Shown in pieces: positions 1-64,000 of a stretch of DNA of 64,000 nucleotides. The DNA lies in contig JARGXX010000033.1 in assembly GCA_030374765.1 (NCBI GenBank), forward strand, positions 186,001 through 250,000. Reading direction: 5' to 3'. This DNA is from Agarophyton chilense (lineage: Eukaryota > Rhodophyta > Florideophyceae > Gracilariales > Gracilariaceae). The position numbers and the translations under genes were made by a program. Under the pieces are notes generated by a model. It made no database searches. It was not told the DNA's origin and saw nothing but the letters and a program-made list of their open reading frames with translations. The first letter of the stretch is position 1; each line of letters begins with the position of its first letter.

Positions 1-269
1 TTACGCTGCCCAGTCGACACCACGAGGAGGTGGAGCAAAGCTTTAGTCGACCAAACGCAGAGGCGTCAATTTTTCGTCAAGTCTCCGGAAATAATCATAC
101 CTACGCAGGCTCTGGATAAAACATTCAATTTCCATATCGACCAGTATCCAATACTACGTACATTTTTAAATTACGAACAGCTGAAAAGAGTTGTTCGTAG
201 TGAAAACCGTCTCCGGGCCATATAGGGCGATTTCAGGACTCTAAAAAAATATTGGTCGCTGTAATTCTT

Positions 270-870
270 TAATGTCATGCTCAATCAAAAAAATCAGAAA
301 TGGATTTGTGCCGACTACGCTTCCTTTTGAGGCCCTGAGCAAGAACCAGCTCCCGATCAATCATGCTGCGATACTTATGCCTCTTCATACCCGGTAACAA
401 GTTCCGAAACCCTTCGTCCGCTCTGAGTAGAACTTCAAGCTCTTCCTACCTGTGTTTCACCAGTCGTATGTAATTAAGAAGATCCGTCCTCATCTTTGAA
501 TTGTCCTCGCCGGGCAGTAGTCGTTCCAACTGCAATTCAGAATCATTTCCACCATCCACACCCTCACCCACTCCTACGGAATCAATTGCACTACGCGCGG
601 AATTGTCCATTACACTAGTCATGTTGAGTACTTCACAGACGAGCAATGAGTCTTATTGTTCAAAGAACACGTCCAAGTCCTCAGTAGAGAAAGTATCCAC
701 AATATTAAAGCGATTTAAGTCCTTTATGTCATGGTCCATGATTTCCATAGCAATTTCAATACTGCTTACAGCCGCCAAGTTCCTGAAGTTAGCGTCAAGT
801 CACTTTTGACTGACTCGTACGGAATTTGCAGCCCTCACAGAGCGAATCGAACGCTCCATCATTGTTGCTG
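270..870 (-). pseudogene. possible pogo/Tigger-type transposase C-terminus (remnant)
   Basis: Read on the minus strand from about 870 to 275, one frame gives about 200 protein-like codons broken by at least three in-frame stops. The end of the frame is basic and finishes with KSISDFFD, followed by a stop. A terminal QxxIxxFF-like (PIP-box-like) tail after an acidic stretch is typical of pogo/Tigger transposases of the CENP-B/DDE_1 group. No catalytic residues lie in this part, so the family call rests on the tail and the acidic/Ser-rich lead-in only. The piece ends where element A begins. An unrelated host gene tail is possible. Confidence 0.35.
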
Positions 871-871
871 T

Positions 872-1480
872 TGTCGTACAATCACCTCTGGGGTCTGCTA
901 CTGTCTTGTCTCGAAAGCATGGTGACGTTCAACCTTAGAAGGTAGACGTGATAAACCTCGATGGTAACAGGGCACCGTAAAAACCCGCAAGGGCAAACGG
1001 CGGGGCAACTAGCCTATACCGTGTAGGTGAACGGTGGTAGGCGTCGACGCACGGTAAAAACTATGTGGTAGTTGAGAAACAATGAACCAAAAGGTATAGT
1101 TGTGTCCCAAGTGGTGCCTGTCTTTATCAGACTAGAATGGAGGAGGTGCAGTTCCCTATATGAGGTGGACTGCACTCTTCAGATCACCCAGGAGGTGCCA
1201 GCAAGGCACGCTCTCTGACCTAGTGTCAGAGACTTGGCCAGCACTGGCTACGGTGCCAGGTGGCCACTCCACTACTGTACTAAAATAAATATAATTACAA
1301 TTACAATTACTAACAATTACTCAACCAGAAGGTACATGTCAACACTACACGTGGCTGACAACACCTAGATGGTAGCTCGCCCGGAGCTGCCTGGCCGATG
1401 ATCCCTCGCATCCATCACCTACAAGGTCAGTGTAGTATATCGACAACCTCAAAGGTCGGACCTTCTGCCACTATACGACA
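872..1480 (-). repeat. 3' LTR of element A
   Basis: This 609 bp block matches the split copy at 11478-11647 and 23401-23839 over its whole length. It starts TGTCGTACAATC and ends TATACGACA on the plus strand, giving the short inverted TG...CA ends usual for LTRs. A purine tract on the minus strand abuts its inner end, which fixes it as the 3' LTR of a minus-strand element. Confidence 0.93.
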
Positions 1481-1496
1481 GACCCCCTTCCTACCC
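1481..1496 (-). other. polypurine tract of element A
   Basis: The minus strand reads a G/A-rich run directly before the 3' LTR (plus strand GACCCCCTTCCTACCC). Its position fits the plus-strand priming site of LTR elements and matches the tracts next to the 3' LTRs of B, C and E. Confidence 0.75.
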
Positions 1497-2338
1497 GTGA
1501 GACACGCCCCGTGTCTCCTTCCATCAAACCATGGAAGTGTAGCGAGCGACAGCGGCGCGGGCATCAGAGTGGTGTCCGCCGGCGGTTGCTCAGGGTGCGC
1601 GACGCGCGATCCCTTGAGGTTCAGAACTCGGCGCCAGTGTAGGTTGGGAAGGGCGAGCGACGACTGTGGCGCACGAATTGAGCGACAACCATTCAGGTAG
1701 GGACTGTCATGAGGATGATTCAGTGTCAATAGCGCGCTCGTGGACACATTTTCGGTAGTGGGCCCTTGCGTGCTTGCGATTAAGCTTCTGCATAGCCTAC
1801 AGTGTAACCAAGTTGGCATAACACCCTTCTCGGTTGCTCAAACTTCATTTCCCTCCTAGGTCCCTGCGCGCGCCGTCCCGACTGGTCGTTCCCACGGCTC
1901 GACAACCCTTCAGGTATTGCTGCCCTTAATTGGGGGCGTCGCGACCGTAATCGTGCTGTCCGGCTTTCCTTGAAGGTTTCCTGGCTTCTCGAACATTTAG
2001 GTTTCGTCTACCTTTTAAGGATGGATTCGTGGCGCCTGTTGGACCTGAGCCTGCGTCCATACAACCATTGAGGTGTTGGCCTTGGTGCGTAGTGGAGGCT
2101 TCCGGTTGTCAGACCTTATTGGTGTTGAGCAGCCCCGTTGATAGTTGCGCGACCTTTTTCCGGTTTTGCATTCCGGTTTACCTTCAAGGCGATGACAGGA
2201 TCGCCACACCTCCACGCGCGCGTGCGAACCCATTCGGTGCCACGTCGACGCACCTCACGCCGCATCATGGATTCGCCACCGATACCTTGAAGGGGTGGGT
2301 CGTCCCCACAAGCAGCACCAGCGCTCAAGAGACGTGAG

Positions 2339-4674
2339 GTGCCGGGTACCATTGAGGTTGAAGAAGTCGGCGATTCCGAGGGGATTGATACCCCTGAAGT
2401 TATGCCTTTAAGGTCGGATTGGTCCCGCTCCACGATACCTCATAGGTCTGGAACCGCTCGCGCCCGTACGATGGCAACTGTTGCATCTGAAAGGTCGATG
2501 TCGGTACTACCGGAATGGTTGGATACGTTTCCTGTCTCCTCGGAACGGACCAAGGAGGCGTCACTTCAGAAAGATGAAAACCCGCTGGTGTTCCCCGCGG
2601 CGGTGGAGGTCGAGTCATCACCTCGTTCGTCAGGTCAAGCTACGGCCTTCCCAACCATGTCAGGTAGCGGTCCATCACGTGGCCGTGGACGCAGTGGTAT
2701 TACCAAGAGGGTGACTCGCTCGGCTTCTCGAACGCCTACCAACATTTGTTTTCGCAGCGTGCATGTCCCTGCGAACAACTTCTCCCCTGGGACTACGGCT
2801 GACCCATACCAACGCAGTGGTGGACTTCCTCCGACGACACAAACCAATTGGGCTCACAATCCCTCGTCTGGTGCGGCGAACCGGACGACGAATCAGTATG
2901 GACCTTTTGGTATTGCCTTCGACCAGGTGACTCACAGTGACCTGTTGAAGCACGATTGGCCTGTGGAGGTGGGGAATTCGTCATTGCCGGCAGCTCTCAC
3001 TAGACTACAATTGAATACCTACTTGGGTTTGTTCCGTTGGGACTGCGAGCGTCTCCGCTCCGTCCCATTGCTCTTGAAGAAAAGGGACCAAGAGTCTCAA
3101 CCTCATCAGGGTCGAAGGGAATGTTACCAGAGTCGGCAACGTCATACACCCTTGAGGTATTTCATCCCGCCGATGAATCCGAGCGACTTGCCGTATGTGC
3201 GCATCGAACAGGAGCTGGATTATTACCGTCAATTGGTGGTGCGAGTGTGCCAGTACCCGTCTATTCCGAATACTTACCTTCCGGTTTCACCTGACTTGGT
3301 TTCTCTGAATCGGCCTTTCACCACTATCAACTGGGCTGACCGTAACAGGTGCGGCGAGGATGCAGCGACGGAGTGTCGCGTTCGCACTTGCAACTCTTAC
3401 ACTCGCGTTATGCATATGTTTCATAACGTCGAGTACTTCTCACAACCTACGAAGGGTAGACGCGATTGGTACGTGCTTCGACCAGATTGGTGGGAGTCCT
3501 ATGAGGTTCCGTTATCGCTGAAAGTGCCCACTCCGCCAGTTTTGGCGTGCTTCGGGAGTCAGATTTCCCGGAACCTAGAGCGGTATTACCTCATTTGGTC
3601 GATTGCCCTCTCGGAGTGGACCGTATTGGTTGCCATCCTGGCTCTGGAGGTCGCCCGTTACGGTATCGATTGAGATTGTCGCAATCCCCACTCTGACATA
3701 TACCAGGATGGTGTTCAACCTGTAGGTCGTATCTTTTTCATACCTCCGAGGGTTTTCCAGGATGTTTCTCGATTTGGTTACAAGAAAATCGTGGAGGGGA
3801 CCGATTATACCGTGAAGGATTTGGACTCGTATCTCGAGCAGAGCAAGAATTACCATTGGGATTCCCATCAAGGTTGGGAGGCTTTCGATCCAGCAACTTG
3901 GGAGATTGTGCCTCATCACGCCCAATATTATCCCGGGGAGGCTCCTGTTTATGGAGCTCCCGCGAGCCCCGAACCTTATCAAGGTACTTTGGAGACACCG
4001 GTTGGTCATTATGCTGGTCCCTTCCTGTCCGAGCCGTTACATGAAGGTTGCAAGTCGCCTACCCCTACGGGTGTGACTCCTACTCAACCGAGCTCCTCGC
4101 GGGTTGGTGGTCCGGTTCGATCTCTGTTGGCGGGTACTGCTCGTTCTCCGCCTCAACCTATGATGGATTCTCCGGCCGTGTTCGGTTTGTTGGCTCGAAT
4201 TCGCCAGGCCTGCGTCACCAACTTTCAGAGGGCTGGACCTACCTCCGTGGTTGCTGCATTAACGATTCTTGAAGATTTTCTGCCGCCTCATGCGCAATAC
4301 ATGAAGGCGCTGAACCAACTTGGTGAGTTCCGGAATCAGTTCCAGTTGGACATGTACCAACTGGCCACCCGTCAGGTTTCCAATCTGGCGAGCGTCTCTG
4401 CAGCTGCGCCATTTGATCCTTTGATGGATTCCCTTGTAGGTGCTAACTTGAACCTTTCGGTTTTTTAACCCACTCCAGCGGTTTTTCTCGTTCAACCTCT
4501 GCTGGTTTCGACTCCTCTCCCCAGTGGCGGGGATACAACTCCTTCGCTACCTCCTAAGCCGATGGCTCCTAGCATTTCTGCTAGTTTTCCTTCCTGGGTA
4601 GTCAATAACACGGGCCCTCCTGATCCCACTGCTCCTCAACCGACAGGTCCTTCTGTTCCCGGATTCGGGGGCTA
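2339..4674 (+). pseudogene. Element A: reverse-oriented extra coding region (aORF)
   Basis: Long plus-strand coding frames lie between the end of pol and the 3' LTR, opposite in direction to gag-pol. Recognisable landmarks shared with B and E are NVEYFSQP, VPTPPVLACFGSQIS, a Trp-rich helical segment RYYLIWSIALSEW, VGRIFFIPP (about 3723-3749), a VKDLDSYL/YHWDS block, and a Pro/Gly-rich tail ending near PSVPGFGG. The N-terminal third is Ser/Arg/Pro-rich. I recognise no known domain. Extra reverse-oriented genes are known in some plant Ty3/Gypsy elements such as Grande, so the arrangement has precedent, but I do not recognise this protein. It is a broken fossil here. Confidence 0.7.
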
Positions 4675-5128
4675 GACTTTCTGTCGCTTCACCTTTGAGG
4701 TTCTTGTGGCGGCTGCCTGCCACTTGACTTCCTTAGTGTCTCCTTCTTCAAATAAATTGTTATCTCTTCTTGTCTCTTCTACTGTTACATTCGGTTGTTC
4801 TTTCGTGTCCTTCCTTGTAGGTAATCAGACACGCATATGCGTCCACCTTCTGCGGAAAACGACGTCTTCTTTCCGCCTTCCTTAGGCCTGAGTACCATAA
4901 AGATCTAATGTTAGCCGTCTGCAGGCATCGGCTCCTTGCGACGGCGCCAATACCTGATACAGAAGTGTGGTGGCATTGCAGCTGGGGGTTCGAGGGTGTC
5001 CCCTTCTGGCCCCCAGCCGTACCCCTTACGGTGTACTTCAGACCATTGTAGGTTCGCTTGTGGCCTACCAGACGGTCAACGGGAAGTTCCTCTGAGGTTT
5101 GGTCCTGATCTTTCGGGGAAGCGCTACC

Positions 5129-8100
5129 TCAAGGGTTCATATGTTCCGAGTTGGGAGCTTCGGGTGTGGGAGCCGGGTCGGGAGCTCCCGCTGTTACCGT
5201 TTGAGGTTCAATTTCCGTTCCTGTTAGAGGGTTGTAATCCGGATCATCACGTTGAAGGTCATCGTTCACCTCAATTGGGGTGGGGTCTTCCGAGGGTCGA
5301 GTGCGCAGAGCTACAGCTCTGGGATCTCGGCCTGAAGTGCCTGCCTCAATGCGATGTTGAACCGTTTCAGGTGCTACCGTATTACAGTCAATTGATATCG
5401 TACTCGGTGTTCCGTCCCGGTCAACCAGAACGGTGTGGTCGGATGCGTTCAATACCTTATAAGGTCGCAATGAGTTGGGTAGGAGCTTCGAATTGATATC
5501 TCTATCAATAGCTTCATCGTCCGCTTCATCACCCGGTCGTGGTCTTTTACCTGAAGGTGGGTTGTCTATTTAGACATATTGTCCCGAAGATACAGAGATC
5601 ACTTTGGTTACCCTACGGTCGTAGTCGGCCTTGTACTGCTTCTGGGTTGCAGTGAGGCGGCTTTCTGCATGTTTGAGAGCCCTCCTCAACCTCACAAGGG
5701 TATTTCGCTTGACCTGGGCATGGGTCAGTGCGCCAGCTGCAGTGCTGGTGGTATGATCTACCTGCACTACAATACCTGGGGGGTGTCGCGAAAGAACCAA
5801 ATCAAAGGGAGTGGTCTGCGTTGACCGGTGTACCTGAAGGTTATAGGAGTAGGTGAGCGGTTGCACCAGCTCATCCCACCCAGTTTGGTGCTCTTCCGTA
5901 TAGTGTCATAGCCTTGATACCAATGTGTGGTTAAAGCGCTCGACCTGTCCGTTCGTCTGCGGGTGGTAGGCAGTCGTGAAATAGTTCTTGATACCCAAGA
6001 GGTTACAGACTGCTTCGAAGAACTTCGATGCCAGGTTTAAACCATTATTGGTGAGTAGGTACAGTGGTGCACCATACGGGTAGATCCAATTGTTGAGGAA
6101 CGCGATGGCTAGCGTTGTTGACTTCGTATCCTTTAAAGGTATCGCTCTCGTGAGCTTCGAGAACCTGGCGGTGATGACTAAAATGTGCTGATACCTCTTC
6201 TTGGTCTCAAGAACTGGTCCTAGAAGGTCTATCGCAACAAACTCCAGCTGACTCGCTGCTGGAAACAGCTTGAGGTACTTTCGATGCTTTCGAATACCAC
6301 CGCGGGTACGAACACAGGATTCGCATTGACCTACAAAGGTATAGACATCATGGGCCATATGAGGCCAGTAGAGCTGTGGCCTCAAGGTGTAGTACATCCT
6401 GGGGGCACTGGGGTGTCCCGATAGTCGCGGGTAGTGCGCAAGATACAAGACTCTCGGGCGCAGCGCCTTCGGAACCACCTTTTGAAGGCTACTATCTAAG
6501 GTCGACCTTCTCACGATGTACCCATTGTGGTCCACATCAAATGGTGATCCTTTGAAACCAATTTGTTCAGCCAGGGTTCTGCAGTACGCATCCCGGGCCT
6601 GTTCTCGTAGAAACTCCTCTCGGGTTATGGGCATGACGTTCGTTTCCTCTAAGGTCAGTATCTGCGTTGCCATGTCGGTGTTCCGCAAAGCACCTTCTCC
6701 AGGTAAGTCCCAACATCCTTCTAGGTGTTCGCCGGTACCATTTTGGTTTGATGACACCAGAAAGCAAGGGATATCATCGTCCACAGGTTCTGTCTCTAAC
6801 CCTGAGGTGTTTAAGCGTGACATAGCATCAGCTATGTTGCGCTTGATACCTCGACGGTACTGTACGTCATATTCAAACTCCGACAGTGTCAACCTCCAAC
6901 GGGCAAGTCTACCAGACGCATCTGCGAGTCCGAGGATCCACGTTAAGGCGTCGTGGTCCGTGCGCAAGGTAAATCGCTCACCATAAAGGTATGGACGGAG
7001 CATCAACATGCTTCACACTACTGCTAGACATTCCTTCTCGGCTACCGTGTAGTTCTGCTCCGCCTCATTCATAGTGCGGCTCCAGTACCCTATCGGTAAT
7101 TTGTCTCCGTTGTGCTGCTCCTGCATGAGACAACAACCAATTTGGGCATGGGATGCATCCGTATCCAGCGTGTACGGTACACCTGTTTTCAATAACGCTA
7201 AGATTGGCGGCGACAACAGTGCTCCTTTAAATTGCTCAAATGTATCCATTTCGTCGTTCGATAGATACTCAAACCGTTCAGGTTCACCTTTCTGGAGCTT
7301 CTTGTTGAGGGGAGCCGCTATTTTCACGAATCCTTTCACGAAGCGACGATAAACGTTGCATAAACCTATAAAGGATCGTACGTCTGTCTGGGATCGTGGC
7401 ACCTTGACCTCCCGTACGGCTCTGATGTTGCTTGGCGCAACCTCTAGGGTACCAGGGCCTATGATATGTCCCAGGTATTCACCCGTTCTGGTAAAGAAGA
7501 GGCATTTGCGTAGCTTCAGCGTCACTCCCGCCTCAGCTAGGATGGTTAGTACGGTGCGTACGTGTGCAAATTGCTCTTCTACCGATCTGGAATAGATGAT
7601 TACATCATCGATGTATACCAAGGCGGTTGTCCATTTAACCTTCCAAAGGATGATGTCCAGCGCCCTTTGAAAGGTGGCTGGAGCATTGCGTAACCCGAAC
7701 GGCATCCGCGTGAAGCGAAACAAATCTGCATGGCACGTGAAGGTCGTTTTGTCTCGATCTTCCTCACCTACGGGTACCTTCCAATAACCACAATTGGTAT
7801 CCAACGTGGTAAATATCTGCGCATCTCCCAAGGTGTCGATGCACTCATCCATTCTAGGTATCGGGTACGAATCCCTGATGGTCACGCTATTAAGCCTCCT
7901 GTAGTCCACCCAAAACCTCATACGGTTATCCAACTTCTTCTGAACCAGAACCACGGGAATAGCCCAATCTGAGTTGGCTGGTTCAATTACACTTTCTTGG
8001 AGCATTCGCTCCACTTCTTTGAGTTCTACTTCTCTCGCCTTTGGACATGCACGGTATTGTTGCTGATAAATCGGCTTCGAGTCAGGGAGGAGCTCGATGC

Positions 8101-9155
8101 GATTCTGTATGGCCTTAATATGGCCCAGATGGCCTGACCACATGGTTTCGAACTCCTCCAGAAGGTCGAGAATACGGCCTCGCAGTTCGCCGTTTTCTTC
8201 ACCGATCTGGACTGTATCTTGCCATTGCTTCTCAGGGTCAGGTTACTCTTCTTTGTCTATCGATGCCTTATGGGTTAGCGTTGATTCCAAGTTGGTGTTT
8301 ATCGATACCATTGTGGTTGTGAACGCATTTGCGCACCCCCCTTCCTTGTCGAAGGCGACCTCGCCGAGATCAGTGTGAGCTACGGTGAAGACACCTTGTG
8401 GTACCGGTAGTGCAATGCCACCATTGGTATTTTTTCGGCAACTTCACGTCGTGACTGCCGACAATCCCGTTGGCCATCAAGGTGACATGTCGATGTGTTA
8501 ACCTCGGACGGTTTTGTAGTATGACCAGCCCGGGGGTCGCACACGACACCGGTACAAATACTTGGTGCATTGGCCGGATAACAACCTGTTTGGTAATGCG
8601 CACTTTGTTGGAGACCGTTTCGGTGGATATCGTCTTCTTTGGTTTGACGAACCATCCCCGTTTGGTTTCCGTATTACCTAAAATGGCAATTCGTCCCCCA
8701 TGACGTAGGACGACGGTACGGGAACCAGGAAGGATTGCTTTGACATGTCTGTCAACGAAGTTCGTACCTAGTAGGCAGTCTGTTGGTAAACGGTCGACAA
8801 CAAAGAATTGCAGTCTTACCTTGAGGTGTCAGAGCTGCACCACAGTGGTGAGCATACCTCGAAGGTTTAATGGGCGCTCATTTGCATCCACCAGCGGGTT
8901 CTTGTCGGGAGGTCGGCTCAAGTTCCGAAGTACCGCCTCAGGTATGACGCGGGAGTTCAGCACGTTTGGGCCGGCCCCCATATCTAACACGCAGGTGACC
9001 GGAACCGCAAGGCGATCGGAGAAACACATTGAAGCAAGTACTTTATATTTGTTGTACTTCATATGACCAACCGGACCTGGTTGTGACGTGTTCTCTTCCA
9101 CCTTCAAGGTTCTGGGTATCGATTGGCCTTCCGATTGCAGGTTGGGTTCGGCCAT
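5129..9155 (-). pseudogene. Element A: pol region (PR-RT-RNase H-IN)
   Basis: Read on the minus strand, the region shows in order a retropepsin-like segment (VTCVLDMGAGPNVL, about 8.9-9.0 kb), reverse transcriptase with FTTLDTNCGYW and the YIDD box (about 7.0-8.1 kb), the RNase H start LDTDASHAQIGCCL, the integrase HHCC finger (GHPSAPRMYY...CESCVR) and an integrase core with AIDLLG and YHPQTNGQVERF (about 5.9-6.4 kb). The PR-RT-RH-IN order is that of Ty3/Gypsy. A C-terminal tail continues to about 5.13 kb. Broken fossil. Confidence 0.9.
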
Positions 9156-11402
9156 TACGCCAACCGTTCGGTGTTTTCCTCCTGTACGGGAGGGGTTGAG
9201 TCCAAGTTTGGTGTTGCCTCGATGGTATTGACCTGTACCGATGGACGGGGTTGCAACCTATTTGTTGCTTGCGTTGAAGACCCATAGAGGTGTTGGTGAT
9301 TCTGCATGCGAGCCTGAATCAACTGGTCTCTCATCCCTGGAGGTAAGTTAGCGCAATTGTTTGCCAAATGGTCTGTCGCGAGACAGAACCAGCAAACGAG
9401 GCCTCCAGTTTGGGGGTCTCGCGTTACCATAGAGGGGGGCTTCGAAACCTGGTTGGTAGGAGCAGTGGCGTAGGATGTGGATGGCGAGTTAAGGGAGCTC
9501 GCTCCCTGCATCCTCTGCGAGCTCATCGCACTTGGCGGCGATTGTACCGAGTTTGGTGTACGCGTTGACGACCAATTTCCTACCGTCGAAGGTTTCGAGA
9601 ACCGCCCCTGGGTCGCTCCCAAGTGGATAGCGGTCCCTGTAGGTACTTCGAGGTGCGAACTACCCTCTGAGGTTGTGGTATCTTCAATTTCCAAGACTGA
9701 CCATTTCGGTTTATCCTTCGAGGTGGGAGGCACGGCTGGGCTCTTTCCCAGCCGAAAGGTATATCCAAGGCCCAGGGAGTATCGAGACAGCCCATTGTAG
9801 TCTACCTTTCGGTTAGTGGCCAGGTAGTTGCGTACCTGGGACCGGATCGCTTTGTCGACATTGTCGGCAAATAGCGACTTTAACCTAGAGTTAGTGAACA
9901 CATTACCACAGCGGGTTGCGAGATTCCATAGCGCCAGCGAGAACTCCGATTTGGTTTGTCCAGACCTTTGATGGTAAGCGAGGACTTCCGAGTAAGCCTC
10001 TTGGATAACCTCATCGGTGGCATATGTTTCCAAACGGAAATTGACCACTTCTGGGTATGACTCCAACATCTCTGTGCCATCCTCATCCACCGCTAAGGTA
10101 TTGCCGCGGAGCCTACCCTGCAGCAAGTAATATGCTTGTCTTTTAAGGTAAAACTGAAATAGCCACATAGCAGCGCCCTCGGAAAACCCATTTTGGTCAC
10201 ACGCAAGCTTGAACTTCTGTACAAACTCAATCACCGCATTAGGATCCGTACCTGTGAAGGTTGTGTCACCCATTTGGAAGGTGAGCTTCTTGTGGTGCTT
10301 AGTAATCTTCTGAGCAACGTCTTGGGTGTATTCAGACGACTTGTTGCTCAACCGATAGTTCCTGTAATCAAACGCTTTGGTGAACATATCGTTCAACGGT
10401 TGGTGCACCTTCAGGTCCATTTCGGTGTCCGACTCAGAGTCGGGTCACTCATTGTATCGTTTTTTTCCTATTCGGATTTTTCTTCTTCTTACCTTTACGG
10501 TCATCATCCGACGATGAACTCGTATCGGAACTGGAGTCCGACGAGTCGGGGTCTGAATAATCCTCTCGATTCTTTCCCCTCTTCGTCCTCCGCTTCTTCC
10601 CTTTTCGGTTTCTTCGTCGCTCATCCAACGAGTCAGACGAATCGTTCTTGGGACCACCTCCATGGGTATCCTTTTGAACGAAACCAGTAATTGGTGGCAG
10701 ATAAATGTCTTGAGGATCTACCTTCCCCAGGACATCTTGACTCTGCCTTGGACTTTGTAGGTACTCACTATCAGTAGGTAAGTGTTTGGAATGGGTGGAA
10801 TCACCCATTTGGAACCCTGGTGGTATGCGCTTTGCGATGTTCACCTGTGTAGGTCGGGATTCTGCGAATCCCTCGGAAACCCAAAGGTCTTGCAGCGCGC
10901 GGTAAACATGCTCTCTAGCATCTGTAAATAGATACTGTTTCACCATTTCAGGTATCCTGTCCGATAGCTCTTGAGCTGCTCGGTCAACCACAATACGGGT
11001 AAATGCATCGACATCCATTGAGGGCGGAACAATCCGGGTATCCGATTTCTTTTTTAAGGTTAATGCATCCTCGACCGCGAGGGTGACGAGCGCTTTTGCT
11101 CGCTCTTCGAGCTGAGACCATAGCCTTTCCGCTACAACCTTATTTGGTAATTCCCTTTGAGGTTCCGTTGCCATTGGCGGCGGACCATGTACCTTTACGA
11201 TTTTGTCCCGAGGGTGCCGTAGCAGCTCCTCAAGGTTCTCCAGAATCGGTTGAACCGATGAATTTCCTTTAAAACCTTTATGGCTTGGCGGGGCGCTTGC
11301 ACCACGCGTATTCCTTTTAGGTCGTTCTTTTTGTGGCCAATAGTGGTATCCTGTATTGCTTTGCGGGATTTCCTGAAACCAAATAGGTGTACGAGCGCCC
11401 AA
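9155..11402 (-). pseudogene. Element A: gag region
   Basis: The minus strand carries an acidic/basic Ser-rich N-terminal part, a capsid-like helical domain (contains LYLKRQAYYLLQGRL and the SGQTKSEFSLALWNLATRCG block) and a CCHC knuckle WFCLATDHLANNC near 9.33-9.38 kb. The same order is seen in the gag of B and C, with related blocks (TRQKPMETETVYSTRLNKAF in B). Broken fossil. Confidence 0.85.
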
Positions 11403-11456
11403 TCCTTCTCGGAATCTCGTGTGAACCGTGAAGGTACGACGAAACTTAAAAAAACT

Positions 11457-11474
11457 TTCTAAGTCAGGAGACCA
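11457..11474 (-). other. primer-binding site of element A (tRNA-Tyr type)
   Basis: On the minus strand, three bases inside the 5' LTR, the sequence is TGGTCTCCTGACTTAGAA. It begins with TGG as expected for pairing with a tRNA CCA end and differs at one base from the sites in element C. Confidence 0.75.
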
Positions 11475-11477
11475 ATT

Positions 11478-11647
11478 TGTCGAGCAATCACCTCTGGGGT
11501 ATTCTACTGTCTTGTCTCGGGATCGTGGTGACGCTCAACCTTAGAAGGTAAACGTGATAAACAAAAATGGTAACAGGGCACCGTGAAAACCCGCAGGGGC
11601 AAACGGCGGGGCAACTAGCCTATACTGTGTAGGTGAACGATGGTAGG
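11478..11647 (-). repeat. 5' LTR of element A, inner part (split by element B)
   Basis: These 170 bp match 872-1041. The match breaks at GTAGG (11643-11647), where element B is inserted, and resumes at 23401. The GTAGG copy is the left target duplication of B. Confidence 0.92.
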
Positions 11648-12561
11648 TGTAGAGCAACGCCCAGTTAGGGGATACTTGAAGATGCAACTCATAGAATGAG
11701 GATTGAACCCTCCGAGGGTTATGATTATGATCCCCTCTATGGTGCGCTGAGGTGGCACTGTTTTCTGGTTATATTTCGCCTATAAGGGAAAATTCGGATG
11801 GCCCATGGTTGGATTGGCCCCGTGATACACGTGGCTTAATTTTGGCACCGAATTTCGGATATTTGTTAGAACGTTGGATTTTTGGGCCCTGGCAGTGGGA
11901 TCTCCACGTGTATGGCCCTGAGCAGGTGTGCACTACTGTAGAGTTTAGTTAGTGGGCCCTACTTAGGGAGGCGAGATCTGACAGTCCGAGCTCAGAGAAA
12001 ATGACAACCAGGGTTGGTCTTCGATACCTTTAGAGGTTCTTCGTCGCCATCGTTTCGGCCTTACAACCCGGAACGTGCTCCGGTTAGCAACGCCTGCGTA
12101 GGGACAGGACTCCACTTGGAGAGTGCCCACGTTTGAGTTCCGTGCAACCACCCCCTTGGGACCGCTCAGACGACCTGCGTGCACGATACCCCGTGGCGGT
12201 TCTGCTTACTTGTTGCGTGCTTTTTGTGTTTCCTTTCGAGGACAGGTTTTCGCCCCTGTATTGGGTTTCTTTTGGTGTTTCGCCCCTTTTCTGGTTCTCG
12301 GGTCCGGTGCCTGTTAGTGCCCGACCCTCGCCCCGTTTTTCCTCTTCGCCGGGTTTTCCCCCATTCTTTGGGATACCCATATCCATTCCCGATCCAACGG
12401 TTTCTACCCCTCACCTCCGTCGGTACTGCCGGAATCCCCCGTGGGAGTTACACCCCACACTACGGGTGGAACGGAGGGCTCTGTCTCTGAGTCTGCCTCC
12501 CCCAGGGAGCAAGGCTTCGAACACCTTGAGAGCACTTCCGGTCGCCGGATTTTGCTCCACA
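11648..12561 (+). repeat. 5' LTR of element B
   Basis: This 914 bp repeat is nearly identical to 22482-23395, with TG...CA ends. A 66-codon open frame starting at 11752 occurs in both LTRs (again at 22586); nothing supports it as a separate gene. Confidence 0.96.
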
Positions 12562-12563
12562 AG

Positions 12564-12581
12564 TAGTCTCCCGACTTAGAA
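12564..12581 (+). other. primer-binding site of element B (tRNA-Tyr type)
   Basis: Two bases after the 5' LTR lies TAGTCTCCCGACTTAGAA, equivalent to TGGTCTCCCGACTTAGAA in element C and the closely similar site in element A. Confidence 0.75.
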
Positions 12582-12788
12582 TCCGTTCTCGGACTTTTGG
12601 GTTGGTCATCCACGTGTTGGAATATCTTTTGGAAGAGGAAGCACCGTCGTGAAGATTTGTTGTAGTGGTCCCCTTTGGAAAGGGTGGAATTGGTTTTTAT
12701 TTTTGTTTTGTGTTACGTCATCCGTTCTCCAGGAATCTCGTGATCGAATTTCATCGTTACCCCGAATCGTCGGTGTCGTGTCTGCAGC

Positions 12789-14711
12789 ATGACGCCGCCT
12801 ACCCGTGGTTCCAGGACTGGATCGAACCGTCAAGCGGATTCAGTGCCCCCGGCCCCGCCTAGGTCGAGGAGCTCAATTCCCGAAGATCGGAACGATTCCG
12901 GTATCGATCCGGACACTCGGAGAGCACCCTCAGTGGTTTCAGGTCCTCGAGAGGTCGTGGCTGTGGGCCCAGCTCCAGTGGTGGAGACCCCCTCAGCAGC
13001 AGCCCGAAGTCGGGCCGACCCTGAATTACAGCGCCTGGAGACTCGAATTGATATCGCCAACGCGGCTCATATCGAGCTCTTTCAGGAGGTTACTACCCTC
13101 CGCCTCAGGGTGGAGGACGCCCAGGTGCGGTGAGTCGCCGATGACCTTCGTACCCTGAGGAGGGATGTGAACTCCCTTTTGGAAAGCTTTGCTACCCCTA
13201 CGGTCTTTATCCAGGAGTACCGGAGCCTCGTGGAGGAACAACGCGTGCAAGCGGAACGCTTCCGAGGTCGGCTGGACACCCTCGAGGCCATTATCCATAT
13301 GGACGGAGACACAGAAGCCTCGAAAGATAAACCCGACGTTTCGGAAGACGAAGAACACCGCTCCGCTAAACGGGACCGCCGCAAGTCAAAGAAAAGCGTT
13401 CACCTCCAAGAGGATTTATCGGATTCCGATCCCAATCGCTCGTCATCGAGTTCGTCCTCCGAATCTTCGGATAGTGAAGATGGACGCCGGTCATCCCGGG
13501 CGACTCGGTCGAAGGCTACTTACACCTGTCAAGGGGCAATCCGTACCCGGAAAAAGGGTAGGAAACACCTTGGATTAAGGGAGCTGAAGCCGACGAATCC
13601 TCTCTATCGGAAGCTGCTATCGTACCGCTATTACCGGTTGGATAACCCTTCGGGAGATCGAACATCCCGCGGAACGGGTAAGGTCAAGGACTACATCAAA
13701 AGGATGAGCATCACCCTACAGAAGAGGGAGTTAACAGGAACAGACCCAATTCTGGTGCTCGATTTCCTTGCGAGGTTCGTCCAGGAGGCTGGCATCCTCG
13801 GTATGAGTGAAGCGCAAGCGTATCTTGCATTACCCTATTTCTTAAAGGGGATGGCTGAAGACCAGTTCAACTCCGTCCGTGGATCATCCCGAGCCTCGGA
13901 AGGGGGAGTCACGTGCTGGCCCGAAGCGGTGCAGTACCTCTTGAGGTCATACGCTACTGGAAATGCGATTCAGGAAGCAATCCTTGCATTAAGGGATACG
14001 CGGCAGAAGCCGATGGAAACCGAAACGGTGTATTCAACTCGCTTGAATAAAGCGTTTCACCGATGCGGGAATGGATTCCCCGCCTACGAGAGATGCTCCA
14101 TGTTTGTGGATGGTTTGGACCCCTCGATAAGGGCATTGGTTGCCCGACATCGGGAAGAGAAGCGCAAGCTGACCTACTTGGAATTGGTTCAGTACGCCCA
14201 GGCTGAGGGGGATACTCTCCGTGCCCGGCAGAACCGAAAGAGTCGGCCGACAAGTGCACTCCTCGCCGATGGAGGTAACTCGTCTTTGTCACTCGCAGGA
14301 GGCCCGGCCCCTGTGGGGGTCAATGATAACATTCACTTCATGGGAAGTAACCCCGAATCTATGGGTACGTCTGAGTTGCCGTCGACATCCGCTCCGACTA
14401 CGGATGAAGACCCTGCGCTCTATACCCACGGACGGAGGGTGCCAGCCGCATCGTTACCTTTTGCGAATACCGCTGCTCGGTTCTCTCGCCCCGGATGGAG
14501 GGATACAGCACCACGTCACGTGGATTCACGTCCACAACCGAACTCGGCAGAGCTGATTTGCTATTTTTGTTACCTCCGTGGTCACAAAGCACCAGACTGC
14601 ACATTTCCCCTGCGGGAGGGTTCACGAATAATCGCTCAGTACGAGGCTCTGACCCCTGAGGAGAAAGCTCGAGTCCCGAGTAGGTCCTATGAGGAACAAA
14701 GGATACTCTGA
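12789..14711 (+). pseudogene. Element B: gag region
   Basis: It starts at an ATG leading into a Ser/Arg/Pro-rich head. This is followed by a short coiled-coil-like stretch, an acidic Ser-rich linker (SSSSSSESSDSEDGRRSS) and a capsid-like domain with blocks shared with element C (LPYFLKGMAEDQFNSVRGSS, TETVYSTRLNKAFHRCGN). It ends with the CCHC knuckle CYFCYLRGHKAPDC near 14.56 kb. It packages element RNA in the family. Broken fossil. Confidence 0.88.
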
Positions 14712-14821
14712 GCTCACCTTGCTGACTGGGATACAGAACGTGTACCCGCGAACGGGGAACAACCGGTCCGCTTCGAGGAAGCTGCACCGAATTCGGTGGG
14801 GTCCGCTTCGAAAAACTAAAC

Positions 14822-17800
14822 TTGGGAGTCTCCCCTGCGGGAGGGGCGTCTTCTAAGCCGGACTTGAAGACGCCCGAGGCGCTCCAGCTTCGCTCCCCAG
14901 CTGTGACTATCCTTTCAAGGAGAACGGCTGACACCGACGTTAACTCGGGATACTTTAGTGTCCTCCGTCGCCCGTGGATACGGTCCCGTAATCTCCGTAT
15001 TCCGGATCGAGTTATGGTAATGGCCAAGCGGAATTATAAGGTATTCGCCGACTTCGGCCTGTCCAACCAGTTTATGGTTCGTCAAATATCTGTCCTGGAT
15101 ACAGGAGCCGCTCCTAACTTAATTCATGTTGAATTGTTACCCCCGCTGCTCCGGGTTCAAGTTCGTACCGGTCCACGTTTGGATATCGCCGATGCGAACA
15201 ACAACCCGCTACGGACACTGGGTACAATTTACCTCATGGTGAGGTTAGGCTCCTATCTCGTTCAACTGGAGTTAATTGTATGCAAGTCACTTGCAACACC
15301 AGTCATACTGGGTTGTGACTTTTGCGACCGCTTCGTGGAAGCCATCCGTCCTCGGAATAGAACTGTGGAACTCGAAAACGGGTCTACGATCCCAATCGTT
15401 CGTAAACCCTTACAGGGAGCAGCGCGAACACACGTTCCTCTCCCCGTCGCGCAGGAATCTATGAAGAGGGACCCGGTGTCTACACGGGTAAAGGTTGCGA
15501 AGTCAGTGGCTATCCCGCAAGAAACCCAGGTTTGGGTCACAGTTGTTACCAAGCAAATTTGTGTGCATGTGGTACAACCGAACCCGTCTCTGTATACGCG
15601 GCGTCAACTCGCCCTTGCGAATGGGTTTGTCTCCGTGGAACCGGATAAACCTTTCAAGGTTTTGGTAGCCAACTTTGGAAAGACAACGCAGCATTTGGTC
15701 AAAAACCAGATCCTGGGTTCTGTTCTTCCACACCCGCATGCGGTCGTACCTACAAAGATCTCTATCGCAGAGGTCCTTGGTGTGGCGGACCCTAAGGAGG
15801 GGGAGGACACTGCCGAAATCGCGGAAGACGGTGAGCATACGACTGCAGCTCCACACGCTGAACACTTTAAACCTCAGAAGGTTACGGCCCCTATCACAGG
15901 AGCAGACCAGACGGCTCTTGTTCAGGAATTAGAGAAATGGGATCTCAACCATGTACCCGCATCTCATCGGGAGAAGCTGAGGCACATGCTTCGTGAATTT
16001 ACCCCCATCTGGGATGGTTCTCTTGGAACTACTGGGATTACAGAACACCGCATCGACTTGTTACCGAACACTCGGCCTATTGCCCAACATCCTTACAGGG
16101 CTGGACCGAAAGCTCGGGAAGAGGAGAAATCTCAGGTGGAGAAGATGCTTAAAGCGGGCGTAATTGAACCTGCCCAGTCCGCTTGGGCCTCACCGGTGGT
16201 GTTAGTTCCGAAACCGGATGGATCGTGGCGTTTCTGCATCGATTACAGACGCCTGAACGAGGTAACCATTAAGGATGTGTACCCGATCCCTCGGATGGAC
16301 GAATACATCGACTCCCTTGGGAGCGCTACTGTTTTCTCTACCCTCGACGCCAATTCGGGCTACTGGCAAGTCCCTATTAGGGAGGAAGATCGAGAAAAAA
16401 CGGCTTTCGTGTGTCACCAAGGACTTTTCCGATTCCGGAGGATGCCTTTTGGGTTGACAAATGCCCCCGCAACGTTTCAACGGGCGATAGACATTCTGTT
16501 GGCTCCCTTCAAGTGGAGGACGTGTCTAGTGTATTTAGACGACATTATTGTCTTCTCCAACAACCTGGATGATCACCTCGAACACGTCAGGGACGTAATG
16601 AAGATACTCCGCGACGCGGGAATCACCTTGAAACTCAAGAAGTGCGAGTTTTTCACCGATTCGGTTAAATATCTGGGTCATATCATCCGTCCCGGACAGC
16701 TTTCAATCAATGAAGTACGAGTGAAATCCTTGAAGGAAGCAAAACACCCGAAAACTCAAACGGAGTTGCGATCTTTCTTAGGTCTGTGTAACGTGTATCG
16801 CCGATTCGTCCCGAACTTTGCGGATATTGCCACCCCCCTCAACAGGCTCCTGACGAAGGGACAACCAGTTGAACTGGAATCTTTTGGCGACGCGGAAGCG
16901 TTTGCCTTCACGGCACTGGTGAATGCCGTAACATCACCGCCAATCTTGGCTCTACCCAATCCTGGGCTCCCTTACGAAGTGGACACCGATGCTAGTGCAA
17001 ACCAAGTAGGGTGTGCACTGTTCCAATCCTCTGAGGATGGTGAACGTCACCCTATTGGGTACTGGTCGCGTTCCCTGAATGTCCATGAAAGGAACTACTC
17101 GGTCTCCGAGAAAGAAAGTTTAGCCGTTGTGTGGGCCTTAGCTACACTTCGCCCCTATCTGATGGGTACTCGTTTCAAAGTCCATACCGACCACGCATGC
17201 TTGCGTTGGCTCCTGGAGATCTCCGAACCCTCGGGCCGCCTTATGCGCTGGCGTCTCCGACTGTCGGAATTCGACTTTGAGGTCCTGTACAAGAAAGGGA
17301 AGCTGAACTCTCAGGCTGATGCACTATCCCGCTTGGGAACAACAGCGGAAACGGAACCCTACGAGGACGATGACATCCCATGCTTTATGGTATCGGACCT
17401 CGAGGGAGGAGCTCAACCGCTGACGGATGATGTTTGTGACGATATACTCGTCAACGAGAGTCTGGATTCGCCGACCGGCTCTTTTATACCTATCTCTCCA
17501 GAGGAGATGATACGCGAGCACCAGCTCGACCCATTCTGTACACGGATTCGGGCTCGCCTCAACGGAGGATTTCAGTTACCTTTCGAGGACGACGATCAGG
17601 GTTACCTAATCAGGACCGTTGGACCTCGCCCGAGGATAGTGGTGCCGCACACCCTATAACAGAGGGTATTACACCTCACTCACTATTTGAAGGTTGGCGC
17701 CCACCCCGGGGGAAGAAAACTGTACCTCACGTTGAGAAGGGACTTTTACTGGCCGGCAATGGCATTCGATTGTTACGCCGTCAGACGGGCCTGCGCCAGT

Positions 17801-20144
17801 TGCGCCAAGAATGACGTCAAACTTCGGAAGCACTCTAAGAAGTTGACGCTGTTCCCGGCACGGGCTCCACTCGAATTTGTGGCCATAGACATCCTAGGGG
17901 AGTTTATCAGGACGCCCCGAGGTCATCGGTATCTGCTTGTCATTTCTGACAGATTCTCTAAGGTAACGAGAACTGTGCCGCTGAAGCGGATCACCGCCGC
18001 TACCGTCGCGCAAGCGTTCGTGACCCATTGGGTGTTCGTATATGGACCGCCGGTGCAGTTGTTATCCGACAACGGAGGGCAATTCGCATCAAAGTTCTTT
18101 CAGGATGTATGTCGAATCCTTGATGTAAGGAATTTATTTGTTACTACGTATCACCCTGAGGGGAATGGCCAGGTGGAGATGTTTAACCGCACGATACTCA
18201 ACGCTTTGAGATCGTATGTTGCGGATCACCCCAAAAATTGGGACTTGTACACAGACGCTATCACGTATGCATACAACACCCAGGTACATCGGGTTACATC
18301 GTTATCCCCATTCGAACTGGTACTGTCGAGGACACCGCCGCCGGTCGCCATCGAGGCTCAACCGACGCTGTCGACGTACCCGTCACCGGGATTGTACCGA
18401 GAAGCATGGAAGGAGTGGCTTACGAAGATGGTTCCGATAGCCCGGAAAGCAATGGACAAAGCTCAACGCGCCTACAAGAAGGACTTTGACAATCGGGTTC
18501 GCAAACCTCTACCTCAGGTGGAGCCCGACGACTTCATCTTCCTTCGAAAGGAATAATACCATCCTGAAAAGGAACGTAGGCACAAGCTTTCGCCAATTGT
18601 GGACGGACCCTATCGTGTGGTTTCTGTAGACCCGGACACGGTGGTATAGGATATCGCTAACCGCCACGAACGGATCTCCAGGGACCGCATCACACGAGCG
18701 CCCAACCCGAATGTAGAAGTGGTGTCAGCACCAACGCCCTCCACAGGGGATGATTCAACGGAAGTTAACCCGTCAGGCGGAGATTCGAACACCCGCCGCG
18801 TTATACTTCCGCACCCGGAACGTGGTTTAACCGACCTACCGGAAACTTCGGATACTCCCGAACCTGGGCTCGCTCCCTCAAGGGCCCAGTCAACGAACTC
18901 TTACAGAGTTACTCCCCCACCGGAGGTAATCAAGCCTCCTGGCTCTCCGCCTAAGGAGGGGGAGGAGGACTTAGTTCCTTCGCAGGACGATGTTTCGGCG
19001 TCAGCCAGTCGCCCTAACAGGGAATCTAGTTCTCAAAGTGAGACGGCGAGCCCGACCGAGCCGGCGACAGAGAAGTCACAACCCCAGCGTATGGGTAACG
19101 ACATCACCGCGGACCCAGCCGAGCACGACGTCAGAAAAGATGACGAAAAACCGCCCAGGGAGAGTCGTGTGGAGAACTCCGCACCCGGAACGCCTATAGA
19201 GCCGACGATCACCCGCCGCCGCGGAAGAGACACTGAGGTGTCGCAAACTCAAACCCCGCTTTTTCGGGAACGAGCTGTGTCAGCGGACCCGCACGGGGAA
19301 GATCTCGACGACGAGGTTGACCAAATTTGGCTTTCCGTCATGGAATGGGAATAGGAACTCCTATGGAGACACTGGAACCCTCAGAAATGGGAAAGAAATA
19401 AGTGAGACCCGTCGGGGACAGCTCGGGAGAGTGCTAGTGCGTGCCGAAAGCGCCACCTCACATCCGCTTGTGGAGTGGCAACCGGCGCCCGCGCATTTTT
19501 GTGGCACACGTCGAATGGCACCGAGCCAATCAAAAAGCTCTGACGACCAACCGTCGCGCAAACCGCCTCCGTCGCACGGCGCGTTGCACCAGAGCAACAT
19601 TCGTCCCCGTAGCTCGGGTTGACGTTGAAGTCTTATCCCCGTGAGATTGGAGACGCTACCGCGTCGCGGTTTCTCAACCGTCACGGAATCTAAGAACACT
19701 GTTGTTATCGGGAAGATCTCAGCTTTAAGAAGAACCCAAAACTGGGCCGTTTTGACTCCGTAGACGGAAGTTACAACGTAGCCCACAGGCCACTCGGCGC
19801 CGTTTGGACGAAGTGCTGAGACCCGCTTGCAACACGGAAAAGAACCCACAGGGGTGTGTCTAGACCCTACGTTAACACTCTCAAGGGAACTTGAGCGTTC
19901 CGAGATGGAAGAGAAGCCCGAACAGGGAAAAGTGTACCCGCAGGAATTCGTTATCGATCGCATCGTGCGTCAAATCTACACCCCCGAGGGAGAAGTTCGC
20001 TACCAAGTCCGATGGTACGGATTCTCGCCTGAGGAGGATACATTGGAACCCATTGAGCACCTTCCGAGGTCTAAGGTTTTATCCTATCACCGACGCGCTC
20101 GGGTAACCTTGCCTCCAAATCTGGATCGTGCCCAAGTCGGGTAA
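14822..20144 (+). pseudogene. Element B: pol region with C-terminal chromodomain
   Basis: Domains in order are protease (VLDTGAAPNLI, about 15.1 kb), reverse transcriptase (FSTLDANSGYWQV; YLDDIIVFS, about 16.53 kb), RNase H (EVDTDASANQVGCALF; QADALSRLG, about 16.98-17.33 kb), integrase (CASC finger, FVAIDILGEF, LLSDNGGQFASKF, YHPEGNGQVEMF, about 17.7-18.2 kb), a long Pro/Ser/Glu-rich spacer and a chromodomain (FVIDRIVRQ...YQVRWYGFSPEEDTLEP, about 19.94-20.1 kb). A chromodomain after integrase is the hallmark of chromoviruses and is thought to steer integration to marked chromatin. Broken fossil. Confidence 0.92.
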
Positions 20145-20309
20145 ACCACCACGGGAACTGGTGTGGATGCGACCTCGAAGTGAGGAAGATGTTGGACCTC
20201 TGAAGAGGAATTGAGGAGAGTATCCCGAAGAACACGTATTGAGAGGGAATGTCTACTGGCCCTCGGCCTAGCGCCGTTAACCGGGGAACACAACACCGGT
20301 TATCGGGAT

Positions 20310-20480
20310 AGTTTATAATGAAAAAGGAAAAGAAGACCCACGAAGTGGAGAAGAAGATAAAGAAGAAGATTGGACCCTAGGAAGGGAAGAAGATGAAGAA
20401 GAAGATGAAGAAGATCCTAAGAAGGAAGAAGAAGAGAAGTAGAAGTTAAGATCCTAGGAAGGAAGAAGAAAGGAAGTTAT
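20310..20480 (+). repeat. GA-rich low-complexity tract in element B
   Basis: This is a run of GAAGAAGAT-type repeats between the end of pol and the end of the oppositely oriented coding region. It lies exactly where the two converging coding regions meet. No gene is seen in it. Confidence 0.85.
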
Positions 20481-20543
20481 GCAAATATCAGAAGTTTACT
20501 ATTGTCGCCAAGCTATGGACTCCACAATTGCCCGAAGGCGGAA

Positions 20544-22439
20544 CTACGGAAAGCCCGAGGAGGGACCCGCCCCCCCGTTGGGATTCTGACCCTGATGGTA
20601 CGCCGAGGCGAAAGCCAACATCTGGCTCACATGCGTCATACCCGGGGGAATCGGAATGCCTGCGTTCAAGAGGCCTTGTCGCACACTATCCGCTTGCGGA
20701 GTGGCAACCGGCGCCTGCGCAACGGTGTTCACACCCCACCCGGGGGGAGCAGATGAACCGCCGCCGGATGCATTTGCCGCCGCAGCTGAGGTCGTTCCCA
20801 CTGGTTGGAAGGGTGCAGATGGCTCCACAGGGAGTACTCCACTAGGAGCTGGCACTTCGTCATCCAACGGTGGATCGTCCAGGTCTACTGGAGGCTCGTA
20901 CTCGTAATCGTCGGTATAAATGAACCCCGTCGGGTGTCCGACCGGCATCGGTCGAGGCGAGTCAATCAGCGCCCGTGCTTGCGCCGCGCTGATGCGAACC
21001 CCTTCAAAGGGATTGTAATAGACCCAGTTACCGGAGCCCGGATCGTGCCGGCCAGGAGACTTGTCTCGCGCGGATCCTTCCCCTGCGGGATGATTTGCCA
21101 CTGGAACTCGATCCCATTGGGTGTTGTCGATCACGTCCAAGATTGGATACAGGTCCTGCACGTTGCTGGCCGAACCCAACGCTGGGACAAGATCGATCTG
21201 ACGCATGATGGTCCGTAGCATCGGAGGAATATACCAGATACGGAAATGGTCATGAGCATCCCAGAGGAGGTGCGCCGCTACGCGGGCTGCCCACTCGGCT
21301 GCAACGAGGGCCCAGTATCCCGAGTTCGGGTCGTGCATCAAACGAGACCCGATATAGTAGATACATGGGGGCAGTTCAGCAAAGCACCCTCGGGGGACCT
21401 CGACCTTACTCCATCAAGCTGGAAGGGGCACGAATCGCCCAACCTTCGCCGTGTTACGGATACGCTCCAGTTCCACGTGACGATACGGGACAAGGAACCC
21501 GAAACGGGAGCGCGAGCGGCGCTCGAAGCGCACGCGTCGATCGAACCCATATTGGGTAAACTGCCGTTGAAGGTACCTGAATTCAGCCCGAAGGATGGGA
21601 CGACTCCATTGGAGCATATCTTCTCGGAGAGGAAAACCCGGTCCGCGGAACTCGGCTTCGGGAAAGGCTGCCAGGTTATCCCCGTAGGAGACCTCACCGT
21701 ACGTGCGGTAATAGGCGACATCGAACCCGTACTCCGGGGGAACCAGATGGTCCAAGCGTGACCTCTCCAATCGCTGGTAGGCCAGAGCCGCCATCGCTGC
21801 GCGCGCCTTGTCCAGGGACTCCCCGCGACTGCGGTATAGATACTGAGGCTCTATGGCTACCCGCGCCTTCCAATCGGGAGAACGTACAACCTCAACAGGT
21901 AGGCCACCCGGCAATAAGCCGTCCTCCACGTAGGAGTCGATGAGCTCATCGTCGCGAACCGCTGTCGGATGGAACCACGGAGCGCGGGAATATATCACCA
22001 GATCGGTAAGGGGACTCCACCTTCGAAAGGATTCGTTTGAGATCCAACCTCTGGAGTTTGCTACCAAGGGCATCACATGAGCGGAGTTCCACGCCACCGC
22101 GGTGATGTCCAAATCCTCCTGAGGATGTCGGTTGACCGCCAAGGGGGAAGGTTCGGTACCTGACGGAGCCGCATCCAAATTGGAGAAATATCCACCCTGC
22201 TGGGGAGCTTCGTTGTCCGCCGGCGCGGAGGCCGATGGCCCCGAGAGTGGGTTGATGACGTATGGGTTCATTCCCTTGAGAGGGCTAGTCGAAACCGCTG
22301 CTGCGAGAAGTTGCGTATCGCCGAAAGTCGGAGGAGTAGAAGAAAGTTGTACCGATGTGCCGGTTTTGTGGCGATCCTCAGAAGTGGTGAAGGACCCCAT
22401 TGGGAGATTAGTATGTATAGTGACCGGAAAGCGAGACAC
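20544..22439 (-). pseudogene. Element B: reverse-oriented extra coding region (aORF)
   Basis: About 600 codons run on the minus strand, from just inside the 3' LTR towards pol, opposite to gag-pol. Landmarks are PYRHVELERIR, YYIGSRLMHDP, the helical segment GYWALVAAEWAARVAAHLLW, HFRIWYIPP (near 21.22-21.25 kb), VQDLYPILDVIDNTQWD, NWVYYNPFEG and a Pro/Gly/Ala-rich tail ending AGPSSGFP. The same landmarks in the same order occur in the extra regions of A and E. No known domain is recognised. It is nearly open here, the best preserved of the three, but still treated as a fossil. Confidence 0.75.
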
Positions 22440-22468
22440 CCGCGGCTCGGAATGTTCTTCCTCGTCTT

Positions 22469-22481
22469 AAGGAGGGGGAGA
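22469..22481 (+). other. polypurine tract of element B
   Basis: AAGGAGGGGGAGA directly abuts the 3' LTR start TGTAGAG, as expected for a plus-strand priming site. Confidence 0.85.
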
Positions 22482-23395
22482 TGTAGAGCAACGCCCAGTT
22501 AGGGGATACTTGAAGATGCAACTCATAGAATGAGGGTTGAACCCTCCGAGGGTTATGACTATGATCCCCTCTATGGTGCGCTGAGGTGGCACTGTTTTCT
22601 GGTTATATTTCGCCTATAAGGGAAAATTCGGATGGCCCATGGTTGGATTGGCCCCGTGATACACGTGGCTTAATTTTGGCACCGAATTTCGGATATTTGT
22701 TAGAACGTTGGATTTTTGGGCCCTGGCAGTGGGATCTCCACGTGTATGGCCCTGAGCAGGTGTGCACTACTGTAGAGTTTAGTTAGTGGGCCCTACTTAG
22801 GGAGGCGAGATCTGACAGTCCGAGCTCAGAGAAAATGACAACCAAGGTTGGTCTTCGATACCTTTAGAGGTTCTTCGTCGCCATCGTTTCGGCCTTACAA
22901 CCCGGAACGTGCTCCGGTTAGCAACGCCTGCGTAGGGACAGGACTCCACTTGGAGAGTGCCCACGTTTGAGTTCCGTGCAACCACCCCCTTGGGACCGCT
23001 CAGACGACCTGCGTGCACGATACCCCGTGGCGGTTCTGCTTACTTGTTGCGTGCTTTTTGTGTTTCCTTTCGAGGACAGGTTTTCGCCCCTGTATTGGGT
23101 TTCTTTTGTTGTTTCGCCCCTTTTCTGGTTCTCGGGTCCGGTGCCTGTTAGTGCCCGACCCTCGCCCCGTTTTTCCTCTTCGCCGGATTTTCCCCCATTC
23201 TTTGGGATACCCATACCCATTCCCGATCCAACGGTTTCTACCCCTCACCTCCGTCGGTACTGCCGGAATCCCCCGTGGGAGTTACACTCCACACTACGGG
23301 TGGAACGGAGGGCTCTGTCTCTGAGTCTGCCTCCCCCAGGGAGCAAGGCTTCGAACACCTTGAGAGCACTTCCCGTCGCCGGGTTTGGCTCCACA
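22482..23395 (+). repeat. 3' LTR of element B
   Basis: This 914 bp copy is followed by the right target duplication GTAGG (23396-23400). It differs from the 5' LTR at roughly ten sites by eye. Confidence 0.96.
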
Positions 23396-23400
23396 GTAGG

Positions 23401-23839
23401 CGTCGACGCGCGGGAAAGCCTGTGTGGTAGTTGGGAAACAATGAACCAAAAGGTATAGTTGTGACTCAAGTGGTACCTGTCTTTATCAGAGTAGGATGGG
23501 GGAGGTGCAGTTCCTTATATGCAGTGGACTGCCCTCTCCAGATCACCCAGGAGGTGCCAGCAAGGCACGCTCTCTGACCTAGTGTCAGAGACCTGGCCAA
23601 CACTGGCTAAAGTGCCAGGTGGCCACTCCACTACTGTACTAAAATAAATATAATTACAATTACAATTACTAACAATTACTCAACCAGAAGGTACATGTCA
23701 ACACTACACGTGGCTGACAACACCTAGATGGTAGCTCGCCCGGAGCTGCATGGACGGTGATCCCTGACATCCATCACCTACAAGGTCAGTGTAGTATAAC
23801 GACAACCTCAAAGGTCAGCCCTTGGGCCACTATACGAAA
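23401..23839 (-). repeat. 5' LTR of element A, outer part
   Basis: It continues the 872-1480 match from 1042 to 1480. Together with 11478-11647 it gives 609 bp, the same length as the 3' LTR. A minus-strand transposase frame reads up to its outer end. Confidence 0.9.
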
Positions 23840-24577
23840 ATGTGCCAAAGAGTAGTGAGTGGAACATAAGCATCGCGCAGAAACAGAACAAAAGCGGTAC
23901 CGGGCATCAATCAAAGCTTGCACAGGGAAAGAATAGTAGCCCTTTCGACAGTAGTACGCTGCTGGAGTAAGATATTGTTGCGGTTTCTTGCTCTTGATAT
24001 ATATGCCATCCAAAGCACCAAAACATCCTGAAACTGGGCTTGGTTGGTTTGTGGAATTTTTGAACTCAATACAAAGCTTTTGAAGTTCGTCAAAGATCTT
24101 TGGAAGCTCGGGGAAGGACAATGTTTGATTAAGTACGGAACATGTGTCGTGAAATACCTGATAAACTGTAGAAGAAGCGATTTGAAATGTCATTATTAGG
24201 TTTAAATAGCTTGCGCCTGCCAAAATCCATAGCGTCCAAGCTGTTCTCAAATTAGGAGGAATGGTGTGTCGGCCCGATCTTCGTCCCATTTCGTCAATTT
24301 GACGAATTTAAGGGAAGATAATTGTAAAATGTCTGTTAAAGGCGGATCGGCTTAACCGAAATGTTCGTCGAAACTCTTTCTCAGTGAGGCCAGATGTGAT
24401 GCTGAAAAATGATGCGGTTCTTCTTTGTACATGCTTGCGGCGATTGGGCTTTGCTTTGGCTGTGACAATGTCAACCCTGACGCGGTATGCAAGGAGAACA
24501 AGCTTGGTAGCTACATCGATTTCGATGCTGTCCAGGTCATTGTCGCCCAGAGCTTCGTCCCACATTCTGGGTGGCAA
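23840..24577 (-). pseudogene. PIF/Harbinger-type (DDE_Tnp_4) transposase, N-terminal part
   Basis: Read leftwards from an ATG at 24577. The first frame gives an N-terminal helical region (LTEKEFRRTFRLSRSAFNRHF). After a frameshift near 24.3 kb come a second helical region (WILAGASYLNLIMTFQIASSTVYQVFH), then FGALDGIYIK with the first catalytic Asp, YYCRKGYYSFPVQALIDARY with the second, and the following STHYSLAHF block (usually STHDS). The final part with the catalytic Glu is absent because the frame stops at the outer end of element A. Harbinger transposases cut and paste DNA. The frameshift and missing C-terminus make this copy dead. Confidence 0.8.
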
Positions 24578-24844
24578 AAAGCGGTTAAAGGGCCTGGACC
24601 AGTGGAAGCATGATGGTCCTCTCTTGCCATTTTGGTCTTCAAAACAAGTTAATTTACAGTAGCATTTGATTAAATTTTTTTAAAGAAACACGTTCATACA
24701 CGAACATGAGCACGCTTGTTAAGAACGGCCCTCAGGGCGCCCCGGATTTGTTCGTTCTATCACAAGGGAACTCTGTATCAGGATTCGAGCGCCTCTCGGA
24801 GCGCACGCTAATACGCCGTTGTTCATGATAACGTTTACTGCAAC

Positions 24845-25897
24845 ATGTTACCACTCCGTCGCCGTCTACAATCGCCTGTTCCGCCACTCGCAGAGACCCC
24901 ATCTCACACCGATCCATCATCCCCTGACTCCGCATCACCGCTGCCTAGTTCAGTGGCTGCACCTGGTCACCCCGTCGGGCCTCCTGAGTATGGATCCCTG
25001 CATCTACAGCCGTGTACATTAGACAGCTTTTTCACGATTGACAGAAGTACCTACGGTCTATACGACCTTATTGACGGCGTTTTAATCGCTCACGAGATGC
25101 CCACCGAAAAGCACGATAGACAAGCACACTTCTCGCTTTCTCAGTTCAACGAAAGGCAACGCGCCGGTCATGTGCCGCCAAATGTTCGTGCCGCGCTTGC
25201 GCCGTCGGTTGCCATTCCACAACCTAACCCCAACTCCACTGCTTCTTTATCAGTCACACACGGACGGGGTCAAAGCTACAGTTTACGCCACCCAGACTTT
25301 GCATATGGTCAAAAGCTGACTGAGAATGAGCGCAAAGCGTTGTCTCCATCCTCCCGGAAAGTCACGTTTCCTCTAGGTTCCAGAGTGGACTTCGTATTAG
25401 AGTGCACAAGCCTCAATCGAAGGACGGACATGGTTGAGAAGCCAGAGGAATATGACCGAAGACATGTTGGCAAGTACGTTATCATTGATAACGACTTGCC
25501 TCATGAAGACGACCCACAAAGACATCAACCTGCTGTTTACCACGTCAGCATGGGACATGGCCGTGCTGAGATAGGCCAACCAGTCACGGGAGATGCCACT
25601 GTGTCAATGGGTTATTGTGGACACCATCGAGCGAGAGACCTATTGAGCGCACCGAGCCCATCAGCCTCTCCTTTGCAAAACGCCCGAAATGAACGCCATC
25701 GACTTGAGGACGCAGAGAGCAAGCGCAAGGAAGCGGAAGAGCAAGCGAGAAGGGGAGATTTCAAAAGAATGCGAGAGCGAAGAAAGAAGCAGAAGTACAA
25801 GGCACTTGCAAGGAAGCGTGGTGATGAAGTGAGCGATAGTAGTACAAGCTCCAGTTCGCCTCCAAGAAAGCAGAAAAGAACGAAGTTAGGTGATTGA
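24845..25897 (+). CDS. hypothetical protein, Ser/Pro-rich head and charged coiled-coil tail (350 aa)
   Basis: An uninterrupted 350-codon frame starts at the first ATG after a stop. Residues 1-60 are Pro/Ser-rich. About 60-250 forms a mixed, probably folded part (FTIDRSTYGLYDLIDGVLIA; KVTFPLGSRVDFVLECTS). About 270-325 is a highly charged Glu/Arg/Lys helix of coiled-coil type. The end is Ser-rich and basic (SSTSSSSPPRKQKRTKLGD), resembling a nuclear localisation signal. I recognise no family. It could be a host gene or an accessory protein of a DNA transposon. It is intact and surrounded by decayed sequence, which suggests it is maintained or young. Confidence 0.6.
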   Translation: MLPLRRRLQSPVPPLAETPSHTDPSSPDSASPLPSSVAAPGHPVGPPEYGSLHLQPCTLDSFFTIDRSTYGLYDLIDGVLIAHEMPTEKHDRQAHFSLSQFNERQRAGHVPPNVRAALAPSVAIPQPNPNSTASLSVTHGRGQSYSLRHPDFAYGQKLTENERKALSPSSRKVTFPLGSRVDFVLECTSLNRRTDMVEKPEEYDRRHVGKYVIIDNDLPHEDDPQRHQPAVYHVSMGHGRAEIGQPVTGDATVSMGYCGHHRARDLLSAPSPSASPLQNARNERHRLEDAESKRKEAEEQARRGDFKRMRERRKKQKYKALARKRGDEVSDSSTSSSSPPRKQKRTKLGD

Positions 25898-26470
25898 CAT
25901 CAAACCTGTCTTTCTCTGAGTCTTACGTTTGAAGCTGACCCACCAAGAGTGATGACTGAAACGTAGGGGCACAGGATTCAAAGACGGGCAGCATCGTGGT
26001 GGCGTGATCGCATCTGTTCGATTCTTGCTGTCAGTGATTGTTCGAGTCCTCAGGCGTGATGGTGCATAGTCAAGACGACGGGTCCAGTTAGCTAGCTAGC
26101 GTTGTTGCACTCATTGTCCACCTGACTGTTCATGATAGCACCAAGAACTAATACACACACCTCTCGACATGACGCTTTTTTTGGATGTTTAGTACATCCA
26201 AAAAAAGCGCCATGTACGCTGCTAAACTTGAGGTAGTTGATTTCTAGGTTTCCATACCAGTTGCCAGTGCAACTATCCACTACTGATCGTTCTTGGCTTC
26301 CATGACGGGAACAAAAGTATACCAACGAGATTGCGGATTGGAAAAGTCGTTTTGACACCAGGAAAACGGTCGTGCATAACAGCTTTGGGAATGCAGCAAC
26401 CTCGAAGCCCCCTTAAATTAGAGCAAAATGATCAGAGCAACGTTGTTTGGTTCCTCCAAAAGGCATTCTT
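25898..26470. other. intergenic, no gene seen; contains a perfect hairpin
   Basis: No frame of note on either strand. The only structure is the 16 bp inverted repeat at 26173-26209. The right part borders the decayed aldehyde dehydrogenase. Confidence 0.6.
26173..26209. repeat. perfect 16 bp inverted repeat with 5-nt loop
   Basis: The arms CGCTTTTTTTGGATGT (26173-26188) and ACATCCAAAAAAAGCG (26194-26209) are exact reverse complements around TTAGT. It could be a cruciform or hairpin, or a relic of a small inverted-repeat transposon. No flanking duplication was identified. Confidence 0.8.
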
Positions 26471-27684
26471 TCAGCTTTCGGTATTTGCAGAAAAGAAAGA
26501 AGAGCTCAAGTAAATGTGGCTGTCGTTTACCATGCGCACCAGTTGTTCATCATTTTTCCAAGTAATGATTGTCATGACCGGTCCAAAAAACTTCTTCCTT
26601 GGCAGTATCCATTTCGCGGGTAACATCCACCAGCACTGTAGCTTGGAATAAGGTACCAGCTCCGTCGACTGTGATACGCTTTCCACTTGCAATTAGTTTA
26701 GCGCCTTTCCGCACAGCAATATCAAGAAGTTGTTCAATCTTGGCCCGGGCCATTCTTCCCATGGTCATTGCGCCGACATTGGTGCCCACTCCCATAGATT
26801 TAACCATTGAGAGTATGGGTTCCACGAACTTCTGTGTGATGGCTTACTGCACAAACACTCGCTCAAGGCCCCATACAGTTCTGACCAGAATTTTGAAACA
26901 ATCCGCGCATGCAAGCAGTCGCTACGTGTGTGACATCGCCATCCTGAAAAACAATGGGAGGCATCTCTGCCTCCCAGTTCAAGACAGACTGGTAGCAAAC
27001 GGCAAGCGGCGCGCTGAGCGACCTTCATGCCCACCGAAGTGGAGCCGGTGACGAAAAGCTTGTCGATGAAAGCATCAACCAAGGCCTGTGCGACGTCAGC
27101 CTTTCCAACAACAAGCTGCACAAAATGCGGACAATGTCCTCAGAGAGCCAACAATAGAACCACGAAGCAATGGCGGCAATAACTCCGAGCGGTCTGAAGT
27201 GAAGGCGGGCGGTCTTATGCATAGTGAGCAGACCTGTTCGGCACGGATGCGGGCGCAAGGCAGCCTCACATGAGGACAGAGGCCAGCGAAAGTTCTGTAG
27301 GGTAGGCAGGATCTCGCCGAGGCAGTCATTCAGAACAAGCTTTCCGATTTCGACGCGAGAAAAGAAGCATAGGTGCTTCAGACAGACGATGAGGTACTCA
27401 CGAAGGACGCGCAAGACGGCTTTGCGCTGTTTGAAGGTTTTCTGCCAGGCGGGCTGGGATTAAACGTGGCCGAGCAGATGTACGGTGGCCGGGTCGTAGT
27501 ACGCGATGGAATTCGGGGTGTGGTCAGGGTATGGTCTATTTAGGGGGTCGTTGTAAGGATCAAAGGTGACGGAGGGGAGGGGCACTTGGGCGAGGATAGG
27601 ATCGGAAGTGAAGAGTGAAATAACAGCGGGCCTTTTAAACACGGAGAAGGGGGCTGAAACGAAGGCGAAGGGGATGGCCAGCAC
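26471..27684 (-). pseudogene. aldehyde dehydrogenase pseudogene (membrane-anchored type)
   Basis: On the minus strand, successive frames match the order of the ALDH superfamily. First comes an N-terminus with a hydrophobic stretch and the SIAYYDPATVHLLGHV block, then LGEILPTLQNFRW and HKTARLHFRPLGVIAAIASW, the coenzyme site FVTGSTSVGMKVAQ, the LELGG motif, and a QNSGQNCMG-type segment that keeps the catalytic Cys (about 26.9 kb). MEPILSMVKSMGVGTNVGAM, EEVFWTG and a VNDSHIYLSSSFFSANTE block follow. These parts lie in at least four frames with stops between them, so the gene cannot give a full enzyme. The roughly 100 C-terminal residues are missing. Confidence 0.82.
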
Positions 27685-28139
27685 GGGGATAGTGACGACG
27701 CGACCGAGCAGATGGGGAAAGGCGGCAGGGTCTGGGGTAGGGGCCTAGTCAGGAGTCATAAGGCAGGAGCGACAATGGCCGGCACGTCGTCTCAAATAAA
27801 CGTTGTCTTGCAGCAGTTGTTCTTTCCGCGCGTGCAAGGATATTTTTGGCGAATGCGTGGTCAGAATTCCTTCTTTGGGGGGCACGTTTTGTGTCTCAAA
27901 TTAGGCCGTTCTGATTGCTAGGCTTGCTAACACTTTCTGCCCATTCCTTTCGCGCGCTAGTGCGCTGCACATTCCGCGATTCGACGCGACTCCCTGCATT
28001 TATTAGGTTTCTCTCCGTCCTAATGTACAGCGAAGAGAGAGGGGTGTCGTAGAAGATATTTCGTCCACTGTAGCTGAAGTTGAGAAAAAGTGAGCGTTGT
28101 TCCGAAGCGTCAGTTTTTCAAAGTACCAAAGGTACGGCT
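27685..28139. other. intergenic between ALDH pseudogene and bacterial-type insert
   Basis: No convincing frame. It is the former upstream region of the aldehyde dehydrogenase. Base composition is moderate here and turns GC-rich close to 28140. Confidence 0.5.
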
Positions 28140-28145
28140 TCCTAC

Positions 28146-28222
28146 TTTAGCCCAGGCAGACTGGAATCTGCGGGCGTCAGCTCAGGTAAATCCCACCGCA
28201 TCAACCCACCTGGAGACATATC
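28146..28222 (+). promoter_or_regulatory. bacterial-type leader with hairpins and Shine-Dalgarno site
   Basis: A stem GCAGA/TCTGC around CTGGAA is extended by a CCC/GGG pair (about 28151-28175). A CAGGT/ACCTG pairing leads directly into GGAGA (28212-28216), six bases before the ATG at 28223. The ribosome site decides the start. The hairpins would suit a translation-controlling leader, but I could not match them to a known riboswitch. Confidence 0.4.
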
Positions 28223-29200
28223 ATGACACAAAATGTGGCGATTGACGCCCTCAAATCCACCCCCCGCCCCTGGCTGACCGACGGCGGCTTTGAAACCTCG
28301 ATGATGTTCATCGAGGGGCTGGAGCTGCCCAGCTTTGCCGCCATCGTCTTGCTGGACGACGCCGAAGCGCGCACCCGGATGACCGCCTATTTCGACCGGT
28401 TCCTGGCGATGGCGGCAGAGGCGGGGACCGGCTTTGTGCTGGACACCAACACCTGGCGCGGTGCGCCGCACTGGGGCGCGAAACTGGGGCGCAGCGAGGC
28501 TGACATGCTGCGCCTGAACCGCGACGCGGTGGACTTCGCCGCCAAGACGCGCCAAAAATGGGCCGACAGCATGTCGCCCATCGTCATCAGCGGCTGTATC
28601 GGTCCGGCAGGCGATGGCTATGCGCCCGACATGACGCTGACCCCGCAGGCTGCTCAGATGATTCACTCGCCGCAAGTTAACCAACTGGCCAAGGCTGGTG
28701 TCGACATGATCGCCGCCCTGACCATGGCACACACCGGAGAGGGGATCGGCGTTGCCCGTGCCGCGACCGAGGCCGGCGTTCCGGTCGTGATCTCTTACAC
28801 GGTCGAAACTGATGGGCGGCTGCCCTCCGGCGAGCCATTGGGCGAGGCGATTGCGTTGACCGATGACGAAACCGGGGGCGCGCCAATCTACTACATGATC
28901 AACTGCGCGCATCCCGATCACTTCCGCGACGCGCTGGCAGTGCGTAAGCCTTGGGTGGCCCGGGTCGGAGGCATCCGCGCCAATGCCTCGCGACTGTCTC
29001 ACGCCGAACTGGACGCGGCCGAGGAGCTGGATGACGGCAATCCTACCGAATTCGGCGCGCTGTGCGCTGAGCTGGCGGAGATGCTTCCAAACTTGCGGGT
29101 GGTCGGAGGATGCTGCGGCACCGATGACCGCCACGTGGGCAGCGCCAGCCACCACCTGCATACTGCACCAACCGTAAGAAGCGCACGGCCTGAGGCCTGA
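28223..29200 (+). CDS. homocysteine S-methyltransferase family protein (bacterial type)
   Basis: A 325-residue TIM-barrel methyltransferase, close to full family length. It opens with WLTDGGFETSM, matching the family N-terminus (usually DGG.ET.L). The zinc ligands are Cys228 in MINCAHP and the Cys pair of GGCCGT at about 297-298. These enzymes move a methyl group to homocysteine to make methionine, using S-methylmethionine, betaine or a similar donor in the cytosol. The frame is intact, with a good ribosome site. The GNAT gene follows 65 bases downstream on the same strand, suggesting a bacterial operon. Codon use is unlike the algal genes nearby. There is no targeting peptide and no sign of adaptation to a eukaryotic nucleus. 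Confidence 0.88.
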   Translation: MTQNVAIDALKSTPRPWLTDGGFETSMMFIEGLELPSFAAIVLLDDAEARTRMTAYFDRFLAMAAEAGTGFVLDTNTWRGAPHWGAKLGRSEADMLRLNRDAVDFAAKTRQKWADSMSPIVISGCIGPAGDGYAPDMTLTPQAAQMIHSPQVNQLAKAGVDMIAALTMAHTGEGIGVARAATEAGVPVVISYTVETDGRLPSGEPLGEAIALTDDETGGAPIYYMINCAHPDHFRDALAVRKPWVARVGGIRANASRLSHAELDAAEELDDGNPTEFGALCAELAEMLPNLRVVGGCCGTDDRHVGSASHHLHTAPTVRSARPEA

Positions 29201-29265
29201 AAACCACCGGCCACCCGGGTCCGTCCTCCGGGTGGCGCATTACTGACAACCCACAGGACGGGTAA

Positions 29266-29826
29266 ATGACCCATATCCGACCCGCCCGTATCTCCGACGC
29301 GCTGGATCTTGCCCGTCTGATCAACCTTGCCGGAGAAGGCATGCCCCTTGTGGTCTGGGCCAAGATGACCCCAGAAGGCGGCGATATCTGGCGCACCGGC
29401 GCCGAACGCGCCGCGCGGGGCGTCGGTGGTTTCTCCTATCTCAATGCCGCCGTGGCAGAAGAGGACGGACAGGTTATCGGCGGCATGGTCGCCTATGAAA
29501 CCGGGCAAGATAAGGTTGATGCCGACACGCCGCCCATGTTTCGACCGCTGATCGAGCTGCAGAACCTGGCCCCCGGAACCCTGTACCTGAACATGTTGGC
29601 CGTCGACACGGCGCACCGTGGAAAAGGCGTAGGCCACGCCTTGCTGGACGAGTTTGCGACGCGCGCTGGGGACCGGGGACAAAGCATCATTGTCGCGAGT
29701 GGCAATCACGACGCCCATCGCCTGTACCGCAGCTACGGTTTCCGCGATGTGGACCGGCGGGCCGTTGTCGCGACCGACGGGTGGAAAACCAACCACACGC
29801 ACTGGATCCTGATGCTGAAGAACTGA
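29266..29826 (+). CDS. GNAT-family N-acetyltransferase (bacterial type)
   Basis: A 186-residue frame with the GNAT fold in order: the N-terminal IRPARISDALDLARLINLA strand-helix, the central LYLNMLAVDTAHRGKGVGHALLDEF block with the acetyl-CoA motif RGKGVG, and the ANDxxRLYRSYGF-type end (NHDAHRLYRSYGFRDVDRR). It transfers acetyl from acetyl-CoA to an amine; the substrate cannot be told. It follows the methyltransferase on the same strand and in the same codon style. Intact. Confidence 0.87.
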   Translation: MTHIRPARISDALDLARLINLAGEGMPLVVWAKMTPEGGDIWRTGAERAARGVGGFSYLNAAVAEEDGQVIGGMVAYETGQDKVDADTPPMFRPLIELQNLAPGTLYLNMLAVDTAHRGKGVGHALLDEFATRAGDRGQSIIVASGNHDAHRLYRSYGFRDVDRRAVVATDGWKTNHTHWILMLKN

Positions 29827-29913
29827 CACCTCCTGGCACGCGCTGTTAGGAGGGTCCCTTTGCCCACATCCACTGTCGTAGCATACTGCGCCAGAGAGCG
29901 GCGGAAGGATGCC

Positions 29914-30430
29914 ATGGTGGGGTTTTCAGAGGAGACATTCGCGTTTCTTGCGGATCTGAAGGCCAACAACATCCATACTTGGTTCGAAGACAACCGCGAC
30001 CGGTACGAGGCGCGTTGGTTTCCCCCGTCTCTGGACTTCATCGCCTCATTGGCAGAACCGATGACGAAACTGACGCCTAGCCTGGCGGCGAAACGGAAGC
30101 TGAACGGCTCGCTGCGCCGGATCACCCGGGACATGCGGTTCTTCAACGACAAGATCTTCTACACCTCTAACCTGTACATGATATTCTGGGCCGCGGGGCA
30201 TGTGAATCGCTCGGGCGGGCGTCCACTAGGGCTTCGATAGCGCAACCCTGACGGCCTTTCGCCACCGCGTGGTGAAAAAGACCGATGGCTATGCCCCGAT
30301 CGCGGCGCTGCGCTCGGGTGCATGATGGACGAAGCGGCACTGGCGCGAGTGCCCAAGTGGTTTGAGTCCGAAGGGCGGCGCACAGTCCTGCTGCGCCACA
30401 AGAGCATGGTGGCGCGCACCACGGGTCCTT
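29914..30430 (+). pseudogene. DUF2461 (TIGR02453) family protein, broken
   Basis: The likely start is at 29914 (MVGFSEETFAFLADLKANN), after GGAAGG. The frame runs through WFEDNRDRYEARW, MTKLTPSLAAKRKLNGSLRRITRDMRFFNDKIFYTS and IFWAAGH, typical of this family of unknown function (usual length about 220 residues). It stops at 30240. Family-like sequence continues in a second frame (SATLTAFRHRVVKKTDGYAPIAAA) and then again in the first (EAALARVPKWFESEGRRTVL), so there are at least two frameshifts. Either the piece has decayed after transfer or the sequence has errors. Confidence 0.75.
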
Positions 30431-30590
30431 CGGGACGCGTCAGAAGTGCGCCAAAATTCTTTTCAATCGCCGCCAGACCGGGGCCTATGAAATCACGCAT
30501 CCATTGCAGTTTTGCCGTCTCCGGATCGGGCGCATCACCAGACGCGCGCACCGAAATGCCGATGTTGCAGAACGGGTGAATATCAATCGA
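30430..30590 (-). pseudogene. fragment of an unidentified bacterial gene
   Basis: The minus strand has a well-formed stretch beginning near VSIDIHPFCNIGISVRASG and running through DAPDPETAKLQWMRDFIGPG, then AAIEKNFGALL, in high-GC codon use. It converges on the DUF2461 gene. Neither a true start nor a known domain is identifiable. The upstream part becomes algal DNA, so the gene is truncated at the edge of the block. Confidence 0.45.
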
Positions 30591-30645
30591 GACTTTAAAG
30601 CAGCTTGCTACTTTTCCCCACGATTTTACGTTAGGAGACTGATGG

Positions 30646-31569
30646 CTACCATCCGAAAGAACGGAATTTGTTCTGAGGCTGAAGAATAAGGCGACCATTA
30701 AAATACACGGCCAATTGATTTGCCGCAACATGCCCTGCCGCCAACCCAGCGAAGTCAAGAGTGGGAGCTCCGCCAAACACGACGTGGTCAAAGTGATAAT
30801 TGAAAGAAACGTAAAGTGAGCACCGAAGCGATCCTTGACACTTATCGGACGGGCAAAAGTTTAACTCCCTAACAAGGGAAGCCCTTCCCCAATTATCAGT
30901 TGCCAGTACGTTGGGTATACCGCCGAATGGACCAACTGTGAACGTTTCGTTTGAGGTCAGAGGCGATATGGCACCAATTTCCCACAAGGTGTACAGTCCG
31001 TTTGGCAAACCGTTTTGGATTTCTACTTTCACTTTAGCTTTCCCATCACGACAGTAGCCCGAAACACGACCTGCCGCCTTATTCCAATCTCGCAGAGTTA
31101 TATTTGCATCTGCAGCTGCGGAAAGATAGGGCTCGCCTAAAACTTGAGGGTCTGTTGATTCTTCAAACAGAAACGGTGGAGAACGATCAGTTATATTCGC
31201 GGAGAACACATTGAACGTCGGCGTTTTGGCAATCGGAACATTGAAAGGCCCAATTCCCGGTGGAAAATTTAGAGAAGTTTGGAAGTTGAAGGCGTTGATT
31301 GATGCCATTTGGGAGGACAGTGGCGTGGAACTAGTAATCACTGAGGCATTTATGCCGGACGGATTTATTACTCCGACTTCAGGGAGGGGGGGAAGTTGAG
31401 ACAAAATGAGTGAGGATGAAGAAAAGTTAACAACGAGATTGTTGTTGAAATCATTCACACCGTGAGTGACATGAGCATCTATCGAGAAAAATGATGCTTG
31501 AACAGTGAGAAGAACCGATGCAAAGAGCAGTGCCAAGCTTCCAAAGTTTCCATTTGCCAGAATATTCAT
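30646..31569 (-). CDS. secreted beta-rich protein of unknown function (307 aa)
   Basis: The start is placed at the ATG at 31569 because it opens directly with a signal peptide (MNILANGNFGSLALLFASVL followed by a short AS/FF cleavage region). The open frame extends further upstream without signal-like features. Residues 40-150 are Ser/Pro/Asn-rich. About 185-300 form a compact domain with RVSGYCRDGKAKVKVEIQNG, LPNGLYTLWEIG, VGPFGGIPNVLATDNWG, LNFCPSDKC and YHFDHVVFGGAP. This is a pattern I associate with secreted NGLYT.W/superoxide-dismutase-like beta-sandwich proteins of algae and cyanobacteria, but no function is known to me. Cys residues pair plausibly for an extracellular protein. Intact host gene; its 3' end lies only about 55 bases from the bacterial block. 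Confidence 0.7.
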   Translation of the reverse strand: MNILANGNFGSLALLFASVLLTVQASFFSIDAHVTHGVNDFNNNLVVNFSSSSLILSQLPPLPEVGVINPSGINASVITSSTPLSSQMASINAFNFQTSLNFPPGIGPFNVPIAKTPTFNVFSANITDRSPPFLFEESTDPQVLGEPYLSAAADANITLRDWNKAAGRVSGYCRDGKAKVKVEIQNGLPNGLYTLWEIGAISPLTSNETFTVGPFGGIPNVLATDNWGRASLVRELNFCPSDKCQGSLRCSLYVSFNYHFDHVVFGGAPTLDFAGLAAGHVAANQLAVYFNGRLILQPQNKFRSFGW

Positions 31570-32604
31570 GATACTGAATGAGCTCAAAAAGCCAGCGAAC
31601 GTTGGAGAGTTCTGTGTGGGAGAACGGTGTGAAGTTGAGCGCTCGAGTTGTTTCGAACGGTGTGGTACCGCAGCACAAGGAGATAGTTTATACTGCATAC
31701 TGCAAGCAACACTGCCGAGAATTGGAATCCAGCACTGCACTCGAAAGCCTTTCCAGACGTGTGATATATGTTTATAATCTGTTTGTAACATTCTTTACCA
31801 GATCACGTAGGTTAGATTAAGATTATTCATGGTGGCCTACCAGCAGCATTGCTATATTCTCGAAAACAGAATATAGGAGTGTTCTCCGACAAATGGACAA
31901 CGACATGCAATGACAAGCAGTGTATGCAGGGCAGTGCACCATATTATAAAAAGACCACTCATTTCATAATTCGTTTCAGTTCTTCGCAGTGGAAGGTGGA
32001 AAAAAAGGTAAGGATATATACTCCGGGTAGAGGGGTAGAGGGTTAGCAATTGGTAGCCTTTTACTTTCTCAGGGTATCTTTTCATCTGAGTCGTCTTTGG
32101 AAGACCTCAGAATCGTAAACAAGATAAAAATGCAAAACATTTATCCTCGACTTCGGAGGCTGGATCTCGTTCTGATGAAACCGAGACTTACTCACAATGG
32201 ACCTGCAACTTGTGATCAGGATCCTGATGTAGCGGTCTCCTCATTTGCATGAGTTATAAAGAAAACCAGGTGTAGATGACGGGGCTCGAGACGAGCTAAT
32301 TTGGTCACCAGATTTCAGCTCGGGTCCAATTTCTTCGTCACTACCCGTCATCGCACGAGGATATGTGAGTTTCTGGCTTACAGTCAGAATAAAAGGATTC
32401 TTTTCGCTTATCACACCGCTCGAATGCCGAAATGAGATTTGTGCCCCTGGTATCAAAACTCGAAGCAGGCGAATATCAGTTCGGTCCTTTCGATGATACA
32501 CAGTTTCTTTTATTGGCTGGCTCTGACAAGAATGATTGGCGGAAAGTTGCCCGTGCAGATATCGGGGCACTCGCTCTTCAACATTCAAGTTAAGTTGACA
32601 TGTA
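31570..32604. other. intergenic; promoter side of the secreted-protein gene; possible small ORF
   Basis: No strong gene. A 53-codon plus-strand frame begins at 32432 (MRFVPLVSKLEAGEYQFGPF) and ends just before the Tc1 insertion at 32604. It reads like protein but is short and has no recognised relative. It may be the end of a gene or exon. Confidence 0.35.
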
Positions 32605-33904
32605 CAGTGCGTTTCAAAAACATATCCCTTTACAAAAACTGCGCCAAAAAGGCATTTCACGTACTGTAGAGCACATTTCACAACAAATAAAAACCACTAA
32701 GTCAATAACACTGTTTCAAAAGTATATCCTTTATACAATCATTCGCTCAATTATGGCTCGTGGCGCACCTCTGACACGCTCTGAACAGCTGGAAATCATG
32801 GAATTAGTAGGTCAGGGTATGATTCCAGCAGATATAGCCCGAAAACTCAAGCGCAGCCCAAAAACAATCAGCAACTTCATCAAAAACCCCGCTACATACG
32901 GAACAAAGCGTTCAACCGGCCGTCCTACGGCACTATCCCCGGCCGATAAGCGTGGAATTAAGCGAGAACTATGCCGCAACACTTCATCTTGCGGAAAATT
33001 TGTCAAAACTCTAAATTTGCCTCTATCACGATCTACAATATGGCATGAAGTCAACCCTCAAAATTTGTTCAAGTACACAAAAAAGAGGAAAACTTTTTTT
33101 TTAAAAGATAATCACAAGAAAAATCGAGTTGAATGGTGTGCTCAAAAGGCTTATTGGAAAACGGATTGGAATAATGTTATCTTTTCCGACGAAAAAAAGT
33201 TTAACCTTGATGGTCCAGATTGCTATAAATTTTATTGGCATGATCTACGAAAAGAAAAGAAGGAATTTGTGACTAGGCATTCAGGAGGCGCATCAGTAAT
33301 GGTTTGGGCTGGAATCTCCACAAAAGGAGCAACTGATATGGCTTTTGTTGAAACTACAATGAACTCTGAGAAGTATGCTGAGGTTCTAGAAAACTATCTT
33401 TTACCTTTTGCATACTGTATGCACGGAGAAGAATTCATTTTTCAGCAAGATAATGCACCTGTGCATAAGTCTAATTCTATGAAACAGTGGTTCAATAGTC
33501 TAAATATGTCGGTTATGGAATGGCCTGCGCGCTCTCCTGACCTCAACCCTATCGAAAACATTTGGGGAATGTTGGCCCGAATGGTTTATGGGCAAGGAAG
33601 GCAATTTGATACAGTTTTTGATTTGAAAAATTGTATCAAAGATTGCTGGGAAAAGATTGACTGTAATGCTATCAATCCTTTTATAGAATCAATGCCAAAG
33701 CGTTGTATAAGTGTTATACAGGCTAGAGGAGCAAAAATAAACTACTGAACTCGCGTTAGAATAAAAAGGATGCAATAAAGGTTATGATTTTGAAACAGTT
33801 TTTTTACTTGAAAATTTTTTCACACTGATTTTGTTAGTTGTACTGTAGCCAAAACGTCGATTTTTGGAAAATTTGCGCGAGGGATATGTTTTTGAAACAG
33901 ACTT
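32605..33904 (+). mobile_element. Tc1-type DNA transposon, about 1.3 kb, apparently complete
   Basis: The ends are CAGTGCGTTTCAAAAACATA on the left and the reverse complement of AAGTCTGTTTCAAAAACATA on the right. Within these, GTTTCAAAAACATATCCCT is an exact 19 bp terminal inverted repeat. TA lies outside both ends (32603-32604, 33905-33906), the target duplication of the Tc1/mariner group. A second copy of GTTTCAAAA plus TATATCC lies just inside the left end (about 32713), possibly a second transposase-binding site. It carries one uninterrupted transposase gene. Confidence 0.92.
32753..33748 (+). CDS. Tc1-family transposase, DD34E (331 aa)
   Basis: The start ATG at 32753 gives the usual family N-terminus. 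Residues 1-50 hold a helix-turn-helix (MARGAPLTRSEQLEIMELVG; DIARKLKRSPKTISNFIKN). A second DNA-binding unit follows with GRPTALSPADKRGIKREL. The catalytic triad is Asp146 (FSDEKKF), Asp233 (QQDNAPVHKS) and Glu268 (SPDLNPIENIW), with 34 residues between the last two, the Tc1 spacing. MVWAGIS is also present. The frame is unbroken and full length for the family (about 340), unlike every other DNA transposase in the window. Confidence 0.93.
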   Translation: MARGAPLTRSEQLEIMELVGQGMIPADIARKLKRSPKTISNFIKNPATYGTKRSTGRPTALSPADKRGIKRELCRNTSSCGKFVKTLNLPLSRSTIWHEVNPQNLFKYTKKRKTFFLKDNHKKNRVEWCAQKAYWKTDWNNVIFSDEKKFNLDGPDCYKFYWHDLRKEKKEFVTRHSGGASVMVWAGISTKGATDMAFVETTMNSEKYAEVLENYLLPFAYCMHGEEFIFQQDNAPVHKSNSMKQWFNSLNMSVMEWPARSPDLNPIENIWGMLARMVYGQGRQFDTVFDLKNCIKDCWEKIDCNAINPFIESMPKRCISVIQARGAKINY

Positions 33905-34658
33905 TATCTCACATATCTACGTTGTGCTGGACGACAGTGCTGTATGCATAAGACGGAGGCGAGCTAAAAAATCTTTGGGAAATCGTTTGCCTTGAAGCGT
34001 TTTTACATCGAATGGCTTTATGTTTAAGATTTTTAACACGGTGCCGCTCGTGCGATATGTTAAGTGGATAAAGAATGGGTGCAGTGAAGAAGGCTGGCGT
34101 TGACTGCTGCGTGTCTGCGCCCGAACGGCCCAAATGCCCAAACGCTGTAGGATATCCACAGGACAATTGGCCTCAGATGAGATGAAAACTGTAAGCATTT
34201 TGCTGAATTCTAGTTGTTCTTGACCAAAAGTTTTTCGTGTTTTGACCTCGAAACAATAAAAACTGAAACCCTTTTTCTTACGTGCAAAAACGTGTATGAT
34301 TGCACCGGTCCTGTAAATTTGTGTCACAATCCACAGCACGCATCCGCACAGCCAATCACGTGTGGCAGAGTGTCATGTGCTGCGCATCGCCGAATCCGTT
34401 GGAGCACGGTGATCCTTGCAGATCTCGGGCCACTTCGCATAACCAGGCAATGCGCGCAGCTCCATTGGCTGAGTGGTTTCTACCACGCCGAGCATCACTC
34501 ACGCAGAGCCTTGTCCTGGCGCCGATTCACCCCCAATTCACTATTTCACGCACCCGCTCTCCCGCTCAGTGTGTCTTCATCGCTTGTCTGCATCGGTTAA
34601 CTATTCCCTCCCGCGTTGGGCACAGTTTTCTAGCGTTTCCCCTCTGCATTCTGCCGAC
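33905..34658. other. intergenic, upstream of the Old Yellow Enzyme gene
   Basis: A 140-codon minus-strand frame (33917-34339) is open but shows no recognisable domain, and its codon pattern is not persuasive. The stretch right of 34380 probably serves as promoter and 5' leader of the downstream gene. Nothing else is seen. Confidence 0.4.
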
Positions 34659-35810
34659 ATGACAAAGTACCCTAAGCTTCTTTCGCCCATTCACCTTGGT
34701 GGCTCCCTCCACCTTAAAAACCGCGTCGTCATGGCACCCATGACACGCGGCCGCGCCACTGAGAAGCTCATGGCCACCGAGCTGATGGCCGAGTACTACG
34801 CGCAGCGCGCCTCCGCTGGTCTCATCATCACAGAGGGGGTACACACCTCTGTCGTTGCTCGTGGCTGGTTCCAGGCTGCCGATATCTTCACTGCGGAGCA
34901 CGCTCAAGCGTGGAAGATCGTCACGGACCGTGTTCACCAGCGCGATGGTAAGATCTTTTGTCAATTGTGGCATACGGGCCGTGCCAGTCACTCTTCCTTT
35001 CGTGATGGTGTGAGCGGCTATGAGGGAGACATGAAATTGCCTGCGGCACCATCCGCTATCAAACGTGGTAGCCGTTCCGGAAAGCAGGGCTTTACCAATT
35101 TGCCTGGTCAGGTTGATATTGAGGTGCCGCGCGCGCTGACATTGGAGGAGGTTCAGGCATTACCTGAAGAGTATCGTAATGCTGCACAGTGTGCGAAGGA
35201 TGCCGGGTTTGATGGAGTGGAGATTCATGGCGCGAACGGGTACCTCTTGGATGAGTTTTTGCAAAGTGTCAGTAATAAGCGAACTGACAAGTACGGCGGA
35301 AGTTTTGAAAATCGGTTTCGCGTAGTCGATGAAATCTTGCGGAAGGTATTGACGGTATTCGAACCGCATCAAGTCGGGATCCGAATTTCGCCCAACGGCG
35401 TGTTCAATGGAATGGGGTCCGATGACTACCGCGAGTCATTTTTGTATTATGCTCAACGGCTAGCAGAATACAAACTGGGATACCTTCACGTCATGATTGG
35501 ATTGGGTTTCGGTTTTCATGAGAAAGGAGAACCAATGACTATGGCTGAATTCCGCAAAGTGTATGATGGTGTGCTCATTGCTAATGTCGGGTACGATGCC
35601 AAGTCTGCTGAAGAAGAAATTGCTGCCGGGCACTCGGACATGGTTTCGTTTGGCAGGCCATACATCAGCAATCCAGACTTTGTGGAACGCATCATGACTG
35701 GGGCAGAGCTCAATGAACCGGCCCCGCAGTCTGTGTACTATTCCTCCGTGGAAAATGTGTTGACCAGCACTGGTTACACTGACTATGCCACGGCGAAGGT
35801 GGAGTCGTGA
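34659..35810 (+). CDS. Old Yellow Enzyme family NAD(P)H:flavin oxidoreductase (383 aa)
   Basis: An FMN-dependent TIM-barrel ene-reductase that reduces activated C=C bonds (enones, possibly oxylipins) with NAD(P)H. The start is placed at 34659 (MTKYPKLLSPIHLGG), where family members begin. The frame is open upstream from 34473 but that part has no family similarity. Motifs in order are NRVVMAPMTRGRA, the FMN-side CQLWHTGR, the substrate-binding HGAN with His190 and Asn193, LQSVSNKRTDKYGGSFENR, the VGIRISPNG strand and DMVSFGRPYISNPDF near the C-terminus. There is no signal or targeting peptide in the chosen start. Intact, intron-free, probably host. Confidence 0.92.
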   Translation: MTKYPKLLSPIHLGGSLHLKNRVVMAPMTRGRATEKLMATELMAEYYAQRASAGLIITEGVHTSVVARGWFQAADIFTAEHAQAWKIVTDRVHQRDGKIFCQLWHTGRASHSSFRDGVSGYEGDMKLPAAPSAIKRGSRSGKQGFTNLPGQVDIEVPRALTLEEVQALPEEYRNAAQCAKDAGFDGVEIHGANGYLLDEFLQSVSNKRTDKYGGSFENRFRVVDEILRKVLTVFEPHQVGIRISPNGVFNGMGSDDYRESFLYYAQRLAEYKLGYLHVMIGLGFGFHEKGEPMTMAEFRKVYDGVLIANVGYDAKSAEEEIAAGHSDMVSFGRPYISNPDFVERIMTGAELNEPAPQSVYYSSVENVLTSTGYTDYATAKVES

Positions 35811-36690
35811 TCACTCGGCGAATTAGAACTACCAGATGCCTTGCGGGAAGAAATTCCTCTATAATCGTGTGGCACTTACCTACCGTATGAATCGGGTCTT
35901 TGGAGTCAGTTCAAACGACATCTGGTTCATTTAAATAAAAGTTACGGCCACAAGTATTTCATCATGTGCTCAAAGTTGAACCCAGCGAGTTGCGATTCCC
36001 CACACTCAGATACGCTGAAGACTGCTTGACCCTTATGACCCGTATGACCCAGGAAGCCGAGGACTAGTGAAATAGACATAAGCTACGAATTTGATTGGTA
36101 CACGAAAGAAAGTATTGGTGTTCAGCGTTCCAAATGTTGAGTTTGCTTCTGCCTCACTAGTGTCTACACGCCCCGAGGATTGGCCTCACATGAGGCCAGT
36201 TCTATTTTCGAAAAAATTAGTAAAAATCGCTGGTTTCCATATTGCAGCGGCGTATTCTATTTTCTAAGTAAAAAACTAATTTTCTAACCATGTTCCTCCT
36301 GCTTTAAAGTACATTCCTTAGACAGTTGTCTTTAGTAACAGCAGCTCAGTGGTTTCACGACCGCTCGGAGACTGATACAAACAGAGTTCAAACCTCGCTG
36401 AGTTCAGTGAAACTCGAAAACTCCTACTGGAGCTCGACTAATTCTACAAATTATTATGGTCTAAGAACGAATTTGCGTCCACTTGAACAGCAGACAGAAT
36501 AAACTGACATGTGCTAAAGCGATTGTTTCGTCAGAGACTATAATATTTCTAGCAAGTTGAATAACGCGGAATAAATTAGTAGGGGGCTTAAGATAATTTG
36601 ACCTCTTCTTTATACTTTTAAAAATGCCTCTAAAAAGCCTTAAAAACGCATGATGCCACACGAACGTCAATGTAGTTGACTAAATGTTTC
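35811..36690. other. intergenic, 3' of the Old Yellow Enzyme gene
   Basis: An AATAAAA at about 35934 could serve polyadenylation of the upstream gene. The only other structure is the TGGCCTCACATGAGGCCA palindrome (36181-36198), with a preceding AGTGTCTACACGCCCCGAGG segment that recurs near 48.6 kb. No gene seen. Confidence 0.5.
36181..36198. repeat. 18 bp near-perfect palindrome, left flank of the piggyBac region
   Basis: TGGCCTCACATGAGGCCA, preceded by GTGTCTACACGCCCCGAGGA. A near-identical segment occurs at about 48594-48613 on the other side of the piggyBac gene. Confidence 0.7.
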
Positions 36691-37146
36691 TCTAAATGTG
36701 ATGAATGTCTCCCAGATGATCTAAAAAACACAACCGACCGTTTCAAATGTGACATATATAAACATCCATATCATTGTACTTTTTGCATTCTGAACAAACA
36801 AATCTGGATTTTTAAGTGGTCTTGCAGACTTCAAATCGTCCTTGATATGTTTGAGACGTCAAAGAACCATCCAATTTCCTTCTTTTTCGATTGGTCTTCA
36901 TTAAATGAATGCCGGTTCCAGCCATATATGGGTTTTCTATTTCATCTTCAAGATTACATTTTCTTTTCATAGTTAGAATAGCATCCCAGTTGTTATCTAT
37001 TAATCTGTCTGCGAGATTACAATAGAAATTATGCGGTGTTAGATTCAATTTGTTTCCGTATGTATCCTTGTAATGATTCCAAGCATCAACGACGAAAATT
37101 TCCAGCAAAGAATTATTCACTCTGAAAGACCATTCTTTCACTTCAA
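36690..37146 (-). pseudogene. piggyBac-type transposase, C-terminal piece
   Basis: The minus strand reads FEVKEWSFRVNNSLLEIFVV followed by DAWNHYKDTYG with the third catalytic Asp, then HNFYCNLADRLIDNNWD and a C-terminal Cys-rich part (FEVCKTT, then KSRFVCSECKKYNDMDVYIC beyond an in-frame stop). A Cys-rich zinc-binding tail is standard for piggyBac. The piece begins exactly at the target duplication of element C and continues on the other side at 45841. Confidence 0.82.
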
Positions 37147-37151
37147 ACTTC

Positions 37152-37879
37152 TGTGGTGCACGCCCTCTGGGAGGGGTTCTGAAGGACTTAATAATTTTCC
37201 CGAAACATTCGGATGCGCATGGCGTAGCTGCAGCGCGCCGTGGCCCCGACTTGGGTGCAACTGACACACGTGTAACGTGGTTGGCCAGGGAGAGGCTGGC
37301 ACATCATTGCTGGATATGCTCTCTATTTATTTAGATTTATTACACTAGGCTAGGGAGTTTTCTACAGCACTTTACACTATATAGTGCCAGGGCGATCTCG
37401 CCCTGACACTCAGTAAACTTCCCCAGCCAGGGTTCTTGGCTCTAAGTCTTTTTCCGCTTTCGCGAGTCTTCCACACTCTACGGAGGTGAAGCCGCGTTAC
37501 TAACGGTAGACTTATCCACCCTGCGTCAACAGGAGACTCACCGCTGTTAGCGTGTATATCTTTCATACTACTGCCGTGTTCTCGCCCCCGTATTGGGTTT
37601 GCTACGTATTTCTTTTGGCTCTCGTGGCCCATGCCCCCGATCGCCCCCACTGGGTGGTCCCCCCTTTATCAATTGCCCACTCCCGTGGAATACAGCTCAT
37701 ACCTGGTCTGCTCCCTTCTAGCATCCCGCACTCTCCCCGCTTGGCGTGCCGGTGAACCTCGGCCTTACACCCCGACTTAGTCGTGTTCACTCCGGAGAGG
37801 CTCCGTCGCCGTGCTACCCTCCTTGGAGGAAGACTCGGACATCTTCGTGTGTTTCCGCCGCCCTTGGCGTTGCACTACA
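37152..37879 (+). repeat. 5' LTR of element C
   Basis: 728 bp, preceded by the target duplication ACTTC (37147-37151). Nearly identical to 45108-45835 and related to the solo LTR at 50137-51058. Confidence 0.95.
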
Positions 37880-37882
37880 AAC

Positions 37883-37900
37883 TGGTCTCCCGACTTAGAA
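37883..37900 (+). other. primer-binding site of element C (tRNA-Tyr type)
   Basis: TGGTCTCCCGACTTAGAA lies three bases after the LTR. Its complement ends CGGGAGACCA, the acceptor end of eukaryotic tRNA-Tyr with C1:G72 and A73. Confidence 0.78.
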
Positions 37901-37976
37901 GGCTAAGCGGACCTGGTTTGGTTGTTTTTCACATTGCTGTGCTGTCTTCTCTCGTCGAGATCTGCTTTCCAATTTC

Positions 37977-39911
37977 TTGGTTTGGACCCACTTGGTGGAC
38001 GCTTTTGTTGTCCTATTCTTAGTGGTCAACGCTACAATCATGTCACGACTACCGACGGAAGCGGAACCCGCGATCACGCGGAGCCGTTCCGTCAATGACG
38101 TGGCGCCTGCGAACCCTGGAAGGGTTCCCCCGCCGTTACCTCAAGCCGCTCCGAAAGGCAAGAGTAAGGGGTCGAACTCCTCCAAGAACAACAAGCTACC
38201 GCCTAAGGCGTCGAAGAATGGACCCAATTCTGGTGCTGGACCGGCCCCTGCCGTGGATGACCCGGCTCCTGCCGACGAAAAGGCCCAGAAAAACGAGTTC
38301 CACATCGACATAAACTCAAGTGTGAGGCAGCAGATCCGCGTAATGCGGGAAGCGCACAATGCCTTCGTGGAAGAGTTCGAAGCCCTGCGTTCCAGGTGTG
38401 ATGGCTCTTCTATGAAGGAAGTGGTTGACGACCTCCGCGTGTTGCGGGCGGACGTCAACACCCTGTTGGAATGTTTTGGTGGTCCCGCCGCTTACGTGGG
38501 AGGTGTCGAGACCCGATTCAATCGTGTTAGCGCCCGTCTCCAGACGTTAGAGCAAACCATCTTGATGGAAGACGTCCTGGAGAAGCCGGTTGCTGTGTCG
38601 CACCAAGCGAAACACGAGAGGAAAAGGGACGATACCCGCCGTCGGCGTGGAAAGCGTGACAGCGATGACTCGGACTCGTCGAACTCCTCACCGTCGTCGC
38701 GTGGCTCTCACCACTCAAATGGGTCGGACTCGTCAGATTCGTCTTCTGACGATGGCCATCGCAGGCGTTCATCCCGTTCTAAACGGTCGTCTGCCACCCA
38801 AGGTGTGATCCGCGCCCGCGAGAAGGGAAGGAAACACTCCGGGTTGAAGGAGCTGAAATGCACCAACCCCCTGTACAAGAAGTTGGTTTCTTACCGATAC
38901 TATCGGCTAGAGAACTCCTCTTTGGATCGCACGCCCCGTGGCACGGGTAGATTGAAGGATTGCATAAATCGTATGCAACTGTCACTCAGGAACCAGAACT
39001 TTTCTGGAGAAGACCCCATTTTGGTGTTGGATTTCCTTGCGAGGTTCGTCGCCGAAGCGGATATTCTCGGTATGACCGAAGGACAGGCGTTTATTGCACT
39101 CCCGTACTTTATGAAAGGCCTCGCCGAGGATCAATACAACTCTGTAAGAGGTTCGTCTAGAGCCTCCGAAGGAGAGGTAACCTGCTGGCCAGAAGCAGTA
39201 CAATACCTCTTGAGGTCCTACGCCACTAATCACGCGATTCAGTCGGCCATTCTCGCTCTTCGCGATACGCGCCAGAAGTCTGGAGAAACGGAAACCGAAT
39301 TCTCGGTGCGCCTGAACAAGGCTTTCCACCGTAGTGGGAACGTACACTCCGCCGGAGAGCGCTGCACCATGTTCATCGATGGACTGAACCCCGCTATCCG
39401 AACGCTCGTGGCCCGTTACCGGGAAGACCGAAGGAAGACCACGTATCTGGAGTTGGTCCCACACGCGCAAGCGGAAGGTGACGCTTTAAGAGCTCGTGCT
39501 CCCGGACACAGGTCGCGAACCGCCAAGGCGTTGGTGATGGAAACGAAATCGCCATCCCTATCGCTGATTGCGAGTGAGCGCCCCCAACAGGAGTACGACA
39601 ACGTACACTTCGCCCGAAGCGATATCCATTCGGTCCCGACAACCGAACTACCGTCTACGACGGACGACTCATATGACACGGCCCAGGATGGACCCCTGCT
39701 GTACGCAGACTCTCCCCGTGTTCACGGACCTCGCATCCCGTATTCAAACGGTGCGCTCCGACAGAGTCGCCCTGGATGGAAGGATACCCGCCAAGCGGTG
39801 AAGTTCACGGATGCTCGCTCCGGTTTGCAGCCCTCACGCCAGGGACTCATATGCCACATATGCTACGAACACGGTCGACCGCCCCATTCGGTTCAGTCTC
39901 AGGAAAACTGA
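37977..39911 (+). pseudogene. Element C: gag region
   Basis: It follows the gag plan of B: basic/Pro-rich head, predicted helical segment (about 38290-38560), acidic Ser-rich linker (SDDSDSSNSSPSSRG), then a capsid-like domain with LPYFMKGLAEDQYNSVRGSS and SVRLNKAFHRSGN. The end shows part of a zinc knuckle (ICHICYEHGRPP). Long and largely open. Confidence 0.85.
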
Positions 39912-41032
39912 TTATGGGAGTCTCCCCTTCGGGAGAGGCGTCCCTGACATCGAGGTTGTCGGCGCCCGAGGCGTCCCCGCCTCGCTCCCCGGTCAAAATC
40001 CTCTCAAGGAAACAGGCCGTCTCAGACGTGAACTCTGAACACTTTGGTGTTTTACGTCGACCTTGGAAACGGGTACATCACAACCGGTTCCCGGAAAGAG
40101 TCATGGTCATGGCGAAGCGAAACTTTAAAGTTTACGCTGACCTAGGCCTTACTACCAAGTTCATGGTGCGTTTTCTCACTGTGTTGGATACAGGTACAGA
40201 ACCGAACTTCGTCGTGGAATCTATCCTACCACCTGCTTTGCAGTCGCAAATCCGCCGTGGCGTAGCATTAGACGCCGCTGACGCTGGTAACAATCCGTTA
40301 GAAACGGTTGGAGTGATCGATTTGGTGGTACGCTTAGGACCCTGCGTCGTGAAGCTGCACTTTATTGTCTGTCGGTCACTCCCCGCCCCTCTCATCTTGG
40401 GTTGTGATTTTTGCGACCGTTTCGTCGAAGCGATTGTACCCCGCTTAAAGCGTGTGGAATTGGACGATGGATCCTCTGTTCCCATCGTCCGCCGTCCGCC
40501 GAAGCGTGCATCGAAGAAGCATGTTCCTCTTCCTGCTGCACAGGAGTTCCCCGCCGCTTTTCGCGAGTCTACAAAGCTTCGTGTCGACGAGTCGATTTGT
40601 TGCATTCCGCCAAAGTCCCACTCTTGGTTGCGTGTCAGTTCTCGTCAGCACGGTACTCGAATCGTTCGACCGATACCATCACTGTCGAACAGGCATCAAC
40701 TCGCTTTCGCGGATGGTATGGTTCACATTGAGCCCGACAAGTCGTTTTGTGTATGTGTTTCCAACTTTGGAGAGAAACACCAGTATCTGGTTAGGAACCA
40801 AGTCATTGGAAGAGTTGCTCCTCACCCCATGTCTATCTTTACCCTTCAAGGGGATCGTACCGGTTCAACCGGAATGGGTCACCCTGAGGAGGGGGATAAT
40901 CTCGTCGGAGGTCCCCAGTCTACGCTGAACTTATCCACACTGCCGTGTGTGTCGCCACCAGCAGTACTGGTTAAGTTATCCAATGGTTCTTGGGATTGCT
41001 GTCATCGACTACCGTCGGTTCTGCACGACTGA
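39912..41032 (+). pseudogene. Element C: protease region
   Basis: It matches B around the retropepsin: RVMVMAKRNFKVYADLGL, FLTVLDTGTEPNFV, LILGCDFCDRFVEAI and DDGSSVPIVRR, followed by the same linker blocks (HQLAFADGMVHIEPDKSF; HQYLVRNQVIG). No functional polymerase domain follows. Confidence 0.82.
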
Positions 41033-41039
41033 CGTTGGA

Positions 41040-43622
41040 AAGATACCACCTGAGTTGGTGAATTTCAAAGCCCAGCCATTGCTGGATGGGCTACCGAATT
41101 GTTCGGATCATGAGAATTGCTGGAACTCGTGGCTTTCAGTAATGCCTTCCGCTGTTCAGTGTTCGATGGCCTGCATGCGCCCAAGGCGCAGAGGAGGGCC
41201 ATTTAACAGAACTCTGGATGCTTCAGCCCCTCGAAACGAGGATGGTTCTCAGAATCCCTCGCATATTGCGGAAGTTCCCGTTTCTACGGTAGGGCTAATC
41301 TATCCCATCCAGATGGTTGCTTTACCCGCCAATAAGCGATTCCCGCTCTACAACCCACCCGGGGGACTCTCTGATATACCGATTCAATCGGACGCTGGCC
41401 TGGATGGCCTTTCTTCTCTCACGCCACTGCGCGGTGTCTATCCCCGCCAGTTGGGCGTTTCTACCACTCTCTATGCCGCTCCGTCTAAGGAAGGGGAAGA
41501 GGATGTTGACTCTCGTCGAGAGACTGTTACCGCTTCGTCGCGTCATGATAACGGTGGTACACGGAGCTCTGGACACATCGAAATGGATATTGGTGGACGG
41601 AAAGCTTCGTCGACGGACGTGCCCGGCACTCATCTGCACCGTGCCACTGATGCTGAGTCCTCTCGAGGAAGTTCTACCGCATCTGTGCACCATGGCACTC
41701 CCCCCGGGGATTCTGGTTTGCAGAAAGCGCCACACAATGGAAAGTCTCGCGCCGAAGCGAAGTCGTTGCTGAAAGTTAGTCGCGCTCGCGAAACATCACC
41801 GGCACCGCCGTTGGAAGACATTCATGGTTCTTTGCATTTGCATTTCGTGAATCACGGTTCTCTTTCGACAGCATTGCTGGGTACTGAAAGGAATGCCCTC
41901 GCGGGCTCTCTTAAGCCGATCTCGTCCGACGGCTCAACTCTTATAGTACGGAAGGACATACCGGTTATACCGGGCAAGCACAGCGTACCTCTCGAGGAAA
42001 CCCAACCCAGGACACTGGAATCTGATGTCGATCAACCGCAAATGAGCGAGAGAAACCCGAATGTCTCGGTTGTTACCAAAACTGTCGTCGTGGACGCATG
42101 GGTCAGTCCGGATGCTTTACACGTCGAAGATGACGGAGGGGAGCCGGACATTCCGGGTTATGATGGAACTACGCTAGTCATAACATCCACTCTAGATCTT
42201 TTGCCCTTTTGGGGAAGGTCTACCGCTTTTGTGTCGGATGGTGCCCACCAATGGGATTCAACATCTGTTGTCTTGCCACAAAGTGGAAAATCTCTCGCCG
42301 AAGCGATCTTGTCGAAGGATTATTTTTGCGCTTGCGACACTGAACCGGCTGTGCCGTCGAGCGTTGATCTGCAGCCCGTGGGTCAAGGTTCGTCGACACT
42401 AGCTACGCTGGACACTACAGAGCAGGCCCTCTCGGGATCCTCTGAGCCGACTACACCGGAAGTGTGGACACCAACTGCACGGCAGGAAACACCGGCTAGG
42501 CCGGGCAAGCACACCGTACAGGACGGGAGAAACACACCCAGCACGCTTGACACTGGTTCAGGACGCTCGCGCAGTCACGGATACAGTCCGATTGTCTCGG
42601 TTGACCCCGACAGTATTGTCGAAGTCGCACCTGTCACTCCGGAGAACGGACACGTCGATGACGGAAGCACCTCGTCGCCGAGTGAAGTTGGACCCTCGAG
42701 AGGGATAGTTTGTGACCACCTTGCTTCCCAGAGGGACAATTCGCAGGAAACGTCACAGCACGTTCGTGATGGAGACACGGTTGAGCCGGATATGCACGCC
42801 CGACGTGGTACTTTGTCGCCGAAGCTAGCCGACACACCGGCAACGCCGTTGCACACGCCCTCACGTGAGGAGGCGGAACGCAGCACGGCGCGGAGCGCTC
42901 CCAGCCATCAGCTAGTCACGTCACGTGACCAAGTGGCACCCGACAGGGGAGATGCACCAATAGGCGCTCGAGGCGATTCAACCGTCAAGAGACGACGCCC
43001 CGTGGTAAAACCGCCTCCTGCGTCAAGTTCATCACCGTCGCGACGGATTCCACTAAGGAAACTCGCGGAGCGCGATCCAGAAACCCAGCTTTGGGATGAG
43101 TCCGCGTTCCCCCGAAGGGTGGTTTCTGCACGAGAAGTCTCGGTAAGCTCCCCGACCCGAAAACTGGGACCATTGCCCTATGGGAAGGCCTTCGGCCTAA
43201 GCCGTCGAAATGACGATTCTCGTCACGACGCCATGGCGAAAGTACCACGCCAAGCGGTCAAAGCCTCCCAGAAACCGGTTCGTATCCGTACCGAGGTCAG
43301 GGAAAGGCCGTACCAAGCCGTGGACCCCTGCGGGGACGGACACAGTAGCCCACACGCGATGGCGGAAAGCTGCCAGTATGGAACTGTGACACAGGCACGG
43401 CAGGGCCGAAAATTCTACGATCAGTTTGTTATCGACCACGTCATGGAGCATTCTTACCATCGGGATGGTTACATACAGTATCGCGTCCGTTGGCACGGGT
43501 TGGGTCCCGAATGGGATTCCATTGAGCCAATGCAGCACCTCCCACGTTCTAAAGTGGTTTCATATCACCGCAGGACGCGGACGGGAATCCCGGCATCGGT
43601 GGTGAAAGCCCAAGTGGGATAG
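41040..43622 (+). CDS. Element C: long spacer ORF ending in a chromodomain
   Basis: A continuous frame of more than 850 codons, mostly Ser/Thr/Pro/Glu-rich and disordered-looking. It ends with a chromodomain (FVIDHVMEHSYHRDGYIQYR then VRWHGLGPEWDSIEPMQHLP, about 43.42-43.56 kb) and the tail RSKVVSYHRR shared with B. The middle contains two diverged copies of a roughly 546 bp unit. In B the corresponding spacer plus chromodomain is the tail of integrase. Here it is fused to non-polymerase sequence. Confidence 0.75.
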   Translation, partial: KIPPELVNFKAQPLLDGLPNCSDHENCWNSWLSVMPSAVQCSMACMRPRRRGGPFNRTLDASAPRNEDGSQNPSHIAEVPVSTVGLIYPIQMVALPANKRFPLYNPPGGLSDIPIQSDAGLDGLSSLTPLRGVYPRQLGVSTTLYAAPSKEGEEDVDSRRETVTASSRHDNGGTRSSGHIEMDIGGRKASSTDVPGTHLHRATDAESSRGSSTASVHHGTPPGDSGLQKAPHNGKSRAEAKSLLKVSRARETSPAPPLEDIHGSLHLHFVNHGSLSTALLGTERNALAGSLKPISSDGSTLIVRKDIPVIPGKHSVPLEETQPRTLESDVDQPQMSERNPNVSVVTKTVVVDAWVSPDALHVEDDGGEPDIPGYDGTTLVITSTLDLLPFWGRSTAFVSDGAHQWDSTSVVLPQSGKSLAEAILSKDYFCACDTEPAVPSSVDLQPVGQGSSTLATLDTTEQALSGSSEPTTPEVWTPTARQETPARPGKHTVQDGRNTPSTLDTGSGRSRSHGYSPIVSVDPDSIVEVAPVTPENGHVDDGSTSSPSEVGPSRGIVCDHLASQRDNSQETSQHVRDGDTVEPDMHARRGTLSPKLADTPATPLHTPSREEAERSTARSAPSHQLVTSRDQVAPDRGDAPIGARGDSTVKRRRPVVKPPPASSSSPSRRIPLRKLAERDPETQLWDESAFPRRVVSAREVSVSSPTRKLGPLPYGKAFGLSRRNDDSRHDAMAKVPRQAVKASQKPVRIRTEVRERPYQAVDPCGDGHSSPHAMAESCQYGTVTQARQGRKFYDQFVIDHVMEHSYHRDGYIQYRVRWHGLGPEWDSIEPMQHLPRSKVVSYHRRTRTGIPASVVKAQVG

Positions 43623-45107
43623 TAGCCCACCTTGGTGGAGAGAAGGAGAACTATGGTTGTTTGGTCGGAAATGGAGAAGAAGCAGTATGGTTGGCTTTAT
43701 TATTCATGCCGTTCATACGGGAGTGGCTCTCACTTGGTGTGAGGTCACAACAATGCTCGCTCTTAGCGGTCGGGTCCCGACTGTTGTCGTGTCTGATCGC
43801 CCCTTTCGTTTTCGGTTGTTTACACTTGATGGGTTTTTCATCCAGCTTGCTGGTTCACGATTGCTTCTGTGATCCGTAATCACGGTTTTTCCCATTCGTT
43901 ATGGTGTACAGCAACCGATTGCATCGTTTCTTGATGAGCTTTGTTGCCGCTGGTCGCCCACGAGTCGTGGTGGTGAAGCCCCATACTTGGGATGTGGACT
44001 TGGTCCATCACCGCTGCGCGGGTGCTACTGTACACTACAGGTCACCTGGAGACCTTCCTCGTTTGTTTATTAATCGTTCAGAACGATTCGGCTCCTCGTT
44101 TGCTTACGGTTGCTTTCTCCGGAATCGGATGTTTCATCTCTACAGTAATACCTGGATTCCAGTTGCGGAAACCCCGTTACTTCAGGAATACTACTCTGAT
44201 TCGGATGAGACTTGGACACAGACTATTCTGGAGATATACAAGCGCCTTGGCGAAGACGGAACCCAATTATCTTGGGAAACGTCAGAGATATGACATCTTT
44301 TCAGTTTGCCGCTCTATTCTTATCCTGAACTGAAACAGGTCGCGACTTCCCACTTAATGGTGTTCAGTTTTCCCATTCTTGGGTGCAATTGAACGTTCTG
44401 CTTCTTGTGAGTACGCCGACTAGTGGGGTTAGTGCCAGGACTTTTGCATCTGAAGTTATCCGCGTTTTGCGTTGTGGACCGCTTTGAACCCGGTAATCCT
44501 GGTTTGGACCGGTGGAAAAACCGCCCGTCCGCGGGAAGCTGGAACTCGGTTCGAGACACGATCTCCCTTGGGAGTTAGTAGACAGCACGGGAAAGACACT
44601 GGAAGTCAAGACCCACGACACCGGGCATTAGCCGTGTTGACGAAGCTCGTGCGCTCCTACCCTTGCAGGGGGGAGGTGGTCCGATGATTCGCTGGCCGCG
44701 TACTCTCCCAGGGAGAAATCGGAACGCCTCAGGGAGGAATGTGAAGGCTATGAAGCTGACAAAAACATCTCATGGAGGGATATACCGCGCAAGCAGAGGT
44801 GCCACACAACCGAACAATCGGGATGGCGGACTACAGTATCCACAACAAGGGAACCCGACAAGGAATGGTCGTGCAACTTGGTGATTGCGCTTCACTCTTG
44901 CTGAGGATCACAACCGCAACTCGCGGGGCGCACTGCGATCGCAGATAGAATTTCTCTCTCATGAGGATGAGCCGATGAAATCGCAGTGGATTCGCTCCAG
45001 GCGGAGGTGTCTACTGGTAACCGAAATATGGACGTGCACAGCGGATGTATTCCCGACGGCGTCGACGTTCCTCGTCGAGGTTGTCGCTCCGTCTGAGAAG
45101 GGGGATA
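43623..45107. other. Element C: 3' internal region, unassigned
   Basis: About 1.5 kb between the chromodomain and the polypurine tract GAGAAGGGGGATA (45095-45107). Plus-strand frames such as 43901-44293 are open but unrecognised. I found no counterpart of the reverse-oriented coding region of A, B and E. Confidence 0.6.
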
Positions 45108-45835
45108 TGTGGTGCACGCCCTCTGGGAGGGGTTCTGAAGGACTTAATAATTTTCCCGAAACATTCGGATGCGCATGGCGTAGCTGCAGCGCGCCGTGGC
45201 CCCGACTTGGGTGCAACTGACACACGTGTAACGTGGTTGGCCAGGGAGAGGCTGGCACATCATTGCTGGATATGCTCTCTATTTATTTAGATTTATTACA
45301 CTAGGCTAGGGAGTTTTCTACAGCACTTTACACTATATAGTGCCAGGGCGATCTCGCCCTGACACTCAGTAAACTTCCCCAGCCAGGGTTCTTGGCTCTA
45401 AGTCTTTTTCCGCTTTCGCGAGTCTTCCACACTCTACGGAGGTGAAGCCGCGTTACTAACGGTAGACTTATCCACCCTGCGTCAACAGGAGACTCACCGC
45501 TGTTACCGTGTATATCTTTCATACCACTGCCGTGTTCTCGCCCTCGTATTGGGTTTGCTACGTATTTCTTTTGGCTCTCGTGGCCCATGCCCCCGATCGC
45601 CCCCACTGGGTGGTCCCCCCTTTATCAATTGCCCACTCCCGTGGAATACAGCTCATACCTGGTCTGCTCCCTTCTAGCATCCCGCACTCTCCCCGCTTGG
45701 CGTGCCGGTGAACCTCGTCCTTACACCCCGACTTAGTCGTGTTCACTCCGGAGAGGCTCCGTCGCCGTGCTACCCTCCTTGGAGGAAGACTCGGACATCT
45801 TCGTGTGTTTCCGCCGCCCTTGGCGTTGCACTACA
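45108..45835 (+). repeat. 3' LTR of element C
   Basis: 728 bp, preceded by the polypurine tract and followed by the target duplication ACTTC (45836-45840). Confidence 0.95.
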
Positions 45836-45840
45836 ACTTC

Positions 45841-46379
45841 TTTTCCATATTCAGATCATCTTGAAGTCACCTATTATGCCTATCAATTTTTGAACAACAA
45901 GAATATTACTCCTCACAAACTTCTGGAATAGCAATGGAAAGCGGAATTTTCTTTGTTATTCCATCAGTTGTCCTCCATCTTTCACGAGAAATGGGAGTTC
46001 CTGGTTGGTTACTGCTACAAGTGCTGATGAAATATCTCCTCTCGCGGTCCACCCAGAGCACAGACATCATGCTTCGATCCAATTCAGGCAGTTTGGAGAC
46101 CAATGACACGTGCTGGCCTCGTGCCGTCATCGTAAGTTCGGAAAGATGTTTCTTTGGAAACCTTCTGGTGGCTGTTTTCACGACCCCAATAAATCACATT
46201 CCTCTTTTTAAAAGTTCTTCAGAGGTTTCAACAGATGCAAAATATGAATCGACACAAACGATTCAATCAGTTGCGAACCAGTTTTCAACAAGTCTCATTA
46301 AAACAGTTGTTCCATGTTCATGTTCTGATTCAAAAGGCTTTACATCTGGTTGCGTAGCTCCCATCGTGATTTCTTTTTT
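45841..46379 (-). pseudogene. piggyBac-type transposase, middle piece
   Basis: The minus strand between solo LTR D1 and element C reads KEITMGATQP, VENWFATDWIVCVDSYFASV (second catalytic Asp), LLKRGMWFIGVVKTATRRFP, VLWVDRERRYFISTCSS, RERWRTTDG and the YSCCSKIDRHNR block before the element C target. It connects in order with the pieces at 36690-37146 and 47258-48387. Confidence 0.85.
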
Positions 46380-47257
46380 TGTAGGACAACGCTTGGAGCG
46401 GAGACACCGCGAAGATGTTCGGGATCTTCCTCTCTTCAGAGAAAAGCCTCAGGCGGAGGAGACGCGTCCCAGCGGAGCACAGAAACAGAGCCACTCTAGA
46501 AAGGCACGACGAAGTCGGGTGTAAGACGAGGCCAATCTGGCGAGATATATCTAGAGTATTTAGGTGAGCACGGCACAGTCCGGGGGGTGATCGATCCTAG
46601 GCGGAGCGGTACCGCGGCGATTTTCGGAAAAGAAGCGAGGAAACACTCGTATGAGATGGACGAGCGAGGTGAGTGAGGCGGCCACTCACGAGAGCCAAAA
46701 AGGAGAACAAGAGGAAGACGGGGGCGAAACCCTATACAGGGGCGAGACTACGACAAGTGTCGGCGATTAAATATGAACCCACGGTGGTGGTAGCACTCTG
46801 GTCGACAGAGGGGTGGATTAACTAACGTGCAACGGGCGCTCACGCAGTGGGCGGTGAAGACACGCCGAAGGAGAAGAGTTCAGAGCCAAGACTCCCTCCT
46901 TGGGATCTCCCAAGAGGGTGTTTACTGGGGAGCAGTGCTCAATCTCCCAAGTAGTGTGGCGTGCGGCCCCTGACAGTGGGCGCGCGCCCGAGAAATAGAC
47001 ACTAAATGGCGATATCATAGCTAAATAAATACTGAAAATTACTAAATAATACTAACCATTAGGTAGAATCCGGGCCACGTGTGACACGCCTCGCACTCGA
47101 GCGTCGGCATCCGTGCAGTCCACGTGTTCCACCAGTGTTCATTTCCGGTCCTAACCGGCCGTCGGCACGCAATAGCGGTATAGCTTGTCATAGACCAAAC
47201 TAATCCTCAAGCGAGCGAAATCTCTAAGTCCTGGGAAGAAGCCCCTCTTGAAGGGCA
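46380..47257 (-). repeat. solo LTR D1 (family D), inserted in the piggyBac gene
   Basis: 878 bp, minus orientation, TGTAGGACAACG...AAGGGCA on the plus strand. It matches the reverse complement of 49477-51281 once the nested C-type LTR is removed, which also leaves 878 bp. Transposase sequence resumes on both sides. No clear target duplication is seen, and no internal element sequence. Confidence 0.85.
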
Positions 47258-48387
47258 TTGCACTTCAATTTTGAGCATAATTACACTCCTTCCACAACAC
47301 ATTGTCTTTATATCACAACCATTTTCAGGTTTCCTATCAAGAGTAATGTAGTTTGGAAGTCCAATTTCAATCCAGTTCCCTCCGAGTCCGTACCAACGTG
47401 AAATACTTTCGTCGACGCACAAAGTGTGTGACGGAGTTACGAACGCTTTCCGATGGTCATTTATAGCTTTCACAAACTCAGAAATGCATGACCACTTGCA
47501 TTCTTCTGATTTTTGATCGTTTTCAGAGCCACTGAATACGATGAATTGACTTATATGTTCAAACCGATTTCGTGACATGATCTTTACGAGCTGCGGAGAT
47601 TCGATATATTTAGAAAACGTGTCTTTAGACCAAAGCGATCTTCTATTTGAAAACTCGAAGCGTGTCATTAACACCATTAAACCGAAAAACTTCAAATTTT
47701 CACCTCCTGTAGTCTGCTTTAAGCCTTTTTCTTCCAGCCGAGAGTTGGTAGATCGAACTATTTTTTCCAAATGAGCTACAGGAAACATCTACATGAAGAA
47801 ATCGTATGGTGAAAGTCCCAAAGGTGCATGAATGGCGGAGATAAAATCACCAACAGCTCCCGTGACTTTCCATTGATGCATTTGCACTGGACCATTCAGA
47901 GTCAAGGATACATTTTCAGTTGTCCATTTCGTCGAATGAACTTCCACAAAGCTGTCTTGCGTGTCACTGTTTGTCACAGTAGGAGGGCTCAACGGATTCA
48001 TTGTGTGACAGTGATCGCCATCAGTGACAGTATTTTGCTCTTCATTGTTCGAAACTTCATTAGTAATAGCAGCACCATTTATCTCCACGTTAGAATTGAT
48101 GGCTCCTTGAGCAGTTTCCTGAACCGTGACATGATCGCCGGCTTTTACACTGCAAAGTCTGAAAGTGCATATTTCTCGTGACCAGGTAGCTCGAAGTTTA
48201 TCGTGACAAAAGTGTGTCTCTGATTATTTTTGATGACAACGTCCACTTTTGTAACACTTTCGCTCACCAGTTTCGTTTTCCAGTGCGTCCCAAAGAAGCG
48301 TTTAAAGTCGCTCTCTGATGTGGTGAGACGTGCGCGGGTATGTACTCTGTTTCCCACTACACGACGGGGATCCATAGATGATGACAT
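47258..48387 (-). pseudogene. piggyBac-type transposase, N-terminal and first catalytic piece
   Basis: The likely start is the ATG at 48387 (MSSSMDPRRVVGNRVHTRAR). An N-terminal region contains HWKTKLVSESVTKVDVV. GLSPYDFFM then MFPVAHLEKIVRSTNSRLEE open the piggyBac core, followed by LWSKDTFSKYIESPQLVKIM and the first catalytic Asp in LCVDESISRWYG. At least two in-frame stops (one near 47.79 kb, one near 48.1 kb) interrupt it, besides the two LTR insertions. PiggyBac transposases excise precisely and insert at TTAA. Confidence 0.82.
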
Positions 48388-49213
48388 ATTTGATAAATTA
48401 TGAAAGAATGAAGTAAAAATGTTGTGTTTACAGGTTGTGGACGATCGATCGTAATCTTTGAGGTTGACGCCAGAAAAGAAGAGAGTGTTGAAAACGTCTA
48501 GGCACAAACATTTAAGGAAATTGACAAAGCTTACAAAAATAATCGATGTTGTAATTTTGGCCTCATATGAGGCCAGTGGTCGTATAGACACAAGTGTCTA
48601 CACACCCCGAGGATTGACCTCACCTGAAGATAGCTTGGTCCCATATGAGGCCAAAACTTCTCTTATAAAGTAACTGAAATTCATTCAAGATATGATTTTT
48701 CAAATTTAGAGCAGAAAGAAAGAAAACAAAAATAAAAGCCATACAACTTTATCGTTGAAGAAAAGCCTCGGGAACCTAGTCAAACAGAGCTTTATTACTC
48801 TTCTTTAAAACGATACTCTTTTGGTGTAGCAAACTTAAGTAGTCGCAAAAAAAAACAACCAAATATTCTTGGTCTCAAACTATCCAAACAAACATGTCGA
48901 AAGGAAATATCTCTTTCAGTCATCTGGTAATGCATACTTCATATCTTGAGGCCATCAAAGGAAGAATGTTTGGAAATATGTTCCAGTTATGCAGAGCTTG
49001 TAGATTGCATTTATTGCTCAATTACAAAGAAATAAAAAATGTTCTCATGTGATGCCAATTGACCTCATATGAAGCCATCGGTTGTACAAACACTAGACAT
49101 GAGCGAAGCAGTAAAGGGTTGCGGGCAAAATCTAAACCGCAATTTTAATACTTGGAGAGCAAGAGTTATTTCATAAACACCACATTTTTGAAACAGAATT
49201 CATATATATCTCT
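48388..49213. other. 5' flank of the piggyBac gene with repeated palindromic motif
   Basis: No gene seen. It holds a perfect palindrome TGGCCTCATATGAGGCCA (48558-48575), a diverged copy at about 48635-48653 and another at about 49049-49066. Segment AAGTGTCTACACACCCCGAGG (about 48592-48612) matches the left-flank copy near 36.16 kb. The rest is AT-rich. Confidence 0.6.
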
Positions 49214-49476
49214 TTGAGTTTCAACCACTTTCGAACCTTAGAGCATCAATTAAGGAAAAAAATTGAATGGAATAAAAAACATATTACCTTGACCGATTCA
49301 AAAGGGTCAAAACCTCTTTTGGCGCGCTTTTCGAATTCCAAATTGCAATGTTGGAGAATACGCAACGCAAACGAACAATTCATTTTACATATTGTCCATC
49401 AGCAAATCAAATATCATCCTAAAACATGTTCCGTTCTGAACGAATTGCATCACATCAAAAGAAAAATGAAGGACAA
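49214..49476 (+). pseudogene. unrecognised partial ORF cut by solo LTR D2
   Basis: About 87 codons of protein-like, Lys/His/Asn-rich sequence (KKIEWNKKHITLTDSKGSKP; ILHIVHQQIKYHP) run into the left end of LTR D2. No family recognised. Its relation to the frame on the far side of the LTR is unclear. Confidence 0.35.
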
Positions 49477-51281
49477 TGTCCTTCAAGGGGGTTTCTTCGC
49501 AGGACTTAGAGAGTTCGCTCGCTTGAGGATTAGCTTGGTCTATGACAAGCTATACCGCTATTGCATGCCGACGGCCGGTTAGGACCGGAAGTGCACACTG
49601 GTGGAACACGTGGACTGCCCGGATGCCGACGCTCGAGTGCGAGGCGTGCCACACGTGGCCCGGATTCTACCTAATGGTTAGTATTATTTAGTAATTTTTA
49701 GTATTTATTTAGCTACGCTATCGCTATTTAATGTCTATTTTTCGGGCGCACGCCCACTCTCAGGGGCCGCGCGCCACACTACTTAGGAGGTTGAGCACTG
49801 CTCCCCAGTAAACACCCTCTTGGGAGATACCAAGGAGGGAGTCTTGGCTCTGGACTTTTCGCCTTCGGCGCGTCTTCACCGCATACTGCATGAGCGCCCG
49901 TTGCACGTTTGTTAATCCACCCCTCTGTCGACCAGAATGCTACCACCACCGTGGGTTCATATTTAATCGCCGACAGTTGTCGTAGTCTCGCCCCTATATA
50001 GGGTTTCGCCCCCGTTTTCCTCTTGTTCTTTTTTTTGGCTCTCGTGAGTGGCCGCCTCACTCACCCCGCTCGTCCACCTCATACGAGTGTTTCCTCGCTC
50101 CTTCTCCGACAATCGCCGTGGTACCGCTCCGCCTAGTGAAGTGCAACCCTCGTGAGGGCCGTTTTCCAGGACTTGGTTGTTTTTCCGCCTCGGGCGATAC
50201 TTGTGAGATCTATGAGTAATACCGCTACAAGCAAGCTGGCGTAGCCAGGTGTATACGCGTTGTACGCGAAGTGCACCGGCGGCCGTGCGCCGTGGCCCCG
50301 ATTCGGGTGTGAATTACCCACGTGTACCACGGGTGGCCCAGGACAGGTTGGCACAGCATAGCTGGATATTTCTCTATTTATTTAGCTTTATTACACTAGG
50401 TTACGGAGCTCTTTACAGTATTCTACACTATATAGTGCCAGGGCGATCTCGCCCTGACACTCAGTAAACCTCCCCAACCAGGGTTCTTGGCTCTAAGTCT
50501 TTTTCCGCTTTCGCGAGTCTTCCACACTCTACGGAGGTGAAGCCGCGTTACTAACGGTAGACTTATCCACCCTGCGTCAACAGGAGACTCACCGCTGTTA
50601 CCGTGTATATCTTTCATACCACTGCCGTGTTCTCGCCCCAGTATTGGGTTTGCTACATATTTCTTTTGGCTCTCTTGGCCGATGCCCCCGATCGCCCCCA
50701 CTGGGTGGTCCCCCCTTTATCGCTTACCCACTCTCATGGTAGCTCCCCCTTTTGCTTTGTGGTTGGTTATTCGTGCCGCTCGCGCGTGTGCCGCGCGCCG
50801 GCTTACCGGGTTTACCGCCACTCCTGTGGGTGCATTACTCGATCTCGAGACTTGCCCACTCCCGTGGAATACAGCTCATACCTGGTCTGCTCCCTTCTAG
50901 CATCCCGCACTCTCCCCGCTTGGCGTGCCGGTGAACCTCGGCCTTACACCCCGCCTTAGTCGTGTTCACTCCGGAGAGGCTCCGTCGCCGTGCTACCCTC
51001 CTTGGAGGAAGACTCGGACATCTTCGTGTGTTTCCGCCGCCCTTGGCGTTGCACTACACCTAGTACTGGTCACACCCCGTACTGTGCCGTGCTCACCTAA
51101 ACACTGTAGGTATAACCCGCCGGATTGGCCTCGGTCTTACACCCGACTCCGTCGTGCCTTTCCAGAGTGGCTCTGTTTCTGTGCCCCGCTGGGACGCGTC
51201 TCCTCCGCCTGAGGCGTGTCTCTCAAGAGAAAAAGATCCCGAACATCTTCGTGGTGTCTCCGCCCCAAGCCTTGTCCTACA
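49477..51281 (+). repeat. solo LTR D2 (family D) with a nested C-type solo LTR
   Basis: TGTCCTTCAAGG...TGTCCTACA. Removing the nested LTR and one target copy (927 bp) leaves 878 bp, equal to D1. It lies in the opposite orientation to D1, so the two are separate insertions, not the ends of one element. The outer flanks show no clear target duplication. Confidence 0.85.
50137..51058 (+). repeat. solo LTR of a C-related family, nested in D2
   Basis: 922 bp, TGAAGTGCAACC...GCACTACA, flanked by CCTAG on both sides (50132-50136, 51059-51063). From about 50.27 kb on it matches the LTR of element C, with an extra segment near 50.73-50.86 kb and a different 5' part. It is thus a longer subfamily. Confidence 0.92.
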
Positions 51282-51717
51282 AGAAACAACTTTTTGATTC
51301 TGTGGACGCCTGGAAGACATTTATGCTCTACCAAACAGTCGCACAACAGTTTTATGTGCCAAGATCGACTTTGCACTACTTCCTTTTCAATAAGAAGAGA
51401 ACAACGCCGTAAAGTGTGGCTGAGTGTCGCTGATTGCCGCTGAGGAAAAAGTATTCTTCCACTTTCTCCATTGCTTTGCACGCAAAGTCATATCTCTCAA
51501 TCGGCAGCATTTGCTGGAGGAGATCATAATTATTTTTCTGGCAATGCCCTCTGCAGGAAATGATATATTGGGTGCATCCCAGAAATCCCACAATCCTAGA
51601 GTTCCAGACCGATACCGAATAGAAACCGAACACGTTGGCCTGGCTTCCTTCCAGATTTCAGAACCTAGACTGGGTAAGAAGCATCCGAACCAGAGTTCCA
51701 AATGCTTGTTGTGGTAA
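51282..51717 (+). pseudogene. possible pogo-type transposase N-terminus (HTH psq and CENP-B-like)
   Basis: Plus-strand frames read DAWKTFMLYQTVAQQFYVPR then STLHYFL, like a psq helix-turn-helix (VP.STL core). In a neighbouring frame AAEEKVFFHFLHCFARKVIS then LNRQHLLEEI follows, like the CENP-B HTH, with LGKKHP at the end. The parts are in different frames with stops, so it is broken. It starts at the right end of LTR D2. The call rests on motif order only. Confidence 0.35.
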
Positions 51718-51839
51718 GTTTCGCGTAACTCAACAGATTCTTTTACTCTTCAACAGAATGCAGCTCACAATCCATACCTAACAAACAGTTGTCGCACACC
51801 GTCAATCTGGAAAAAGATGGAAGACCCACGTGCTACCAA

Positions 51840-53410
51840 TTCAACGTTTCTAATCCAAGCAAGTGTTTGTGTGGCGTTGATTATTTTCATTCTATTAATT
51901 GTCCGAAAAAAAAACGACAAGCATTACCCCGAAGAAGATGAACGACCAACAGTAAGTTCCATTGCTCTGGAGTTCTGAGACCCCAAATCCATACAACGCC
52001 GTGGCGAAAGTGCCTGCTTCGTAGCACGAATGAAGATTTTGTGGTAGCGACTAGTTTTCCAAGATCTTTCTTCTTCGAGAATTTGCTTCCGTAGTTTAAA
52101 ACAACCCGACACAAAATCAAAAAAAGGGTCCCCTTTTCGAAGCTTTTCCACCTTAAGGGGCCGAAAACCATTGCTACACGGTGAAAATTTGTTTGGCCTC
52201 GCATTGTGGTCCATGAAAAGAGGAGATGTGTAATATTCATTGCGCCCGATATTCGGAAACCCACGCACATCCCTTTCGAAATGGCTTTAATTTGCACTGG
52301 ACGGGCTGTGGGCTATGAACGATTCTTGCGCTCTTTTCCGGAAACACAGATGTCATGGGTATGTGCTTCGAGGTGTTTTTGGGGTGAGTGGTGGTGCAAG
52401 TATGTTCTGCACGTACTTTAACGAACCCGACATTGAGAATTCTTTCTTTAACGGTATGACGCAAGACGTGGAGGCTACAAACCTGCTTGTCTGGAACTTC
52501 AAGGGGGAGATAATTCACGCTTGTCTCAATTACCCTGGAAGCTGGCATGACAGCAAGCTCGCATACGTTTCAGGACTGTACTGGCCTTCATTTATTGAAG
52601 ACTGCCACATGCCTGCTGGTTAGGCCGTCCTAGGAGATAGTGCCTTCGTTAATAATAACCGCATTACAAACGGAAAACTGGTTCGTGCCCGGAAGACCAA
52701 CGAAATGATCTAAATGCCCGTGTCTTCGGGTTGTGCCACCATAGAGCTTGCATTGCAACACCTGTACCCCGGCGAGCGAAAAAGTGCTTAATGGGGTGTC
52801 CCAGGTTTGAAGGCTCCCTTTAGTAGATTGAGCAAGAAACTACCTGCCAGCGATGATAAAGGCGGTCACATGCTCAGCGTCGCCTGTCATATAGTGAATT
52901 ATCGAACACGAACCTGGACGTTGTCAAGGAGCAACGATAACGGTTGAGTCCTGTAAGCCGCCGGGGCCTGAGGTATCTCACAGACGCCACGTGGACTGGC
53001 CGACCTCGGCTGGGCCCATTTAGATAATTATTTTATATTTATTAGTGTAATAGATTTGCATTACAGTTCCAGGGAGATCCCAGCGCCTCGCTATTACTAT
53101 TTACTCGGCTCGAGTGACGCTTCTCCCTTAGAGTAAGGTAGGCACCGTTAGGATACTAAATTACCCCCTTTGGTATTTTTTCTCCACGAACTATTCTTCA
53201 AGCCATCGTTTCCGTAGCTTCGATTTGTAGGACTACGCAGTAAACGCCAGCCCATTGTACCAAGTACTTTGGAAGTGCCGCCGTCAAGGATACGAACCTT
53301 AGGACCCGCTCTACCACGCTACCCCAGGTTGAGACCAGTACGCTGACCCACTAGTCACTGCGTTACAGACGTAACCAAATTGCTATGGTGTGCGGGGTGC
53401 CACACACGAT
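51840..53410 (+). pseudogene. PIF/Harbinger-type (DDE_Tnp_4) transposase, interrupted by an E-type solo LTR
   Basis: One plus-strand frame carries family blocks in order: RLVFQDLSSSRICFRSLKQP, LFGLALWSMKRGDV, RPIFGNPRTSLSKWL, VFGVSGGASMFCTYFNEPDI, NLLVWNFKGEIIHACLNYPG then SWHDSKLA (second catalytic region), VLGDSAFV (LGDSAF motif), LYPGERKSA and WGVPGLKAPFSRL, then NYRTRTW. After the solo LTR at 52922-53367 it ends with NQIAMV. At least four in-frame stops lie in the first half, and one more follows the DSAF block. It is a different family member from the copy at 23.8-24.6 kb. Start not determined. Confidence 0.82.
52922..53367 (+). repeat. solo LTR of family E, inserted in a Harbinger transposase
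   Basis: 446 bp, TGTCAAGGAGC...GCGTTACA, with GACGT on both sides (52917-52921, 53368-53372). It matches the reverse complement of the 3' LTR of element E (60272-60720) throughout. The transposase frame is interrupted exactly here. Confidence 0.92.
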
Positions 53411-54079
53411 TTGGTATGATATCGAGGGCTAGGAAGTTCACAAAATCACCGTTGAGGTGCAACATACCAATGGCATCCAAAGTGATCACATATAATCATC
53501 CGTTTCTCGAATGGACTCTATATGGGTCAACCCATTCTTGGTTCTCAATAAATCTCAAAGCTTCTTTTTTGTGAGACGCAGCAGATATGTTTTCCAAACC
53601 GTGCATGTGTTCGCGCCCATGCTTTTTATCACATGTATTCTTGATTGTTTTGCTGTTCTCAGTCCACGACAAGTTCTTTCACCGGTCGCTACACGTTGCA
53701 GACTCATTCTGGCAATAAGATAGAACATCATCAAGTTTCTTGTGGAGGTATATAAGACTGTTGTTGGCGTCCGATCGAGACAGAACGTGATCAAGAACAA
53801 TCCAATGCAGAGGCCCGGAATCAGAATGATACTCCCCAACATTACTGGCATTTACTCTGTTTCTCACTATCAGGTCATGCCAGTTTCCTTTCACGAAAAA
53901 CAAATATGAGATGTTCTTGTTCCCCCAGTTCTTGCTAAACGATACAGAGCTGATCCTGCTTCTTTTCTTAGTACCGTGTAGAAGCGCACAACACCACCGA
54001 TCCCACCTCCAGCAGCTGCCGCCATGATAACTATGTCAGCAGACTCGTCCTTTGGGTTCTCTACAACCTTTCATTCTGT
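53411..54079 (-). other. weakly coding stretch, unrecognised
   Basis: Minus-strand frames (NWHDLIVRNRVNASNVGEYH; ENQEWVDPYRVHSRNG; TLDAIGMLHLNGDFVNF) read like a decayed gene in several frames. The last block faintly recalls extracellular sensor (Cache-type) domains, but I cannot support that. No intact gene. Confidence 0.3.
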
Positions 54080-55170
54080 TGTGGGCATAAACATAGCCTG
54101 AGACGTTGCTTCCTCCATTGCGGTTTTCTGCAGCTTGGTACGATCGATAATACCAGCCTTGAGAAGCCTGTATTCAACGGTATGTGCCTCGTACCCAAGT
54201 GGTGTGATTTTTGCATGATAAACAACTTGTGTACTACTACAGATATCTGTATTCCTGCGTTGCGAGCAACAGAACAGCACGGTACTCTTAGAGCCTGTCA
54301 CACGATATCGATGCCTAACGTCAGCGTCCCGGTATTGTCAAATATGACATGCTTCATGTTGTTCGCAGCTTCAATGGCAATACCACCACCCTTGAATAAA
54401 TGCCAAGTTTGGTGCCGATCTCTGAAGCAACCATCACTTCAGTCGGTGTCGCAAGCCCCAAAGCGCATGGGCCAGAAATGACCAACGTTTCTAAAACAAA
54501 CAACAACGCAAAGAAATTTTCCCTCATCTGCGTACCAGTATCGTGGAATACATTCCAAAGCAGCTGCTGTGTACCAAGCACAAAACACGGAAAGTGCAAT
54601 CATACCCACAATAGGCACGAATATGCTATAGAAGCTGCCTGCCAATTCCTCCACTGGAGCGCGAGATGTTTGCGCGTCATTTACCAGTCTCACAATTTGA
54701 TATATCACTGCATCAGAACCCACAGCTGTGGTTAATGTTAAGAATGAACCTCCGTCGTAGCCAGTGCCACCGTACAAATAATGCCCTCTAATCTTGGGCA
54801 CTGGTCTGCTCTCCTTGTTAACACGGACTCGTGGACAGCGGATACTCCTTCCAAAACTTCGACATCTACTGTCACTCGATCTTCTGAGATTAGTTTTACA
54901 TAGTAAATCACTTCAAGCGCCTTCACCGGTACTTCTATTGTACACGTTACTTGACCTACGTCATCAAACAGATAACCTTTTTAGAAGCAAGATCAGACAC
55001 TGCTGCAACTCCAGCTACAGCCCGAAGTTTCACAGAGGCTTCTAACCATTTGCCGATGAGCACCATTGCGATGATTCTAACAGATACCTTGAACAAATCT
55101 GCATGACCAAGAGACATATCATTCGCGCGACTGGTGCCTAAGATCATGAAAAACACGCTTGAGAAGCGGT
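54080..55170 (-). pseudogene. copper-type P1B ATPase pseudogene (central part)
   Basis: On the minus strand, successive frames match heavy-metal ATPases in order: a membrane segment IAMVLIGKWLEASVKLRA, the actuator part VDVEVLEGVSAVHESVLT (A-domain TGES region degraded), AVGSDAVIYQIVRLVNDAQT then SRAPVEELAG, a membrane segment FVPIVGMIALSVFCAWY, the transport motif region SGPCALGLATPTEVMV and the phosphorylation site FDNTGTLT. Two signature sites have changed: CPC reads GPC and DKTGTLT reads DNTGTLT. With several frameshifts and no nucleotide-binding domain downstream, it is dead. The functional protein would export copper with ATP. Confidence 0.8.
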
Positions 55171-57818
55171 GAGCTCAACACGTCAATGAAACATACTTGA
55201 ACCAAATACTTCATCCTCTCCTATTTTCCATCTGACTAACGTCATACATATTGGCATTCACATTGAACAAGCCACTGCTGCACGGATGTACATGCCTCCT
55301 TGCTCCACTGAAACCCGCCGGTAGTTGCTTAACCGCTGACGCAACAACATTTGATCTCTGTGTGCCTCTCGTAGTCAATGGACTTCTTAAGTCTTCAATT
55401 GCATTGCTGAAAGACGGAGTCGCCCCTGCTCGTGGCGAAAGTCGTCACAGACTGCGCCGCAGGCAGAGCGCCCACCCTGCCTGGCACGGAGCAAAAGCGG
55501 GATAATAGGCGCAAGGTATAATGGTTGCGAGGAGGTGAGCGTGCAGGTTGTCAGTGTGTTGGACGACGAGACGAATGCGGGAGTGCGAGCTAAAACGAAG
55601 GTGGTGGTGGGGCACGTTGGCCCATAACATAGTGCTTCTATGTCAGTATTCTGATTACGAGTGCTCCGGCATCGATAGTCCGACCGCGACGGCGCTCGGC
55701 GTCGATCAGAAACGAAAAATAGTGCGCGGAGGAGCAACAACGCTTAATTGTAAGCCAGGCATGGGCGCGGGCGCGGGGGACCGCAACGCCATCAAAGAGC
55801 TGTACGTGCAATCTGAACGGAAGCGCGTCACAAGTCTCGATAGAGCGCCCTGCCCCTTGCAGATGGAGCACACACTTCGGAGGTGCACGTAGCCCACCTC
55901 GAATTCCCACGACAAACCGCTGAAACGCCCGCAAAATAAGCGATTTTGAAGCGTGCGCCAACACAATCGGCGGGTGGCCCAAATAATAGGGTTTCCATTC
56001 TTTTTGGCGCACATACTCCAAATTCTGAATTCGCGCACCAAAAACGTGCGATGCGAGCCAAGATTTGAACGTCGCGACGACGGGCGCTGATAAGGAGTGG
56101 CGGTGAACGTTGGTGGTGTTGGCGTGTGCTTGGCGGGCGTGCACTTCGCCCAGTTCTTGAACCCAGCAGAGCGCCACACCCGCGCATCACTTCACCGGGC
56201 CGCTTTGGCTGAGCCTAACACAAGCCGAGAAGCTTGCGCCCGTGAGCATTGTGCAGCAGTCTATTCTCGCGCCAGACTCGCCACCGGCCTGCTCAAGACG
56301 TCGCGTAAGCCACAGCGCATACCCAACGGAAGCCGAATGAACCGCGCCAAAAAGACGCGCGCGTTGCGCCTATGGAAAAGGCCTCTTGGAAGACGGTAGA
56401 GATTAGAAGCGAGAGAGCAAACAGCAACGAGCGTGTGGGCCTCACGTCACTGCAGATGACATAATGAACATCTCGCTGACCATGGGACATGCCCGATGCA
56501 CCGCGCCTTCGCTGCCATCGTCATAACGCCGCACATTTGCAACACGCCAATGCAGTTGTTCGTGATGGGGTTTGCTCGAAATGTGCGGCGCGCATATTCG
56601 AAAACGATCCATATGCGTCTCAACAAATTGTCTGCGTGTGCGAATACACGCCCTGCAAAAACGATTTTCATATCTTCGAAACATCGCTCTCGCTGCACGA
56701 GAACACTGTGGAATCACACCGCCATCTAGCCGACACCTCCATTTATTTGCGACGCAAACACTTGTTCGCTTACGTGCCCACATCGACGGAACGCACCAAC
56801 GCTTCGTGCGCTCGCAAGAACGAAAGCCAGGAGGCAAGCAAGCAAATTAAGCTCTGAACCCTCCAACTTGTAGGCAAGTCCTCCCGCCTTTCAGCTCACG
56901 GAGGCAAAATCTCGTATCCGATACGCGATTGACACGCAAAGCACGAGCACGCACCCCTCTCTGCACAGTTCCACTGCACGGCCGCAAGCGTGTAAAACCG
57001 TCACGAGCGTCAGTAATGTTGCTGCAATAATCACATGCGACGCCGCCATCTTGCGTTCAAACGCCACCACTATACGCGCCCTATGCCATACAAACATAAG
57101 CAGCTCACCAACTTCAGTGCGTGCTGCTCGAATCCGCTCAAACTGGGTCTGGTTCCCGAATGTTTTTCGTCCGCCTAGCAGATCGCTCCACCTCCACCTC
57201 GCAAATGCGCTCGCTTTGCAGCTTCTAGTGTACCCATCTTTCGCTCTCGTGTACTTGTCGTGCAAACCATCAAATGCTCACCTCATCCACCCATTGCTCT
57301 TTCTCTCGCCGTCCGATTTGAGCGTCTCTGATGCACAACTGCCTGCGCCATTTCCCACTCGCCTCGCGTCGCTCCCTTCCATGAGCAACCCACCTAACAC
57401 CATCGTCTAGGGCCCTCTCGCCACCACCCAATTTCAAAAGCTTCGCCGCCCCTACGCTCGCCTTTGCACGTGTACGTCTTAATTGTGTGCATATTGTTCT
57501 TCCAACGCGCTCACATTCTCTAACGATGGATGCATTGCGACTGAAAGCACTTTTAAACAGTACCCGCAAGCCACTTATGTCGTCGATACCATAACGCCCT
57601 TGCCGAATTCAACCATGTTCCGCTCGGTGCTTCTTCACCAACTGAACTTGCTTTTCGTAATCGCCCCCGAGAATACTGAAACCTTCGACGCCAAAACTGA
57701 CGACAAACCGCGTGGTACTCGTCGGAGAAACGGCTTCCGTTCCCAGAGCATTGCCTACACACAATCATGCACAGCATAATCGAGCCCAGGACACAATGTA
57801 CGACGTCGAGGTTTCTTA
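55171..57818. other. no gene supported
   Basis: Several mid-sized frames overlap on both strands (for example a 122-codon plus frame at 56489-56857 and three staggered minus frames at 55.64-56.19 kb). None has a recognisable domain, and their mutual overlap suggests low stop density rather than coding. The left edge may hold the ruined N-terminus of the ATPase. No repeat to another part of the window was found. Confidence 0.4.
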
Positions 57819-58516
57819 TTGCTGCTCTTCATCACAAGTGTAGCTACCGGTATTTCGTTTACTCAATACCCGTTCTATCGTTTTTTCAAAAGATTGAGAT
57901 ACCAGCCTCTCTGGATCGAGATTTGCAGCCATCTCTCTGTGTTACCTTCTAAACTGCACTCCTGCCAATTCTACAATCGATTTGGTCATTTGAGTAATGC
58001 TTTGTACCAGGTTTACTCCAAGTCGTTTAGAAAACGATGCGCGCGGGTCTGTTTCTGTTCTTTTTCTTTTCTCCGAAACGCGAATATCAACCACGATTTC
58101 AGCGCCTGGTTTGTCTCGTTTTTGTTCATTAGCATGACGTTTTTCTCTACTACGTTTTTCAACTGCAGTTCTGGGCTCGACATCTTTATTATCAAGGTTT
58201 CTGTTTTACGTGAGAGAGATCATCTTGGACAGTTTTTGGTTCTGTATCTGTTTGCCGCGACGTACCTGTGGCGAGCACGTAGGATCGCCTGTGTTTTTCT
58301 TCATGTAAACCATTTAGTCAAACATCTTTTTCAGACATTCCATTTGGCGCTGAGGTCTGTTGTTTATGCGGGCGTAACAGTTGAAATCTTTGCACACCCG
58401 AGCCCATATGTTAGAATTAGCGTGTTCATGTTCCTCTACGCAATCAAGAAGTACTGTTACAACTTCTGCTTTATAGTCCCTCGTACCTTTTCTCTTGTTT
58501 CAAGGTCACCCCCAGT
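57819..58516 (-). pseudogene. SANT/Myb-like transposon-associated protein, remnant
   Basis: One minus-strand frame of about 230 codons reads RDYKAEVVTVLLDCVEEHEH, NSNIWARVCKDFNCYA, RQMECLKKMFD, YMKKNTGDPTCSPQVRRGKQ, then a basic/charged linker and NLVQSITQMTKSIVELA. It ends DPERLVSQSFEKTIERVLSK before a natural stop near 57.82 kb. WxxVCxxFN followed by KK.TGDP.C.P.VRR.K is the pattern of SANT-like DNA-binding proteins common in oomycete and red algal genomes, often linked to transposons. Three in-frame stops, all TAA, interrupt it, and the start is lost. The open plus-strand frame over the same bases is its shadow. Confidence 0.6.
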
Positions 58517-59127
58517 TTCATCATTGTCGTAAAAAGAGTGCCCGTCGCTGGTGTCTTCTTTACGGAGCTCCTCAATGCCAAAAGAAGCTCTCCGCATGAC
58601 TCAGGCGTTATTTTAGTGCTGTTGGTTGAGGAATGGGTCAAATAATTCTTCGACCGAAAGAGTTCGAGCATCCCAGGCGAAGAGTGGCCAAAAAAGGGTT
58701 TTGACGCGTGATCTGCATAGCGTACAAAAGACATTCAAATTGTTACATGGAGGCCTGTGTAACGTATGAGGCACAATATTTTTAGTCGAGGGAGGCTCTC
58801 GAGCATCATTCTGGAAAATTAGGAATAGTGGGATGGTCCCATTTTCATTCCATAACCCCACATCAGGTCTTAGTTACTCACCCGGAATTCACGAACCTGG
58901 TTGGTACATTTTAGGAAGTGAAATTACACTGTATTGAAAATGGCAGAATCCTGCGAAGATTGTTTCACTAAAGATGCTGAAAAATGGTGCATTAGTGAAG
59001 GAGATTCAGGCGGTCGCGAGCAAACCGATCATGCAACTGGCGGGAATTCTTTGTCTCCCCTTATCAATACAATCCAAAATCAGTATTCTTTACCCTTTAA
59101 TTTCCTCGTTTGAACTACTGGGGGACG
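58517..59127. other. intergenic between two diverging SANT-like remnants
   Basis: Possibly the shared upstream region of the two divergent SANT-like genes. Short open frames only; no terminal repeats recognised. Confidence 0.4.
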
Positions 59128-59983
59128 ATGGCAGAGGTAACTGAAGTTGAATTTACGGCCTCTCCAAATGAAACCGCACCTCCCGACACGAGTGTCTCCT
59201 CTGCGACAGACGCCACCGCCTCCCCCAAGCCGCTTGCCCATACGGGAGATCAACCTTTGTGTTTCATGCCGGAGGAGGACTTGATCCTTGTTCGAGAGGT
59301 ATACGCCGCTAAATCTCACGATGCTTCATATTGTCAAACCTCAAAGCACTTCAAGGAAGCATGCCCCAAGATCAACGATAATCCGATGATAGAGAGCATA
59401 ATTGCACACAATACGCTTAAAGACAGATATAAGCCACTACAAGAGTATTTTAACAAGAGAAATGACGTTACGCAGCAGTGGTCGGGGGTGGATGGTGTGG
59501 AAATAAGTGAGCTTCACGACATGCTTTTAAAAATGCGTGAAGCGGGAGATGACATGCTGACCAAGAAAAAGGGGAAAAATAGAGATCAGAAAGAGTTAGA
59601 AGACGAAAAGAAACGGATTCGAAGGGAGCTGGTTACGATGGAACTTAAAAGGAACGAAAAAAGTGGCGAGGATGATGTTGACAAGTTGGACGGATCAAAA
59701 GAAGGTAATGGGGAAAGAAGAGGAAGAAATAAAGAGTCGGACAAATCGAGCTTTTGGTATGGGTGGGAAGCTCGCGATGTTTGGTGCTCATTTGCGGGAG
59801 GCAGAAGTTGCAAGGATTGATCTTTAGAGAGCCCAGCTGGACTTCCGACGGAGGAAGGATGCGAAAGATCGTGAAAAGAGGGAGGAGAGCAAAACGGCAC
59901 AAAAGCTCAAGCTTAAAGAGTTTCGCATCATGTTTCAGGCGACCCAGGGTGGAAAGTGGGACATTACGGAGCCGTCAAAATGA
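59128..59983 (+). pseudogene. Myb/SANT-like DNA-binding protein, transposon-type, frameshifted
   Basis: The start is at the ATG at 59128 (MAEVTEVEFTASPNETAPPD). A Ser/Thr/Pro-rich head leads to a trihelix-like domain from FMPEEDLILVREVYAAK through HFKEACPKIND and NTLKDRYKPLQEYFNKRNDV, then SGVDGVEISELHDMLLKMRE and a long charged helix. The frame shifts near 59.76 kb. The expected coiled-coil end (AHLREAEVARIDL; QLDFRRRKDAKDREKREESK) continues in another frame with one stop and closes at 59983. Such proteins often accompany Harbinger-type transposases and are thought to help bind element ends. Confidence 0.6.
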
Positions 59984-60271
59984 GGTGCTTTTTGCATTTC
60001 GGGAGCTAACTTTCTCAATAATTTATGCGATGAGACTCCAATACCTCCCGAGCTTCTCCTCGTGGAAGGCAACCTCCGGGGGCTCCGAAAAAGTCCACTG
60101 GCTTCACGTTCTTGCTTCGCTCGGGACGTGGACTTTTTCCTCGTCTCTCCGGGATCCCCTGATGACTGATTTTTAATCTTTGTGACCTATGGACTTCTCT
60201 ATTTTAGGTTCCCAACATTTGAATTAAAGCGCTATCTGGTTGGGATAAGTGCAATAACGTAAGTTACTTAG
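59984..60271. other. intergenic with a 12 bp inverted repeat
   Basis: GAAAAAGTCCAC (60087-60098) and its exact reverse complement (60128-60139) flank 29 bases. No gene. The stretch ends at the outer end of element E. Confidence 0.5.
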
Positions 60272-60720
60272 TGTAACGCAATGAATGGTTGGTCAGCTTA
60301 CTGGTCTCAACCTGGGGTAGCGTGGTAGAGCAGGTCCTAAGGTTTTTTATTCTTGACGGCGGCACTCCCAGAGTACTTGGTGCAATGGGCTGGTGTTTAC
60401 TGCGTAGTCTTACAAATCGAAGCTACGGAAACGATGGCTTGAAGAACAGTTCGTGGAACAAAAATACCAAATGGGGTAATTTAGTATCCTAACGGTGCCT
60501 ACCTTACTCTAAGGGGAAAGCGTTACTCGAGGCAAGTTAATAGCAATAGCGAGGCGCTGGGATCTATCTGGCACTGTAATGCTAATCTATTACACTAATA
60601 AAAAAATAACAGTTATCTAACTGAATCTAGCTAAGGTAGGCCAGTCCACGTGGCGTCTGTAAGATACCCCAGGCCGCGGCGGCTCACGAGACTATCAACC
60701 TTTATCGTTGCTCTTTCACA
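60272..60720 (-). repeat. 3' LTR of element E
   Basis: 449 bp, TGTAACGCAATG...GCTCTTTCACA on the plus strand. It matches the solo LTR at 52922-53367 in reverse complement. Confidence 0.9.
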
Positions 60721-60734
60721 TATCTCCCTCCTTA
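60721..60734 (-). other. polypurine tract of element E
   Basis: The minus strand reads TAAGGAGGGAGATA before the LTR start TGTGAAAG, very like the tracts of B and C. Confidence 0.8.
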
Positions 60735-61256
60735 GGATTCGACCATCACGGCGAAGACCAGATTGCCTCATGATTGACCCAAGGGACGTGAGCGATTAGT
60801 TGCCCCCATGACCACGGGGCGCGACGGGACGTCGCGTCGTCATCACCTGCCGGGGTAGGAGGAAGTCCAAGCTGACCATTGGCGCCAGGGTGGCAATTAA
60901 TTTGCCTAAGGACTGAAACTCAAGCGCGCCGTGAATAATGGCCATAGGTTCATCGCCGGCGTATTCCTTTTTGCGAGTTGGCGAGATGGTCCCTTGGTTT
61001 ATTCTCCCCTGACGGTCATTGGGGCCTTCCTTAGTCTCCGCTTTTCCTTTGGCGTCCCTACGCGTTTCGTCCACCGTGGTTTACGTCTGTTAGTCCGCTC
61101 AGGTCAATTCCATCATCTCATCCTCCCATCGTGGTACTCTTTAATTGGCCGCACGCGATGCCAAACTAGCCTTATAAGCCCGTCGGATACTCCATTCTCC
61201 CTCCGGACTTTGTCGCTTCCGTCTGTTTTCCTATCCATTTCCCGGCAAAACGGCCT

Positions 61257-63223
61257 GTGACCAGCCGCACCATGGCTTCGAAGAACCAAGCGGGGAGCTC
61301 CTTGGGATACCAAGTGGCTCATGAGCGCCCCGGGGATCGCCATGACCATACCATCAGAAGAAATCCGCGGGCCGTGCGTCTTTACAGTCTGCGGTCCTCT
61401 GTGGAAAAATACCAGAGGTTTTTTCATGTTTATCTCGACGCCCGGCGGTTCGCTTTGATCCCCGATTTCCAGAGGTTCAGTAAGAAAGCGCGCAGCGTCT
61501 CGTGGCATAACCGTTGGTTGCATCGTCCTATGTTTCTGCGTTCGGCGACGCGCTGTCGCACGCTCATCCCCGTACGTGTATTGTGAGAAGGAAGCCGAGT
61601 ACCAGTTAAGGAAGAACAAACTCGTTTTGGACCTATGCGAGGACTTCCGCTCGCCTCATGTGAGATTTCCTCCGGCGGTTTACAACCTTTTTGCGCTCAT
61701 GTGCTTCCGACCGGCGTATGAAAGCCGGTTTTGGATGTCTAATAGGGTCTATTGGAACGAGATGCATCAGCCCGATTATCGTTTGCGTCAATCTCTGGAG
61801 TTCTTTTTCTGTTGGCACCACGTGGAGTTTCACGACATGAGTGCAGACAAACGTCCTCCGTTATATCTCTCGCTTCCCCACGTGGATAAGAACAAACGGG
61901 CCCTGTACTGCCGTATCTCGCCACTCCTTTTGGTTCCCACGCCATCCGTAGTGGCATATCATTCGTCCCAACTCATGGGCGATGACAATGACCGAAGGTC
62001 TTGGTTGTCTTGGCAAGTACTCTTCGTTGGGTTTGGTGTGATGTTCCTTATGGCCTTCCTTGAAACTGCAAAGTACTGAGTCTGTTATAATGTCCGTTCG
62101 GATGATTGGAGGGTATGGCAAGACGGGAACATGCCCGGTCCTCGAGGTTTTCTAATCTCGCTGCCGGACATCATGATCCGTTTCATAAGGAACCTGGGCA
62201 TCCATAATCTCGTCCGTTGGACCCAGTTCGCCGTCGAGGAGGCCGACGCCTTTTTGGATCATGTCCTACAGGTGGACTAGAGCAAGACTCCCGGGTTCCT
62301 TTGGTATGACCACGATACCAACTCTTTCACGCCAATTCCGCTACATTCACAGGGTCTGGATGACACTCGTGCCTATCCCGCCAAGTCTTTGAGGAATCAA
62401 CCATCGGACATTCCGAAGCGTCATGTGCCCAACTATAACCCGAAGGCCATTTTTTTCGATCCCCTGTGCTTCGAGCCTGATTGGGAAGCCAAGTCGTTGG
62501 TTCCTGTTGGTATGTCCGATGGAAAAACCTTCGGTGGAGATCATTTTGTCAAACCCGTGGAGGGCGTCAATTCTCCAGTCGAGTCCGCTGTTTTGTTGCC
62601 GACCGCTTCTCCTCCTCCAGCTCCTCCGGGCACTGCTGCTCAGGATTAACTCTCAAATAAGCCGCCCTTCGCCTACATGGACATCCCTCCTGGCGAAATA
62701 CTGTCGAAGCCGAAAGTCCTGTAGGTGATGCGATGGCTCAGACGCCCACTGTGGGCGTCGACGTCACTCTGTCCTCTCCGTTGCCGCATTTTCCCGCTTC
62801 GGTCAAAGCTGCAGCCGCAGATTTCTTTCATGTATGCCGTACCGTTGGTATTACGACCTTGATGGACATTGCGACATTTCTGAAAGAAGCTTGTTCCTGG
62901 GGGCGTCGCTCGGCGCGCTACGCCGCGGTTGTCCAACAGGGTAAGGATCTGAAGACCTTTATGGCAAAGTTCCTGGAGCAAAATGCACAAATGATGTCCC
63001 AGATGGTTACTGCCGACTTTAATGCCCGGTATGGTCTACATTTGAGCGACTAGGAGGCTTCTGAGGGTGACAATATTTCCTCATGTGAATCTCCCCCGAA
63101 GAGGTGTGGTTGGATCGCTGGGGCCGGTCCTACTGGTACAGTAGGCTCAAAGGGTGACCCTAGTTCTGGTTTCGCCCCTGCAGGGTCAAATGAGGAATAC
63201 GCAGTTACTCCTGCGCCGCCCTA
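61257..63223 (+). pseudogene. Element E: reverse-oriented extra coding region (aORF)
   Basis: Plus-strand frames lie between the 3' LTR and pol, opposite to the element. Landmarks shared with A and B in the same order are KEAEYQLRKNKLVLDLCEDF, HHVEFHDM, VPTPSVVAYHSSQLM (about 61.94-61.98 kb) and a hydrophobic segment WQVLFVGFGVMFLMAFLETA. A late helical block (ASVKAAAADFFHVCRTVGIT...MSQMVTADFNARYGL, about 62.79-63.05 kb) resembles the late block of A (FNQ-type RIRQACVTNFQRAG...QLDMYQLATRQV). A Pro/Gly-rich tail contains PSSGFAP. No known domain. Broken fossil. Confidence 0.7.
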
Positions 63224-63539
63224 GTGAGTCCTGCTGGTGTTCGGAGCGCTTTCGCGAGCCTTGAGTTCATGTCAAGGGCTGTTAGGCCTCCGCTAGTTAG
63301 TAAAATAAGTAATGCTTGTGCATTCCTAGTGTTGCTCCTGTATTTCTCAACGTGCGTGCCCCGGGACGGCGTCCAAACCTTGACATCGCCTCAGGTCTTT
63401 TTTAGGTGTCATCTGAGGACTAACTTCGTTCCCTGATGCAGGAGCCTGGTGAACCATCTTGTTGAGAGGCGTTTTGGGAGGCGTTTTGGTATTATTCGGG
63501 CCAATGTTTGCACCCTTCTGAAGCCTTCACTCCGTGCTG

Positions 63540-63720
63540 CCGATTTGGCGCCAATAGTGGGCGATAAAATTAGCCGGAATGGTTTGAGGCTCTTGCCAAG
63601 TGTCCTTCTCAGAGGTGTAGCCGAATCAACGGACGCGATAGCGCAAATTTCGTTCTTCTTCCCGACCGGCAGAGATGATGCGCTCAATCACGTATTCCGG
63701 TTGGTGTTCATTCTCCGGAA
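63540..63720 (-). pseudogene. Element E: chromodomain at the end of pol
   Basis: The minus strand shows PEYVIERIISAGREEERNLR with the following YRVR, then FGYTSEKDTWQEPQTIPANF. These are the blocks of a chromodomain (compare FVIDRIV...YQVRWYGFSPEEDTLEP in B). This confirms that gag-pol of E runs on the minus strand. Confidence 0.72.
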
Positions 63721-64000
63721 GGAGAGTGTGCTCCAGATAGGCAAATCCATCGGAGTCGGTTGGAAGAGATGGGTCATCGTTGTTGGTATCGACCATCGGG
63801 TCCATGGGGCTAGTCGGGTCCGCGGGAACTGCCTTAGGGGGTGTGGGGACTTGAGCGTCGACCTGACGTCGTAGTGATTTCGTTGGGCCAGGGGGACGGG
63901 ACTTTGGTCATTCAGGAGAGCTGGGGGCTCGTGTCACCCGATCAGTAAATACGGTGTCCTGTAGGCCGTCAATTAGTAACGTAATGGCGTATTGATTAGC

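Follow-up and report, generated by a model that had tools for sequence, protein, structure and literature searches.

Between pol and the 3' LTR, Ty3/Gypsy retrotransposons of the red alga Agarophyton chilense carry reading frames that run against gag-pol, and the question raised by this locus is whether these frames are genes and, if so, what their products might do. The window analyzed here is a stretch of 64,000 nucleotides (contig JARGXX010000033.1, positions 186,001 to 250,000), to which all coordinates below refer. Three of its families, A, B and E, share a conserved antisense protein-coding gene in the pol-3' LTR interval, each with the place and orientation of an aORF-3R. The reverse-oriented coding, described in an earlier note on this DNA, was confirmed by the strands of the Pfam and BLAST domains.

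Element B offers the clearest example. Self-BLAST delimited its 5' LTR (11648-12561, plus strand, 914 bp, TG...CA ends) and its 3' LTR (22482-23395, plus), and a 5-bp target duplication, GTAGG, flanks the insertion at 11643-11647 and 23396-23400. The plus strand encodes gag (13134-14711; Retrotrans_gag at 22.9 bits, slightly under the 24.1 cut-off), pol with the Pfam domains of reverse transcriptase (RT), RNase H and integrase (14726-18556; protease match weak, E=0.11) and a chromodomain at the C-terminal end of pol (19947-20093; PF00385, E=3.8e-7), and a polypurine tract recognized by eye at 22469-22481 (plus) immediately precedes the 3' LTR. The antisense gene occupies a single minus-strand frame (22466-20544) with one in-frame stop, and an ATG at 22400-22398, about 80 bp off the LTR edge, is the likely start as judged from the sequence.

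Element A, whose 5' LTR was split by the B insertion, has the same layout in mirror image. Its 3' LTR (871-1478) and the first part of its 5' LTR (11477-11642, remainder 23401-23837) were placed on the minus strand by self-BLAST, together with a pol frame with RT, RNase H and integrase by Pfam (5129-8242, interrupted by stops) and a gag-like frame assigned by position, without a Pfam gag match (9155-10444). The antisense gene lies on the plus strand in a single frame (2129-4672) with three stops (2288-2290, 3671-3673 and 4466-4468); other copies lead one to expect its ATG near 2192. In element E the antisense gene is broken: it runs on the plus strand from about 61132 to 63226, ends taken from comparison with copy L053, the reading frame shifts between 62646 and 62661 and meets stops at 62077, 62278 and 63051, and its last piece (63054-63221) matches the E profile at E=1.8 only. 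The E 3' LTR (60272-60720, minus) has its partner outside the window (L069, 7033-7476, 76% identity), and gag-pol, on the minus strand, follows directly right of the window in L069. The earlier note set all three genes between pol and the 3' LTR; the pol of E proved to be just beyond the window. In element C of the same window an antisense gene was not found, the matches being at chance level (E 0.7 and 3). The order of gag followed by RT-RNase H ahead of integrase, flanked by LTRs, identifies Ty3/Gypsy elements, by Pfam domains for A (gag by position) and B and by L069 frames and BLAST hits to RT and integrase for E. The C-terminal chromodomain that marks a chromovirus was seen in B only.

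The three antisense products are homologous. Profile-profile comparison, set in the earlier note as a test that could overturn this claim, revealed significant similarity (B-A 4e-10, B-E 2e-9, A-E 7e-13), with scores of 82-107 compared to at most 28.5 over 120 column shuffles. The relationship stands against shuffled and reversed controls and was also recovered when 1826 six-frame ORFs were searched. Shallow profiles did not link B and E directly at a significant level (E=0.083); significance was reached only once the complete E alignment and relatives P0005-P0012 had been added. Protein identity between families is 18-35%. Landmarks had been reported to occur in the same order in all three products, and the profile alignments support those of the core: HVEL/HNVEY/HQVEF, (V)PTPxVxAY against PPCIYYIGSRLM, a Trp-rich EW helix, RIxxIPP (A and B) and VxDLxxxL...W, of which the E version is VEETEALL...W. 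The shared Pro/Gly tail (GPSSGF/SSGFAP) was rejected as evidence of homology because it is of low complexity and lies beyond the significant alignments.

As the elements proliferated, purifying selection acted on the gene. In the gene frame dN/dS is 0.63 (A), 0.59 (B) and 0.43 (E), lower than in four of the five other frames of each family, and frames without shared wobble sites reach 0.86-1.20. The wobble-sharing frame of the opposite strand (rev 1) also gives low values (0.53-0.69) because its third positions are those of the gene frame; it is non-coding, since it holds 21-36 stops per copy, and in B it is as low as the gene frame (0.56) yet stop-rich. Constraint is strongest within the core alignable across families and weaker than on RT, for which dN/dS in B is 0.32. 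In the gene frame there are 2.7 (A), 0.4 (B; 18 copies, 10 of them picked for absence of stops) and 5.1 (E) stops per copy, compared to 9-36 in the five other frames. The eight B copies not picked for openness have 1.0 stops in the gene frame and 9-21 in the others, so that gene-frame stops in B are about a ninth or less of those of any other frame; this scarcity excludes an open frame by chance. Past selection on the protein, first judged by eye, is thus supported by dN/dS, stop counts and profile comparison, and the opposite outcome, neutral dN/dS with control-like frame openness, was not observed.

The distribution of variants adds to this picture in two families. Third codon positions account for 256 of 655 variants shared by at least two copies and 344 of 1059 singletons in A, and for 448 of 1087 and 180 of 658, respectively, in E, an excess among shared variants that is expected if selection preceded insertion and decay came afterwards. 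The same test gives no support in B, either with 8 copies (6/20 shared, 57/137 singleton sites) or with 18 (26/58 and 101/275). Indel lengths in multiples of three were at chance level (5/15 shared indels in E, 0/1 in A).

The window had seemed to hold three relics only, a view that did not survive the search of the home genome, where the A, B and E genes have at least 118-150 matches per family and some copies are still open. Among the matches listed for B, 49 of 118 lie in stop-free frames of at least 600 codons. Pairing these 118 gene matches with 83 listed RT matches yielded 34 pairs within 15 kb, 32 of them on opposite strands, 31 of those at 3.7-4.0 kb; for A (123 and 102 matches listed), all 31 pairs are on opposite strands, 29 at 2.5-4.2 kb. 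A fourth family, F, known from its gene and RT strands, likewise has the gene antisense to pol (gene on plus, RT on minus some 2.6 kb beyond). B and F are closest to each other by both RT (62% identity) and gene (34%), and RT identities, 56% for both A-B and A-E, are uninformative for the position of A. As judged by sequence similarity, the gene also has relatives in other Gracilariales, with members from Gracilariopsis chorda and A. chilense; the relatives P0005-P0012 contribute to an alignment of nine sequences with 38 invariant columns. In public red algal gene sets, P0001-P0004 and P0006 are labeled 'unnamed' or 'hypothetical'.

That the protein family was unrecognized still holds after database comparison. 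A Pfam scan of the A, B and E window pieces, nine members of A2, L034, L016, L053, L066 and P0001-P0004 gave nothing beyond weak matches below the cut-off, judged to be chance: YqgB (E=0.13, A), DUF6757 (E=0.23, E) and, in the B group, DUF3905 (E=0.13) and Rubredoxin (E=0.04). No family emerged when the PDB was searched by sequence and by profile (weak matches at E 0.18-0.81, also judged chance), a PHROG search of the B group gave no match, and none of 21 pattern matches in IMG/VR was confirmed. Transposase_28 (PF04195) was absent from all members in the Pfam scan set, and its search of the genome gave no match, though the positive control was silent as well. In the available text of the literature on antisense ORFs and red algal LTR elements, including PMC5970526, the gene was not found. 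Within the databases and literature searched, both the protein family and its red algal setting appear to be new.

The layout itself, by analogy with Grande, Retand and Boty, is of a known kind. According to the available text of PMC7264820, antisense additional ORFs of the aORF-3R type occur in the plant Ty3/Gypsy elements Grande (gene23), RIRE2 and PvRetro13, with the same place, the same orientation and many conserved copies per family. The likeness to Grande, proposed earlier, is therefore right in kind, an antisense ORF in the pol-3' LTR interval; compared by description only, the present case differs in its red algal host and lack of a Pfam match. Retand elements carry antisense TRP28 (Transposase_28) ORFs for which a regulatory role was suggested, reported from flowering plants only in the part of PMC11963269 available; unlike these, none of the members scanned here matched PF04195, and the C-terminal chromodomain of B makes it a chromovirus, which Retand is not. 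PMC7264820 also names Boty, an element of the fungus Botrytis that resembles the present ones, again by description, as a non-plant LTR element with an antisense ORF. In the available portions of PMC7264820 and PMC11963269, the LTR retrotransposons described with accessory genes in antisense orientation come from flowering plants and fungi.

What could the product do? Most likely, it is an accessory protein that probably acts in the nucleus, with transcription beginning inside or next to the 3' LTR. We regard as probable, if not strongly so, that it derives from an ancestral antisense accessory gene, already present in the common ancestor of the A, B, E and F families and passed down with pol. 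Its promoter would lie within the 3' LTR (for B, 22482-23395) or immediately adjoin it, so that each element would carry two converging transcription units that meet past the end of pol; the antisense strand of the B 3' LTR showed no TATA-like hexamer. The product would be soluble, its Trp-rich globular core flanked by unstructured tails, and would work in trans, the nucleus being the likeliest site, to aid continued expression or integration of the element. In the HTLV group, the regulatory antisense gene HBZ is driven from the 3' LTR and encodes a small bZIP protein. The open frames described here, about 600-850 codons, are of different make-up, and a sequence relationship is not claimed. 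HTLV is mentioned in PMC7264820 and PMC11963269, and the proposed role is modeled on suggestions for the Grande GENE23 and Retand TRP28 proteins in the available text of these sources. 'Nuclear' rests on this analogy because NLS-like stretches are so rarely found (one of four home-genome copies, E; one of twelve relatives, P0001).

Other explanations fit the data less well. That the elements carry a captured host gene as cargo and that its paralogues persist at other host loci is unlikely: extra retrotransposon ORFs are sometimes transduced host genes (PMC7264820, available text) and a single-copy paralogue may hide beneath many element copies, but the protein has no Pfam or PDB relative, lies opposite pol in four diverged families and has evolved broadly in step with RT. 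An antisense RNA that tunes or silences the element by pairing with the 3' part of its mRNA, the open frame being incidental, would suit the convergent layout, and such roles have been discussed for plant elements (same source). As a function it is already disfavored, and very unlikely, given the frame-specific dN/dS of each family, protein homology persisting at such low identity and the scarcity of gene-frame stops in B. Very unlikely too is a membrane protein, envelope-like or otherwise, by which the element could exit the cell. The gene sits in the env position, and two A copies and P0003 show one segment at hydropathy 2.0-2.1; the strand, however, is wrong for env, and by simple hydropathy, on which all membrane segments rest, the most hydrophobic stretch is internal in 16 of 16 proteins and N-terminal in none, holding conserved charged residues in the B relatives. 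By sequence, the product does not resemble an envelope protein. A shadow or chance frame, kept open by composition or an overlapping sense gene, would be in keeping with the low dN/dS of rev 1 and is refuted for practical purposes by the stops in that frame and by a homology score above all 120 shuffles.

An accessory gene of the kind favored here may have wider bearing. Tentatively, and with more doubt, red algal Ty3/Gypsy elements could form an ambisense lineage whose ancestor gained a second transcription unit, reading back from the 3' LTR, for a trans-acting factor of new fold (e.g., anti-silencing or integration-targeting), on which most families would still depend and which would have spread through Gracilariales and beyond. 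Copies with open frames and the invariant columns of the relatives make the function directly testable, and recognition of the gene would improve the annotation of red algal proteins now carried as 'unnamed' or 'hypothetical'. That red algal elements keep, at this position and on this strand, a protein with no detected kinship to TRP28 suggests that the layout arose repeatedly or is older than supposed, and that a reversed gene benefits such elements in a recurrent way.

In A, B and E, three Ty3/Gypsy elements of the window, the extra coding region opposes gag-pol and is placed between pol and the 3' LTR (3/3). The LTRs of B (11648-12561 and 22482-23395) are 98.6% alike, and the whole of B (11643-23400, with the 5-bp target duplication GTAGG) was inserted within the 5' LTR of A as a nested insertion. 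The A LTRs lie at 871-1478 and at 11477-11642 plus 23401-23837, the aligned pieces being 88% and 93% alike. E extends past the window edge into the right flanking sequence L069, which carries its gag-pol on the minus strand; its LTRs (60272-60720 and L069 7033-7476) are 76% alike. Judged by these LTR pairs, A and E are therefore old insertions and B is a young one.

The homology of the three antisense regions was analyzed by profile comparison. A B profile built from L008, a natural genomic copy of the B gene, and eight relatives from public protein sets, with neither A nor E included, was run against 1826 six-frame ORFs of at least 25 residues from the window and L069. Besides B itself, the top matches were the A frame (3e-6) and the E frame (0.03). 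The A profile matched E at 5e-4 and 1e-3, and the E profile matched A at 0.006. Profile-profile comparison gave E-values of 4e-10 (B-A), 2e-9 (B-E) and 7e-13 (A-E); with shallow profiles B-E was below significance (E=0.083). The corresponding scores of 86.8, 81.7 and 107.2 lie well above the column-shuffle maxima (28.5, 25.7 and 27.7; 40 shuffles each) and the reversed-profile scores (16.2, 15.6 and 21.0). The proposal of the earlier note that A, B and E share a protein gene is thus borne out, and at the level of protein profiles the three regions do form one family.

In a fourth family, F on contig C111, an open frame of 611 codons lies on the plus strand, and a reverse transcriptase (RT) frame on the minus strand starts about 2.6 kb past its end, with integrase-like frames recognized by eye between the two. 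B and F share the top identity both in RT (62%) and in the gene (34%). The A gene is closest to E (23% over 533 residues), and the A RT is equally near B and E (56%). No sign of the gene was detected in element C (37152-45836), in which a scan of three frames found gag and a chromodomain and did not find RT or integrase. The LTRs of C are 99.5% alike, and its sequence suggests a non-autonomous element that moved recently.

In the home genome (79.8 Mb, 135 contigs), the gene has at least 123 matches in family A, 150 in E and 118 in B, fragments counted. Of the 118 listed for B, 49 fall in frames that span at least 600 codons, with the matched part stop-free. Among the matches listed, 32 of 34 B gene/RT pairs up to 15 kb apart are on opposite strands, 31 of them at 3.7-4.0 kb, as are all 31 A pairs (29 at 2.5-4.2 kb); six cross-family pairs are scattered, and the other gene matches have no listed RT nearby. 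Searches with relatives as queries reached more loci, F among them: P0008 gave 66 scored places, P0012 gave 62 and P0011 gave 74, and none of the 66 P0008 places overlaps a listed A or B gene. Some A-family matches have the same or nearly the same scores and frames across contigs C40, C42, C44, C45, C48, C51, C13, C109 and C110; these are either recent segmental copies or assembly duplicates.

The relatives of A and E come from Agarophyton chilense, where they are unnamed products (57-82% identity). Those of B (26-51%) include Gracilariopsis chorda BWQ96_10156 and seven further proteins, and nine aligned B-group sequences have 38 invariant columns, including RTxxExxY, PxLxxEFRY, ERxxR, EVPRGC and PxxGxW. 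Pfam, PHROG and PDB yielded nothing beyond chance-level matches. The layout is already known; within the scope of these searches the protein family is new.

Past selection on the protein, also suggested in the earlier note, was supported by pooled Nei-Gojobori dN/dS (95% intervals by codon bootstrap), which was 0.63 for A (0.56-0.69; 30 copies), 0.59 for B (0.44-0.80; 18 copies) and 0.43 for E (0.40-0.48; 30 copies) in the gene frame compared to 0.86-1.20 in four of the five other frames. The fifth, on the opposite strand and with wobble positions in common with the gene, gave 0.69 (A), 0.56 (B) and 0.53 (E), the B value being not above that of the gene frame, and contains 21-36 stops per copy. 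For B reverse transcriptase the ratio was 0.32 (0.20-0.50; 7 copies). For A and E, the 30 copies most similar to the window copy were taken, stops ignored. In the B set, 10 of the 18 had been picked among stop-free copies, as had the RT copies; this skews stop counts and hardly dN/dS, and the eight B copies not picked for lack of stops had a median pairwise value of 0.60. Constraint is tightest in the core alignable across families (0.48 and 0.39 for A 301-500, 0.36 and 0.47 for B 201-400, 0.33 and 0.23 for E 101-300). In A and E, variants common to several copies favor third positions and singletons do not, a pattern consistent with selection that preceded insertion and decay that followed it. 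No such bias was found in B with 8 copies (6/20 shared vs 57/137 singleton sites) or in the third-position counts of 18 copies (26/58 vs 101/275), and an indel test gave no support for selection. On the sequence evidence as a whole, the gene is real, selected, multi-family and antisense.

The window holds further features. A stretch at 52922-53367, 88% like the E LTR in opposite orientation, is probably a solo LTR. An element at 46375-51286 with nested inverted repeats (46375-46590/51070-51286, 90%; 46597-47272/49462-50136, 93%) is broken by C-LTR-like pieces at 50287-50733 and 50852-51058. A 382-aa open frame (32600-33748) has the Tc1/mariner transposase domains DDE_3 and HTH_Tnp_Tc3, and fragments at 23789-24307 and 52291-52620 with sub-threshold DDE_Tnp_4 matches are presumably PIF/Harbinger-like. 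A 350-aa frame (24845-25894) weakly matches Uma2 (PF05685; E=1e-5, below cut-off), which is best known from bacteria. A homocysteine S-methyltransferase frame (28142-29200, plus strand) in a 62% GC stretch is opposed by a 339-aa open frame, and an NADH:flavin oxidoreductase frame (34473-35810) is probably a host gene.

Since some 80 bp separate the likely ATG of the B gene from the edge of the LTR, the promoter is expected within the 3' LTR or next to it; a search of the 3' LTR of B turned up no TATA-like hexamer. The protein has a Trp-rich core and Pro-rich tails, and by simple hydropathy a clear membrane segment is missing in most members, with two A copies and P0003 reaching 2.0-2.1. GENE23 of Grande is described as nuclear with its own promoter (PMC7264820) and TRP28 of Retand as predicted to bind DNA (PMC11963269). 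By analogy with these two, the product of the antisense gene would most likely act in the nucleus as an accessory regulator.
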